From Pratylenchus scribneri (lineage: Eukaryota > Nematoda > Chromadorea > Rhabditida > Pratylenchidae): a DNA stretch of 64,000 bases. Below, one piece after another: positions 1 to 64,000 of this stretch (position 1 is the first letter of the stretch; every line of letters starts with the position of its first letter). Below the pieces are notes generated by a model that worked only from the letters and a program-made list of their open reading frames with translations, was not told the origin of the DNA and did no database searches. Location: NCBI GenBank assembly GCA_030063045.1, contig JAQSEB010000090.1:558001-622000 (forward strand), written 5' to 3'. Both the position numbers and the translations under genes were made by a program.

Positions 1-3000
1 AAAAAATTCAATAAAATTAGATTGAATTTTTATTTAATTTTTTATTTTTCCATCTATGCATTTTGGGATAGAAAATATTTTCAAAATATTATTCATAACA
101 AAATAGAAAATTAAAATGAAATAAATTAATCCAATTGGAATGAATTTAGCATTGAAAATGGAATTAAAAATTCAATAAAATTTGATTGAATTTTTATTTA
201 ATTTTTTATTTTTCCATCTATGCATTTTGGGATAGAAAATATTTTCAAAATATTATTCATAACAAAATAGACAATTAAAATGAAATAAATTAAACAAATT
301 GGAATGAATTTAGCATAGAAAATGGAATTAAAAATTCAATAAAATTAGATTGAATTTTTATTTTATTTTTTATGATCCAATCAATGCATTTCGGGATAGA
401 AAATATTTTCAAAATATTATTCATAGCAAAATAGACAATTAAAATGAAATAAATTAATCCAATTGGAATGAATTTTGGAATTAAAAATTCAATAAAATTA
501 GATTGAATTTTTATTTTATTTTTTATGATCCAATCAATGCATTTTGGGATAGAAAATATTTTCAAAATATTATTCATAACAAAATAGACAATTAAAATGA
601 AATAAATTAAACAAATTGGAATGAATTTAGCATAGAAAATGGAATTAAAAATTCAATAAAATTAGATTGAATTTTTATTTTATTTTTTATGATCCAATCA
701 ATGCATTTCGGGATAGAAAATATTTTCAAAATATTATTCATAGCAAAATAGACAATTAAAATGAAATAAATTAATCCAATTGGAATGAATTTTGGAATTA
801 AAAATTCAATAAAATTAGTTTGAATTTTTATTTTATTTTTTATGATCCAATCAATGCATTTTGGGATAGAAAATATTTTCAAAATATTATTCATAGCAAA
901 ATAGACAATTAAAATGAAATAAATTAATCCAATTGGAATGAATTTAGCATAGAAAATGGAATTAAAAATTCAATAAAATTTGATTGCATTTTTATTTAAT
1001 TTTTTATTTTTCCATCTATGCATTTTGGGATAGAAAATATTTTTAAAATATTATTCATAGCAAAATAGACAATTAAAATTAAATAAATTAATCCAATTGG
1101 AATCAATTTAGCATATTAAAAATTCAATAAAATTAGATTGAATTTTTATTTATTTTTTTATGATCCAATCAATGCATTTTGGGATAGAAAATATTTTTAA
1201 AATATTATTCATAGCAAAATAGACAATTAAAATTAAATAAATTAATCCAATTGGAATGAATTTAGCATATTAAAAATTCAATAAAATTAGATTGAATTTT
1301 TATTTAATTTTTTATTTTCCCATTTATGCATTTTGGGATAGAAAATATTTTTAAAATATTATTCATAGCAAAATAGACAATTAAAATGAAATAAATTAAT
1401 CCAATTGGAATGAATTTAGCATATTAAAAATTCAATAAAATTAGATTGAATTTTTATTTAATTTTTTATTTTCCCATTTATGCATTTTGGGATAGAAAAT
1501 ATTTTTAAAATATTATTCATAGCAAAATAGACAATTAAAATTAAATAAATTAATCCAATTGGAATGAATTTAGCATATTAAAAATTCAATAAAATTAGAT
1601 TGAATTTTTATTTAATTTTTTATTTTCCCATTTATGCATTTTGGGATAGAAAATATTTTTAAAATATTATTCATAGCAAAATAGACAATTAAAATGAAAT
1701 AAATTAATCCAATTGGAATGAATTTAGCATATTAAAAATTCAATAAAATTAGATTGAATTTTTATTTAATTTTTTATTTTCCCATTTATGCATTTTGGGA
1801 TAGAAAATATTTTTAAAATATTATTCATAGCAAAATAGACAATTAAAATTAAATAAATTAATCCAATTGGAATGAATTTAGCATATTAAAAATTCAATAA
1901 AATTAGATTGAATTTTTATTTAATTTTTTATTTTCCCATTTATGCATTTTGGGATAGAAAATATTTTTAAAATATTATTCATAGCAAAATAGACAATTAA
2001 AATGAAATAAATTAATCCAATTGGAATGAATTTAGCATATTAAAAATTCAATAAAATTAGATTGAATTTTTATTTAATTTTTTATTTTCCCATTTATGCA
2101 TTTTGGGATAGAAAATATTTTTAAAATATTATTCATAGCAAAATAGACAATTAAAATTAAATAAATTAATCCAATTGGAATGAATTTAGCATATTAAAAA
2201 TTCAATAAAATTAGATTGAATTTTTATTTAATTTTTTATTTTCCCATTTATGCATTTTGGGATAGAAAATATTTTTAAAATATTATTCATAGCAAAATAG
2301 ACAATTAAAATGAAATAAATTAATCCAATTGGAATGAATTTAGCATATTAAAAATTCAATAAAATTAGATTGAATTTTTATTTAATTTTTTATTTTCCCA
2401 TTTATGCATTTTGGTATAGAAAATATTTTTAAAATATTATTCATAGCAAAATAGACAATTAAAATTAAATAAATTAATCCAATTGAAATGAATTTAGCAT
2501 ATTAAAAATTCAATAAAATTAGATTGAATTTTTATTTAATTTTTTATTTTCCCATTTATGCATTTTGGGATAGAAAATATTTTTAAAATATTATTCATAG
2601 CAAAATAGACAATTAAAATTAAATAAATTAATCCAATTGGAATGAATTTAGCATATTAAAAATTCAATAAAATTAGATTGAATTTTTATTTAATTTTTTA
2701 TTTTCCCATTTATGCATTTTGGGATAGAAAATATTTTTAAAATATTATTCATAGCAAAATAGACAATGAAAATGAAATAAATTAATCCAATTGGAATGAA
2801 TTTAGCATATTAAAAATTCAATAAAATTAGATTGAATTTTTATTTAATTTTTTATTTTCCCATTTATGCATTTTGGGATAGAAAATATTTTTAAAATATT
2901 ATTCATAGCAAAATAGACAATTAAAATTAAATAAATTAATCCAATTGGAATGAATTTAGCATATTAAAAATTCAATAAAATTAGATTGAATTTTTATTTA

Positions 3001-4036
3001 ATTTTTTATTTTCCCATCTATGCATTTCGGGATAGAAAATATTTTTAAAATATTATTCATAGCAAAATAGACAATTAAAATTAAATAAATTAATCCAATT
3101 GGAATGAATTTAGCATATTAAAAATTCAATAAAATTAGATTGAATTTTTATTTAATTTTTTATTTTCCCATCTATGCATTTCGGGATAGAAAATATTTTT
3201 AAAATATTATTCATAGCAAAATAGACAATTAAAATTAAATAAATTAATCCAATTGGAATGAATTTAGCATATTAAAAATTCAATAAAATTAGATTGAATT
3301 TTTATTTAATTTTTTATTTTCCCATTTATGCATTTTGGGATAGAAAATATTTTTAAAATATTATTCATAGCAAAATAGACAATGAAAATGAAATAAATTA
3401 ATCCAATTGGAATGAATTTAGCATATTAAAAATTCAATAAAATTAGATTGAATTTTTATTTAATTTTTTATTTTCCCATTTATGCATTTTGAGATAGAAA
3501 ATATTTTTAAAATATTATTCATAGCAAAATAGACAATTAAAATTAAATAAATTAATCCAATTGGAATGAATTTAGCATATTAAAAATTCAATAAAATTAG
3601 ATTGAATTTTTATTTAATTTTTTATTTTCCCATTTATGCATTTTGGGATAGAAAATATTTTTAAAATATTATTCATAGCAAAATAGACAATGAAAATGAA
3701 ATAAATTAATCCAATTGGAATGAATTTAGCATATTAAAAATTCAATAAAATTAGATTGAATTTTTATTTAATTTTTTATTTTCCCATCTATGCATTTCGG
3801 GATAGAAAATATTTTTAAAATATTATTCATAGCAAAATAGACAATTAAAATTAAATAAATTAATCCAATTGGAATGAATTTAGCATATTAAAAATTCAAT
3901 AAAATTAGATTGAATTTTTATTTAATTTTTTATTTTCCCATTTATGCATTTTGGGATAGAAAATATTTTTAAAATATTATTCATAGCAAAATAGACAATT
4001 AAAATGAAATAAATTAATCCAATTGGAATGAATTTA
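1..4036. repeat. Satellite array, 154-bp monomer
   Basis: From about 1100 onward the same monomer recurs every 154 bp (for example the tagcatat motif at 1267, 1421 and 1575). The first 1.1 kb is a longer variant with alternating 164- and 153-bp steps. Each monomer carries the dyad aatatttt/aaaatatt. Between about 1380 and 2460 monomers with attaaaatgaaat alternate strictly with monomers with attaaaattaaat, giving a 308-bp dimer. The open frames at 577-290 and 894-607 are identical because they lie 317 bp apart in the repeat; I do not regard them as genes. Confidence 0.97.
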
Positions 4037-4599
4037 ATAGACTTGAAAATAAGTCTAAAAATTACGATGAATATATGAAATAATAGATGGAATTTTTCAA
4101 AAATTTTTCGACTTTTTATGATTATAATTTTTTTTAATTCAAAGCAGGAAATATTTTATAGAAGGAACAATATAGGGCAAATATCAAATATAATATATCA
4201 AAAATATAAAATATACAAATTTTTGAAAAAAAAATTTCCATTTTTTGCTTCTGAAAAATATTTAGGAAAATATTTATTAAATTATTATTTTTTATTAAAT
4301 AGATAATGCCAATTCAATCTATTCATTTATATTTTTGAAGTAGAATCTGTTTAAATAGACTTGAAAATAAGTCTAAAAATTACGATGAATATATGAAATA
4401 ATAGATGGAATTTTTCAAAAATTTTTCGACTTTTTATGATTATAATTTTTTTTAATTCAAAGCAGGAAATATTTTATAGGAGGAACAATATAGGGCAAAT
4501 ATCAAATATAATATATCAAAAATATAAAATATACAAATTTTTGAAAAAAAAATTTCCATTTTTTGCTTCTGAAAAATATTTAGGAAAATATTTATTAAG
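4037..4599. repeat. 318-bp repeat, block 1
   Basis: Begins at tagacttgaaaataag (4038) and restarts at 4356, a 318-bp step. The second copy is cut off and joins the 154-bp satellite at attaagattgaattt near 4599. Each copy carries a 62-codon frame on the plus strand (4118, 4436) rich in Lys, Ile, Phe and Tyr. The unit length is a multiple of three, so the frame persists through repeat copying and need not be selected. Confidence 0.95.
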
Positions 4600-5351
4600 A
4601 TTGAATTTTTATTTAATTTTTTTTTTATCCCATCTATGCATTTCGGGATAGAAAATATTTTCAAAATATTATTCATAGCAAAATAGACAATTAAAATGAA
4701 ATAAATTAATCCAATTGGAATGAATTTAGCATAGAAAATGGAATTAAAAATTCAATAAAATTAGATTGAATTTTTATTTAATTTTTTATTTCCCATCTAT
4801 GCATTTCGGGATAGAAAATATTTTAAAATATTATTCATAGCAAAATAGACAATTAAAATTAAATAAATTAATCTAATTGGAATGAATTTAGCATATTAAA
4901 AATTCAATAAAATTAGATTGAATTTTTATTTAATTTTTTATTTTCCCATTTATGCATTTTGGGATAGAAAATATTTTTAAAATATTATTCATAGCAAAAT
5001 AGACAATTAAAATTAAATAAATTAATCCAATTGGAATGAATTTAGCATATTAAAAATTCAATAAAATTAGATTGAATTTTTATTTAATTTTTTATTTTCC
5101 CATCTATGCATTTTGGGATAGAAAATATTTTTAAAATATTATTCATAGCAAAATAGACAATTAAAATTAAATAAATTAATCCAATTGGAATGAATTTAGC
5201 ATATTAAAAATTCAATAAAATTAGATTGAATTTTTATTTAATTTTTTATTTTCCCATTTATGCATTTTGGGATAGAAAATATTTTTAAAATATTATTCAT
5301 AGCAAAATAGACAATTAAAATGAAATAAATTAATCCAATTGGAATGAATTT
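4600..5351. repeat. Satellite array, 154/164-bp monomers
   Basis: About five monomers of the same satellite as 1-4036. The first is the longer 164-bp type and the rest are 154 bp. It ends at aatgaattta fused to the 318-bp repeat, the same junction as near 4036. Confidence 0.95.
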
Positions 5352-6548
5352 AATAGACTTGAAAATAAGTCTAAAAATTACGATGAATATATGAAATAAT
5401 AGATGGAATTTTTCAAAAATTTTTCGACTTTTTATGATTATAATTTTTTTTAATTCAAAGCAGGAAATATTTTATAGAAGGAACAATATAGGGCAAATAT
5501 CAAATATAATATATCAAAAATATAAAATATTAAAATTTTTGAAAAAAAAATTTCCATTTTTTGCTTCTGAAAAATATTTAGGAAAATATTTATTAAATTA
5601 TTATTTTTTATTAAATAGATAATGCCAATTCAATCTATTCATTTATATTTTTGAAGTAGAATCTGTTTAAATAGACTTGAAAATAAGTCTAAAAATTAAG
5701 ATGAATATATGAAATAATAGATGGAATTTTTCAAAAATTTTTTGACTTTTTATGATTATAATTTTTTTTAATTCAAAGCAGGAAATATTTTATAGAAAGA
5801 GCAATATAGGGCAAATATCAAATATAATATATCAAAAATATAAAATATACAAATTTTTGAAAAAAAAATTTCCATTTTTTGCTTCTGAAAAATATTTAGG
5901 AAAATATTTATTAAATTATTATTTTTTATTAAATAGATAATGCCAATTCAATCTATTCATTTATATTTTTGAAGTAGAATCTGTTTAAATAGACTTGAAA
6001 ATAAGTCTAAAAATTACGATGAATATATGAAATAATAGATGGAATTTTTCAAAAATTTTTCGACTTTTTATGATTATAATTTTTTTAATTCAAAGCAGGA
6101 AATATTTTATAGAAGGAACAATATAGAGCAAATATCAAATATAATATATCAAAAATATAAAATATACAAATTTTTGAAAAAAAAATTTCCATTTTTTGCT
6201 TCTGAAAAATATTTAGGAAAATATTTATTAAATTATTATTTTTTATTAAATAGATAATGCCAATTCAATCTATTCATTTATATATTTGAAGTAGAATCTG
6301 TTTAAATAGACTTGAAAATAAGTCTAAAAATTACGATGAATATATGAAATAATAGATGGAATTTTTCAAAAATTTTTCGACTTTTTATGATTATAATTTT
6401 TTTAATTCAAAGCAGGAAATATTTTATAGAAGGAACAATATAGAGCAAATATCAAATATAATATATCAAAAATATAAAATATATAAATTTTTGAAAAAAA
6501 AAATTTCCATTTTTTGCTTCTGAAAAATATTTAGGAAAATATTTATTA
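5352..6548. repeat. 318-bp repeat, block 2
   Basis: Four copies start near 5352, 5670, 5988 and 6305. The last is truncated at exactly the same internal point (attaagattgaattt, 6548) as in block 1. Identical boundaries on both sides mean that satellite plus 318-bp block was amplified as one larger unit. Confidence 0.95.
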
Positions 6549-7165
6549 AGATTGAATTTTTATTTAATTTTTTTTTATCCCATCTATGCATTTCGGGATA
6601 GAAAATATTTTCAAAATATTATTCATAGCAAAATAAACAATTAAAATGAAATAAATTAATCCAATTTGAATGAATTTAGCAAAGAAAATGGAATTAAAAA
6701 TTCAATAAAATTAGATTGAATTTTTATTTAATTTTTTATTTTCCAATCAATGTATTTCGGGATAGAAAATATTTTTAAAATATTAATAATAGCAAAATAG
6801 ACAATTAAAATGAATTAAATTAATCCAATTGGAATGAATTTAGCAAAGAAAATGGAATTAAAAATTCAATAAAATTAGATTGAATTTTTATTTAATTTTT
6901 TATGATCCAATCAATGCATTTCGGGATAGAAAATATTTTCAAAATATTATTCATAGCAAAATAGACAATTGAAATTAAATAAATTAATCCAATTGGAATG
7001 AATTTAGCAAAGAAAAAATTCAATAAAATTAGATTGAATTTTTATTTAATTTTTTATGATCCAATCAATGCATTTCGGGAAAGAAAATATTTTCAAAATA
7101 TTATTCATAGCAAAATAGATAATTAAAATTAAATAATTTAATCCAATTGGAATGAATTTAGCATT
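6549..7165. repeat. Satellite array, divergent edge
   Basis: Four diverged monomers of the 154/164-bp satellite. Monomer identity falls toward the edge and ends at gaatttagcatt around 7165, where unique sequence starts. Confidence 0.93.
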
Positions 7166-7758
7166 ATGATAATACTTTGGTTTAACCCCGCCTTTTTGAA
7201 AACAAAAATATAAATTTATTTTTTGCCTAAAAATTCGTTTTAAGTGTAATCGGGCAAATAGAATTCAAATCTGTTATTCATTTATCATATTTTTCCATCT
7301 TGGTATGGTAAGTATTGCCGATTATTACCAAGAAAAAGCAAAAGGGGGACGATTAAACAAACATATGTACAAATAACTGGAAAATAAAAATAGACAACAG
7401 AAAGAGTTTTTTAAATTAATCACATTTTATTCACCATTTTGGAATTAATTGACATTTTTTGAAACATATTAATATTTTGTTGATTTCTTTCAAAATCACT
7501 AAATTTTCAATTCATAATAATATTCAAACTAATTTTTTTATTCTTTTTCATTTCATTTTTCTTTTCCCTAATCAAATGAATCACAGACATAATTTTTTAG
7601 CAATTAAAATTGTTTGCCTAATTTATTGAATCATTCATTTATTTTCACTTTTTCTTCATTTTGATATTTTTAATTAATAAATTCGTAATATCACAATTTA
7701 ATTAAGTCATAAAAAGTCGAATCCTTCCAAAAAATTTGTTTGGGATTTTTCATTGAAA
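7166..7758. other. 5' flank of first family-1 gene
   Basis: AT-rich sequence without a convincing gene. The last 200 bp contain the elements found upstream of every family-1 copy: gaatcattcatt, aattcgtaatatcaca, attaag, and (t)gggattttt just before the start codon. Confidence 0.5.
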
Positions 7759-8146
7759 ATGCGACATTCTTTCATCGCTTTTATTTTCATTCTGCTTATT
7801 TGCCTGTGCATTGTGTTGAATGGTATATTGAATTTTGTTCCAAAAATTAATTATTTATTTAAGATGTTGATGCCAAGAAGAAGAATAAATTCAAGTTCAA
7901 ATTTGAATCCAAGCACAAGTACTTCGCACTCGCACTCGCACGAACGCTGGCACGACCACGGTTACAATTCTCGACCGTATTACAATGATGCTGGTTACAA
8001 TTCTCGACCGAATTTCAATGATGCTTATGGCCTCATGGTCTCAAACTTTGTGTTTGCTATTGGAGGTTTTAATCATTTTAAAAACAATTTTTTTAATTAT
8101 TCTATTTCATTAAGTGTTAGCCTCTTTAATGCTTCTTCGTACTTGA
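7759..8146 (+). pseudogene. Family-1 short secreted protein, frameshifted
   Basis: Exon 1 (7759-7822) encodes a signal peptide starting MRHSFIAFIFILL and ends in phase 1 at gtatatt, as in all family-1 genes. The next exon (from 7864 after tttaag) opens in the Lys/Phe-rich frame shared with the gene at 10120. The last exon (8115-8146) gives VLASLMLLRT and a stop, also shared. Between them the reading frame changes inside a cactcg hexamer run near 7928-7941. No AG lies between there and the resumed frame, so an intron cannot repair it, and the joined length is one base off. Downstream, in the frame of the C-terminus, a NSRPxxNDA motif is repeated twice. Either a pseudogene or an assembly indel. 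Alternatively, without splicing, the frame runs open to 8265. Confidence 0.6.
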
Positions 8147-8257
8147 AATGGAGGGCCAAGAAGAAGAAGAAGGCAGAATGGAAAATGCCTGTTGATTTTT
8201 TATTTTTCGGGTTTTCATTTAATTTCTTTTCTGTCTGTCTTTTTTACATTCATCCTT

Positions 8258-8334
8258 GGGCATAGATGAGAGGAGAATATGTTCCGCCCTCTCTGTTAGA
8301 ATAAAAATGTTGAGAAGGAACAGTGAATAAAATT
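8258..8334 (+). promoter_or_regulatory. Conserved family-1 3' UTR element
   Basis: Starts gggcatagatgagaggagaa and ends at the aataaa signal. It contains tgttcc followed about 30 bases later by ggaaca, able to form a 6-bp stem. The same block follows every family-1 copy in the window. Confidence 0.7.
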
Positions 8335-8734
8335 TTAAAATAATTGAATTGTTTTATTTTTATTTGTTTATTAGGAATATATTGTTTGAGTTAAAAAAAT
8401 GATTAGAGTGATAAATGTTTAGTTCTGAAATATTTGATTTGAAAAAAACCCTTTTTAGTAAGTTAAAATGAAACAAAGATAAAAAATAATAATAATTCTG
8501 GTTTTCCCCCATTGCTTAAGAATTTGGTGAGATAGAGTTAATTTCGCTAAAAATGATAAGAGATATCCGCCAATATTTCCTAAAGACTCATCACAATTGC
8601 ATTTTAATCTAATCTGCGGATCAAAATCAAATGGACTTTTGATTTCCGCATTTCCGGATATATTATTTCATTTTTTAAAAATTCGGAATTTTAAAATACA
8701 AAATAAGCAGAATTATTGAAAAAAACACCAATTA
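8335..8734. other. Intergenic spacer, duplicated
   Basis: No gene seen. The segment around 8565-8670 (atatccgccaa, aatctaatctgc) recurs in degraded form near 11380-11480 and 26590-26690, the same relative place downstream of other family-1 genes or relics. It belongs to the duplicated unit. Confidence 0.5.
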
Positions 8735-9800
8735 AATGCAATTATATGAAACACAAAACAGGCGAAATTAGTGCAAAAACACAAAACAGACGGAATTAGT
8801 GCAAAAACAAAAACAGGCGAAATTAGTGCAAAAACATAATACAAGCGGAATAGTGTAAAAAAACACAAATAGGCGGAATTAGTGCAAAAACACAAAACAG
8901 GCTGAATTAGTGCAAAAACACAAAACAGGCGGAATTAGTGCAAAAACACAAAACAGGCGGAATTGGTGCAAAAACACAAAACAGGCGGAATTAGTGCAAA
9001 AACACAAAACAGGCGGAATTGGTGCAAGAAAAATAACAGGCGGAATTAGTGCAAAAACACAAAACAGGCGGAATTAGTGCAAGAAAAATAACAGGCGGAA
9101 TTAGTGCAAAAAAACACAAAACAGGCGGAATTAATGCAAGAAAAATAACAGGCGGAATTAGTGCAAAAAAACACAAAAAATGCGGAATTAGTGCAAAAAC
9201 ACAAAACAGGCGGAATTAGTGCAAAAAAACACAAAAAATGCGGAATTAGTGCAAAAACACAAAACAAGTGGAATTAGTGCAAAAACAAAAACAGGCGAAA
9301 TTAGTGCAAAAACATAATACAAGCGGAATAGTGTAAAAAAAACACAAATAGGCGGAATTAGTGCAAAAACACAAAACAGGCTGAATTAGTGCAAAAACAC
9401 AAAACAGGCGGAATTAGTGCAAAAAAACAGGCGGAATTAGTGCAAGAAAACAGGCGGAATTAGTGCAAGAAAAATAACAGGCGGAATTAGTGCAAAAACA
9501 CAAAACAGGCGGAATTAGTGCAAGAAAAATAACAGGCGGAATTAGTGCAAAAACACAAAACAGGCGGAATTAGTGCAAAAAAAATAACAGGCGGAATTAG
9601 TGCAAAAAAACACAAAACAGGCGGAATTAATGCAAAAACACAAAACAGGCGGAATTAGTGCAAAAACACGAAACATGCGGAATTAGTGCAAAAACACAAA
9701 ACAGGCGGAATTAGTGCAAAAACACGAAACATGCGGAATTAGTGCAAAAACACAAAACAGGCGGAATTAGTGCAAAAACACAAAACAGGCGGAATTATAT
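8735..9800. repeat. 28-bp minisatellite
   Basis: Close to forty copies of a roughly 28-bp unit containing gcggaattagtgcaaaaaca, with 27-30 bp variants. Short arrays of the same unit lie upstream of other family-1 genes (13222-13315, 16073-16410, trace at 19805-19845). Reverse-strand frames rich in Cys, Phe, Leu and Pro are repeat artefacts. Confidence 0.95.
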
Positions 9801-9879
9801 GAAAACATGCAGAACTAATAAGATAAAATTGGCATCTGTATTCACTCTAAAATTTTCAAATTTGTTAAATTTTTTTAAT

Positions 9880-10119
9880 TCATTTGCTTTTACTTTTCAT
9901 ATTCCTACTTCTCTTTCTTCCATCGAATGAATCAGACATCATTTTTGGTCCATTAAAATTTTCCATCTCAATATTATTGTATAATTCATTCAATTTCACT
10001 TTTTTTTATTTTTATAGTTTTTAATTAATAAATATTTATAATATTAATATCACAATATTATTAAGCGATAAAAACTTGTATCCTTCCATAAAATCTGTTT
10101 GGGATTTTTTTCATTGAAA
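9880..10119 (+). promoter_or_regulatory. Conserved 5' flank of family 1
   Basis: About 240 bp shared in order with the other family-1 genes: tgaatcagacatcatttttg, aattttcc, a tcattcaatttcac tract, aatatcacaatatt(att)aag, then tgggattttt and the start codon. Presumed promoter and 5' UTR; no transcription start can be placed. Confidence 0.5.
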
Positions 10120-10419
10120 ATGCGACATTCTTCGATTGTTTTTGCCTTCATTCTGGTGATGGTTCTATGCATTGTGTTGAATGGTATAGACTTTGAATTT
10201 TGCTCCATAAATTAATTATTGTATTTTAGAAATTGAAGCCAAGGATAAATTCAAATTCAAGATCAAGATTAAATCCAAGAACAAGTATTCCAATGATGCT
10301 CATGGCCTTGGTGTTTCCATCTTGGTGTGTGCTATTGGAGGTTTTAATCATTTCAAACAATTTTTTTAATTATTCTATTTTAATAAGTGTTCGCCTCATT
10401 CATGCTTGTACGCACTTGA
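10120..10419 (+). CDS. Family-1 short Lys-rich secreted protein
   Basis: Three exons, 10120-10183, 10230-10340 and 10388-10419, joined in phase 1 throughout, give a 68-aa product. Exon 1 is a 21-residue signal peptide (MRHSSIVFAFILV...). Exon 2 is a Lys/Phe/Ile-rich stretch (KFKFKIKIKSKNKY) leading into a hydrophobic segment. Exon 3 ends VFASFMLVRT and stop. It lacks both Cys-bearing exons of the full-length members, so it keeps only the two ends of the gene. The hydrophobic tail after a secreted stalk could be a membrane anchor or GPI-type signal (inference). It faces the broken minus-strand gene at 12628-11652 and is followed by the conserved 3' UTR. Function unknown. Confidence 0.7.
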
Positions 10420-10534
10420 AATGGAGGACAAAGAAAAAGGAAGCAACCTAGAAAATGCCTGTTGATATTTTATATTTTTCGGTTTTTCATTTAAATAATT
10501 TTCTGTCTATCTTTTTTACATTCATCCAATTTTT

Positions 10535-10612
10535 GGGCGTAGATGAGAGGAGAATATGTTCCGCCCTCTCTGTTAGAATAAAAATGTTGAGAAGGAACAG
10601 TGAATAAAATTT
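10535..10612 (+). promoter_or_regulatory. Conserved family-1 3' UTR element
   Basis: gggcgtagatgagaggagaa through aataaaattt, nearly identical to the block at 8258, while the coding parts of the two genes differ much more. Confidence 0.7.
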
Positions 10613-10654
10613 TAAAATATAATTGAATTTTTTTATTTTCATTTGTTTTTATTA

Positions 10655-10800
10655 GAAATAGAGTTAATTATCCGTGCGCGGGTAATGAAATCACGGATAA
10701 CGAGTAGTGCGGATAATCAAGGCACGGATAAGGGATGGGTAGGCCATTTTCAAAAATTATCCGCGGTTACTAACCGTCCCGTACTCTCTCGACATATTGT
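10655..10800. repeat. Dispersed element with attatccgt motif
   Basis: Locally GC-richer segment with repeated attatccgcg/cggataat motifs (gttaattatccgtgcgcggg). A compact inverted version lies at 52586-52685, so this is one copy of a dispersed repeat. No coding signal. Confidence 0.5.
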
Positions 10801-11149
10801 ACATTTTTTTGAAATTTATTTACTCAAATTTAAAAAATTTCCAAAATATATAAAAATAAATCTTTTTCTAGAATTCATAATTATTATAACCTAATTTTAT
10901 TAAGCCATAAAAACTCTTATCCTTCTATAAAACTTTGCGTTTTTTTTATCGAAAATGCAGCAATTTTCGATCTATAAGTATATAGGATTGTTCGAGTTAA
11001 AAATGATTAGAGCATTAAATTTTTTGTCCTAAAACACTTAATTTATAAAAAAACGTTCTGGCAATATTCTTAAGAATTAGGATTGTATGAAATTAACAAT
11101 GTTTAGAAAAAAATGTTAATTTATAGTGAAACGAGGATAAAATAAGGTT

Positions 11150-11300
11150 ACTAGTGGAGTTTTTACGGGATGCAAGGGAAAGGGGATGATGAAGATGAAG
11201 AAGGAGAAAAAGAAGATAATGATCAAGAAGATAATCAAGAAGATCATCCTCAGCTTCATCTCTTCATCATTTTCCCTTCCATCCGGTAAATTGCACTAGT
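11150..11300. mobile_element. Small perfect-ended palindrome
   Basis: The left arm (actagtggag, gggaaaggggatgatgaaga) is matched inverted by the right arm (tcatcattttccc, gcactagt). This is a foldback element of about 150 bp with purine-rich and pyrimidine-rich arms. Confidence 0.6.
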
Positions 11301-11651
11301 ATCAAAAATATTTCTTGTTCCCCAATTTTTGTTGGATGAAATAGAGTAATTTCGAGAAAATGGTAAGATTGAAATTGTTATGATATCCGCCGAAGTTGCT
11401 CAAAGATTATTTTCACATTTGCATCTAATCTGCAAGTCAAATGGAATTTTTGACTCTTCTGCCCATTTTTATACACTACTCCTTCTCATTTTATTTAAAT
11501 TCGGAATGGCTTAATTATGCCTCATAAATATGATCAAAATATTTTTTTAGTAAATTAAATAACGCGATGTGAATTTATAATTTTTAAAATTTAATAAAAA
11601 AGTTTATAATAATAATCATATCGAAATATCAATGGCAATTTATTCATCCAA

Positions 11652-12628
11652 TCCTTGGCATGCCATTTGCCGGCGGAGGTGGTGGTGGTGGATTATTATT
11701 ATTACAGAAAAAGGAAATATATATTTTACAAAGAATACCCGAAATTGACAAATTCCGGAATTTAAGAGATATAGTTGCTAACGAATTTTTGAAATTTATT
11801 TCTTGATATCATAGGGATCGAGAATAGGCATGTTAGCATTCTACCGTAAATTTTCTTTTAATATCCCAATTTCTAATAATTCCCCTCTTCGTCTTTGAGG
11901 ACTGATTTCTCCTTGAAAGAGAGTGAATTTTATTCTGTATTTTCTTAGTTCTCTATGGCTATGCAAAATTAGCTATAATTTGTTCAAAAATATTCACAAA
12001 TTTAAGATTTAAACCTAAAATTTTCCCAATTTTTGAGGAGTTAAAAAATAATTCCCCGTGGGGTATTAAAAGGGTATTTACAGTATTTTGAAAAGCGGGG
12101 ACTTTTTATTTCTTTAGACCTAAACCGGTTTAGATTTGCAAATTACTGTCTAAGCCATATTAACATTAAGAAATTTAAATTATTACATTGAAAAATGCTG
12201 AATCGAATGAGCCTATTCGCGAAACTCAGGGCTGCTTAAAAGAAGATATGTTCAAAATAAGAGAGTATTCCAAAATCTTGCTAATTTGAGAACTAAGCCA
12301 ATTTCCAAAATTAACATTTATCGAATTTACCGGATGCCAGCTCGTTGTAGCCAATTTGCCGCCACATGTTGGACGGCTGCCAATTGTGCTGCTCCGAGGC
12401 CATTTAATGGTGCAGATGAAGATGGTTGAACTTCTAGAGCACTAAAAAGAGAAGTTTTTAAATTTTTTTTATTTTTACTAACAATGATGGTGCTCGGAAT
12501 AAACGATAGTTCCCGGATTTAGCGGATTTTAGAAATGCGGCTTCAATTGTTGATGAGGGCAAAAATAATAAATGAAAAGAAAAATTGAAAAATAAAAATA
12601 ATAGTAATAAATTTAAAATTTTTGACAT
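11652..12628 (-). pseudogene. Family-2 secreted protein, interrupted copy
   Basis: Exon 1 (12628-12483) starts MSKILNLLLLFLFF, a signal peptide matching the two full family-2 genes, and ends LFRAPS in phase 2, like FRGPS in the 25573 copy. Exon 2 (12441-12331) is in phase and encodes an Ala/Gln-rich stretch (AAQLAAVQHVAANW). A terminal coding stretch near 11700-11652 has a run of prolines and ends NGMPRIG, like EMPRNG at the end of the 22496 gene. Between them lies an inverted-repeat element and I find no exon that restores the frame; the expected acceptor before the Pro run reads ctg, not cag. Most likely a copy broken by the insertion, though a short alternative product cannot be excluded. 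Confidence 0.55.
11820..12330. mobile_element. Dispersed element X, copy 1
   Basis: About 500 bp shared, in inverted orientation, with 24350-24905: ttccccgtggggtattaaaa, tgaggactgatttctcc, and an internal aaaccggttt and aatcgaatgagcctatt. No coding capacity. It sits inside the broken family-2 gene. Confidence 0.65.
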
Positions 12629-13000
12629 TTTTATTCAAGCAAGCCAATGAAATATTAGAATATAAAAATGACTGAATTTCTTCTTCTTGACAAAATTTAT
12701 ATACATGGATTATTTTTGATCATTTCTGAATAAATTTTTTAAATTTATTTCCCATTTTTGCTGTTCACTCGAAAAGATTTAATAGTTAATAAGTAATAAC
12801 CAAAATTAATTCAGACGAAACCAAATTGCCAATCGATTTTTAATTTTATAAATTTTCGAAAAAATGGAAATATGAAAGAAATTAAAAAATGAATACATTA
12901 TTTAAATAAAATTAACTCATTTTTAAAATTATTTTATTTTTATTTTTATTTCAATTTTATTCTTCATTCTTTCATTCAAACATTTGCCATCATTCCTTTA
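12629..13000 (-). promoter_or_regulatory. Conserved 5' flank of family 2
   Basis: Upstream of the family-2 signal-peptide exon. Similar blocks lie at 25574-26040 and 31933-32345 (tgaatttctttc, ttgacaaaa, tttttgatcatttc, aattaattcag with caaattatc-like text). Presumed promoter region duplicated with the gene. Confidence 0.5.
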
Positions 13001-13017
13001 AAAACAAATAATAAACT

Positions 13018-13213
13018 GCTAATCTGCGAGGATGGATTTTGTTAGATGCCAAAAAATATCTGGCCATAGCATTTTTGGCAAACAAAAAGGCTAAAGGATG
13101 GGATTTTGGAGAAGAAAATTGGATTGGAATATGGCATCCAAGTGGTTTAAAAATTACTGATCCTACATTCATTGAACAAAATAGGAAGAGTAGTAATAAA
13201 AAGGGAGAAAAAA
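13018..13213 (+). pseudogene. Unassigned exon-like ORF fragment
   Basis: An open plus-strand stretch contains AKGWDFGEENWIGIW and ends in Lys/Asn-rich sequence running into the 28-bp repeat. A frame-broken relative lies at 19620-19805 (ggcatccaac, gatcctacatatattga), so it is an old unit-associated fragment. I cannot name a family. Confidence 0.3.
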
Positions 13214-13221
13214 TCGGATGC

Positions 13222-13315
13222 AACATAAAACAGGCGGAATTAGTGCAAAAAAAAACAAAAGACAAATGAAATTAGTGCAAAAACACAAAACAAATGGAAT
13301 TAGTGCAGAATTAGA
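13222..13315. repeat. 28-bp minisatellite, short array
   Basis: About three degenerate copies of the gcggaattagtgcaaaaaca unit, about 450 bp upstream of the next family-1 start codon. Confidence 0.85.
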
Positions 13316-13439
13316 TGAAATACAAAAAAAAAGAGGAATTGGAAGAAACTAAAACTGGTGAAAGTAAGATAAAAATTGCTATTCGGCATCTAATCACTAT
13401 AAAATTTTCAAACTTCATAATTTATTAAAATTCATTTAC

Positions 13440-13760
13440 TTTTATTTTTCATTCTCCTATTTCTTTTTCATTAATGAATCAGACATCATTTTTGGGCAAT
13501 TAAAAATTTTCCGCCGTAATTTTATTAAATCATTCATTCATTTTCACTTTTTTTTCATATATGTATATTTAACTTTATTTTTCATTTTAATCGTTTATTA
13601 TTTTATTATTTAAAAAAATTCGTAATATTCCAATTTTATTAAGCCCTCTTAATCGTTTATTATTTTATTATTAAGAAAATCGTAATATCCCAATTTTATT
13701 AAGCCCCCAAAAACTTCTCTTAATCTTACATAAAATCTATTTGGGATTTTTGTCATCGAA
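13440..13760 (+). promoter_or_regulatory. Conserved 5' flank of family 1
   Basis: Contains tgaatcagacatcatttttg, aaaattttccgccgtaattt, tcattcattcattttcac, and two near-identical tandem copies of the aatcgtttattattttatta...aagccc segment (about 13590-13650 and 13650-13710), so this copy has an internal promoter duplication. Confidence 0.55.
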
Positions 13761-15111
13761 ATGGAACATTTTTCGATCTTTTTTGCCTTCGTTCTGCTGA
13801 TGGCCCTGGGCGTTGTCATGAATGGTATGAAAATATGAATGATGCATTTTTTCTGATTTCTAAATCTAACAGATGCACTTGAATGTGATCGCGAATTTAA
13901 ATCGGAGGTAGATGGTGTCAAGGGTGGCGGAAAACCAGACAAGCAAAGTTGCGAAGTTGGCGTTACCAGCTGCTTCAAATTCCACTGTGAAATGAATACA
14001 CCATATGAAGCAATGAGTATTCAATTTTATAATTTAAACAAATTTATGACTAATTAATATATTTATAAAAAAATTGATTATTCATATAAAATATAATGTA
14101 AATGACGCAAGATTCTATGATGCAAATTTCAAATTATTCTATAAAATAATATGATATAATCTCGAATGTTTTCAGTGTTAATAAAGGCATGTGGCACTTG
14201 CGATCTCGCGCGTAAGATTCTGATGCGTGGTATGGAAGCAAATGGAAACAATAATACCGGTATTGAACAGAGTGATTGCACCTGCGAGGGTAACAATCTT
14301 GAAAATATTGTGTAAAATTGAATAATTTATAGAAAGTGATGCCAAAAATCCAGCCACTACTACACCTACCACGACTACCACGACTACCACTACTTCCCAG
14401 ACCAAAAATTCTGATAATTCCAATGAAAGTGCCAATAGTGCTTCGGGAAGTGTGATTTCGATGTTTATGCTCGGCATTGAGGGTTTGACGCTATCCGCAA
14501 GAATGGAGTTTTTGAATTTTTTAGTCGCTTCGCTCCGCTATTCACTCCGTTCAATCCCATCCTCCGAACCCTAAACCCTAACCCCTAGCCCTAACTGTAT
14601 TTTTGCAGTTCATTTTGCCAAAAATTATATTTCTATATGAGCGCTGCTCTTCTCTTTTAGGGCTAAAAGTCATTCGTCATGACTGAAAGAGACTGAGGAA
14701 ATGCAGCCTTTATATATTAATTTCGCCACCGGTCCGACCGGTCTTACCGGTACTGTTATTAAAATTCCCTCTTTATAGCAGGTTATACCGGTTAATATTT
14801 CCGGTTATACCGGTAAATTCTGTACCAATATTCATGTTTCTTCTCTTTCCATCGAGTGCTGCTCTTTCTCATCGTTCATTGGTTAGATCAAAATCTGAAG
14901 CTGACTGAGGAAATGTCGCATTTAATAGTTCCCATCCCCGATCTGACCTGCTCTAATAATAAAAATGTTATAAAGAATTTATTTTCCAAATTTTTCCAAA
15001 AACTCCATTCTTTCAGATAGTGCCGAGGGTTTTTTAATTGACATATTTTCATATATTAATTTATTTTAAATTTCAAAAGTGTTCATTTCTTTCATCCGTG
15101 TTCGTCATTGA
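13761..15111 (+). CDS. Family-1 Cys-rich secreted protein, Thr-rich
   Basis: Five exons: 13761-13824, 13873-14016, 14176-14289, 14333-14482 and 15080-15111. All junctions are in phase 1, giving 167 aa. Exon 1 is the signal peptide (MEHFSIFFAFVLLMALGVV). Exons 2-3 carry eight cysteines in the family pattern C...C-x6-C-x4-C...C-x2-C...C-x-C (for example CGTC and CTC). Exon 4 is a short Thr/Pro stalk (PTTTTTTT-like, suited to O-glycosylation) followed by a Ser/Asn stretch and a hydrophobic segment that runs into exon 5 (VFISFIRVRH, stop). The last intron holds a 538-bp transposon insertion, but both splice sites survive. Secreted with a C-terminal anchor or GPI signal is an inference. I know no named family; a host-directed effector is possible. 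Confidence 0.78.
14487..15024. mobile_element. hAT-like MITE with 8-bp target duplication
   Basis: The terminal inverted repeats share aagaatggagttttt and ctatc (left gacgctatccg..., right ...cagatagtgcc). They are flanked by a direct 8-bp duplication, gagggttt, at 14479-14486 and 15025-15032. Removing the element and one duplication restores the intron seen in the paralogues (ggag/gttt...). The core contains accctaaaccctaacccct and a ccggttataccggt palindrome. Non-autonomous: no transposase frame. An 8-bp duplication is typical of hAT elements. Confidence 0.85.
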
Positions 15112-15229
15112 ATAAAGGTGGCAAAAGAAGAAGAAGAAGACAAAATAAATGATGGTGCTATTTTCGGGAATTTTCAAATTAATTTTTTTTCTTTTCTCTC
15201 TTTTTCTTTTCATTTTTTTTCAAATTTTT

Positions 15230-15297
15230 GGGCGTAGATGAGAGGAGAATATGTTCCGCCCTTAGAATAAAATTGTTGAAGGAACAATGAATAAAAA
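15230..15297 (+). promoter_or_regulatory. Conserved family-1 3' UTR element, shortened
   Basis: Same block as at 8258, but ctctctgtt after the cgccc is missing. The tgttcc/ggaaca pair and aataaa remain. Confidence 0.65.
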
Positions 15298-15299
15298 TT

Positions 15300-16070
15300 T
15301 CAATGGAATTTGTATTTTTTTAATTTTAAACATTGCATGTGTAATCAAGTTAACTGTGCTCACTCAGCTCAGCCTCTGAGCACAGTCAGATTGGCTCAAT
15401 TAATAATTTTTTTCTCAAAAATATATTTATATATCTATATTATATATTTAATATTTAAATTGATATTTTTTAAAATAAATAAATAACTATAAGAAAATTA
15501 AAAAGTCAGCTCCGGTTGGATTTAATAATCTGTTGGCTTGGCCCATGCATTCCCCAGATCCAATTAATAAAAATTTACTTCAAAATTTATACAAGTTTAA
15601 TATTTTTATTCCGCAATCAGCTTATCAGCATAAAGAAGAAAGCCATAAGTTGAATAACTCGAAATAAAAAACGACAGAAAAAAAGAGATGGATATTAAAA
15701 GAGGGATATCTTTATTGTTTGCCCATCCTTGCTTTCTTCTAATGCATCTTCACAAAGAGCACAAGCAGAAGTATGCAAATTCCAATGATTTGATCAAAAA
15801 ATCCTAAAAAAAAATAACATATTCATTCATATTTTTTTAATTCAAGGATTTTTTCATAATTTTTGATGAGTCAAACAAACAATTAAATTTAAAAAAAAAG
15901 TAAAAATATATGAGATTTTTGTTTGTTTGTGATTAAGAAAATCTTTGATATTATTTTACTGCCATTTTTGCCGTTCGCTTTGTTAACTGGGTTACAAAGG
16001 GAGTTGTTGCAAAATTGGATGTCAACAATTTCGGCATCCATCGCATGGACACCGCAATTACCATACTCTC
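15300..16070. other. Intergenic, possible orphan minus exon
   Basis: Mostly unassigned. On the minus strand a short open stretch about 15806-15738 follows a tttttag acceptor and encodes FDQIIGICILLLVLFVKMH with a stop, a hydrophobic terminal exon without a recognisable partner. A plus-strand frame near 15923-16080 runs into the minisatellite and is not convincing. Confidence 0.25.
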
Positions 16071-16072
16071 AG

Positions 16073-16410
16073 GCGAAATTAGTGCAAAAACACAAAACAG
16101 GCGGATTTAAATGAAACACAAAACAGGCTAAATTTATAGAAAAATATAAAACAAACGGAATTATTGTAAAAACACAAAACAGGCTAAATTTATAGAAAAA
16201 TATAAAACAAACGGAATTATTGTAAAAACACAAAACAGGCTAAATTTATAGAAAAACATAAAACAAACGGAATTATTGTAAAAACACAAAACAGGCTAAA
16301 TTTATAGAAAAACATAAAACAAACGGAATTATTGTAAAAACACAAAACAGGCTAAATTTATAGAAAAACATAAAACAAACGGAATTATTGTAAAAACACA
16401 AAACACACGG
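16073..16410. repeat. 56-bp minisatellite (dimer of 28-bp unit)
   Basis: Five copies spaced 56 bp (aggcta at 16125, 16181, 16237). Each is made of a gctaaatttatagaaaaa half and an aacggaattattgtaaaaac half, both derived from the 28-bp unit at 8735-9800. It lies about 320 bp upstream of the next family-1 gene. Confidence 0.9.
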
Positions 16411-16444
16411 AACTAAGATAAAATTGGCAACTGTATTCACTATA

Positions 16445-16729
16445 AAATTTTCAAATTTGATAAATTTATTTTAATTCATTTGCTTTTACTTTTTATTTTC
16501 GTATTTCTCTCTCTATTGGATGAATCAGACTTCATTTTTGGGCAATTAAAAATTTTCCGCCGTAATTTTATTGAATCATTCATTCATTTTCATTTTTTAT
16601 CATTCATTTTTACTTATTTTTCATTTTAATAGTTTATTATTAAAAAATTCTTAATATCCCAATTTTATTAAGCCCTCAAAAACTTCTCTATAACTTCCAT
16701 AAATTCTATTTGAGATTATCGACAACCAA
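16445..16729 (+). promoter_or_regulatory. Conserved 5' flank of family 1
   Basis: Same ordered blocks as at 13440-13760: atgaatcagac, gcaattaaaaattttccgcc, tcattcattcattttca, aatatcccaattttattaag, then the start codon. Confidence 0.55.
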
Positions 16730-17483
16730 ATGAAGCAATTTTCGATCATTTTTGCCTTCATTCTACTGATGGCCCTGGGCGTTGTCTTGAATGGTATGAA
16801 AATTTAAATTGTATTCACACAATGTTAAATCACAAAAATCCGGATTTATATGATTTAATAAATTAAAATTTTTTCAAAAATGAATTTATTGTGCCCAAAC
16901 TAAATTATTGATTTTTAAGAAGCAGCATTGGAATGCGAGACCGAATCTAAATCGAATATTAACGGAGTAAAGGAAGAAGATAAAGATGGTAAAGAAACTT
17001 GCGGGCCATTAGTGATGAAATGCTTCAAATTCAAATGCGAGGCGGGTGCTAACAAGAGTAAATAATATGAAAATATGCAAATTCTGATTTATATTTTTAT
17101 TCAGTGAAAGCCAAGGGATGCGGCACTTGCCTTGATCTCTATTTTTTGATGAGCAGAAAAGGTGTACCCAAATATGAATTGGATAAGGCTGGATGCAAGT
17201 GCGAAGAGGGTAATATCATTCATCACGAATTTTTAATTAAATTTTTTAAGAAAATGCCAAAAATACAGACAAACCTAATCCGGACAATGGCAAACCGAAA
17301 CCGGCGGACAATGGAAAATCTAATGAGAAAGTCAAAAGTACCGATTCCGAAAGTGACAATGGCTCTTTTGGGCGTATGATTTCCATCATGGCGATTGGCA
17401 TCGGAGGTTTAACAATTTCAAAATACCTAATTAAATTTCAATTTTAAACAGTGTTCGCCTCCTTCATGCTTGTTCTTCATTGA
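16730..17483 (+). CDS. Family-1 Cys-rich secreted protein, short PK stalk
   Basis: Exons 16730-16793, 16920-17057, 17105-17209, 17251-17406 and 17452-17483, all phase 1, encode 164 aa. The signal peptide MKQFSIIFAFILLMALGVV is followed by the eight-Cys region (CGPLVMKCFKFKC in exon 2, CGTC and CKC in exon 3). A short Pro/Lys/Asn stalk (KPNPDNGKPKPADNGK) and an acidic Ser/Asp stretch lead to the hydrophobic end MISIMAIGIGVFASFMLVLH. Sibling of 20169-21320, sharing exon 1 and the C-terminus almost exactly but with only about two stalk repeats. The 3' side (17.4-18.7 kb) is a segmental duplicate of 21.2-22.7 kb. Function unknown; secreted and probably membrane- or GPI-anchored. Confidence 0.8.
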
Positions 17484-17607
17484 GGTGGAGGCCAAGAAGA
17501 AGAAGAAGGCAAAGAAATGAAAATGCCTATTGAATGTTGATTTTTCATTTTCGGGGGTTTTATTCAATTAATTTTTGTTCTGTCTTTTCTTTTTTTCTTT
17601 TAATTTT

Positions 17608-17683
17608 GGGCGTAGATGAGAGGAGAATATGTTCCACCCTCTCTGTTAGAATTCAAATGTTGAAGGAACAATGGAATAAAATT
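17608..17683 (+). promoter_or_regulatory. Conserved family-1 3' UTR element
   Basis: gggcgtagatgagaggagaa block with tgttcc/ggaaca and an aataaa signal. One base change (ccaccc for ccgccc) is shared with the copy at 21449. Confidence 0.7.
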
Positions 17684-18024
17684 TAAAAATTACTGAATTT
17701 ATTTTTTTCAGTGTACTGTGTAATGTATAATTAAAAAAGATTTAGGGGCTTTAAATCTTTCAAGCCTTAAAATTTGAATTTAAAAAAAGTTAAGAGAAGA
17801 TATTTGTTTCAATTTGGATTGAAAGAAATTGAAACTAAAATATTTCGGAGAAATTGAGTCTGGTGGGACGAAGAGATAAATTATATAATTCTGTGAACTA
17901 CCAATTTCGAAGAACAATTTTGTTGTGATTTCAGGAATATAATTAGGGGAAAAAGGTGTGAAAACAAAAAGTATTCTGCTCTTGATGTGATGTGAAATTA
18001 AAATTTCGATAAGACTGAAAAATG

Positions 18025-18475
18025 TGTTTTTGTTTAGAATGCATTTTCGATTAACTAAGAATAATGTGTTTTCAATTAACTAAGAAAAATGTGTTTTCGA
18101 TTAACTAAGAAAAATGTGTTTTCGATTAATTAAGAAAAATGTGTTTTCGATTAGCTAAGAAAAATGTGTTTTCGATTAACTAAGAAAAATGTGTTTTCGA
18201 TTAATTAAGAAAAATGTGTTTTCGATTAACTAAGAAAATGTGTTTTCGATTAACTAAGAAAATGTGTTTTCGATTAACTAAGAAAAATGTATTTTCGATT
18301 AGCTAAGAAAAATGTGTTTTCGATTAACTAAGAAAAATGTGTTTTCGATTAATTAAGAAAAATGTGTTTTCGAATAACTAAGAAAATGTGTTTTCGATTA
18401 ACTAAGAAAAATGTGTTTTCCATTAACTAAAAAAATTTTTTCGATTAATTAACAAAATGTGCTTTCGATTAGAAA
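18025..18475. repeat. 25-bp minisatellite, array 1
   Basis: About eighteen copies of a 25-bp unit containing tgtgttttcgattaactaag, with scattered single-base variants. The same unit forms arrays at 21850-22425 and 45045-45390. Confidence 0.95.
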
Positions 18476-18551
18476 ATTACTTTATAATTGTTTAAAAATT
18501 GAATGAACATTTTAGTATAATATATAGAAAATATTAATGTCAATTTATTCA

Positions 18552-18730
18552 TCATCCATTTCTTGGCATTTCGCCATTTTCCAAGACTGCCAATGCTAAA
18601 CCGGGTTGACGCATATTTCTCATTGATTTCCAATTTTTTAATTTCTTCGCTGCTAACAAAGGAGAAACCGCAATTCCCTCTCCGATTAATTCGGCTCCCA
18701 ATCCCACAGCAAAGCCTATGCAAAAAATAA
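18552..18730 (-). pseudogene. Family-2 3' exon relic
   Basis: The last about 55 codons match the end of the gene at 25573-22496 (IGEGIAVSPLLAAKKLKNW ... EMPRNG, stop). Upstream the match stops near 18717 and runs into unrelated sequence that abuts a family-1 relic on the other strand. A leftover of the segmental duplication with no 5' part in the window. Confidence 0.7.
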
Positions 18731-18774
18731 AGGCAAAAATAATGGAAGTCCACTGCGTTCATCATTTGGCCCAA

Positions 18775-18878
18775 TTTTTTCCATCATGGTGATTGTCATT
18801 GGAGGTTTTTGCCACTCAAATATTTATTAACTTTCTTTTCAATTAGTGTTCGCCTCATTTATGGTTGTTCGCTATTGA
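18775..18878 (+). pseudogene. Family-1 3' end relic
   Basis: Encodes FSIMVIVIG, a gtttttg donor, an intron, then the final exon 18847-18878 (VFASFMVVRY, stop), all in the family-1 arrangement, followed by the 3' UTR block. No signal-peptide or Cys exons precede it; the sequence before it is the family-2 relic. Confidence 0.7.
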
Positions 18879-18988
18879 GTTGAAGGCTGCGAAGAAGAAG
18901 AAGGCAAAAATGAAGCCTGTTGATTTCATTTTCGAGGGTTTAATTAAATTAATTCCTATTCTGTCTTTTGTTTTTCATCTTATCTTAT

Positions 18989-19065
18989 GGGATTAGTTCA
19001 GAGAGGAGAAAATGTTCCGCCCTCTATGTTAGAATAAAATTGTTGAAGGAACAGTGAATAAAAAT
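18989..19065 (+). promoter_or_regulatory. Family-1 3' UTR element after a relic gene
   Basis: ggattagttcagagaggaga block with tgttcc/ggaaca and aataaa kept, although the gene upstream is broken. The initial ggg(c)g pairing partner is altered here. Confidence 0.6.
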
Positions 19066-19899
19066 TTCAATTAAATTTTTTATATATTTATTTTCATAAT
19101 ATATTTTTCGAATATCGAGTTAAAAATCTTTGTGGTCGAAATTTTTCCCAGCATTAAAAATTGAAATAAATATTTTCCGGCAAAATTCTTCTCAATTACA
19201 ATTGAAATTTGAAAATGAAAGTAACAATTTTTGAAGGAAGGAGCGTAATGGAACTTAACAAATTTTGATCAAAATTTTGAAATTGGAGCCTATCTATAAT
19301 AGGAAATATTATTTATTCAGATTATCAAAAAATACACACTGAAGCTAGAACAATGTTCAAAAATAAATTCGACTTTAATTATTGTATTCCATTACAGTTG
19401 GCAGATTTATTAAAATATTTGGAGGCATTTCCGCTAATTTCACAATTTGTTCAAGACAAAAAAGAGACCCTGTATATCGAATTCAAATATTCAATCAGTT
19501 TGAATTTCGTTGTGGTTCTCAATTCTCAAATCCGGATTTTTCTTTTTTTTGCCTCTATCAAATCGTTCCTTGAATCCTTTAAACATTTTGTATTTCTTTG
19601 TTCAACCTTTACTCATTTGCCATTCGTGTTTTAAATATAATTATAATCTGCTGATTTATGAGGATTTGGTAGAGGCGAAAAATTTAGGATCAAACTATTT
19701 TGTAAAGGGTTTAAGAATCTAATTTTTGGTCGGGGATTTCGATTGAAATTTGGAATGAGGCATCCAACTGTTGGTTTAACAAAATTACCGATCCTACATA
19801 TATTGACAGGCTTAATTAATGCAGAAACACAAAAATGAGGAATTAAGATAAAATTGACCAGCATCTACTCATTCAAAAATTTTCAATTTTATAATATAA
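19066..19899. other. Spacer with decayed fragments
   Basis: No intact gene. 19620-19805 is a decayed relative of the ORF fragment at 13018-13213, and 19805-19845 holds one worn copy of the 28-bp repeat. The plus-strand frame near 19353-19634 has no supporting features. Confidence 0.4.
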
Positions 19900-20168
19900 A
19901 TTCAAATTTATTTGCTCTTGCTTTGATTTTGCTATTTCCCTCTTTTTTATTTTGAATGAATCAGACATCATTTTTGGGCAATTAAAAATTTTTCGCCGTA
20001 ATTTTATTGAATCATTCATTCATTTTCACTTTTTTATCATTCATTTTTACTTTGTTTTTCATTTTAACAGTTTATTATTAAAAAATTCGTTATATCCCAA
20101 ATTTTATTAAGCCCTCAAAAACTTCTCTAAAACTTTCATAAAATCTATTTGGGATTTTTGTCATCGAA
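19900..20168 (+). promoter_or_regulatory. Conserved 5' flank of family 1
   Basis: gaatgaatcagacatcattt, ggcaattaaaaatttttcgc, tcattcattcattttcac and ttattaagccctcaaaaact in the same order as the other copies, ending at the start codon. Confidence 0.55.
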
Positions 20169-21320
20169 ATGAAGCATTTTTCGATCTTTTTTACCTTCAT
20201 TCTGCTGATGGCTATGGGCGTTGTCATGAATGGTATGGAAACATGAATTGGATTTTAAAATGAGCTAAATTAATAAAATCAAAATTTTTTAATGATATAA
20301 TTAATTTTAGAAAAATTATTTTCCATGTTTTTACCTATTTTTTTTCTTTTCTATCTTTTAAGAAATTTGTATAAATAAATTGAAAAATGTCCTACTAAAA
20401 TTATACATTTTTTTGTTACATTTCCCATAAATATTTTTTCTGATTTTTATATCTAAACTGATCATTAATGAATAATTAATTAAATACTAATATAATTGAA
20501 TTTTTCAGAAGCTATTGAATTTGAATGCGATTCCGGACTTAAATCGGAGTTAAATGGTGAAAAGGGAAAAGATGACTTTGATGAGCATAAAGTAACCTGC
20601 GGACCAGGCGTTATGAAATGCACCAAATTGAAGTGCGATACGGAAAATTTCAAGAGTAATAAATTTGAAATAAATCTAAAAATTCACTGATGAATTTTAG
20701 TGGAAACTAAAGGCTGCGGCAGGTGCTATAATGCTTGGTTTGAAATTGTCAAAGCATCTGGACTCACCCAGTCCCAACTTAAACAGCAGCTTGGATGCAC
20801 CTGCGAAGGTATAAAAACCAAGAGAATATTTGTTAAAATGGAATTTTTAGAAAGTGATGCCAAAAATCCAGACATGCCTAAACCGAATCCGGACGAGGGT
20901 AAACCGAAGCCGGACGAGCCTAAACCTAATCCGGACGAGGGTAAACCGAAACCGGACGAGCCCAAACCTAATCCGGACGAGGGTAAACCGAAGCCAGAGG
21001 AGCCCAAACCTAATCCGGACGAGGGTAAACCGAAGCCGGAGGAGCCCAAACCTAATCCGGACGAGGGTAAACCGAAGCCAAACGAGCCTAAACCTAATCC
21101 GGACAATGGCAAACCGAAGCCGGACAGTGGTAAACCGAAACCGGATGAGGATAAACCCAAGCAAAAGGCCAAAACTTCCGATTCCGAAAGTGACAATGGC
21201 TCATTCGGTCGTATGATTTCCATCATGGTGATTGGCATCGGAGGTTTAACAATTTTAAAATATTTTTTTAAATTTCTATTTTAAACAGTGTTCGCCTCCT
21301 TCATTCTTATTCTTCATTGA
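20169..21320 (+). CDS. Family-1 Cys-rich secreted protein, long repeat stalk
   Basis: Exons 20169-20232, 20509-20655, 20701-20808, 20851-21243 and 21289-21320, all phase 1, encode 247 aa. The signal peptide (MKHFSIFFTFILLMAMGVV) is followed by eight cysteines (CGPGVMKCTKLKC; CGRC; CTC). Exon 4 is an extended Pro/Lys/Asp stalk of about six 14-residue repeats of the type KPNPDEGKPKPDEP, then KTSDSESDNGS and the hydrophobic end MISIMVIGIGVFASFILILH. The regular charged-proline stalk suggests a rigid spacer holding a Cys-rich head away from a membrane (inference). Overlapping frames on both strands are shadows of the 42-bp repeat. No named homologue recognised; nematode surface or effector protein are both possible. 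Confidence 0.82.
20877..21150 (+). repeat. 42-bp coding minisatellite in stalk exon
   Basis: In-frame units of 42 bp (14 codons) containing cctaatccggacgagggtaa and ccgaagccggacgagcc. The sibling at 17251-17406 has only one or two, so copy number has changed since duplication. Confidence 0.92.
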
Positions 21321-21448
21321 AGTGGGGGCCAGGAAGATGAAAGAAGAAGGCAGAGAAATGAAAATGCCTATTGAAAGTTGATTTTTCATTTTCGGGGGTT
21401 TTATTCAATTAATTTTTGTTCTGTCTTTTCTTTTTTTCTTTTAATTTT

Positions 21449-21525
21449 GGGCGTAGATGAGAGGAGAATATGTTCCACCCTCTCTGTTAGAATTCAAATG
21501 TTGAAGGAACAATGGAATAAAATTT
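21449..21525 (+). promoter_or_regulatory. Conserved family-1 3' UTR element
   Basis: Identical over most of its length to the copy at 17608, including ccaccc and gaattcaaatgttgaaggaa, with tgttcc/ggaaca and aataaa. Confidence 0.7.
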
Positions 21526-21849
21526 AAATTTTATTGAATTTATTTTTTTCAGTGTACTGTGTAATGTATAATTGAAAATGATTTAGGGGCTCCTTAAAAT
21601 TTGAATTTAAAAAACTTAAGAGAAGATATTTGTTTCAATTTGGATTGAAAGAAATTGAAACTAAATATTTCGGAGAAAAGGAGTCTGATGGGACGAACAG
21701 ATAAATTATATAATTCTGTGAACTACCAATTTCGAAGAACATTTTTGTTTCGATTTTAGGGATATAATTAGGGGAAAAAGGTGTGAAAACAAAAAGTATT
21801 CTGCTCTTGATGTGATGTGAAATTAAAATTTCAATAAGACTAAAAAATG

Positions 21850-22425
21850 TGTTTTTGTTTAGAATGCATTTTCGATTAACTAAAAAAAATGTGTTTTCAA
21901 TTAACTAAGAAAAATGTTTTTTCAATTAACTAAGAAAAATGTGTTTTCGATTAACTAAGAAAAATGTGTTTTCAATTAACTAAGAAAAATATGTTTTCGA
22001 TTAACTAAGAAAATTTCTTTTCGATTAAATAAGAAAAATGTGTTTTCGAATAACTAAGAAAAATGTGTTTTCCATTAACTAAGAAAAATGTGTTTTCGAT
22101 TAACTAAGAAAAATGTGTTTTCGATTAACTAAGAAAAATGTGTTTTCGATTAATTAAGAGAAATGTGTTTTCGATTAACCAAAATGTGTTTTCGATTAAC
22201 TAAGAAAAATGTGTTTTCGATTAATTAAGAAAAATGTGTTTTCGATTAACCAAAAATGTGTTTTCGATTAACTAAGAAAAATGTGTTTTTTTCATTAACT
22301 AAGAAAAATGTGTTTTCGATTAACTAAGAAAAATGTGTTTTCGATTAACTAAGAAAAATGTGTTTTCCATTAACTAAAAAAATTTTTTCGATTAATTAAC
22401 AAAATGTGCTTTCGATTAGAAAATT
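21850..22425. repeat. 25-bp minisatellite, array 2
   Basis: About twenty-two copies of the tgtgttttcgattaactaag unit. It forms the 3' flank of the family-2 gene and duplicates 18025-18475 with a different copy number. Confidence 0.95.
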
Positions 22426-22495
22426 ACTTTATAATTGTTTAAAAATTGAATGAACATTTTATAATATATAGAAAATATTAATGTCAATTTATTCA

Positions 22496-25400
22496 TCATC
22501 CATTTCTTGGCATTTCGCCATTTTCCAAGACTGCCAATGCTAAACCGGGTTGACGCATATTTCTCATTGATTTCCAATTTTTTAATTTCTTCGCTGCTAA
22601 CAAAGGAGAAACCGCAATTCCCTCTCCGATAAATTCGGTACCCAATGAGCCAGCAACGCCAAAGGTGAAACCACCAACTTTATCCAAAAAGGGTATTCCA
22701 GTCATTGCACCTAGGGCAGTGCCCAATGCTTTTCCTCCGTATAGTCCAAGGCCTTCAATGCCGCCACCAAAAAACAATTTAGACAAATTCTTAGACTTAG
22801 TCTTCTTGAGCATTCTGCCAGTTTTGCCTTGGCGCATTTGATCCAAATACATTTTCCACCTATTTTTATTGATTAATCAAATTTAATATTATTTTTAATG
22901 ATTTATCGATGAAATTAAAATTTTTAAATTATGAAATTAATTTCTTCATATTCTCTTTAAAATATTGTTTAAAAATGTAATTATATAATTCTTATATTTT
23001 ATTCAAATATTTATAATTTTTTCCAAACATTTTATGTTTTTGTTTTTAGATAAATTTTGTATTTTTTTATACAAAAATTATTTCTTTTTATATTATTTTT
23101 AAATAATTTGTACAAAATATTTATTTACTATTTATTTAAATTCTAAAATTTTTTATTTACACATTTTTATCATTTTGAATACGCCCAAAAATCCTACCCT
23201 TTAAAATTTTCTTGCCAAGGCAATTGTTTTTTCCAATAATTTTTTCTTATTCCTCTGGTCAATCTTTTTGCAGCTCTTGACGTAATATACGCTCCAAAGC
23301 CACCAACAGCGGCACCAGCAACGGCACCCACTGGTCCGGCCGCTGCAAATCCAGCTGCTCCCAACAATGTTTGAGCAGCTATACGACCACCATATCCAGC
23401 TCCAATCCCTACACCAAATGTCGGCAAGTTTTTGAATTGTAACGCATTTGCCAATTTAAGACATCCTGCTTCCATTAGTTTGTAATTCCGCTTCCAGCAA
23501 AATCTACGAAATTTTCGTTTCTTTTCACGGACACTGACAAATAAATATAATATTTTTAATAATATTATAATTAGATATATACCCTTCTCTCACTTTCTCT
23601 CTCAATTTTTCAAAACTGAAATAAATATATGTTTTTAAATTTTTAAAAAATTTTTTATACCGAGTTGGCTCTATTTTAAGTTCCCCTTCGTAATTTTCAT
23701 CATGCAATTGGCCATAAGTATGATACCAACTGAAACAAAAATACATAGCTTACAGAAAATATCGAAAAATTTGCTAATTCCACTGAATTTATTTGATGCT
23801 AGAATAGTAAATTTTACAAATCTGTGCTCAGCACAAGAATAGGCTAATTTGTTCGGCTTGGTCGATTTAGTTTCTGAAATTTTAATTTCGATTCGTATGA
23901 GGTTTTGTAAGCTAAAAATATGCCTTATTTAAAACTAAACATACACAAAAATCAACAGCGATTTTGCAGACGAAATTTTCTGAAAAAAAAGAGAAAAATT
24001 GCCAGAGATTTTTGTGTGAATTTATTAGCTTAATTAACCCTTTAGTAGTTTTGTTAAATATATCTGATAAGTTTTATTTCGGTTTATAACTTCACAAATT
24101 AACTAAATCGACCATTTAAAAATTGAAACTAGATAAAAAGCATCTAGCTAATTCGGGAATAGCAAATTTCCATAATTAATTCTAACCCAGTATGTTTTTT
24201 TGACAGCTCATCATAATATTGTTGTTTTGATAATGGCGGTGTTCTGAAAAAGAAATAAATTAAAAAGCACATTATAAATTTATTCTATATGTTACAGTCA
24301 ATAATATTAAAAAATTGTTTCAAATTCTGAAAAATAGCTAAAAGCATATCTAATGTAAATACTCTTTTAATACCCCATGGGGAATTGTTTTTTAATCCCT
24401 CAAAAAATGGGAAAAGTTGGTGTCTATCTCCTTAAATGGGCATTTTTGAACAAATTATAGCGAATTTTATAGAACCTTAGGCAACTAAGAAAATGCGATA
24501 AAAATTTTTTTATAAAATTTACCTTTTCTTAAGTTTATTAGTCCTCAAAATCGATAGTGGAGAATTATAAGAGACTGGGGTATTAGAAGAGATTTTACGG
24601 TATCTAATTTTGGAAACTTTGGCTTCTAGACTTTATTTAGATTCGAAAACGGGTTTTCATATGCTTCGAAATGATTAATTTAATTTATGAAATTTCAATA
24701 TAAAAATTTATTTTAATTAGGTCAAAAGATAGTAAAACAAAACCGGTTTGGGTTTAAATAATAGATTAATTTTTTAATACTCAAACCGGTTTTTAAAAGA
24801 AATTTCATAGAATAAATCGACCATTCAGAATCAAATGAGCCTATTCTTGAATATGTTTGAAGTCTAAAAACCGAAATTTTCAAAATTTAATAGGTCAGTT
24901 TCAAATTTCGAAATTTATTTATTTCCTATATTTTTTTGTAACATATATTTTTTTAACAAACATTGTTTTTCCTGATTCTCTTGGGAGGTATTTTATTGTA
25001 GGTGGTCCTGGAGGACTGAATAAAAAAATATAAATTTATTTATATTCTTTAGCAAACCCTGCTGATCCTTCAATTCCATTTGTTGGTGTCTGAAAAAATA
25101 AAAAATATATTTATTTTATTTTTTTCTAACTAAGGTAATCGGCGGATAAATGAAGGTCTTTACTGGTGGCGGTGGTGGAGGACTGAAAAATAAAATATAT
25201 ATTTTTATTTATTTATTTTTTTAACAAACTATGATGGTCTTCGGATGTCTTTTTTCTGAAAAAGAAAATAATATAATTTTTTTTATTTTTTTTACAAACA
25301 ATGATGGTCCTTCCACTTTTTGGTGGTGGAGGTGGAGGACTTAAAAAGAAAAAAATATATTATTTATTTTTAACAAACCGTAATGGTCTTCGGATGCCTG

Positions 25401-25573
25401 TAGATGGTGAACGACTAAAAAGGAAATATATAATCTAATATTTATTTTATTTTAACGAACGATGGCCCCCGGAATGAGCGTTGATTGGAAATGCGACCTT
25501 CAACTGATGATGAAGGCAACAATAAATGTAAGGCAAAATTGAAGAATAAAAATAATAGTAATAAATTTAACAT
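22496..25573 (-). CDS. Family-2 Pro-rich/Gly-zipper secreted protein
   Basis: Twelve exons: 25573-25461, 25414-25379, 25339-25300, 25255-25230, 25182-25131, 25089-25058, 25015-24962, 24243-24187, 23729-23661, 23615-23583, 23533-23198 and 22859-22496. They join in frame to 403 aa. Exon 1 is a signal peptide (MLNLLLLFLFFNFALHLLL). Exons 2-8 are tiny and Pro-rich (PPPPPPKSG, PPPPPPVK). Exons 9-11 turn basic (REKKRKFRRFCWKR), then enter a Gly/Ala-rich segment with GxxxG spacing (GVGIGAGYGGR, GAVAGAAVGGFGA). Exon 12 has a second Gly-rich domain ending EMPRNG. The Gly-zipper pattern suggests membrane insertion or self-assembly (inference). Tail to tail with the family-1 gene at 20169. Not a family I recognise. 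Micro-exon splicing needs RNA evidence, but every junction keeps phase. Confidence 0.72.
23790..24175. mobile_element. Intronic inverted-repeat element
   Basis: ggtcgatttagtttctgaaa near 23860 is answered inverted by taactaaatcgacc near 24102, with outer matches (gctaattt / gctaattcggg). It lies in the intron between exons 8 and 9 of the family-2 gene. Termini uncertain. Confidence 0.45.
24350..24905. mobile_element. Dispersed element X, copy 2
   Basis: Inverted relative of 11820-12330 (ttttaataccccatggggaa, tattagtcctcaaaatc, aaaccggttt, aatcaaatgagcctattc). Inserted in the long intron between exons 7 and 8 of the family-2 gene, which accounts for most of that intron's length. Confidence 0.65.
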
Positions 25574-26040
25574 TTTTGACATTATTTTTTATTCATTGCT
25601 AACTGAAATATTTTTAAAAAATATAAAATAAGAATATAAAATAAATAAGCTAATGGAATTTTTTTCCATTTGACAAAAAAAAAAAATAATAATTTTTTCT
25701 TTGATTATTTTCAGAATAAATTTGTTCCATTATATTTTTCATTTTTGCCGCCAAAATTCTTTTTTTTTTATTTTTTACCGATAATAATTCTTTTTATTTT
25801 TGCCGTTAATAATTCACTCAATTCGCCATAAAATTAATATGTAAAATTAATTCAGTCAAAGCTAAATTATTCGAATTTTAATTTATAAATTTTAGAAAAA
25901 AATAATCAAAAAATAAATAATTAAAATGGTTGATTATAATATTTTTAAATCAAATTAATTCATTTTTAATTGTGTTAATTTTTATTTTATTTTTCATTCC
26001 AATCTTTATTCATTCATTCATTTGTCAATCATGAATTAAA
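25574..26040 (-). promoter_or_regulatory. Conserved 5' flank of family 2
   Basis: Shares ordered blocks with 12629-13000 and 31933-32345 upstream of the signal-peptide exon, including the transcribed leader aatttattactattattttt-like text. No gene inside. Confidence 0.5.
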
Positions 26041-26324
26041 TAAAAATTTATTTGATCTACTAATTAATTTGAATATCAATTATAGCAAATTTAGATTTTA
26101 ATGTTGGTTTTGGATAAGTTAGTTTTTTAAACTTAAATCGTTTTAGCTACGAAATTAGGATTGATCTTATTAAATCGATTCTCCTTGCTTAAATTATAAT
26201 GTGAAAGTCATTTATAATATTTCTTTAATAAAAACAGCATAAAAATATTCGCCAAAATTACCAAATTTATTCAACAATTAAATGAACAATAAATATATAT
26301 ATTATTTTTATCTCAATAAAAATA

Positions 26325-26390
26325 AAAATGTTGAATTAACAATGAATAAAATTTAAAAACAATTGAATTTTTTATTATAATTTTTGGCGA
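26325..26390 (+). pseudogene. Trace of a lost family-1 gene (3' end)
   Basis: aaaatgttgaattaacaatg followed by aataaaatttaaaa and aattgaattttttatt matches the end of the family-1 3' UTR and downstream sequence. No exon precedes it, so the partner of the family-2 gene at 31932 seems to have been lost. Confidence 0.45.
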
Positions 26391-26810
26391 TATTTATATT
26401 GCCGAATATAGTTTAGCTTTAAATTTAGAGTTCTGAAAAATCTTTTTAAACATAATTTTTTCTAAAAGCTCTTCTTAATTAGGATTAAAATTTGAATTTG
26501 AAAAGACTAACAATTTTTCAAAAAAATTCATTATAGCATATGGAAAATCGAGATGGATTAAATTAGCGAAAAATAGTATTGTTTGTGAGTGTCATATCCG
26601 ACGAAATTTACCGAACTTATCTGCTTCTGCACATCAAACTTTACTTTGTAAGCTTCTGGCCCATCTCAATTTGTTTAAGTTCAGAATTGCATTAATTTAA
26701 ATAATGGTTTATAAATTTGATCGCAATTTTAATAAATCAAAAAACATTAAAATTTATATTGAAATAATATATGATTTATAAAAAATAATTCAAAAAATTT
26801 GACAATTTAT

Positions 26811-29800
26811 TTATCCATTCCTTGGCGTTGCCGGTGGCAAATCGGGTTGATGCACACTTCTCGCGGCTTTCAATTTTTGTTTTTTCCTAAAAGGAGATTC
26901 CGCAATTCCTCCGGCTGCCCTTCCTCCCATATGGCCATAAGCATAATCACGAACCCAGTCAACAGAGGGAAAGTGGGCCTCTGGTGTTGCTCCTAAATGT
27001 GCAAATCCCTCAATGCCACTGTGGCCCAATGTTGTCCCATACAAGCCGCCAAGTCCACTAGCCATGCCAACAACAGGTATTTTAATCAAATTCTTAGGCT
27101 TCAACACTTTGCTTGCCTCATCCCGAATTTGATCCACATACATATTAGGGCTATTTAAATTATTAAAAATTGGAAAAATAAATGTAATTTCTAATTGGAT
27201 TTCCAATTGGATATCATTTAATCAAAAAAATATTTTTTCTCGATAAATATATTTTTTAAGGCCATATAATAAGTTGGCCAAATCTACTATTATTCCTATC
27301 CTACTATAGCTTTAGCCCTAAACCTATCCTGGTCAGATCTAACCCTAAGCTTTGACACATATTTAGAGAACCAATATGGCCTGAAAAGAATATAAGGCTC
27401 AATTGCACTTTAGCCGACCTTTCGCCGTTTAAACGACCTTCGCCGTTTTTAAACGACCAAAGAAAAGTTTAGGCGACTCTTCGCTGTTTAAGCGACCAAT
27501 AAAAATTTTAATGGAGATTAAAACTATCAACGCTAAAATCTGTCACAAAAAAGTATAGGCGGCAGCGACCTATCTTTCGCTTAAATGCTCCATGCCCTAA
27601 ACTTGGCCTAGCCTAAACAAAACCTCGCAGTGTGGGCACTAACTTTTGGCTAGCAGAACTTAAATCCCTTTTAATTTTAGTCAAAAATTTGTTGCTTAAT
27701 TAAATGAAATAAAAGCCAAATAGGAATCCAGGGTAGGTTAAGACCAGGTTGTAGAGATCGGAGAATGGGATTTTTGGGTTTAGGATTTAGGCTTCAAGTC
27801 TAAAAAGGCATTTTCTTTTAAAAAATGGTTTATTTATGATGAATTTTGCCTTAAATCTTCCATTTTCATTTAATTTTTTGATGAATTTTCATAAAGTTGA
27901 AAGGTCGCCTAAGATTTTTATTGGTCGCTTAAACCGAGAAAGTTCGCCTAAACTCCGAAAGATCGTTTAAACGGCGAAAGGGTCAGCTAAACTTCAATTG
28001 AGTCGAATATTATTTTTCTATACTAAAAATTTTAATATAAATTAAAATTATTATTTTCTATTTTTGTGGTTTATGAAAAGATTGAAATCTCTCCCCCCCC
28101 CCCCCCCCCCCTCCCAATTCATTTCATATATACTTTTTTTTGTTCATTAATCCAACAAATCACTTTAAAATGTAAAATCATACCCTTTATAATTTTCTTG
28201 CCATGGCAATTGTTCCATTTGATAATTGTTTGCTATTCCTGTGACCAATTTTTTTGCAACATTTGATGTAATATATGATACTGGGCCAGCAACAGCAATC
28301 CCAACAATGGCACCCCCTGGTCCTCCTAGTGCTAATCCAGTTGCTCCCAACGCTGCTTTGGCTGCTACAGCACCACCGAATCCAGCTGCCATCCCCACTA
28401 CTTCCTTTGCCACTTCTAATTTCAGATTACTCCTAATGACAAATATATTTAATAATAACAATATATTATCTACCGGTGTGGATTCATATCGGGCCGAAAA
28501 TTATCATCATTAACAATGTTATCTGGTTGTGTATATTGATGTGGAGGACTGAAAAAATATACATTTAGATTTAATTTTTTAATATTATATATATAAGTAT
28601 ATAGATATTAAGAATATATTTACCGGTGTGGATTTCTATCTGGCCGGAATTTATCATTATAATAACCATTATAATAATCTTGTGGAGGACTGAAAGAATA
28701 TATATTTGAATTTAATTTTTTAATATAATATATATATAAGTATATAGATATTAAGAATATATTTACCGGTGTGGATTTCTATCTGGCCGGAATTTATCAT
28801 TATAATAACCATTATAATAATCTTGTGGAGGACTGAAAGAATATATATTTGAATTTAATTTTTTAATATAATATATATATAAGTATATAGATATTAAGAA
28901 TATATTTACCGGTGTGGATTTCTATCTGGCCGGAATTTATCATTATAATAACCATTATAATAATCTTGTGGAGGACTGAAAAAATATATATTTGAATTTA
29001 ATTTTTTAATATAATATATATATAAGTATATAGATATTAAGAATATATTTACCGGGGTGGATTTCTATCTGGCCGGAATTTATCATTATAATAACCATTA
29101 TAATAATCTAGTGGAGGACTGAAAAAAATATATTTAAATTTTATTTTTTGATATAATATATATATAAGTATATAGATATTAAGAATATATTTACCGGGGT
29201 GGATTTCTATCTGGCCGGAATTTATCATTATAATAACCATTATAATAATCTTCTGGTGGTAATCGTATTCCTGGAGAACTGAGGAAGAAAATATATTTAT
29301 AAATTTAACTTTTAACGATTATATATAAATATATAAGTATGTATAGATATTTATAATAAATTTATTTACCGGGATGGATTCCTATCGGGCCGGAAATTAT
29401 TGTCATTATTAATATTGTCATCTAGTATTGTAAATTGAGGTGCAGGACTGAAATAGAAAATATATTTCAATTTAATTTTTTAATAATATCTATAAATATA
29501 ATTATATATAGATATATATACTAAAAATTTATCTATAATATAATTATATATATATATATATAGATATATTTAAAAATTTATCTATAAATATAATTAGATA
29601 TAGATAAGATATATATAAAAATCTATTTACGGGAATGGCCTCCTTACGGACGGGAAATGAGTACGTTGAAGTGGAGGACTGAAAAAGAAAATATATTTAA
29701 ATTTATATAATTTTTAACTAACTATTATTATAAAAAAATATAAGTTATTTTTTTAAAAATTTATTTACCCGGAAGGACTATCGGACCGGAAAAGTGTACT

Positions 29801-31932
29801 TTGATGTGCAAAACTGGAAAAGAAAATATATTTAAATTTAATTTATTAATAAGCCATAAAATTAATATAATATATATAGATTATTTATAATTTATTTACC
29901 TGGATGGATTCCAATCGTGTCGGAAATTATCATTATTATTAGCATCAAAATAATTTTCTGATAGCAATTTTATACCTGGAGAACTGTAAAAGAAAATATA
30001 TAAATATAAATTACAAATGATAATATATATGTATATATAAGTATATTGATATTTATAGTTATTTATTTACCGTGATGGATTCCTATCGGGCCGGATATTA
30101 TCATAATTATGAGGATCAAAATAATTTTCTGACAGTAATCGATTACCCGGAGAACTGAAAAAAAAATACATTTTTTTAAATTATATTTTTTAGCAAACAA
30201 TAATTTTTATAAATATATTATATATAGAATATAGATATTTATAATAATTTATTTACGGAAATGGGTTCCTATGGGACGGGAAATGTGTACGTTGATGTGG
30301 AGGACTGAAAAAGAAAATATATTTAAATATATTTTTTTAACGAACAATGATGTTTTTGGTATGCCATTTATTGGTATTTCACGTCGAGGACTGAAAAATA
30401 AAATTATTTAAATTTATTGTTTTTTCAAAAACTTCGCTGGACTTTCGATGATATTTACTGGTATTGGAATTCGATGACTGAAAAATAAAATTATTTAAAT
30501 TTATTTTTTTTATCAAACTTTGTTGGTCCTGGGATCACATTTCTTGGAGGAGGTGGTGGTGCGCGAACACTGAAAAAAGAATATATATATATATATATAT
30601 ATATTTAATTCTCATTAACAAACTGTGATTCTCTCCGGAATGAACGATGTTGCTATATAAATATAGAGGTTTTTATTTATTTCGGTAAGTGATGTATCAT
30701 TCGATAGAGCTTGACGAGTGAACCGATATAGGGGTGGGATAAATTGATTGAAAATTCTGGATAAAAATTTATTGTTTCACAAAAATTTCAAATGTGAAGG
30801 GTCACTTTTTTTTGAGTTGGCAAAAAATTTTTCAGATTTTTTTGTACACCTATCTCGATACGGTGATGTTCGGATCTGCGATTGGTTTCGCATAAAATTC
30901 AGTAAAAAAATGACCCTTAGATAAGTTTCCCGCATGGGGTTTAGAGATAGGTTAGGGTAGGGCTTAGGGCAAGAATAGGAATTTAAAACATCTGCTGACA
31001 TATCGCCTGTGTGCATATATCTCTGCCAAAAAATGAAATTTTTAATTACTCGATAATCTTTTTAACTTGTTGAAAATTATCACTAAACTCGACGCAATTT
31101 CTTCCACCCTTATTAGATCTTATTTGGTATTTGTGTCGTTTGGTTCCTTCTTTTTTGTTCATCAGATGGGAAAAGTGATGGATCCCTCTTATTGGACATC
31201 AGCAGGATTCAGGATTAGGATAAGGGTGATTAAAGGTGTTACCGAACATGAAATCCCTATCCCTGATTGACCTTACATGAACCTAACCCTAACCCTAGCC
31301 ATGATAACCTATAGGGAAAACCCTTCACTTTCCTCAGTCAGTTGAGGAAAAGAAGCCCGTTATACAAATACTAATTGATTTACTCGTTAAGCTATATCGA
31401 ATGGTAACATAATTAGAGATCGGACCAATATCAAGATTTATCAAGATTTGGTCAAGATCAAGAACAAGATTTATCAAGATCTCTTGAAAAAATCTTGATC
31501 GAAGAAATTTTGGGCAGAATTTTGGTAAATTTTTTAAAATTTTAGATAAAAATTTACCATTAAACAGCTTTTTTGGCTAAAATTTATCGTTTGGACCATT
31601 TTTGACTAAAATTTTTCGATTCATGACCATTTTTGGAAAAAAAATTTGGAAATTTTTTTTTTAAATTTGAAATTTTGATCTTAATCTTGAACCAAAATCC
31701 ATCAAGATTTATCAAAGATCTTGGGTTCAAGATCTTGATTGACCACTCTGTCCGAACTCTAATCATAATTGACTTGTTCAGATCACAAAAATAAAAAAGC
31801 CCATACGTATGAGGAGCGACGATAAGAATAAGAATGGCGGCTTACAACTGCTGCTGATGAGGGCAACGATAAAAAATGAAGAGCAAAATTGAAGAAGAAA
31901 AATAATAGTAATAAATTTAATAATTTTGACAT
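26811..31932 (-). CDS. Family-2 secreted protein with amplified exons
   Basis: Nineteen exons: 31932-31807, 30652-30624, 30569-30519, 30477-30433, 30390-30346, 30304-30257, 30154-30071, 29983-29900, 29813-29769, 29678-29631, 29447-29370, 29278-29195, 29118-29053, 28975-28910, 28832-28767, 28689-28624, 28548-28474, 28432-28184 and 27150-26811. They total 1695 nt, 564 aa. Exon 1 is a signal peptide (MSKLLNLLLLFFFFNFALHF). Exons 3-17 are small, each starting and ending in phase 2, and encode Pro-, Tyr- and Asn-rich segments with a recurring FRPDRNP motif; exons 13-16 are near-identical tandem copies (DYYNGYYNDKFRPDRNP). Exon 18 is Gly/Ala-rich with GxxxG spacing and ends LPWQENYKG, as in the 25573 gene. 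Exon 19 ends PRNG. A repeat-bearing secreted protein with a Gly-zipper end; function unknown, possibly structural or host-directed. Confidence 0.72.
27380..28010. mobile_element. Inverted-repeat element with cgccgtttaaacg arms
   Basis: The left arm (ctcaattgcactttagccga, tttcgccgtttaaacgacc, ttcgctgtttaagcgacc) is repeated inverted on the right (ggtcgcttaaacc, gatcgtttaaacggcgaaag, aaacttcaattgagtc). About 630 bp, no transposase. It fills the last intron of the family-2 gene; tail arms near 100 bp suggest a foldback type. Confidence 0.75.
28091..28112. repeat. Poly-C tract
   Basis: A run of about twenty cytosines interrupted once by t, next to cccctccc, in an otherwise AT-rich intron. Similar C runs flank the element at 47010-47479. 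Confidence 0.9.
28624..29195 (-). repeat. 143-bp tandem exon-plus-intron repeat
   Basis: Four units of 142-143 bp, each with one 66-nt exon and its intron (exon ends at 28624, 28767, 28910 and 29053), plus a fifth related exon ending at 29195. Introns are almost as similar as exons (ttttaatataatatatatat), so the duplication is recent. Exon length is a multiple of three with 2-2 phase, so copy number can change without breaking the frame. Confidence 0.93.
30692..31411. mobile_element. Inverted-repeat element in intron 1
   Basis: The left end atgtatcattcgatagagct is matched inverted at the right end (agctatatcgaatggtaaca). The core contains gtgaagggtca/acccttcact pairs and acctaaccctaaccctagcc. 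Non-coding, about 720 bp. Confidence 0.7.
31412..31770. mobile_element. Inverted-repeat element with atcaagatt motifs
   Basis: Starts aattagagatcggaccaata and ends inverted (gtccgaactctaatcat). The arms are dense in tatcaagatt/aatcttgat. It directly adjoins the preceding element; together they make up nearly all of intron 1 of the family-2 gene. Confidence 0.65.
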
Positions 31933-32345
31933 TTTTATGTCAAATTAACTGAAATATTCATTAAAAAATAATTGAATATAAAAAGAATAAAAAATATAAA
32001 TATACTGGAATTTCTTTCCACGATTCATTTTGACAAAAAAGTCATATATTTATTTTGATCATTTTTAGAATAAATTTGTTCAATTTTTTTATTTCCTTTT
32101 TTTGTCACTAAACTAGACCAAAAGCTGATTCTCAAAATTAATTCAGACAAAGTCAAATTATCATTCGAATTTTATTTTTAATTTTATAATTTAAGAAAAA
32201 AAAAGAATGTAAAAAAATAAATTATATAATGGAAAATTTTATTATCACATTATTAAAATTAAATTAATGCATTTTTGTAGTTTTTTTAATTTTTATTTGT
32301 TTTTAATTCCATTCTTCATTCTTTCAATCCTTCTGCAGGCGATAT
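31933..32345 (-). promoter_or_regulatory. Conserved 5' flank of family 2
   Basis: Third copy of the ordered blocks described at 12629-13000 (gaatttctttccac, tttgacaaaaaag, tttttagaataaatttgttc, aattaattcagacaaagtca). Confidence 0.5.
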
Positions 32346-32464
32346 CTCCATTTCCACAATACCAAAGGAAATATATACAAATTACAAATGTGTTTCATTC
32401 GGAATTGAATTGCTTTTGTCATTTTCACTTTTTTGAAAATTAGATTGATTAGACGAATTTTTGG

Positions 32465-33160
32465 CGGTGGGGGACGTTTCAGCGTCGCCAGTTCAGCGTC
32501 GCCGTTTCAGCGCCGCCGTTTCAGCGTCCAGCCAAAAAGGGGACGTTTTAGCGTCACCTTGTAAAAATTCACTATAGTATGAGGGATCCGGGCCTAGGTA
32601 ATGTATTTATATTAAGCCTTACATATCCTTATCCCTTAGCCCCTAGAACCCATGCCGACCCTACCATAACCCTAACCCTAGCCCAAAACCCCTAATCCTA
32701 GCCCTAAAAGTGAAATTATAAATGGCCATAACTTTTTTATTTTTTGGTTTTATGAGAAATGATGGCAGATTCGAGCTTCTCTAATCGAGACGCGTCGATT
32801 GAACTATAATTTGTCCAAGAAAAAATTTCAAAATTTTTCAGGTTTCAACCCATAGTGGGGACCCTTCACTTTTCCAAATTTCATTATATTGTAACTTTTT
32901 TTTCTATGCGACCTCCGGCAGAAAATTTTTGCAGATTCGAACTCAGCTCATCGAGCGGAGTCGAATGGTACTTAATACATGACACATTTATAAATTTTAT
33001 ATGCTTAATTACGATAAAAATATAGGTGACGCTGAAACGTCCCCTTTTTGGCTGGACGCTGAAACGGCGACGCTGAAACGGCGGACGCTGAAACGACTGA
33101 CGCTGAAACGGCGGCGCTGAAACGGCGACGCTGAACTGGCGACGCTGAAACGTCCTCCCG
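32465..33160. mobile_element. Mutator-like MITE with 11-bp target duplication
   Basis: Long, GC-rich inverted arms of about 130 bp are built from direct repeats of gacgctgaaacg/cgtttcagcgtc. They are flanked by an exact direct repeat cgaatttttgg at 32454-32464 and 33161-33171. Long arms plus a 9-11 bp duplication fit the Mutator superfamily. The core has accataaccctaaccctagc and no transposase. Minus-strand frames near 33005-33202 are repeat artefacts. Confidence 0.85.
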
Positions 33161-33171
33161 CGAATTTTTGG

Positions 33172-34145
33172 AACTCATTAAAGCCAAGCAAATATATTGC
33201 AAAAAAAAATATAAAATTTACAAATTACATAATGCCCGAAAAATCATAAAACTTTCCATTTCCATTAATTAAAGAAAATTTCTAATTCTATTCTGAATAT
33301 TTTTAGTTTATTTATTTTTATTTACAATTATTTATTAATATTTCATTGACAATTTTTTATACATTTTTACCGCCAATTTCAATTAAAATGGAGCGAATTA
33401 TTCTTTCCCCTTTTCAATTCAAATTAAGAATTTTTTTTCTAGTTTTAAATTGAATAATTCCCTTTTTCACCTCGACCGAATTTATTTTTAGAAAATAATG
33501 GATTTTAGACTTTAGATAAAATTCTTTCCCATTTTCAAATTTACTGAAGTAATTTTTCCTTCCTCGATTTACTATGTTCTTTTCCCATTTTCCATAGACT
33601 CAATAGGCCGTAAAAATTGAGTTTATTCGCGTGGAACATTTTCAATGAAAAGGCAAATTTATTTTTGGTCGAGCAAATTTCAAAAAGCATTTTAGAGCGC
33701 ATTTTCGAGGATTTTTCTTTTGTTGCCAATTTAACTTGTCCAATATAAATCATTCATTCACATTTTCGGCAAATTCTATATATTCAATTTTCTTCAGAGT
33801 ATAAGAAATTCGTCAATTTAAAAATTTATTTCTTAATTAAAAAAATATTTTTTATTTAATTTTAATTTTTTTAGGATTTTTATTTTAAAATAATAAAATA
33901 TATTATTTTATATAATTAATTTAGACTATTTTTCTGCTTATTTTTTATATAATATTTTTTTCTTTAAATAATAAAATATTAGTAATCTGCAATTTTCTTT
34001 GTTTGCAAAAGACAAAAATAATTCATATTTTTATTATATCGATTTCTTTTTATTATTATATTTTTAATTTTTATAGGAATGAAAAAAGTTGTTTTGGTGC
34101 GTACGGGGTCGAGTCCTGAATAGACAAAGGGAAGTGCAAATGTGG
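33172..34145. other. AT-rich intergenic sequence
   Basis: I see no gene. The minus frame near 33541-33753 has no signal peptide, domain or splice support. Confidence 0.5.
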
Positions 34146-34149
34146 TCAT

Positions 34150-34480
34150 GTCCCTGAATAGTGCAAATGTGGGCGTTTTCGACTTCTAATAAAACAGAAA
34201 CCAATTTTAGACCCCACTAAGCTTATACCATTTTGTAGATCTCATCGAGACGCATTGATTGATATATAATTTGTCATGCTCTGGTCAGAATAAAATAGTA
34301 TTAAACCATTTTTCCAGTCTTTTGTTTTAAACTTTTTAATTTTAGCTCAAACCATGACAAATTATATACCAATCGATGCGTTTCGATGAGATCTACAAAA
34401 TGGTAAAAGGTTTGTATGGTCTAAAACCAGTTCCTGTTTTATTAGAAGTCGAAAACGCCCACATTTGTACTATTCAGGAG
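34150..34480. mobile_element. Foldback MITE family T, copy 1
   Basis: ccctgaatagtgcaaatgtg and gcgttttcgacttctaataa at the left are matched inverted at the right (ttattagaagtcgaaaacgc, cacatttgtactattcagg). The inner arms carry tagatctcatcgagacgcat. Related copies: 36975-37275 and 59570-59960. Confidence 0.8.
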
Positions 34481-34489
34481 TTGATATAG

Positions 34490-36700
34490 CACCGTTTTGG
34501 TGCCATAATGTCATTATTCCATATACTAATTTATTTTTGGCCTTTCTTTTTCTCGTTCCCGGAAATCCAATCCCATTATATCTTATTCTTTTTTTTATTT
34601 TTTCTTAAAAAATTCATACACTGGATTTTTTTCATGTTTGTCACAAATAAATCAGAAAAAATGGCAAAAATAAAAATTATCCCGGAAATGAAAGAACAAA
34701 AAATTATTAATTCAAACTTTTATTCACATCACTTTTTAATTCCAATTTTTCTTTTGTTTGTAATTTTCCTTTTAAAATGGCCTCATATTAGATATAGATA
34801 TTTGCGTGATTATTTAAAAAAAGACAAAAAAAAATAGGAAAGGAAATGAAAGAATGGTGTCGAATTTTTGGATTGACAAAATTATTAGCCATCGCGCATT
34901 CGGTACCAAAAAGAGTCAAATAAAAATACAAAAAATATTAAAATTTTTGAGATAATTGCCACCTTCCTTTTCACATTTTTGCCCTCTCAAATTGGTCTTT
35001 AGCTGACATTAGAACAAATTTTAAAGGAACGAGAATAATGCCACCCGAATAGATAATTTAATATTATTATTACAGTCTCATTCCCATTTTTAATTTACAT
35101 TTCTTTCATCATTTTTTCATATAGAAAAGCGCATTAATTTCCATCCTATCTATTAATTCATCATTCCAATGTCATCATTATATTTTCATATATATTTAAA
35201 TATTTAAATCTGTTTACATTTATATTTCCTCAAAATTTCCACATTCTCTGATAAAAATCGAAATTTGCCTACCAATAAAAATTTCTTCTTTCAAATTAAC
35301 TTTTGATAATTTTCATTAGCTCTGCCAAAAAATTTTTCCCAGAATCTAATTTTCCTTAAATGGCATACAATCAAATTATTTTCCAATGAATTCATAATGT
35401 AGAAAATTAGCTACCAAAAACTTTTTGCTAGCATTTTTATTTTTTTTACAGTCAATTCAAGATAAAATAAAGAAAATTAGTAAATAAATTTAGTCAAATA
35501 ATCCACCAAAATGAAAAAAAAAGAACTTACCACTATAAAATAAAAATACATCATTACATAAATGTTTAAAAAACATTTCAATATTTAGAGGCAAAAAAAC
35601 ACATTTCATGTTTTCCAATAGTTTAGGCACGAATTGAAATGAAGGGTAGTGGCGAAATTTAATATTCCACAAATTTCCATTTCCCCCCTTTTATTTTGGT
35701 ACAGCCGCCAAATATGAATGAACATTGTGGTGGCGGGGACCGGCGAATGGTGGCGCATTTTTAATTTGTTTAAAACGCGTTCAACTCCCCCATTGACCCT
35801 ACTCCCCCAATTTCCTCAATTCGCCCAACATCACGCCAAAATGCATAGAATAATGCCATACCCTACTTTAACATTTTTCATTTTCACATTTTCATTTGAA
35901 AACATTCACCGTTCGTTCCCTTTCTTCTATGTTGACTAATGGCACTTATTTAAATTTAATAATTCTGGGAAAGTCTGAAATTCCTTCTAATTTCCTTCAC
36001 GCAAACATTTTCAATTAATTTTTGAGAAAAAAAACCGATGTTTTGTTTGAAAAAGACAGACAAAACCAAATGAAAGTCTGACTCGCATAATTGTTGGAAT
36101 TTAAGGGCATTTAAAATGATGCGATTTTGTCCTATCCAAGGGATAATAAATATAGTTCTAGCACGCAAAATGTGTCCTTCAAGAAATTTGTAATACTTAT
36201 TTTTCTAATAAATTCGACAGCAAAGCGATATTTTGGTATTTCTTAATTAGCTATCTCGAGATTTTTTGGGTCAACTAAAAGAAAATGAATTGGTAACCCC
36301 CAATGGGTCATTCAGTTAGGTTTAGGTTTAGCGGCATTCTAGAGAGAGGTTATCATCTCACATTTCCATAATCCGAATCCGAATCTTAATCACCTATAAG
36401 GGGACACTTCATTCAAAATAAATCGGGAAACAGATAATTAAAAAGTACAAATATTTTTGCAATTCTTCAGTCTAAAATATAATTGATTTTCATTTTCTAA
36501 TTATTTTTGACAAACATTTTTTAAAGTCCCAAAATCGAAAAGATGTCAATTTGAATAGAATATTTATAAATTTGACTCTCATTGTCACAGTCTGCTGCTG
36601 CCGTCATGATAAAATTACTTCCGTACTGCGCTTAAAGTGTCAAATTATTATCTTAAAATGAAAGCGAAAAATATTATTTTTTTATATTATGTGGAGCTAT
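34490..36700. other. Long AT-rich intergenic stretch
   Basis: No convincing gene. A plus frame at 34508-34837 (109 codons, Phe/Ile/Lys-rich) has compositional bias only. Around 35718-35940 GC rises and small frames exist on both strands, none with a clear splice partner. 36290-36420 has the gacccttcact-type repeat seen in inverted-repeat elements. Confidence 0.35.
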
Positions 36701-36748
36701 AGCGGCTCAGTGATAGGCCACCCAAAATTTTATTTGCTTATTTTCCAG

Positions 36749-37449
36749 CATTTTTGTCCTGTGCATTGGCCAAATCTGCTGGCGGTGGCCAAAAGCAGCA
36801 ACAGATGATTGTTGTGCCCGAATTTGAAAACAATAATGAGGAACAAGAACCAATGGTCGTTGAGGTGGCCGAATTCGCCGGCAAACACTATCGACCTGGA
36901 CAATTGGCACAAATTTTGTCGGGAGGAAAAAGGTGAAAAATTGGCATAAAATGAATAAATATTTTTTTGTAACAAGATTGGTTTTTGACTTCTAATAAAT
37001 CCGAAACCGATTTTAAACCCTAGAAACCTTATGACAATTTGTAAATCTCATCAAGACGCATCGAATAATATATAAAATACCAGGTTTTGGCAAAAAATTA
37101 AAGGTTTAAAATCAAAAATAGAAAATATGGTTTAAATGATTTAATTGTAAATCAATTTGGATTTAAAATAAGAAATTTACATGTCAAAAGATGCGTCTCG
37201 ATGAGATCTACAAATTGGTATAAGGTTTGTAGGGTCTAAAACCGGTTTGCGCTTTATTAGAAATCAAAAAATAGCTCCAAAAAAAGATTAATTTTTTAAT
37301 AAAATGCCGATAAAAAATTAATATTTAATTTAAAAATTTTCAGTGAAAAATCACCAACGGCTGGCAATCTTCAATTCCTTGTAGACGGTCCAATTCAGCG
37401 GATGGAGAAGAAATGGAGCCGATTTGAACCCTCAATCCGATTTTATTGA
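36749..37449 (+). CDS. Possible secreted peptide precursor (3' part)
   Basis: Two exons in frame. The first, 36749-36932, follows a ttattttccag acceptor; the second is 37344-37449 (TGA stop). Together they give about 96 residues. The first exon begins FLSCALAKSAGG, which looks like the end of a signal peptide, then an acidic stretch (VVPEFENNNEEQEP) and AGKHYRPGQLAQILSGGKR with a dibasic KR site. The second ends KKWSRFEPSIRFY. Dibasic sites and size suggest a neuropeptide-like precursor (inference). I could not find the first exon with the start methionine. The intron contains a family T MITE. Not a precursor I recognise. Confidence 0.5.
36975..37275. mobile_element. Foldback MITE family T, copy 2
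   Basis: tttttgacttctaataaatc and ctcatcaagacgcatcg are matched inverted by cgatgagatctac and ctttattagaaatcaaaaa. It lies wholly inside an intron. Confidence 0.75.
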
Positions 37450-37679
37450 TGAATTGAATTAATTAATGAAGGGAAATGGGCAATTGTGCCAACGTGACCA
37501 AAACCAACTTTTAACCAAACATTTGAAATTGACCAACAAAAAATAAATCCATCCCAAAACAATCATTCTAATCAAACATTGTTTTTAAATATTTTTTATA
37601 TTTGCATGGAATGTTAATTGACCATAATTTGAATTTCTTTAATTATTTGATTTATGACGAAAGTAGGTGGTAGTTGTAC
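37450..37679. other. 3' flank of the peptide-precursor gene
   Basis: Contains an aataaatcc signal about 90 bp after the stop codon. Nothing else seen. Confidence 0.4.
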
Positions 37680-37905
37680 AGTGTACACTTTTACCGCTTT
37701 TTGAGTTAATTGGGGAATGTGAAGGGTCCCCCCTATGTTTTGTCATAATTACGATTAGGGCCATTCAGGGATAGGATATAATCTCACGGTAATCTCTAAT
37801 GACCCTAGCCTAACCCTAATCCTGAATCCTGATGACCCAAAGGGGGGATCCTTCACTTTTTCTTTTCCAATAAAAAAACGGATACAAAGTGTACAAAAGT
37901 ACCCG
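37680..37905. mobile_element. Foldback element with agggtccccc arms
   Basis: acagtgtacacttttaccg / acaaagtgtacaaaagtacc ends and gtgaagggtcccccctatg / gggggatccttcac inner arms form an inverted repeat. The core has gaccctagcctaaccctaat. Relatives at 51390-51640 and 61150-61395. Confidence 0.65.
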
Positions 37906-38560
37906 AAGGAAGGGAATTTAATAAATGGAATTTAAGGGAAAAGTGCTAGAGTAGGAGAGTCAGTTTTTCGAACGTGTCGGTTTGAAAACCTGGTTTTCGG
38001 TTTCAGTTATTTTGAGTAAAAATTTCCCAATTTCGGTTTTAAATTGCATCTATTTTCTCAAACCGAAACTTACTCTGTCTTATTCTGATGAGCAATACAT
38101 AATAGGGAATGGCTGGGGATCTCCGACTAAATAATTGTTTCTCAAAATATATTACTAGAACAATATAATAAGCTATAATTTCCTCAAACGAATAGAGTTG
38201 AGTCAATTAATTGAATTCGCATAAAAATTAAGATATAAAGGGAGGGAGAAAAATTAGTTTCACTTTTTTTGTAAATTAGAACTTTTGGCCTAAGTTGTAT
38301 ACCAAAAACGATTCAATAATTAATTTTTTTCTTACAATGATCGAATTTAGTTATAATAAAAATGGTCCAATAAATATGTTCAAGAAATTTTAAAAATATT
38401 TGACTGTATTTTTTTAAATATTTGATTCAATAAATTTATTTGATAAATTACAAAATTTCGAGAATTCGATTTGATTGAGAGAAGTAGCCATAAATATGGA
38501 AAAATTTTATTATGTATTTGATGAGAAGAATACATCTATGATTTGAATGGTTTTGATGAG
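37906..38560. other. Intergenic sequence
   Basis: No gene recognised. The sequence near 37975-38070 (aaacctggttttcggtttca) is partly self-complementary and looks like another worn element. Confidence 0.35.
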
Positions 38561-38566
38561 GTCTGA

Positions 38567-38737
38567 TTAAATTCTGCTGCTACCCTCAAAAATGGCTTCT
38601 TCTATTCTTTTTGTTTCCTCGCTAATATTAAAAAATTGGGGAGAATGAGGCCGAGACAAAAATGCCGCTTTCTGTGTTGGGAAGGATGAAGTGGGAGAAG
38701 GACGGCAGTTTGTGGGCAAGACAAGTGCCGGAGTAGC
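38567..38737 (-). CDS. Orphan terminal exon
   Basis: After a cttcattttcag acceptor an open stretch of 57 codons runs to a TAA: Pro/Ser-rich (PALVLPTNCRPSPTSSFP) and then acidic/basic (EETKRIEEAIFEG). Composition is like a real exon, but the upstream exons are not found; an inverted-repeat element begins 150 bp upstream. Could be the end of an unidentified gene or a relic. Confidence 0.35.
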   Translation of the reverse strand, partial: ATPALVLPTNCRPSPTSSFPTQKAAFLSRPHSPQFFNISEETKRIEEAIFEGSSRI

Positions 38738-38884
38738 TGAAAATGAAGAAATGATTAATTTAGTGAATGACAAATAATAATTTGGCCAATCTATCATCCC
38801 ATCAAGGCCATATCCCCCCATAGAGCGGAATTTTTTGACATGAGTCCAATATCTTTGAGGCAAAATCAGGTTATTAGATAATAT

Positions 38885-39400
38885 GCGCAATTTTAATTCC
38901 TGGACCGATCAGGTCGATTGATAGCTCATTCGAAAGAGCTCGCCGAGCTGAATCGAACTAGGGGCGGACGAAGTCCGAAAACCCCCCAAGAGCTGAGATA
39001 TAATATGCCGAAATTTGAAAAAGTGCTTGGTCCCCCCTATGGGTCGAAACTCGAAAAATTTTTCAGTCAAATTATAGTTCAATCGACGCGTCTCGGTCAG
39101 AGAAGCTCGAATCTGTCATCGATTTTGCATAAAATCAAAAAAAAAAAATTATGGCCATTTTAATTTCAAGTTTGGGCTGGGGTTAGGGTGGGGTTAGGCT
39201 AAGGCCAGCATGGGTATTAGGGCTAGGCTAGGGTTAGGGTAGATTAGGGCTAGGATTGTTATTTGGGCGACTGTATCTCAGCCCCTGGGGGATATTCGGA
39301 CTTCACCCACCTCTAATTCGACCCAGCTCGGCGAGTTCTTTCGAATGAGCTATCATCACTCGCCCTGATCGGTACAGAAATTAGAAGTTGCGTATACGCC
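38885..39400. mobile_element. Foldback element, about 515 bp
   Basis: The left arm (ccgatcaggtcgattgatag, gaaagagctcgccgagctga) is mirrored on the right (agctcggcgagttctttcga, ctgatcggtac). The core carries tandem ggttaggg/ggctaggg motifs and a fragment shared with 32750-32900 (cgacgcgtctcg, agctcgaatctg). Confidence 0.75.
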
Positions 39401-39506
39401 CTATTTTCCAAAATCAAAATCACTCTTAAGGTTTAAAATGGGAAACATTTGCCCACCCATAGGGAATTCATCCTAACCCAAATGTGCCAATTCAATCCAT
39501 TCCTTT

Positions 39507-40013
39507 TTATTCATCTGCTGGTATCTCCAATTCGTGGCAATGTTTTGCATCCTCTTCGCTTGAACAGTGCTTTTGCGGACATCGCTTCTTGGAATGTTTG
39601 TGCCCGATTTGTGGGTGGAATGTTTGTTGTCCGCACCAAATTGTTGATCTTCTTTTCCGCCCATTTGGCCTCTTTGCTGCAAACACCGATGGGGCAATCA
39701 ATTGCAACACCATCGTTGGTGTGAGGGGAAAGTACGCGGCCATTGCGTCCGCATTTTGAACAAATCGAAAGTCGGCATTGGCATTTGGATTGGACTTTTT
39801 TTGGATGGTCCATTGTTGTTCCTGTGGATACGGCCTGGGGTGCGAGTGGTGTGAAAATGGATGGACGGAAGAGGAGGAAGAAGTGGATGCCAATTGGGTC
39901 GTAAATTGATGGAAAAGGGCCGATACAGCGGAGATGCAGAGGAGCAAGATGGCAAGACGTCGATGGACATTTTGAATAGAATTAATGGATAAATTGGATG
40001 GATTTGGCCCCAA
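39507..40013 (-). CDS. Secreted Cys-containing protein, 168 aa
   Basis: Single uninterrupted frame with natural codon use. An N-terminal hydrophobic segment (RRLAILLLCISAVSALF, about residues 18-34) looks like a signal peptide. Then a Ser/His/Pro-rich region (TSSSSSVHPFSHHSHP), a basic site GRKRR near residue 120, and a Cys-rich end with CGQQ, RCPQKHC and KHCHELEIP. The stop overlaps an aataaa signal. The RKRR site followed by a C-x4-C-x8-C tail recalls processed hormone precursors, including an insulin A chain lacking one Cys, but the B-chain spacing does not fit, so I leave it unnamed. Frames on the other strand and in shifted registers are shadows caused by local GC richness. Confidence 0.55.
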   Translation of the reverse strand: MGPNPSNLSINSIQNVHRRLAILLLCISAVSALFHQFTTQLASTSSSSSVHPFSHHSHPRPYPQEQQWTIQKKSNPNANADFRFVQNADAMAAYFPLTPTMVLQLIAPSVFAAKRPNGRKRRSTIWCGQQTFHPQIGHKHSKKRCPQKHCSSEEDAKHCHELEIPADE

Positions 40014-40047
40014 AATTTGAGCTAAAAATTAAATTGGGAACATATGT

Positions 40048-40258
40048 CGTAGGAGAAACTGAAATTCAGGAGAAATTGAAATCTCCTAAAAGAGAAATTG
40101 AAATTAACACACTATTTCTCACTTTTTTGGTTAGAGAAACAGAAAAAAGTGAGTGTCACATAGGGAATATAATGAAAGGAAGAAAAGGAGAGTGTGTTAG
40201 AGGATGTGGCAGACAGTTAGAGAAATTTCAATTTCTCCTGAATTTCAGTTTCTCCTGC
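40048..40258. mobile_element. 211-bp MITE with 9-bp target duplication
   Basis: Inverted ends of about 35 bp contain ggagaaactgaaattcagga and gagaaattgaaat. They are flanked by direct aacatatgt at 40039-40047 and 40259-40267. Probably a small Mutator-type MITE. It lies just upstream of the 168-aa secreted ORF. Confidence 0.85.
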
Positions 40259-40269
40259 AACATATGTAA

Positions 40270-40850
40270 TTAAATTAATAAATTTTTGCAACTTGAAATA
40301 TATCCTTTATAGTGAAACTTTTGTTCTCAAAATTGATGGAGCATTCAGGGTGAATGAATCCGGCACTTGTTTCTGGAAGGAAAATTGTATTTAGAAAATT
40401 GAAAAATTTATTTTAAAAATGAAAAAAATATATATAGCAAAAAAAAATTTTAAATTATTTTAAAAATTCAATAATTTAAAAATTATTTAAAAAAAAATTT
40501 AAAATTGAAAAAAATTATTTAAAAAATTAAAAAAAAATATTTAAAATATTGAAAAAATTATTTAAGAAATTTTTAAATAATATTTTAAAATCAAAAAAAG
40601 ATAAAGACCTCAAATAATTTGTCCATCCATCGGAGAACAAAATGTGTTGAATGTACAATTCACATAAATAGGACGACAACATATTGTAGCGTCAAACTGT
40701 TAAGGAAATAATTAGAAAAATGTTAGCTGTGAGGATAAAATGGGACACAAACCCAGTGCCGGGCACATGAATATAAGAAGGTGGACTTGGATTTGGCCGT
40801 GCCTATTCTGCTGTTCTTAACCCGGTCATTGACTAAGCGGAGATTTTTGT
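40270..40850. other. Spacer with exon-like minus fragments
   Basis: Minus-strand stretches near 40700-40612 (after ccttaacag; FDATICCRPIYVNC) and 40383-40290 (after ccttccag; SAGFIHPECSINFENKSF) look exon-like, but I could not join them to each other or to the kinase in frame. No PH-domain signature seen. Confidence 0.3.
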
Positions 40851-40855
40851 TGCTC

Positions 40856-43538
40856 TAATCCATTCCAATCAATTCCATCAAAAAATGGATGATTTTTAAT
40901 GAGTTGTGGGCCAATCCGTTCTGATGGACAAATTCGCAAAATTGATTGAATTAGTTGGCGGCCTTCTGCCGATGGGAAATCATCGGGAAATTTGAAGCTG
41001 AGTTGAAGGATTTGTTCGTGTACAGAGCGCAGAAAAGCCTGAAATTAATATGTAAATTTTAGGCATTAATTAAATTTTTCTCTATTTTTTCAAAATAGAA
41101 TTTTTATAATTTTTTATACAATTAACTAAGATTGAAAATTTTTTCAATATTTATGACGGTCATCAGTTTTTTTTCTCCATCAAATCACTCTGCCAGAAAC
41201 CCCAAAAATTGTTCATAATATTTTAAAAAATTGATCATAAAATTTTAACTCTAAAATAATATGTTTTCTTCGCTTTATAATAAAAAATGAAATATAAATA
41301 ATAAAATTGGAATCTCAAAAAAAAGTTTCATATTTTTTTATGATACTATAAACTATTATTTTTTTTCAAAAAAGGAAAACTTAATTTAATCAAAAAATCT
41401 CAAATTTTGATATGAATTAAAAATGTTAAAAATTTCCAAAATAGCAATTAAATTTTACTAACATTGTAGAACAAAAAGTCTTTATCCCCAGAAAATGGTC
41501 TTTGACCGGCCAATAATTCGAACAGAATGACGCCAAAGGCCCTGTGGGAAAATGTGGGAATTAGTAAAATTTTTTGTAATTTTTTAATTCTGTAAAATTA
41601 ATTTAGAAAATTAATAAATGAGAATGGGCAAATTCCATATAAAACCGACCACCAATCGCATGCCGTGCTCACTTCTTCCCCATTTATAACCTGAAAAAAA
41701 ATTTAATTAAAATTAATTTCTATTTTTTTAAACGAAGAGTCGTACAGTACCTAAAAATAAGAAAAATTTAATTTTTATGTTTTTGCCGATTTTTATATTT
41801 TACCTCGGGGCTCACATATTGGGGCGTGCCCACCAATGAACATCGCCTCCGAATTGTTGGTTTTTGCCCTTGTTCATTGCCAACAATGATTTCTGTCTTT
41901 TCTTCATCCTTTTTTAAATTGTTTGGGCCATCCAATATTTTTGCCAAGCCAAAATCAGACAGCAATATATTTCCATTTTGGCACAGTAAAATATTTTCTG
42001 AAAATTAAAAATGGAATATAAATCCAATTTTACGCCATTTAATATAACTCATCGAGGATTGGGCCTATTTTGATGATTTTAGTATCAAATCAAAGGGTTG
42101 ACTTTTGGCTATCCAATGAAATTAATTTTATTAAGCTTTGTTAAAATTGTTGGAATTATTCCCAAAAAGCTATTTAAAATGGCCTTCAATTTGAAGCAAA
42201 TTGCTCAATGATTTTTATACACAAAAATTTCAAAAATTCTGGACCAATTTAAGTAAATTTAATATTAATAGATAACCAAAAATCTGCTCTTTAATTTTGA
42301 TACTTAAATCATAAAAATTTGGTTCCGTCCTTGAAAAGTTAATATGGCGTCAAATTTAGATTGATTTTTAAAATTGATATTTTTTCTATAATTATATTTA
42401 TAAATAATTACCGGGTTTAACATCCCGATGAACAACATTCAATGCATGTATATGCTCTGGAATTGAACAAATGATTTAAATATGAATAAATAATAAATTA
42501 ACCGAGTGCGGCACAAAGCTGAGCCATGACAAATTTTGCATGTTCTACGGTGAATTTTCCGCCAAGTGATTTCAGTTGGGAACGCAAATCTTTTTTGTCA
42601 GCCAATGTAAGCACAAAATAGAGTGAATTGGCATCTTGGAATGTGCAATATAGATGGACAATAAATGGATTGGAATGTTCGGGAGTGGACAAAAGGCCGA
42701 GAATATCTCGTTCCCGGTAAATTTGTTGAATCTAAAAATGATTTAAACCCAAAAATTTAATAAACAATGCTGACATTTTGTTCATTCTTCTTAAATTGGC
42801 AAACTTTCATGGCGAATTTTCGGCCTGTAGACCTTTCGGAGACCGAAAAGACGGTGGCAAATGCACCTGAAAATGAAATTAGAATATTTTCAATTTTTTC
42901 TTAGGTTCCAATTAAAATTTCCTATGGCAATTGGGCTTCAAAAAGAGAAGAACGATGATGGATGGCGAATAAACCTGTCAATCAAAATTGTGATGGTTGG
43001 AGAAGAATAACTCCCAGTTTTAAACGTTAAATAAACCAAAAGAAATAAGTCTTCTTATAATAAGTCCTAATTCTCAAAAACCAATCATCTAATTTAGTAT
43101 AATTTATGCTAATTTTGCCACAATTTTTTTCATTTTAAAATTATTCAATTTTTGTATCTTTCATTTTTTATTGAGAAGTGGTGAAAATGATGCCATTTTC
43201 CCTTTTCCTTATTTTATTTTAGTGATGGATGGAAATGGAAATTCATTTCTCCATCTCCTTCAATCCTCCACCACAGTGAAGGATTGATTGAAACGATGAA
43301 GCAATGCCATCATCCCTTTTCTCTTCCATCCTCCCAGCTCCCATCCTATCCTAACTCCAGCAGAAGAGCCCAGGCAGACTCATTTTCATTTCATTTTCAT
43401 TTTAAGAATTTGTATAATCAAATAAAAACCTTGGCCTAGTTTGTAGAGGATTCGGAAATCCTCTTTTGATAATGATGAAGATGATGATGATGAAGAAGAA
43501 AATGTTGAATTTTGTTGGGTTTTTGTTGTTGAAGACAT
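40856..43538 (-). CDS. pdk-1-like: PDK1-like Ser/Thr kinase
   Basis: Eight exons: 43538-43430, 42866-42775, 42731-42503, 42456-42412, 41997-41804, 41690-41650, 41541-41463 and 41038-40856. They join to 323 aa. After a Ser-rich N-terminus come the Gly loop GQGAFATV (35-42), AMK with Lys57, the helix-C RERD, HRDVKPEN (Asp155), DFG (173-175), and VGTPQYVSPE (214-223), the PDK1-type activation-loop end with its conserved Ser before VGT. The lower lobe has DWWAFGVILFELLAG and ERIG. PDK1 phosphorylates the activation loops of AGC kinases such as AKT and S6K. The frame stops at HPFFDGIDWND, but one base out of frame the sequence continues LEQQKSP, resembling the usual PDK1 continuation, so the end may hold an indel. 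No PH domain found. The ATG follows tttttag directly, a possible trans-splice site. Confidence 0.85.
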
Positions 43539-43539
43539 C

Positions 43540-44450
43540 TAAAAATAATAAATTATTATTTTAATGAATACCATTGTTTTTGTTGGTTTTCGGCATGCAA
43601 CAAATTCGGCTCCAATTTATGGTTTTTTTGTATGTTCTCAACAAATATTTGCAATTCGTTTCATTAAATTTTCATTATTTTTTTCTATATTTCTCTATTT
43701 TTCCATTTATCATTAGTTTCGTTGAAACGAGGGATAATATGTCCATGAGAAAAATACAAAAGTGCAAAATGCCAAAGATCATTTTTAAATATCTATCAAA
43801 CACCACATTCCCACCATTTTCATTTTTCACCTTTCCCGTTTCCGTTTCCCAATATTTTCTTCTCTGCTTCTCTGTTTTTCCATACACATTTTTTGAAAGA
43901 CGAAGAGGGATAAAATGGGTCTGACGAAAAATACAAATTTCAAAATGCCACGGTCATTTTTTGAATATAACATCATATTCCCTTTACTCTGCTGAATGAT
44001 TATTCGACAAGGGAAAAAACGAAAAATATAGCATTTTGGTTGACAAATTAATATGAGTTCATTTGTTTCAATAATTTTATAAAATTAATTATTAAAAAGG
44101 AAGAAAATATAATTTATACGACAAAAATTGACAAGAAGAAGACGAAAAATTATGTCGAAAAAAAAATGGATTGGTTGATCACTTGGATTTCATAATATTT
44201 TAATGCGAATCCAATTCTGTTCATCAAATAATATATAATTAAATTTAATCCATCCGCAACGACTCTTAAATCCATAAATTAAGAAAAGAGAAGAGATAGG
44301 ATTTATTATTTATGCAACTGATTTATTTAAATTTAAACGACCAAAAATTAGGCAGAGGTTGGGATTGGGATTAAGGGAATAGTTAAAAATTATTAAATTA
44401 AATGATTTGTCCATCTTTGTTTATGTATGCTCTCTTCTTCACATTCAAAA
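43540..44450. other. Intergenic with a diverged direct repeat
   Basis: About 43690-43820 and 43860-43985 are related to each other (ctctgtttttccat, gagggataa, gaaaaatacaaa, aaaatgcca, atcattttt), so this is a diverged tandem duplication. The frames here are repeat-driven. No gene seen. Confidence 0.4.
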
Positions 44451-44453
44451 TTC

Positions 44454-45730
44454 TTATTTCGGGAAAAGGAGACGTTCAAATTCCTTGAATTGCCATTTTT
44501 CTTTGCCAAAATTCACACGGATTGAATTGCCATCAGAGGCCACAGTGACAGCCGGAAAAATTGGAATATTACCAAATTTGGCAGGCAATTCAATTTTACC
44601 TATATTTAAATATAATAATTAAAATTTTCAAATTTTGTAAAAGTTATTTTACCAAGCAGTTTTCCATTCCAAGTGCCAAATAATTCCATAAATGAATTTG
44701 GATGCCGGATTATTCCAATTCCAACAAAATTTCCTTCATTGAAATATCTATCAGTGTCATTTCCAAATTTTTGATGCGATCCATCAATCCAAAATCCATC
44801 TTTGCTATCAAAACCAATTGATGAATCATTAAAATTTCCAAGCAATTTGCCATTCATTGGAAATTGTTGGTCACAAAATCCAATGCAAATGATTGTGTCT
44901 TCCCTAAATAGTAATAAATACATTAAAAAAATTATTGGTTAATTAGAATTTTATCAATAAATAAAATTATTTTTGGGATTTTTAAGACACAAATTTTTTA
45001 ATTTGTAAATCTCAATTTAATTATTAAATACATTTTTGATTAAGCAAGAATATAATGTGTTTTCGATTAACTAAGAAAAATGTGTTTTCGATTAACTAAG
45101 AAAAATGTGTTTTCGATTAACTAAGAAAAATGTGTTTTCGATTAACTAAGAAAAATGTGTTTTCGATTAACTAAGAAAAATGTGTTTTCGATTAACTAAG
45201 AAAAATGTGTTTTCGATTAACTAAGAAAAATGTGTTTTCGATTAACTAAGAAAAATGTGTTTTCGATTAACTAAGAAAAATGTGTTTTCAATTAACTAAG
45301 AAAAATGTGTTTTCGATTAACTAAAGAAAATGTGTTTTCGATTAACTAAGAAAAATGTGTTTTCGAATAACTAAGAAAAATGTGTTTTTCTGTTAATAAA
45401 TTAATTACAGAAGGGAGAGAATTTGCGCTTCAAAATAGAAGGCAACTTGTGGTTTATTGATGGCCAACGAATTTAATAATGGAATTGGCAAAATAGATCG
45501 AACGGAATTATATTCTATAAAAAAAATTAATAAAAAAATTTTAAAGAATTTTTACTATTATAACCAGAAAACTTTACAACAAGTCCATCCTCGGAAATGA
45601 TCATTTGAGGCCCACAATCTATGGCATTCAATTTATATTCCGATGAATCGAATACATTTTCATCAATTTTTCCCATCACCAAAGGAAATATTATTATTGC
45701 GGAGAAAAAAGTGAGTAAAATTTTCATCAT
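44454..45730 (-). CDS. Secreted SPRY-domain protein
   Basis: Four exons, 45730-45565, 45514-45409, 44903-44653 and 44599-44454, encode 222 aa. MMKILLTFFSAIIIFPLVMG is a clear signal peptide. The rest is one SPRY domain: VRSILPIP with a following YFE strand, IGFCDQQFP, DSSIGFDSKDGFWIDGS, VGIGIIRHP, GTWNGKLLG and the ending IPIFPAVTVASDGNSIRVNF. A signal peptide plus a lone SPRY domain is the layout of the SPRYSEC effectors of cyst nematodes, which bind host immune receptors and other proteins (known for that family; here an inference). Two methionines begin the frame and either could be used. The intron before exon 3 contains a 25-bp minisatellite shared with the family-2 locus. Neighbouring genes are unrelated. 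Confidence 0.85.
45045..45390. repeat. 25-bp minisatellite, array 3 (intronic)
   Basis: About thirteen almost perfect copies of tgtgttttcgattaactaag plus aaaaa, lying within an intron of the secreted SPRY gene. It is more uniform than the arrays at 18025 and 21850, so probably the youngest expansion. Confidence 0.95.
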
Positions 45731-46980
45731 TTTATTTAGCTTTTTTGAAATAAAAAAAACGAAAATTTTTTAAAATGACGAATTCAAAAAAATAATAAAT
45801 TGGAATATTTTATTGAAAAATTGAATATTTTATGGATAGAAAAAAAATTAATGTTTTTGACTTTTTTATTAACGAAAATGTGCATCGCATTTAAATAATG
45901 GGATAGGAAAAATTATGCATTAAAAATGAGTTTTGTTTTATTACAATTTTGGGAAAAAATTCAATTTTTATTTGTACATTTAAAATATATATGTATATAT
46001 TAAGTAATAATATTATTTTCAATTAATTATTTTATTGGATGAAAAAATTAATTAAATATAAATACAGAAAAAAACATGCGATCAAATTTGTAACAAAAAT
46101 AATAATAAAATGAAGCACCTTTTATATAATTTATTTATAACCCTCCTTAATATATATTTTTTAATAAATCCAATCGTAGATCTTCTAAAAGATGGCAAGA
46201 CGTCCTCAGCGCTCAGCGGTAGCCCATTCTCGACAATTTTTGACAAAGGCACATCCACGTCCACGCCCATAAAAGTGGAAATTATTTTGTTGGATTCCTG
46301 AACATATAATTTTGTAATATATTTATTGTAATTTTTAAAAATTTTTTCATAGTTATAATACCAATTTAAATATTCGAAATTATAAAGTTATTTTAAATTA
46401 TGATAAATTTAAAATTATATTATATTAAAGAAATATTTAAAAGGGCTTAATTTGAAAAAAATATTTATTGAAAAAAATAACACGAACACAATATAAAACT
46501 CCGGAAATTTAGAAATATTTTTGGACAAATCAAAATTTAATTTTTCTACTTCTCTAAAATAATTAATTTTTGGTTTGAAATGGATGATATTTTAATAGGG
46601 CATAATTTGTTTTTATTGATATATATATATATATATAATAACTAAATCTTACCTTGATATTGATATGAAACAATTACAATTATTGAAATTTCCCAGCTAT
46701 TAAAAAAAGAATCATGGATAATTAAAGTAAAATACAGCTTAAAAGCATTAGATTGTGTATAAAATAGATAAAATTAAGGGTCTGATGAGCATTAATAATA
46801 CAGTAAAAGCGAAGGGATACATCAAAGAAAATTTCACAAAAGGAAATATTCAAAATTTCCATCCATATTTTAATATTTTTTTATTCCTCATTGGGCATTA
46901 GTTATGTGCACATTCCAAAATTATTGTTTCCATTATGACCATAATAACCAAGTTCTCCTGTCTCCTCTATACTTATTTTT
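45731..46980. other. Intergenic with orphan minus exons
   Basis: Minus-strand exon-like pieces lie at 46695-46653 (between ttttaatag and gtaagat) and from 46301 (after atatgttcag). Joined in phase 1 the second reads HFYGRGRGCAFVKNCREW before a stop; unshifted it gives a longer, basic frame to 46082. I cannot decide the frame or find a start, so no gene is claimed. Confidence 0.3.
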
Positions 46981-47009
46981 ATTTCATCCACTCGCCCCCC
47001 CCCCCCCCC

Positions 47010-47479
47010 CAGGGATGGAACCGCAACTCAAAAAAATCGCAATCGCAATTTGCTTCGCAATCGCAACTCGAACATTTTTCGCAACCGCAATCGCATCGCA
47101 ACTGAAACGCCGCAATTGCGGCAATCGCAACCGCAATCGCAATTTTTCAAAAATCCCTTAAAAATTGAAAAAAAAATCAGAAAATACGAAAAAAGTGAAA
47201 TTTTTATCCAAAAATCAAATTCAATGATATTTCAAAAAATTATTTAATGATATTTCAAAGCATCAAAATTTAAAATTATAAAGTGGCACATTTTGGTGAA
47301 GGAAAAGAAGCTTCTTCAAATTTTCTCGTGTAAAATATTCAACTTAAAATGAGAAGGGTCCCCCCTTTGCTTTTTTCGCAATATTTTCGCAATTCGACAC
47401 TTTTCGCAATCGCATCGCAACTGAAACGCCGCAATTGCGGCAATCGCAACCGCAATTCGCAATTGCGGTTCCACCCCTG
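47010..47479. mobile_element. hAT-like MITE inserted in poly-C
   Basis: The ends cagggatggaaccgcaa (left) and ttgcggttccacccctg (right) are inverted copies of the hAT-type CAGGG(G)TGG start. Long C runs flank both sides, so any 8-bp target duplication would be all C. The interior has two direct copies of a block with gcatcgcaactgaaacgccg, and many cgcaat repeats. Frames across it are artefacts. Confidence 0.75.
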
Positions 47480-47499
47480 CCCCCCCCCCCCCCCCCATT

Positions 47500-48255
47500 C
47501 CCAATTTATCTTCAATTCGTTGTAATAAAAAATTTTGATTGTGCGATATTAAAAATTTTTGATACCTTTAATAATATTCTTTTTATTTTTTATTGGATAT
47601 TGTTTTGTTTTGCTATGCAATGATGTTGATGAAATGACGAAAATGAAAAACAAGCAAGAACCTATAGGCTACAGCAAAGAGCAATAGCAGCAGGGGGCAA
47701 GGCAAACTCACAAGAGTGCGTTGGACACTGGATATAATAAAAGAGGAATATTGATTTCCTTATTTCTACTTACATTCTTGGTTTGGTCTGTCATTTGTTT
47801 TCTTCACATTGTCTCATATTTATTGCGGCGAGTAATTCCCAAAAATAAGAATTTTTTTTTTGTTTTTTAAGAAAATTTATTTTATATATCAACCGTAAAA
47901 ATCAAATAAAATTTTTGTAATATTAAATATTTTCTCTACTACTTATTAGAAAATAAATAAAATTGCCTAGGATTAAACTTAAGGCGAGATTGATCAGAAA
48001 TTCCCTATAGTCTCATGCGCGTTCTGCTGCTTCATCTCTATATCATTGTGAGCAAGATTGTACATTAAAAACCTAAATGGCAGCTTTCATTTTCCGAAAA
48101 ATATTTTTTTTTAATTTAAATAAAAAATTATAATCGATTTTAACCAAAAATTCTTTCGAATTCGTATATTCTATTTCATCTCATATTATAATATTAGCTG
48201 TTATTAGTTATTTTAAAATAATATGTTAATAAGCAACAATCATTTCCGTATATGA
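47500..48255. other. Intergenic, 5' flank of F-box gene
   Basis: No gene or recognisable repeat. AT-rich with one GC-richer patch near 47680 (gcaatagcagcagggggcaa). Confidence 0.4.
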
Positions 48256-48259
48256 GATA

Positions 48260-50633
48260 ATGTTGCCTACTGAAACTTGGTCGGAAATTTTCGAATTTAT
48301 TCCACGATTAAATTTGGGCCAATCAATTTCGCTTGTCAATATCTATTTCCATTTAATTTCGTATCCAATTATGCACGAAAATTGCCCTCGAGAATTGTTC
48401 CAACTCAATGTTTATGCAGCGCAAGATGAAGCAAATGAGGACAAATTTTTAATACAAAGTCTTTTCTCCTTTGCAAAGGAACGAAGGTCTCTCTCTTTTG
48501 GTTTATTTTAATTTTAAAATTTAATAATTAATCATTTTTTCATCTTAAAATAAAAATACGATTGGTTATCAAAAAAAAGAGGAATGTTACAAATTACCAT
48601 ATTTCATATTTTCAAAGCATATTAAAATTATTAGTAGTCTAATAAAATTAATAAAATTTATTTTAATAAAAAATTTATTATCATTTTCATCTATATCATG
48701 TCTTTTTTCTATCTATTAATTAGTCGATAAAGTTGTTTAATTTTTTTTCAATATTTTAAAATAATTTCTGAATTCCACGAATTATAGTTAATAATCTAGT
48801 TAATTTAATGTATTTATCTAGCTTCTTCATTTTTAATATTATCTGCAACAAAGATATTAGTTATATTTTACACTATATCAATTAAATTATATTCATATTT
48901 TTACAGTTACATTGATTTGCAAATGGAACCACCGCAAAATATTATGTCAATTAAATTATTATATATAGAAACCATTAATTCAGGTAGTTTGTTACAAATC
49001 TATTGTCCAAAAATTTTTCCAAAAAATATTTCAATTATTTTGATAAATATTTAAAATTTTTGCTAATGAATATATATTGCTATATTTATTAATATTAACT
49101 CATAGGGATTAGGGAATAGGAAGTCTTTAAATTTGGATTTTTTATAGGCAAGATATTAAGGTTAATAATGAATTGTCAAGATTTGCAAACAAACACTTAT
49201 TAAATTAAATAATTTTTGTTTAAAGGTGTGGTCAATTTGCTAAAATATTTAAGATATTATCAACTTATTCGTGAAGTGATATTTTACGAAGATCAGCATA
49301 ATACATTGTCAACAATGGCATTGCAATATCCAACATTTTTCATCGATAATGGAGATGGCTTTCAATTTCAAATTTCAATTCAATATCGTTGCGAATTAAG
49401 AGACCGAAAATGTTTCGAATTTGCAATGTAAACTAATTTGTATTTTTAAATTAAGAATTTTATATTTGATTTAGCCAATATATATTATTAAATAGAAAAT
49501 TTTATAAGGCATTAAAAAAGATAATCTTCAACGAGATGTTAAAAATGATGAAATTCACATTAAAATGGTATTTAATTTTTTTGATTGATAGCTCGAATAT
49601 CCTAGGAATTGTCGCTTATTTTATATGGTTTTTTTAAAAAAAGTTTTTTTTTGAAAAAAAATTACAAAAGTTGAGGATGTATGGGACTTTTTAATTGAAT
49701 ATTTCTGATTAAAAATTTATCTTCACTTAAAAAATTTGAAAAATATTTAAATTTTTTTCGTATATTAATGATATAGATTACCTATTCTAATGTACTTAAA
49801 AATCGAAATAAATTTGGAAATTTTATATTTATGAATTTGGTTAGAAAATATTGAGTGAAAAATTGCATTGCAATCAAATTCTTTTCTAATTATAATTTTT
49901 AGGCCAAAAAGAATATTTTCCCATACGGCTCTATTGAACTTTCCATTCACAATGAACACAATGATCGGCGATCGAACATTCAAATGTGGTCCACTTGTTC
50001 ATTGGCTACATTGGCGTTCAATTGGACAAAAATTACCCAATCGGTTATTACAAATTTCAATAATTGGCGAATACAGTCGAACTTTTGTAGAAAATTTTGT
50101 TTCTGCACTCATCCAGGTTATTTTTAATATAATTTCCCTCAATTCTATTCAAAAAATAATAAATTTTCACCTTTTCTTGGTAAATTATTTTTAATATTAC
50201 ATTTGAAATGTAATTGATATCCGGTTATAAAATTTATTTCAAATTTGATTTTTAATGAATGGTTCAATTTATTGAATTATATTTTCATTAACATTTTTTA
50301 GCGAAATCATGAATTTTTATTTTAATAATTTTTGGAAATTTAATTTCCTTCTTTTACATATTTAGATTGACTTAATTATTTTTTACAATAATAAAGCAAA
50401 AATAACAAAAAAAATTAATTCATGTTAATTTTATTTTAAAAATTAAAATTAAGCGTTTCATCACAGCCAAAAAGCGATGTCCATATTTGGTGCGCTTCCT
50501 TGCTAGTTGGGAAGAATGGGCCGATTTGTTGGAGCAACCGGAGAGGATAAATTCACGAACTGACGAAATAATGCATTTTGAAAAATTGGAAATGATGTAT
50601 GGAATGGTCAGATATGAAATCCGTCGAAATTAA
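48260..50633 (+). CDS. F-box domain protein
   Basis: Five exons, 48260-48486, 48907-48983, 49226-49427, 49903-50116 and 50454-50633, encode 299 aa in one consistent phase series. Residues 1-40 (MLPTETWSEIFEFI, LGQSISLVN) form an F-box, the motif that docks a protein to Skp1 in SCF ubiquitin ligases. The rest resembles the long variable C-terminal region of nematode F-box families, ending FLASWEEWADLLEQPERIN and a basic tail. The last exon must start after aattaag (50453), not the later cacag, because only the former keeps the frame. No signal peptide, so it should act inside the nematode cell. Target unknown. Confidence 0.8.
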
Positions 50634-50639
50634 TAATCA

Positions 50640-51385
50640 GCGCAATTTATTATTATAAGTTTTAAATTTAGTTTATTTTAAAACTGAACAAATACCATTT
50701 TTGCTCTAACCATTTTTATTCACATACAACAATCTTTGTTTATGGCCTATTATATTTTGGGAAAAGAATTTTTGCAGAATAAATTTTGTCAATTTCTTGC
50801 TATTATTTCAAAATTCATATTATTAAATATTTTATTCTGTTCCGGATACCGGATACCTCACCAATTTTTTGATTATATCAATACATTATCCATTCAAATT
50901 CATTTTCTTATTTAAATATTTTTAAAATTTATTTTCACCATTTTTTTAGATTTAACATTTTCTTCAATCTATTCAATAAATTTTTTACTTTAAATTTTAA
51001 TACTTATTTTCATTTTATCTCTTTTAATTTCCCTCCATATTAATTATTCCACACCCTTGAGTCTCGAATATATGTAGTTGAGAAATAATTAAATATGGTA
51101 AAATTAGAATCCCCGTTCCCACGATTTCCCGGGTTCGGAAATAAATCTCTGTTTTCAGTATGAAAGCCTAGTCTAAACACTAGAAAGAGACATGATAAAT
51201 AAACAATTTAGGATACCCAAAACAAGATTTTAAGATAAAATACAAATTGATTGAATATCTTTTCTTATTCTTACCAACATCGAAAGTCGACTCACAACAG
51301 TTTCATATTTAATTGTCGAATTTCAATTATAACACCACAATTGAATCCAATTCAATATTAATTAACATAATTTATCAATTTACCA
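50640..51385. other. Intergenic sequence
   Basis: 3' flank of the F-box gene, with no clear gene or repeat. 51105-51180 contains short inverted text (ttcccacgatttcccggg). Confidence 0.4.
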
Positions 51386-51389
51386 TTTG

Positions 51390-51640
51390 ATACTTGTTAA
51401 GTTTAAGTCCTCTTTTTGGATCATCTTGGAAAAGGAGGAAAAAGTGAAGGGTCCCTCCCCCCTTTGATGTTAGTTAGGAGGGTTTGGGTTTAGGATAGAT
51501 TTGAGATGATTTTTACATCATCCTAATCCAATCCCTAACATATCCCTGAATGATCCCAACCCTAAACCTGATGACCCATAGGGGGGACCAAGCACTTTTC
51601 AAAAAGAGGACGCAAACTTAACAAGTACCCATTTATTTTA
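51390..51640. mobile_element. Foldback element with agggtcc arms
   Basis: atacttgttaagtttaagtc / aaacttaacaagtacc ends and gtgaagggtccctcccccc / aggggggaccaagcac inner arms. The core has atcccaaccctaaacc. Same family as 37680-37905. Confidence 0.75.
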
Positions 51641-51823
51641 TCTTTAGTTATTATTAAACATATAGTGAAAATTGAAGTTATTCTTTATCAATGAAAAATA
51701 TAATGATTGTTATTTATCCGTTTTATTGATGTCAAATTCAAAATTATTTAATTAATTGTCTATGCAAATCCAACAAAACTTTAGCTTCCTCTGTAAATGA
51801 ACATTCCGATTTAACCATTTTCT

Positions 51824-51941
51824 TCATTTTCCTTTCTTCTTTCCCTCCTTGTCGTCCGAATAGGTGCCCCCAAATTTTTGGTCGTATTCGTTTCCGAACT
51901 GCACATTGTAGTGTGCGCCATAAGTGCTGCTGGATGTAGTT
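51824..51941 (-). CDS. Orphan terminal exon, YGAHYNVQFGN type
   Basis: After a ttatttttag acceptor, 39 codons to a TGA read SSSTYGAHYNVQFGNEYDQK, then FGGTYSDDKEGKKKGK. Codon use is natural. A second frame through the same DNA is open to 51811, so the frame choice is not certain. No upstream exon identified. Unnamed. Confidence 0.35.
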
Positions 51942-52169
51942 CTAAAAATAATTTTAAAAATTTTTTTTTGATTTTATTTTTAAAATTAAATTTAATAACC
52001 ATAAAACTAGAAAACATTTTGGAAAATATTGTATTTCGGAAGATTTTTATCGAACAAGCATGGACCTTAAATTATTTGGCTTATTTTGAAAAAATGAATA
52101 TAACAATTTGTATTATAAAAATCTATCCATTTTTAAAAAATAATTATCAATAAATTTCCTCAAGCCTTA

Positions 52170-52580
52170 TATATGTAACGGTAAATATGGGGAATTGGGA
52201 ATTCCGCGGATTTAACTAAGCTGATGGGCTGGTAAATTTCGGGAATCTTGGTTTCTAGGCATCGTAGAAGCTCGAGAGTAGGCTCATTCGACTCGTCATA
52301 GTCGATTTACTATATAAAATTTCAATTACAGACCAATTTAGGGGGGTTAGGATTAGGATAGGGGCGGAATGGGTTTAGGGGCTAAGGGCTAGGGGTTTTA
52401 GGGGCTAAGGGCTAGGGGTCTGTAATTGAAATTTCATATATTAAATCGACTATGTCGAGTCGAATGAGCCTACTCTTGAGTCTGTACGATGCCTAGAAAC
52501 TGAGATTCCCGAAATTTACCGGCCCATCTCTTTGGGAAATCCGCGGATTTCCCAATTCCCCATATTTACCGTAACATATA
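52170..52580. mobile_element. Foldback MITE family R, copy 1
   Basis: Near-perfect palindrome ends tatatatgtaacggtaaata / tatttaccgtaacatatata. The arms run through ggggaattggg, tcgggaatcttggtttctag, gagtaggctcattcgactcg and their inverse. The core has three copies of ggggctaagggctagggg-type text. A degraded copy lies at 56830-57260. Confidence 0.85.
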
Positions 52581-52585
52581 TAACT

Positions 52586-52685
52586 AGGGTTAATTATCCG
52601 TACGCGGATAATGGAATCACGGGTGCGAATACCCTGCCCGTGTACCCGTCCCGTCAACGGATAATTAACCCTATATATAACATAT
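52586..52685. mobile_element. 100-bp palindromic element
   Basis: agggttaattatccgtacg at the left is mirrored by acggataattaaccct at the right, joined by a GC-rich centre (gcccgtgtacccgtcccg). Related to 10655-10800 and directly adjacent to the preceding MITE. Confidence 0.75.
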
Positions 52686-52860
52686 TCGATGGGCAGATCT
52701 GGTCTAGCCCTACTATCCCTGTTTTATAACAACAATGACAATTTAAATATATCGAAAATAATAGTCTTTATAGATTTTAAAAAGGTATCGTTTTTTCCTA
52801 TTTTCTCATTCCTTTTTTAGAATGGACTATTCATTTTAATTTCTGTAATAACACAAAAGA

Positions 52861-52956
52861 TTACCCCGATGAAGTGCCACCGCTTGAATCAGCTCCTTGG
52901 CCAGAACCTTCATCGGCTTTACGGCCTGTAACAGGACGATCGCTGGATTGAGTCCC
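52861..52956 (-). CDS. Orphan terminal exon, Gly/Ser-rich
   Basis: After tctaaag, 31 codons to a TAA encode TQSSDRPVTGRKADEGSGQG followed by a Ser/Gly tail. GC content is high for this region. No partner exon found; a weak acceptor makes this uncertain. Confidence 0.3.
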   Translation of the reverse strand, partial: GTQSSDRPVTGRKADEGSGQGADSSGGTSSG

Positions 52957-53285
52957 CTTTAGAGTTTTAAATATCCCTGAAAGCCCCTATTGACCCTGAC
53001 ACTAATTCTGATGACACATAATAGGGGGAACTCTTCAATTTTTTCAGTTGACCCAAAAATAGGTTACAAACTCCATAAACAATGGCTAGAATATAGAGAT
53101 TATTAGGGTCCGAGCATAGGAATTTTAATGAAGTCCAATGTATCGCCAGAGAGTATTATCAAAAAGAAAGTTCAATTTCGTGCTCAGCACCCAAAAAATT
53201 ATCCTTATTAGGATATATTTTTCGTAAATGTTGGCATCAGTATCATAAAATATAAAAGTACTCTTTTACTCTTTTTTGTTGTTAG

Positions 53286-53520
53286 GGATTCCCATTTAAT
53301 TTCCAGTCTTCGATTGATTCTCGACAGCAATGCCACCTTTCACAGGGGTTGCGTTAAATTCCCACCTGAGACTTGTTTTCTTGCTCAATTTGGAATTCCG
53401 CGAGAAAAATTGGAACCATTTGGTTGGAATGAGCAACCAAAAGAGATTTTGGTTTGGCACACAAAAACGAAGAATATTGGCACAAAAGTGGGTTTGAAAA
53501 TACTGGAAAAATCACATTGA
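53286..53520 (+). CDS. Orphan terminal exon, plus strand
   Basis: Open from a ttttgttgttag acceptor (an alternative acceptor tttccag is at 53306, same frame) to a TGA at 53520. About 77 codons include HLISSLRLILDSNATFHRG, CVKFPPETCFLAQFGIP, GWNEQPKEILVWHTK and a basic end. Reads like the last exon of a soluble protein. The sequence upstream gives no matching exon, and the minus-strand frame here is its shadow. Family not recognised. Confidence 0.45.
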
Positions 53521-53649
53521 TCATTAATTCAATATTAAGGGGAACAAACATGGATATGTTGTGGAGATTTAAATTTATGCCAAAAACCATTCAACGGGTC
53601 TAATCCCATGCAATTCCCATTTAAAATGATTATGCATACTATTTAATTT

Positions 53650-54150
53650 GGCGAATAAATTAATGAAAATGGCGAATAGGGTATAGAAAATGGCGAATAG
53701 TGTATAGAAAATGGCGAATAGAATATAGAAAATGGCGAATAGAGTATTGAAAATGGCGAATAGAGTGTTGAAAATGGCGAATAGAGTATAGAAAATGGCG
53801 AATAGAATATAGAAAATGGCAAATAGAGTATTGAAAATGGCGAAAAGAGTATTGAAAATGGCGAATAGAGTATTGAAAAATGGCGAATAGAGTATTGAAA
53901 ATGGCGAATAGAGTATTGAAAACGGCGAATAGAGTATAGAAAACGGCGAATAGAATATAGAAAATGGCGAATAGAGTATAGAATATGGGGAATAGAGTAT
54001 TGAAAATGGCGAATAGAATTTAGAAAATGGCGAATAGAGTATTGAATATGGCGAATAGAGTATTGAAAATGGCGAATAGAGTATTGAAAATGGCGAATAG
54101 AGTATTGAAAATGGCGAATAGAGTATTGAAAATGGCGAATAGAGTATTGT
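53650..54150. repeat. 21-bp minisatellite
   Basis: About twenty-three copies of a 21-bp unit, tggcgaatagagtattgaaa plus one a, with common gtatag and aatatag variants. Because the unit is seven codons, the minus strand shows an endless (ILYSPFS)n frame; I reject it as a gene. Confidence 0.95.
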
Positions 54151-54194
54151 TAAAAAAATGTCCATAAATTAAGGAATTAGACTCCAAATTTTTT

Positions 54195-54270
54195 TCAATT
54201 ATTGAGGGTTTCAAAAAATAATTCCCTCCCCACGGGGTTATAAAAGAGGTTATACGATATTTCCTAATTT
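54195..54270. mobile_element. Fragment of dispersed element X
   Basis: ttattgagggtttcaaaaaa, attccctccccacggggtta and taaaagaggttatacg match the end of the elements at 11820 and 24350. Only one end remains. Confidence 0.55.
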
Positions 54271-54439
54271 TATTTTATATGTCATTTTAATCATTAATGT
54301 ATTCTACTATTAATTTATATAATCTTATTTTTTTGATTTTTAATATTAATCTTTAAAAATTTATTTATTTTTTGTTTTAATCCATTTCACAGATTTTGAA
54401 TTAAAAATATAATTAAATATTTTAAATAAATAATTTAAA

Positions 54440-57400
54440 TTAATATTTAATAACCAGAGGCGGATATGTCCATTGACCAGAAATAAGTCGATGAATGGAG
54501 CCAATTGGGGACATATGCGAGACGACCACAATATGCTCTGCAAAAAATTGTTTAAAAAAGAGGCAAAAAATAATTAATTCCATTTTTCAAACTATTTTTA
54601 CTATTTCTATTGTCTCATTTTAGATAATTGCGAAAAAAAAATATTAAAATAATTTAAATTTAATAACCAACCGGCCGTTTCTTCCCCAGGCCAAAGCCAT
54701 TGAATAGTATTGTTGCTGCTGCTCTTTCCAATTTTACGCTTTTTCGTCGCAGTATTTGAATTAGAGCCTTCACGATAATTTTTCAGAATATAGTCAAGTG
54801 TTTTGCCCATACGGTCAGCAGAATCATCCTCATTTTCCGTGGCCCCTTCCTTGAAAAAATTTTTAATTTTAAATATTTTAATACAATTTTAAGTGTCTTA
54901 ATAAGCTTGAAATTTTCACCATTATTAGCATTAAATCAAACTGTTCTATTATTTAAAAGAAATGAAATTATTTAAGTTAATTCCATATTAAAATTTTTTC
55001 TAAAATTTTGTAAACTTCTAATACAATAATATATCATTGAGTTTATTAATTTAAATTTATAAATTATTTAAAATTTTTACTAATAATTTTATTATTACCA
55101 TCGTATAATTAATTATATACATTTAAACATATTAATAAGAATATTGTAATTACTATCATTAAATTAATTATATACATAAAAATATATTAATATGATTAAT
55201 TTTATAATTTATTATAACATTTACTAATATTTATTATTACTATCTATTATATTTATTAAAATATAATTTATTAAAATTATTATGGGATATAATATTTTTA
55301 TGTAAAAATAAAATGCAAACTTTTTCCATAGGCAAAATAATTTTTTCTTCCGCAAATTCCGGTGTCCTTTTGTCCGCTTTTTCGCCATTTTTCAAAATTT
55401 TTGTGTAAAGGGAACTGTATGTACAATCCAACTTTGAGAATTTTTCCACTTTTTGTAATTCTTCACAACTTTCATAGGATGGTACTTTTGGAAGGCATTT
55501 GTCCAAACGCTGAAAATAAAATTTTTAAATAAAAAAATTTTTGGTAAAAATTAATTATAAAATTAAATAAAAATTAATTGAAATTAAATTCAAGAAAATA
55601 GGCCAACCTCTATTAGGCCAGGTTCCAATTTTATCTTCAAATCCTCTCTTTTGCTCAATAAACCGTGTGCGGTTTCCACGGTTCGCTCCAATGGCGAGGC
55701 AAAAATATGACTTATTGGAATATGTTCAAAGCTAAATAAATACAATTAATATAATAATTTTAGAAAATTTAATAAGATAAAATTAATATAAATTAATTAT
55801 TAATTTTCAATAAAGCACTATTATTTTTAACGAAAATCACTTAGATGTTTATCTATCCCTGAAAACAATATTTGATTATCCCCGTTAACGTTTACCATTT
55901 AGAATTTTTGGGTAGCTTCAAATAATTTTGTTGAGAAAAAAATTAATTTTTCTTAAATAAAATTTTTAAAAATTTTTATTTAGATGGTGACGACGATGGC
56001 TTAAATTATGACAGCCGTCGGTATGATTGCCATTCCCCATCCCACCCGTAAAAAATATTTTAAATTAATAAAATAAATTTGACTACCAAATTCAGAAAAG
56101 TCTCCTCTATTTTGTTACTAAAAAAACTTTTTGAAGGTGTCCAAAAATTCTATTCCTTTTATATCCGAGGCATCAAATCGATTTGTATAAATGTAGCTTT
56201 ATTTCTACCAACAATAAAAATTTTCCCGAAATATGTCTCTTCTGAACTCGGACAATCTTTTTTGATCCCCTAAACTTACACATGGCCAAGCAGTTCGGCT
56301 TGTTGCCGGCCTCGTGGCGACAGCGGGCTATTGTCATAAAAGAATTTTCGATTTTCATATTTATAGAATATGTCGCTCTGTGTTCGCCTATTTCCTTTGT
56401 ATTTGGGATCCGCCATGTCCAACCTATGCGCATGCCGTACAACCCAAAGAACTCGTCGAACTTTTGGCATTCTTTTTTGCCATAAATGAGAGTTTGCCTT
56501 TTGTTTTGATGCCATAATTTTGATTCCCTTCAAATTGTTCAACAATGGTTTTTTGACTGTATCGATGAAAACATCGTATTCGACAAGTTCTTCCGGTTCA
56601 ACTTCTTCTTTTTTGGCAATTAACCAGTGCAAATTTATGGCAGTATTATGCAAATAATTTGGCATCGGTTTATAGTTTGGCGCAAAATGCTGTTATTATA
56701 AATTGATTAAATTATAATTGTATTTTTGTTAATTAAATGTAAGACAGAACAAAACCCATTAAATTTTATTATAAGATTATAAATTATAGATACAATTTCA
56801 TAAATAAAGCTTTCCAATTTGTCAATTTCAATCTATCGGTAAATATAGGGAATTAGTAAATTCCGGGGGTCTTTCCAAATTGCTGGGTCGGTAAATTTTT
56901 GGATCTCGCTTTTTAATTTTCGTTCAGTCTCGAGAGTAGGCTCATTCGACTCGTCATGGTTTATAAACTTTATGGAATTTCTTTTTCAGACCGAGAATAA
57001 TGTTAGGGTTAGATCTACGGTTATGGTGTCGGAGGCAGGATAGGAATTTAGCGAAAAAGTGTTACCTGTTAACTAATCAAACTCCAAATGGTCTAAAATT
57101 GGAATTTCATATAGTAAATCGATCAAGCTGAATCGAATGAGACTACTTTCGGGTTTGCACTCTGTATGATATCTAGAAACCAAGATTCCCGAAATTTATA
57201 ATCTAGCAACTTGACAAATCCCGAATTTATCAATTCCCAATATTTATCGCAACATTTATAAAAACTAAAAAAATATTTATTTTATTAAAAAATTTATTTA
57301 ATTGTCGAAGCCTTTGTCTCTATTTTAGCCAATATTTATTGATTTGAAAACCCTTCAATCCATATATATTGATTAGTTATAATTCTCCATAAGCTTTTTA

Positions 57401-58885
57401 AATATAATTTTTAGCATTCTAGTTTTTATGCAATTTTTCATAATAATACCAATTTTAATTTTCATAATTATTAAATAAATATATTACATTAATTGTGTTC
57501 AAAAATTCATGTCGATTTGACAATTCAGCAGCGATCAGAAAATATAAATATTTTACAGCCGATGCCAAACTATAAGCGGTCAAACGCCAATTATACAAAT
57601 CTTTATTCAATTTGACAATTCCATTCTTTTTATTTCTCTCAATTATTTTTTGATATTCATTTTCCATTTTTGCTTTATGTTTAGCAATCCATTCATTTTT
57701 GGTTATAAATTTTGCATGTAATTCTTTGATTTTGCTCAAATCATGTATTTCATGAAAATGTTTCTAAAATTATATAAAAAAATATTAAATAGATTTTAAT
57801 TTTTAGTCAATTTTTAATCTGAAAAATTAATATATTTTTTTCCTTAAATTAAAAATAAATTATTTTGAAAATTTAAATTATTCATTTATTCTTTTTTTTC
57901 GATTAATTACATGTTATTTTATTTTCTATTTTTTGCCTAATTACCTCATTTAAGCATTTGTCAAAAAAGTCATCAATTTTGAAATACGGTTCAAATTGAA
58001 AATATCCATAAGTCTCTGTAAATAAAATTTTTATATAATTTGTAATTTTAAAAATGAGATAGATATAATGTGTTTTAAAGAATCAATTTTTTGTAACTAA
58101 AATTATTATAATTATTAAATTAATTAAGAATGCCATCCATAATTGTTGATCTCAATTATTTCTAATTTTTTATGCTAATAAGCATGTTAAACCAATGGCA
58201 ATTAAATTTTGGAATCGGGGGATGACATCTATTTCCGATTTATTTTGTTTCGGTCTGGAATTTCGGTCATTTTTGGGATTGAAATTTCGATTTTCCGAAT
58301 ATTTTTCTTCCTCCGAAATTTCGAATCGAAAAATTTTGGATCCAATGAAATTTCGAATTTCAAAAATTTAGAACCCATCGAAATTTCGATTTCGGAACAT
58401 TTTTGACCTTCAGAAATTGAATTTTTGATTTTTGAAAAATTTTCGATTCTCTTAAATTTCGTTCGAAAAGTTTTTGACGCTCCAAAATTTCAATTTTGGA
58501 TTTTTTTGAAAAATCCATGTCATTACTGGTTGGAATATTCTAAAATATGAATAAAAATATGTTTATATTATATTAGCGTTGAAAATATATATATGTAATT
58601 TTTCAATTTAATATTGATCTCTTTATGAATTTTTTACAAATATTTCTAAAATTCAAAAACAGATTCACCATGCGGTTTCATGATTGAAATTCCTTGATGA
58701 ATAAATTTTTGATGGCAATTTACCAATGCTCCAATTGCATCCACCGAGATTTCATTAGCATTTACGCGTGAAAATACTAATTAAATTATTTGTAAAAATT
58801 TTAATTATTTAAAATTATTACTTGTAAATGTACAAATTATCATCAAGAAAAATTGATAGGAATATTTTTTGGTGATTTTAGCCAT
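54440..58885 (-). CDS. Secreted histidine-phosphatase-family protein
   Basis: Nine exons: 58885-58822, 58776-58669, 58015-57945, 57763-57488, 56689-56280, 55731-55608, 55509-55321, 54849-54672 and 54537-54440. All are in phase, giving 505 aa. The N-terminus is a signal peptide (MAKITKKYSYQFFLMIICTF, to about residue 28), followed by about 200 residues I cannot assign. The phosphatase part has the RHG-type motif VVRHAHRLD (His259), NSPLSPRGRQQAELLG, FASPLERTVETA (320-330) and the second catalytic His in VVVSHMSPIG (His481), as in the phosphoglycerate-mutase-like superfamily. The first motif has RHAH where RHGE/RHGQ is usual. It stops soon after the second His (QWTYPPLVIKY), shorter than usual; a final exon may be missing where an element and minisatellite follow. 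It is possible that two genes are joined here. Confidence 0.78.
56830..57260. mobile_element. Foldback MITE family R, copy 2
   Basis: Degraded relative of 52170-52580 (tatcggtaaatatagggaat, gagtaggctcattcgactcg, tagaaaccaagattcccgaa, aatatttatcgcaac). It occupies the intron between exons 4 and 5 of the phosphatase gene. The core has a single gttagggttag motif. Confidence 0.75.
58220..58520. repeat. Degenerate gaaatttcga repeats
   Basis: An intronic stretch dense in gaaatttcgattttcgg-like words on both strands, irregular spacing. Low-complexity repeat inside the phosphatase gene. Confidence 0.5.
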
Positions 58886-58958
58886 TGCAATATTTTTTGA
58901 ATTTTTTCGAATGAAATATTTTTTAATTTTAATGTAATTTTTAAACAAATTTTATTTT

Positions 58959-59180
58959 ATGTATAATGATCGAATTTTGTGGTTTATAATAATTTTATTT
59001 ATTCAAACAATTTCCCTTCCCTTTTTGGAATTGATGAAGGCAAATTGGGTATTTTGCGCATTATTCTTTCCCATTTTGCCGGAACCCCGCTGCTGTTTTG
59101 CCTTTTCAAAAATTAAGCGAAACGGTTATACATATATGATCGAGATAGATGATTCGAAATTTTATCCATGGATGATTTAA
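58959..59180 (+). CDS. Possible small secreted protein
   Basis: A 73-codon single-exon frame starts MYNDRILWFIIILFIQTISL, which would make a signal peptide, and ends YTYMIEIDDSKFYPWMI. It is divergent from the phosphatase gene, 74 bp apart. A similar EIDDSK ending occurs in a minus-strand exon-like stretch at 61917-61856. Weak evidence. Confidence 0.3.
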   Translation: MYNDRILWFIIILFIQTISLPFLELMKANWVFCALFFPILPEPRCCFAFSKIKRNGYTYMIEIDDSKFYPWMI

Positions 59181-59189
59181 GGAAGGAAG

Positions 59190-59565
59190 GAATTGAGGCA
59201 GAAAAAGGGGATGGACGTAAGTGCAATTTTTCCTTAACGCATGATTTATTTTTTATTTTAGAAAATATTTATTAAATTAAATAAATTCATTTAAAATGCT
59301 CATTATAACATTTTTATTGATTTCAATGGAATTTTAAGTTTTTTTTAAATATTCGTCCAATTTGTTTTTACTTTTCTATTTTAATTTTTTTTTTTGATAG
59401 ACCATCCGGCAGAGTTTCAAAAATTTTTACATTATATGGAAAATTCAAAGGAATTTTTTCATTTTTAAAGTCTAGGGTCGTCCAAAACAACTTAAGTGCA
59501 ACCACTGCTATTACTCTTTTCTACTTCCTTTTTTCATTCGGACAATATAATCAAAACAAGTGCTA
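59190..59565. other. Intergenic sequence
   Basis: AT-rich, nothing recognised. Confidence 0.4.
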
Positions 59566-59569
59566 TTGC

Positions 59570-59960
59570 TATGTCGATTCCTCAATAGTGCAAATGTGAA
59601 TGTTTTTGACTTCTAATAAATCAGAAACCGGTTTTGCAACCACAAACCTTATATCATTTTATATATCTCATCGAGACACATCGAATTGTATATAATTTGT
59701 CAAGTTTTGGTCCAAAATTAAAGTGTTTAATACCAAAAAAATGGAAAAATGCTTTAAACGATTTAATACCCTCCAATTTTGATTAACTATTACAAATTAT
59801 ATATCAATCGATGCGTCTCGATGAGATCTACAAATTAGTATAAGGTATGTAGGGTCTAAAATCGGTTTCTGATTTATTAGAAGTCCAAAACCCAAACCCC
59901 ACATTTGCACTATTGAGGAATCGCCCACATTTGCATTGCACTGCCTTTTGTTTATTGAGG
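59570..59960. mobile_element. Foldback MITE family T, copy 3
   Basis: tcgattcctcaatagtgcaa and gtttttgacttctaataaat are matched inverted at 59870-59960 (tttattagaagtccaaaac, ttgcactattgaggaatcg). Inner arms tctcatcgagacacatcgaa / gatgcgtctcgatgagatc. It has an extra nested repeat of the terminal motif on the right. Confidence 0.8.
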
Positions 59961-60047
59961 AATCGACCATGTACGATCAAAAACAAAATATAGAATGATG
60001 TTAATAAAAATAAACAAAATAAAAATGGTTGAAATAATGTATTCTGA

Positions 60048-61750
60048 TTAAATCAAATTTTTAATTAATTTATAATCCTCTTCATTATCCTCATATGGTT
60101 TCATATCAATTTGTGGATTGGGAAGCTGTATCAGTTTTGATATTCCAAATCCGGAGCCAAGTGGTTGACCGGTAAAATACACTGTCAAGATTATAAGTGG
60201 CTAAAATTTTGATATTATTATTAAATTTATTAAAAAACCTACAAATAAAATGAAGGCAAAAATTTTATATAAAATTCCAGGGTCATTTTCATGGTTATCA
60301 TCAAGAAAGGAAAAGCCGAAAAAACCCATATAATAGACGAAGAAAAAGAACAGATAAGCCATGCACAAAGATGGATAAAATAAATTTCCCTGCCAAGAAA
60401 AATGATATAAAATGATTTTTAAAAAACAAAACATTTTGATTACAAAATTAAATTTTCTAAAACATAGATTTTTTAAAAATTTTAAATTTTCCAAAAACAT
60501 TGATTTTTTAAAACTTTAGATTTTAAAAAACATTGATTTTTAAAAAATTTTAATTGATTTTTAAAATTTTAGATTGTACAAAAATAATTAATTTTTTTAA
60601 AAACATTTAATTTTCAAAAATTTTTATTTTAACAAAAAATTGAATTTTCGAAATTTTCAAATTATCCAAAAAAAATTGATTTTTTAAATTTAAAATTATC
60701 AAAAAAAACATTATTTTTAAAAGTCAATTTTGGATTTATTAATTATTAATTTTTTATTATCGAATTTAACCGTACAATTGCTTCTGCTTGCAATCCAGTC
60801 TGATGGAAATGGTAAAGATAGAAAATCCACATAATAGTCATATACCCAGTAATAATAAACGATATATGGAGAAATCTGGCAAAATTAATAATTAAATTTT
60901 CGAATTAATTTCGGCTCTTTTTGGAATGTTTTATTACCGGCAAATTTGTGGCCATTTTGGTCAAGCCAAATTTGCAAATAGAATTTCTAAAAAAAAAAAA
61001 ACAGCTTACTTCCAATCATATGTTCCATTTTGCCAGAAATAAATGAGGGCAATATTCCAAAATAATATTGCTGTCCAAAAAATCTGTAAAATTATACAAT
61101 ATTTCAAACTTTTTCATTGTTTATTAATGTCCTAAATCTAATCATTAGAAAGTTGGGTACTTATTTATTATTTTCCACCAGATTTTAGGTCAACTGGGAA
61201 AAGGTAAAGGTAATCCCATAAATTGATTATCAGACATAGGATTTGGGTCATCTAGAAATGGGCGATAGGATATCATTTCACGCATCCGTAATCCTAATCC
61301 TAATAACCCATATAAGAAAGGACCCTTCATTTCAAAAACATGCTTCTGATGGTAGATAATACCTAAGTACCGAATATTTGGTAGGCAAAACTTAAATTAT
61401 ACGTAGGAATAAAAATAAATTTGACATTTTTCGGATCAATTCCCTTTATTATTTTTTATGTTTAAAAATAACAAAAAATTGCATTGTCAATATATAATAC
61501 ATACGCATGTATGGAAATGCCATCGGAACATTCCAGTCTTGCCAGTATAGATTTTCAACCATAATCGATAATAGGACAGTGTGTCTCGAAGAAACATTTG
61601 GCGATGCAATTCCGATCGACTCAATGGCCTTTCTTTGGCCAATGCATCCAATTGGGCCAATTCGCGTTCCGCTTCGCCATCGACTGCCAAATATTCTCCA
61701 TTATTTTGATAAAATAAATAGGAACGGGATAAAGCAAAAAAATTGCACAT
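60048..61750 (-). CDS. Four-pass membrane protein, paralogue 1
   Basis: Five exons, 61750-61505, 61083-61010, 60875-60776, 60389-60243 and 60200-60048, encode 239 aa. The first about 80 residues are cytosol-like and conserved with paralogue 2 (FALSRSYLFYQNNGEYLAVD, ERPLSRSELHRQMF, RDTLSYYRLWLKIYTGKTG). Then come four hydrophobic segments: exon 2 (AILFWNIALIYFW), exon 3 (FIITGYMTIMWIFYLY), exon 4 (CMAYLFFFFVYYMGFF) and the exon 4/5 junction. A conserved acidic tail (LGSGFGISKL, LPNPQIDMKPYEDNEEDYK) ends the protein. No enzyme motif seen; I do not recognise the family. Intron 1 (421 bp) is swollen by an inverted-repeat element, while the same intron in paralogue 2 is about 50 bp. Confidence 0.8.
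61150..61395. mobile_element. Foldback element in intron 1
   Basis: gggtacttatttattatttt / aatacctaagtaccg ends and acccttcat inner text, with a core atccgtaatcctaatcctaa. Same broad family as 37680-37905. Absent from the paralogous intron at 63358-63408, so inserted after the duplication or lost there. Confidence 0.7.
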
Positions 61751-62585
61751 TTTTTAGCTAAAATTATTTAAGGAATTTTAGTCTATAAAATTTTGGTGAA
61801 AATTTAGATTCAATTTTTGATTAAATAAATAGTCAATTTAAAAAGAGCTCTTAAGAAGGAATAGGCACTGTGATGCCGATTTTAATTTTGGAATCATCAA
61901 TTTCAATAATCCTCATTAGTCAATTATTTATCACTCAAATTATTTTATGTAATGGATGAAAAAATTGAATACATCAAATATTTAACCTGAAAAATAAAAA
62001 ATATATTGTCATTTTTAAGCAAACATTTTAAATATATATACAATTCAAAAATAAATTGCAATATAAATTCAAAGGAAAAAAATTATTTATCTTTTATTAT
62101 GTTTAATTTTATTTTATATCGACAATAAAAAATTTTCAATTATTCATTATTGTATATTCGAATAAGACGATTCATAATCTTCAACCATCAAACACAATGT
62201 ATTCCATGTAAATGATCCTAAAAAGCAAATTATTAGCAAATTAAAAGTATTTTTATTTTTTTTAAATAAGCCGAATTAAAAGTAATGGTTTTGGGATATT
62301 TCGCTTCATAACTTTATTAATCCTCAAAATTGTGGAAAATTTAATGGAATAATTGTAGAGAATTTGAAGATTTTAAAATTATAAAATAGATATAGAAATT
62401 AAATTTAAAAGATATGGCCATCAAGATTTAATTGAGCTTTCTGTCCTTATTTTTATTTAATCAGCTCTATTTTTATAATTAGCCAAATTCAATGTTACAA
62501 TATTTAGCTAAATAACTTCTCACGTCTCATTTCGTGTGTAAGTAGTTTAAATTTACTTTTTCAAAAAAATTAAACTCCATAATAA
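61751..62585. other. Spacer with two exon-like minus ends
   Basis: Minus-strand terminal-exon-like stretches lie at about 62221-62152 (after ctttttag; FTWNTLCLMVEDYESSYSN, stop) and 61917-61856 (MRIIEIDDSKIKIGITVPIP, stop). No starts or signal peptides found. Otherwise AT-rich without a gene. Confidence 0.3.
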
Positions 62586-62589
62586 TTTT

Positions 62590-63654
62590 CTATTTAACCT
62601 TATTTTCCTCCGTATCCTCATATGGCTCGATGTCTATTTGAGGATTAGGAAGTTCATCGAGTTCAGAGAGTCCGAATCCATATAATGATTGATTGGCGAA
62701 ATCAAGTGTGATGAACAAGAAAAAACTAAAATATGATTGGTGTTGAATATTTGTAAAAAATTAAACATACCCTAAAATTAATGGAATAAATTTATAGATA
62801 ATTCCAATAGAATCGCTAGAAACAAATAAGAAGAATATAAAATAATAGAAGTACATTAAAATTTGATAAACAATACATAAAAATGGTAAAATTCTGTTTC
62901 CCTGAAAAATTCGAATTGTTATAAAAATTAATAAAAAAAGAAATTACTTACAATTGCTACAGCTTGTAATCCTGTTTTATAAAAAACATATAGAAATTTG
63001 AACCAAAAAATGCAAATGAATTCATTAAAAATCAACGAAATTTTGCGTATTCTGTTGTTAATTTTTAAAAGTAGAAAAAAAAATTTAAAAGATGTAATTG
63101 TTATAGAAGGTAGAAGCAATAATTTTGGTTTCATTTGAAAGATTGTCTTTTTTTTTAAAATTAAAAATCAATTCATGTGTTTTTTTAGCTCATTGATATT
63201 TTTCCTTTAAGAATTGATTAAAAAATATTTGGTTGTAAGGGTCCACATTTTAAGAGCTCTTAAATTTTTTCTGGACTACTTACGGCCAATCATCCATTTC
63301 TAATTGCCAGATCGAAGCAATAAGAAGTTGACAAAGAAAAATTATTGCCCAAAAAATCTGTATCGAAATGATTTGTGTCTATAAAAATTTGCATATTCTA
63401 ATTCATACGCATATTTGACAATGCCATAGCCACATTCCAGTCTTGCCAGTAAAGATTTGCAACCACAACCGATAATAGGCCAATGTATCCCGAAGCCACA
63501 TTTGTCGATGCCATTCCGGTCGACTCAATGGCCTTTCCTTGGCCAATTCATCAAATTGAATCAACTCTTTTTGCGCTTCACCATCCGTGGCCAAAAATGT
63601 ACCATTATTTTTATAAAAGTCATAAGAGCGAGTTAATGCAAAATAATTACCCAT
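62590..63654 (-). CDS. Four-pass membrane protein, paralogue 2
   Basis: Five exons, 63654-63409, 63357-63284, 63051-62952, 62901-62771 and 62725-62590, encode 228 aa. The first three exons have exactly the same lengths (246, 74, 100) as in paralogue 1. The N-terminal region is highly conserved (FALTRSYDFYKNNGTFLATD, RPLSRPEWHRQMW, RDTLAYYRLWLQIFTGKTG) and the tail shares YGFGLSELDELPNPQIDIEP. The membrane segments have diverged much more. The tandem same-strand arrangement indicates local duplication. Function not recognised. Confidence 0.8.
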
Positions 63655-64000
63655 ATTTTATATCTAAATTAATTTTTCATTATGCAAATAATTTAATCAA
63701 TCTTATTAATATCAAAATGTTCTATGGAAACAATTTAATAGAATGGCACGAATTATTTATTAATTGGCCAATGCACAAATTTTGGTGAAATAAAATGTGC
63801 TCAAAACATTTTTATTATTATAACCAATAATAAATACCCTTTTTCTTAAGGCAGAAAAAATTGTATAAATTATCTATTAAAGCAATCCAAAGGACAAAAT
63901 TCTTTGCCCCTTCTGCCGCCTTCCCAACAAATGCTGCATTTTTCTAGAAATTGGCTCATTCTTCATTCATTACGCATCTACCTATTTTACTTATTAGCAT
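63655..64000. other. 5' flank, window edge
   Basis: AT-rich up to about 63880, then a GC-richer patch (ccccttctgccgccttccca). No gene identified. Confidence 0.35.

What the first reader, a model, noticed from the sequence alone, without database searches (positions are those of the whole stretch)
7759..31932. Array of paired, convergent secreted-protein genes of two unrelated families
Plus-strand Cys-rich/stalked secreted genes and minus-strand Pro-rich/Gly-zipper secreted genes alternate tail to tail in at least three units (10120 with 12628; 16730 or the 18775 relic with the 18552 relic; 20169 with 25573), and the 31932 gene keeps a trace of a lost partner at 26325. Both families have signal peptides, a repeat-built middle and a hydrophobic end. 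Repeated co-amplification of an unrelated pair suggests a functional or regulatory unit, for example co-secreted surface or effector proteins.
Basis: partly seen in the sequence, partly recalled or inferred. Interest (0 to 1): 0.85.

Follow-up and report, generated by a model that had tools for sequence, protein, structure and literature searches.

The report
Two secreted-protein gene families, loosely paired
In a nematode genome, two unrelated families of genes for probably secreted proteins sit tail to tail in a small cluster, but a genome-wide count suggests that they are neighbours by ancestry and local duplication rather than a fixed functional pair; one family is built from many tiny, copy-number-variable exons.

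Summary
The genes are there, but the picture changes. The plus-strand family (P) has a secretory N-terminus, an 8-cysteine domain, a Lys/Pro repeat stalk and a hydrophobic tail. The window holds five P genes plus a relic; one (13761) was missed and two (7759, 10120) show no Cys domain. The minus-strand family (M) is not a set of single ORFs: the 25582 gene is a 12-exon model, all GT-AG and in frame (Pro-rich microexons, then two Gly-rich exons), and the 31932 gene has about 15 microexons, one tandemly multiplied with its intron.
Genome-wide, both families share five related arrays. Of 40 scored P 3'UTR sites, 10 face an M gene and 18 have no M within 20 kb. Of 21 M genes or fragments, 10 are faced by P; three lie alone on other contigs. 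The one published effector promoter motif tested gave no support. Best reading: two families at one ancestral convergent locus, each amplifying independently. The exon-number-variable microexon gene is more interesting than the pairing. Function is inferred.

The parts
7759..8359 (+). P-family gene, short form: signal exon, no Cys exon found, family 3'UTR; reading frame between signal exon and tail ambiguous
10120..10660 (+). P-family short gene, exons 10120-10183 and 10230-10369 (67 aa: signal peptide-like N-terminus, Lys-rich stretch, family tail) plus 3'UTR
11574..12628 (-). mShort: short M-family gene (signal exon, one Ala/Gln-rich exon, MPRxG-type end); no Gly-rich exons found; middle not fully resolved
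13761..15326 (+).
16730..17708 (+). P-family gene, 4 exons, 8 Cys, short Lys/Pro stalk, family tail, 3'UTR
18481..18725 (-). M-A relic: 3' end of a second Gly-rich exon only
18762..19096 (+). P-family relic: tail fragment and 3'UTR
20169..21551 (+). P-family gene, exons 20169-20232, 20509-20655, 20701-20808, 20851-21284 (250 aa; 8 Cys; 42-bp stalk repeat x6.8; hydrophobic tail), then 3'UTR
22428..25582 (-). M-A gene: 12 exons 25582-25461, 25414-25379, 25339-25300, 25255-25230, 25182-25131, 25089-25058, 25015-24962, 24243-24187, 23729-23661, 23615-23583, 23533-23198, 22859-22496; all introns GT-AG, one open frame of 406 aa; 3' end to 22428 by family match
26321..26383 (+). fragment of a P-family 3'UTR (lost partner of the 31932 gene)
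26810..31932 (-). M-B gene: signal exon at 31932, about 15 candidate microexons between 30569 and 28474, Gly-rich exons at about 28430-28186 and 27150-26814; 5' part between 31840 and 30570 not resolved
28540..29256 (-). tandemly multiplied microexon plus intron (143-bp unit x5.0, 97% matches); module PPPQDYYNGYYNDKFRPDRNPH
21869..22418 (.). 25-bp tandem repeat in the P/M intergenic gap (also 18044-18471)

Best explanation
This is one ancestral nematode locus where a tandemly expanding family of Cys-rich, repeat-stalked, probably secreted or surface-anchored proteins (P) borders, tail to tail, an unrelated family of probably secreted proteins built from Pro-rich microexons and Gly-rich exons (M). 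Shown: the gene anatomy at the DNA level; dN/dS below 1 in the M exon sets; five related arrays with the same general order; at least one block duplication carrying the P/M junction; P far from M, and M without P. Inferred: a non-adaptive origin of the pairing, in which unequal exchange between tandem repeats copies whatever lies between them, so neighbouring genes are sometimes co-copied. Also inferred: P acts outside cells through a disulfide-bonded head carried on a length-variable stalk, and M presents a variable number of Pro/Tyr/Asn-rich modules joined to Gly-zipper segments, the first of which is hydrophobic enough to associate with membranes. In both, repeat number varies while the ends are conserved.
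For: P 3'UTR sites: 40 scored of 45 candidates genome-wide, 10 facing M, 18 with no M within 20 kb. A second P probe (upstream region plus signal exon) gave 29 places, of which 7 lie more than 10 kb from any listed M gene (compared with the M list). Two further P genes at C90:484501-491500 with no M landmark beside them; one has all eight cysteines, the other a stop in its second Cys exon. M exons found only in the five arrays plus C111, C19 and C137. Segmental duplication 17270-18716 vs 21110-22660 at 91-92%. 12-exon M model with all GT-AG introns and one open frame. Mean dN/dS 0.27-0.34 for the M-B exons, 0.10-0.27 for the lone M exons, 0.50-0.69 for M-A (no significance test). Module copies 5, 7, 1, 2 and 1 in C90, C68, C173, C169 and C27; parts of M-B were not held for C173, C169 and C27, but the stretch between the same flanking microexons was. 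Stalk Lys-Pro units: 13 (20169), 2 (16730), 14 (C173 gene), 1 (C68 gene).
Against: The P/mShort junction is kept in 5 of 5 arrays and P/M-A in 4 of 5, as a functional pair would also show. All gene models lack RNA support. Signal peptides are read from hydrophobicity and family likeness only. P counts rest on a 3'UTR probe that also finds relics, and are lower bounds. An M upstream probe also gave six weak matches on C186, C198, C189, C25 (two) and C173:450572 (47-107 bases, non-coding part of the probe) that I did not follow, so a few more M genes cannot be excluded. The second Gly-rich exon shows no hydrophobic segment at the threshold used, and the zipper-motif excess is modest. The P CysB comparisons are too short for a dN/dS statement.
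Confidence: 0.66

Rival explanations
1. The convergent P/M pair is a functional or regulatory unit (co-secreted surface or effector proteins), kept together by selection.
For: P/mShort junction in 5 of 5 arrays and P/M-A in 4 of 5; a block duplication and a lost-partner trace.
Against: 30 of 40 P sites and 11 of 21 M genes or fragments are not in such a pair. The five arrays are homologous, so they are not independent. C27 has no P before M-A, and the P partner of the C173 M-A is an interrupted gene. The upstream regions of the two families are each conserved within the family and differ by eye (no formal comparison). The gap between the P 3'UTR match and the M 3' end is 437-1544 bp in the ten pairs, so overlapping antisense transcripts are not indicated.
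Confidence: 0.15
2. Both families are ordinary nematode structural or surface-coat (cuticle, glycocalyx or amphid-secretion) genes, not plant-directed effectors, amplified locally.
For: Mel-DOG motif absent from 18 of 18 P upstream regions and in 3 of 17 M regions only beyond -840 (motif and its -350 to -150 peak from passages of PMC8158474). The 20169 protein has a C-terminal hydrophobic tail like a membrane or lipid-anchor signal.
Against: No Pfam family above cut-off, so no match to a known cuticle or coat protein. Mel-DOG marks dorsal-gland genes, so its absence does not exclude other secretory cells.
Confidence: 0.35
3. Most of the array is decaying: chance ORFs and pseudogenes without function.
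For: Several relics and broken copies (C90 18481-19096; stops in the C68 and C27 M-C exons; an interrupted P gene on C173; a stop in one P gene at C90:484.5-486 kb).
Against: Long phase-consistent GT-AG models; dN/dS of 0.10-0.50 in five of the six M Gly-rich exon sets and 0.69 in the sixth (no significance test); eight invariant cysteines between P paralogues at 33-52% identity to the 20169 exons (11 of 14 and 11 of 12 exon hits aligned, partial and stop-bearing ones and one duplicate left out).
Confidence: 0.07

Closest known systems
map-1 family of Meloidogyne (PMC3377709, passages seen)
   Same: Taxonomically restricted, secreted root-knot nematode family; variable number and arrangement of internal modules; evolution by gene and module duplication and loss.
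   Different: MAP-1 has 58- and 13-aa modules and is described as expansin-like; P has a 14-residue (42-bp) stalk repeat after an 8-Cys domain, and M-B has a 22-residue module in its own exon. No Pfam expansin match.
HYP effectors of potato cyst nematodes (PMC4177990, passages seen)
   Same: Secretory N-terminus and a repeat tract of very variable copy number between gene copies, including a Pro-rich and a Lys/Glu-rich type; the P stalk, like HYP, is a single open stretch.
   Different: The HYP repeat tract is one ORF in all cases described there; in M-B every module is a separate exon. The motifs differ. P has a Cys-rich head.
Aphid bicycle genes (PMC9168663, passages seen)
   Same: Rapidly evolving putative effector proteins encoded by many tiny internal exons of one uniform phase.
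   Different: Almost all bicycle internal exons start at codon position 2; M-B microexons read as starting at codon position 3. No sequence similarity is claimed; likeness of architecture only.
Schistosome micro-exon genes (recalled; PMC4413821 mentions microexon genes in one passage)
   Same: Secreted proteins built from short symmetric exons (recalled).
   Different: Not compared by sequence; different phylum.

Membership tests
map-1 (Meloidogyne) | 58-aa and 13-aa internal modules | tested here: not met
   Module lengths here are 14 residues (42 bp) and 22 residues (66-base exon); module sequences were not compared with MAP-1
map-1 (Meloidogyne) | expansin-like domain | tested here: not met
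   No expansin family listed in Pfam scans of six P and three M queries
HYP effectors | repeat tract in a single ORF | tested here: inconclusive
   Met by the P stalk (one exon), not met by M-B (one module per exon)
HYP effectors | subfamily repeat motifs (RGGG-type, EKPPPKY, Lys/Glu-rich) | tested here: not met
   The two motifs spelled out (RGGG, EKPPPKY) are not seen by eye in the translations; the Lys/Glu-rich motif could not be compared in detail
Aphid bicycle genes | many unusually small internal exons | tested here: met
   M-A: 9 of 10 internal exons of 26-69 nt; M-B: 15 candidates, 14 of them 45-84 nt
Aphid bicycle genes | internal exons start at codon position 2 | tested here: not met
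   M-B microexons read as starting at codon position 3 (frame checked by eye into the Gly-rich exon)
Nematode ET module / Ly6-type Cys domains (recalled) | Pfam profile match | tested here: not met
   No such family listed for six P proteins or domains (E up to 1 and up to 5); only unrelated sub-threshold hits
Known Gly-zipper Pfam families (recalled) | Pfam profile match | tested here: not met
   None listed for three M queries; only an RTX hit at E 0.16 for M-B, below cut-off
Dorsal-gland effectors of Meloidogyne | Mel-DOG TGCMCTT in the proximal promoter | tested here: not met
   0 of 18 P upstream regions; 3 of 17 M regions, at -841, -851 and -937 (one M region only 565 bases long)
Dorsal-gland effectors of Meloidogyne | gland-cell expression | not testable with these tools

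The most novel reading that the evidence does not exclude
The M family is a nematode microexon gene system in which whole exon-intron units are gained and lost between genome copies (module exons 5, 7, 1, 2 and 1), making a modular secreted protein with Gly-zipper, membrane-associating ends; and the convergent P/M unit is kept in every array because the stalked Cys-rich P protein and the M protein act together at the same secretory surface.
Probability: 0.12. Interest if true: 0.75.

Novelty: new variant of a known kind. Interest (0 to 1): 0.42.

Why it matters
Modular, repeat-number-variable secreted proteins are suspected to set host specificity in plant-parasitic nematodes. Here the variation seems to arise by copying whole microexon-intron units as well as in-exon repeats, in two neighbouring families for which no outside relative was found in the databases searched. 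If expressed in secretory cells they would be new candidate surface or effector proteins, and gene finders that expect long ORFs could miss M. The genome-wide count also shows how easily a tail-to-tail cluster can look like a functional unit.

Tried and rejected
Homologues outside this genome: none at E <= 0.001 among about 5.8 billion proteins for M-A (7,997 candidates scored) or for the P N-terminus and Cys domain (6 candidates). That collection may hold few nematodes, so this is weak evidence. PDB by sequence, P Cys domain only: one chance-level hit, E 0.88. Pfam: only sub-threshold hits. Rfam: nothing at gathering scores in the window. AlphaFold of the two Gly-rich exons with two-row window alignments: mean pLDDT 49-50, no usable fold, so no fold search was run. 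Mel-DOG co-regulation: not found; other motifs shared by P and M were not searched for. A conserved hairpin in the P 3'UTR element: the alignment fold gave only a short helix of about six pairs, not pursued. Antisense pairing through overlapping 3' ends: considered, not indicated, because the gaps are 437-1544 bp. Literature (open-access PMC library only): 'Meloidogyne' + 'micro-exon' + 'effector', 0 papers; 'Meloidogyne' + 'microexon', 8 papers, none on secreted microexon genes of Meloidogyne by title and the start of the abstract shown (one passage of one of them seen); 'root-knot nematode' + 'effector' + 'glycine zipper', 1 unrelated paper; convergent effector pairs, 4 papers, none on this topic by title.
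Full report
What the window is. The window is bases 558001-622000 of contig C90 of a 227-Mb assembly in 276 contigs. G+C is 0.24-0.39 in 2-kb steps beyond the satellite-rich first 8 kb. A polyploid root-knot nematode is the likely source (inference; no name was available).

The plus-strand family (P). The 20169 gene splices as four exons with GT-AG introns into 250 residues: hydrophobic N-terminus, eight cysteines in two exons, a 42-bp repeat stalk (PKPNPDEGKPKPDE type, 6.8 copies) and a hydrophobic C-terminal tail. The 16730 gene has the same four exons with a short stalk. The 10120 gene keeps the signal exon, a Lys-rich stretch and the family tail but no Cys exons; no Cys exon was found in 7759 either. 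In alignments of 11 of 14 first-Cys-exon hits and 11 of 12 second-Cys-exon hits (partial, stop-bearing and one duplicate row left out) the eight cysteines are invariant, at 33-52% identity to the 20169 exons. Two more P genes lie about 75 kb upstream on the same contig: one with all eight cysteines, one with a stop in its second Cys exon. The former has a Lys-rich exon like that of the 10120 gene ahead of its Cys exons, which suggests that the short forms arose by losing Cys exons (inference).

The minus-strand family (M). The 25582 gene gives a 12-exon model, every intron GT-AG and one open frame of 406 residues: hydrophobic N-terminus, Pro-rich microexons, a basic middle and two Gly-rich exons. 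Nine of its ten internal exons are 26-69 nt long. In the 31932 gene my pattern gave 16 candidate exons; I dropped one that held stops. Of the other 15, between 30569 and 28474, 14 are 45-84 nt and divisible by three; the odd one (19 nt) was probably cut at an internal GT. They read as starting at codon position 3, and the last runs in frame into the first Gly-rich exon (by eye). The 5' part is unresolved. One 66-nt exon with its intron is repeated in tandem (143 bp x5.0, 97% matches). Counts of its module differ between arrays: 5, 7, 1, 2 and 1 in C90, C68, C173, C169 and C27. Parts of this gene were not held for C173, C169 and C27, but the stretch between the same flanking microexons was. Zipper-type motifs exceed local shuffles modestly: M-A 10 against a mean of 5.6 (reached in 49 of 1000 shuffles), the first M-B Gly-rich exon 6 against 2.8 (32 of 1000), the second 3 against 1.5 (198 of 1000, not notable). 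Hydrophobic segments were found in the first Gly-rich exon of both genes but not in the second. The 12628 gene is a short M form without Gly-rich exons.

Coding constraint. Mean Nei-Gojobori dN/dS between arrays was 0.69 and 0.50 for the two M-A exons, 0.34 and 0.27 for M-B, 0.27 and 0.10 for the lone M genes, and 0.36 for the mShort exon. For P it was 0.22 for the CysA exon of the 13761 type and 0.45 and 0.36 for the two exons of the 16730 type (one pair each). For the 13761 CysB exon it was nominally 5.1, on 37 codons with almost no synonymous changes, and for the three remaining P sets there were no synonymous changes at all, so those are uninformative. No significance test was made.

Arrays and pairing. 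Five contigs carry the same locus. In order: P genes, then mShort facing them, then zero to three intact or broken P genes (in C90 three genes and the M-A and P relics), then M-A, M-B and in two arrays M-C, all opposite to P. The P/mShort junction is present in 5 of 5 arrays and P/M-A in 4 of 5; on C27 no P lies between mShort and M-A, and the P facing M-A on C173 is an interrupted gene. The third unit of the finding (16730 with the 18552 relic) was seen only on C90 and belongs to a duplication of 17270-18716 against 21110-22660 (90.7% over 1204 and 91.9% over 727 aligned bases). The relic is mosaic: its upstream half reads like the C27/C169 M-A, its end like the C90 M-A. The trace at 26321-26383 scores 68.9 bits against a maximum of 44.6 in 500 shuffles and 39.2 in 39 control segments; in the matching gaps of the other four arrays the best scores were 31.9-35.6.

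Genome-wide test. A P 3'UTR probe found 40 scored sites of 45 candidates, a lower bound that includes relics. Against a list of 21 M genes or fragments that I compiled by hand (approximate ends), ten P sites have an opposed M as next feature within 5 kb, and 18 have no M within 20 kb or on the contig; 10 of the 21 M entries are faced by a P. A second P probe, upstream region plus signal exon, gave 29 places, 7 of them more than 10 kb from any listed M. M exons outside the arrays were found only on C111, C19 and C137. The M upstream probe gave, besides known genes, six weak matches of 47-107 bases on C186, C198, C189, C25 (two) and C173:450572, in the non-coding part of the probe, not followed. 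18 kb around the C137 gene and about 5 kb around the other two show no P landmark, and the P probes list no site on those contigs. The C173:482301-490300 stretch has a P-like tail and 3'UTR and no Gly-rich or mShort exon hit, only short A/T-rich matches to M signal and upstream probes (E 4e-6 or weaker). The C90:484501-491500 stretch shows no M hit.

Regulation. The P and M upstream regions are each conserved within their own family and look different by eye; no formal search for shared motifs was made. The published Mel-DOG motif TGCMCTT, which peaks 150-350 bp upstream of dorsal-gland effector genes (passages of PMC8158474), is absent from 18 of 18 P upstream regions and present in 3 of 17 M regions, all beyond -840; about 2.5 and 2.3 hits were expected from the window average. 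One of the 18 P starts, on C169, was placed by offset, and one M region was only 565 bases long. This does not exclude other secretory cells.

How it most likely works. Shown: two unrelated families with secretory-type N-termini, dN/dS below 1 in the M sets, repeat-number variation by in-exon repeats (P) and by whole microexon-intron units (M), and at least one co-duplication of a convergent junction. Inferred: unequal exchange in a repeat-rich tandem locus copies P, M or both; the pairing is a by-product. P is likely an extracellular disulfide-bonded head on a length-variable stalk, possibly membrane-anchored; M is likely a secreted modular protein whose first Gly-rich segment associates with membranes. 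Neither is tested.

Comparison. Likeness to map-1 and HYP genes is at the level of modular, repeat-number-variable secreted proteins, and likeness to bicycle genes at the level of exon architecture. Tested defining features are not met for map-1 (module lengths, no expansin match) or for bicycle genes (exon phase), and are mixed for HYP. I file it as a new variant of a known kind. The interest lies mainly in the microexon copy-number variation.

Noticed in passing
8240-8350, 10517-10627, 15212-15322, 17590-17700, 21431-21541: A stretch of about 45 nt in the P 3'UTR (GGGCGTAGATGAGAGGAGAATATGTTCCGCCCTCTCTGTTAGAAT type) looks better conserved than the coding sequence; 16 copies found in held loci with a loose pattern, including a distant P-like locus on C41 and one on C173.
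   Followed up: partly
8749-9797, 13238-13307, 16114-16405: 28-bp (and 56-bp) tandem repeats upstream of P genes; a 25-bp repeat lies between P and M at 18044-18471 and 21869-22418 and also at 45033-45388, outside the array.
   Followed up: no
11842-12085 and 24351-24602: A related element of about 250 bp lies in opposite orientations inside the mShort and the M-A gene, in an intron by the M-A model (73.6% identity).
   Followed up: no
327-7163: Satellite array with 154-bp and 318-bp periods at the left edge of the window.
   Followed up: no
C173:622534-628340 (loci L063, L064, L014): A P gene on C173 whose first Cys exon is split by about 4.6 kb of other sequence and whose second Cys exon holds a stop.
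   Followed up: no
C68:353360-353728 (L021) and C27:744932-745261 (L019): A further M-type gene (M-C) behind M-B, with an in-frame stop in one exon on each contig.
   Followed up: no
C173:483820-516341: Five P-like 3'UTR sites spaced about 7-9 kb apart, about 100 kb from the array; the first has a P-like tail with a stop and no M exon beside it.
   Followed up: partly
C186:54664, C198:447183, C189:219406, C25:250930 and 251367, C173:450572: Weak short matches to the non-coding part of the M upstream probe; chance A/T-rich likeness or further M genes.
   Followed up: no
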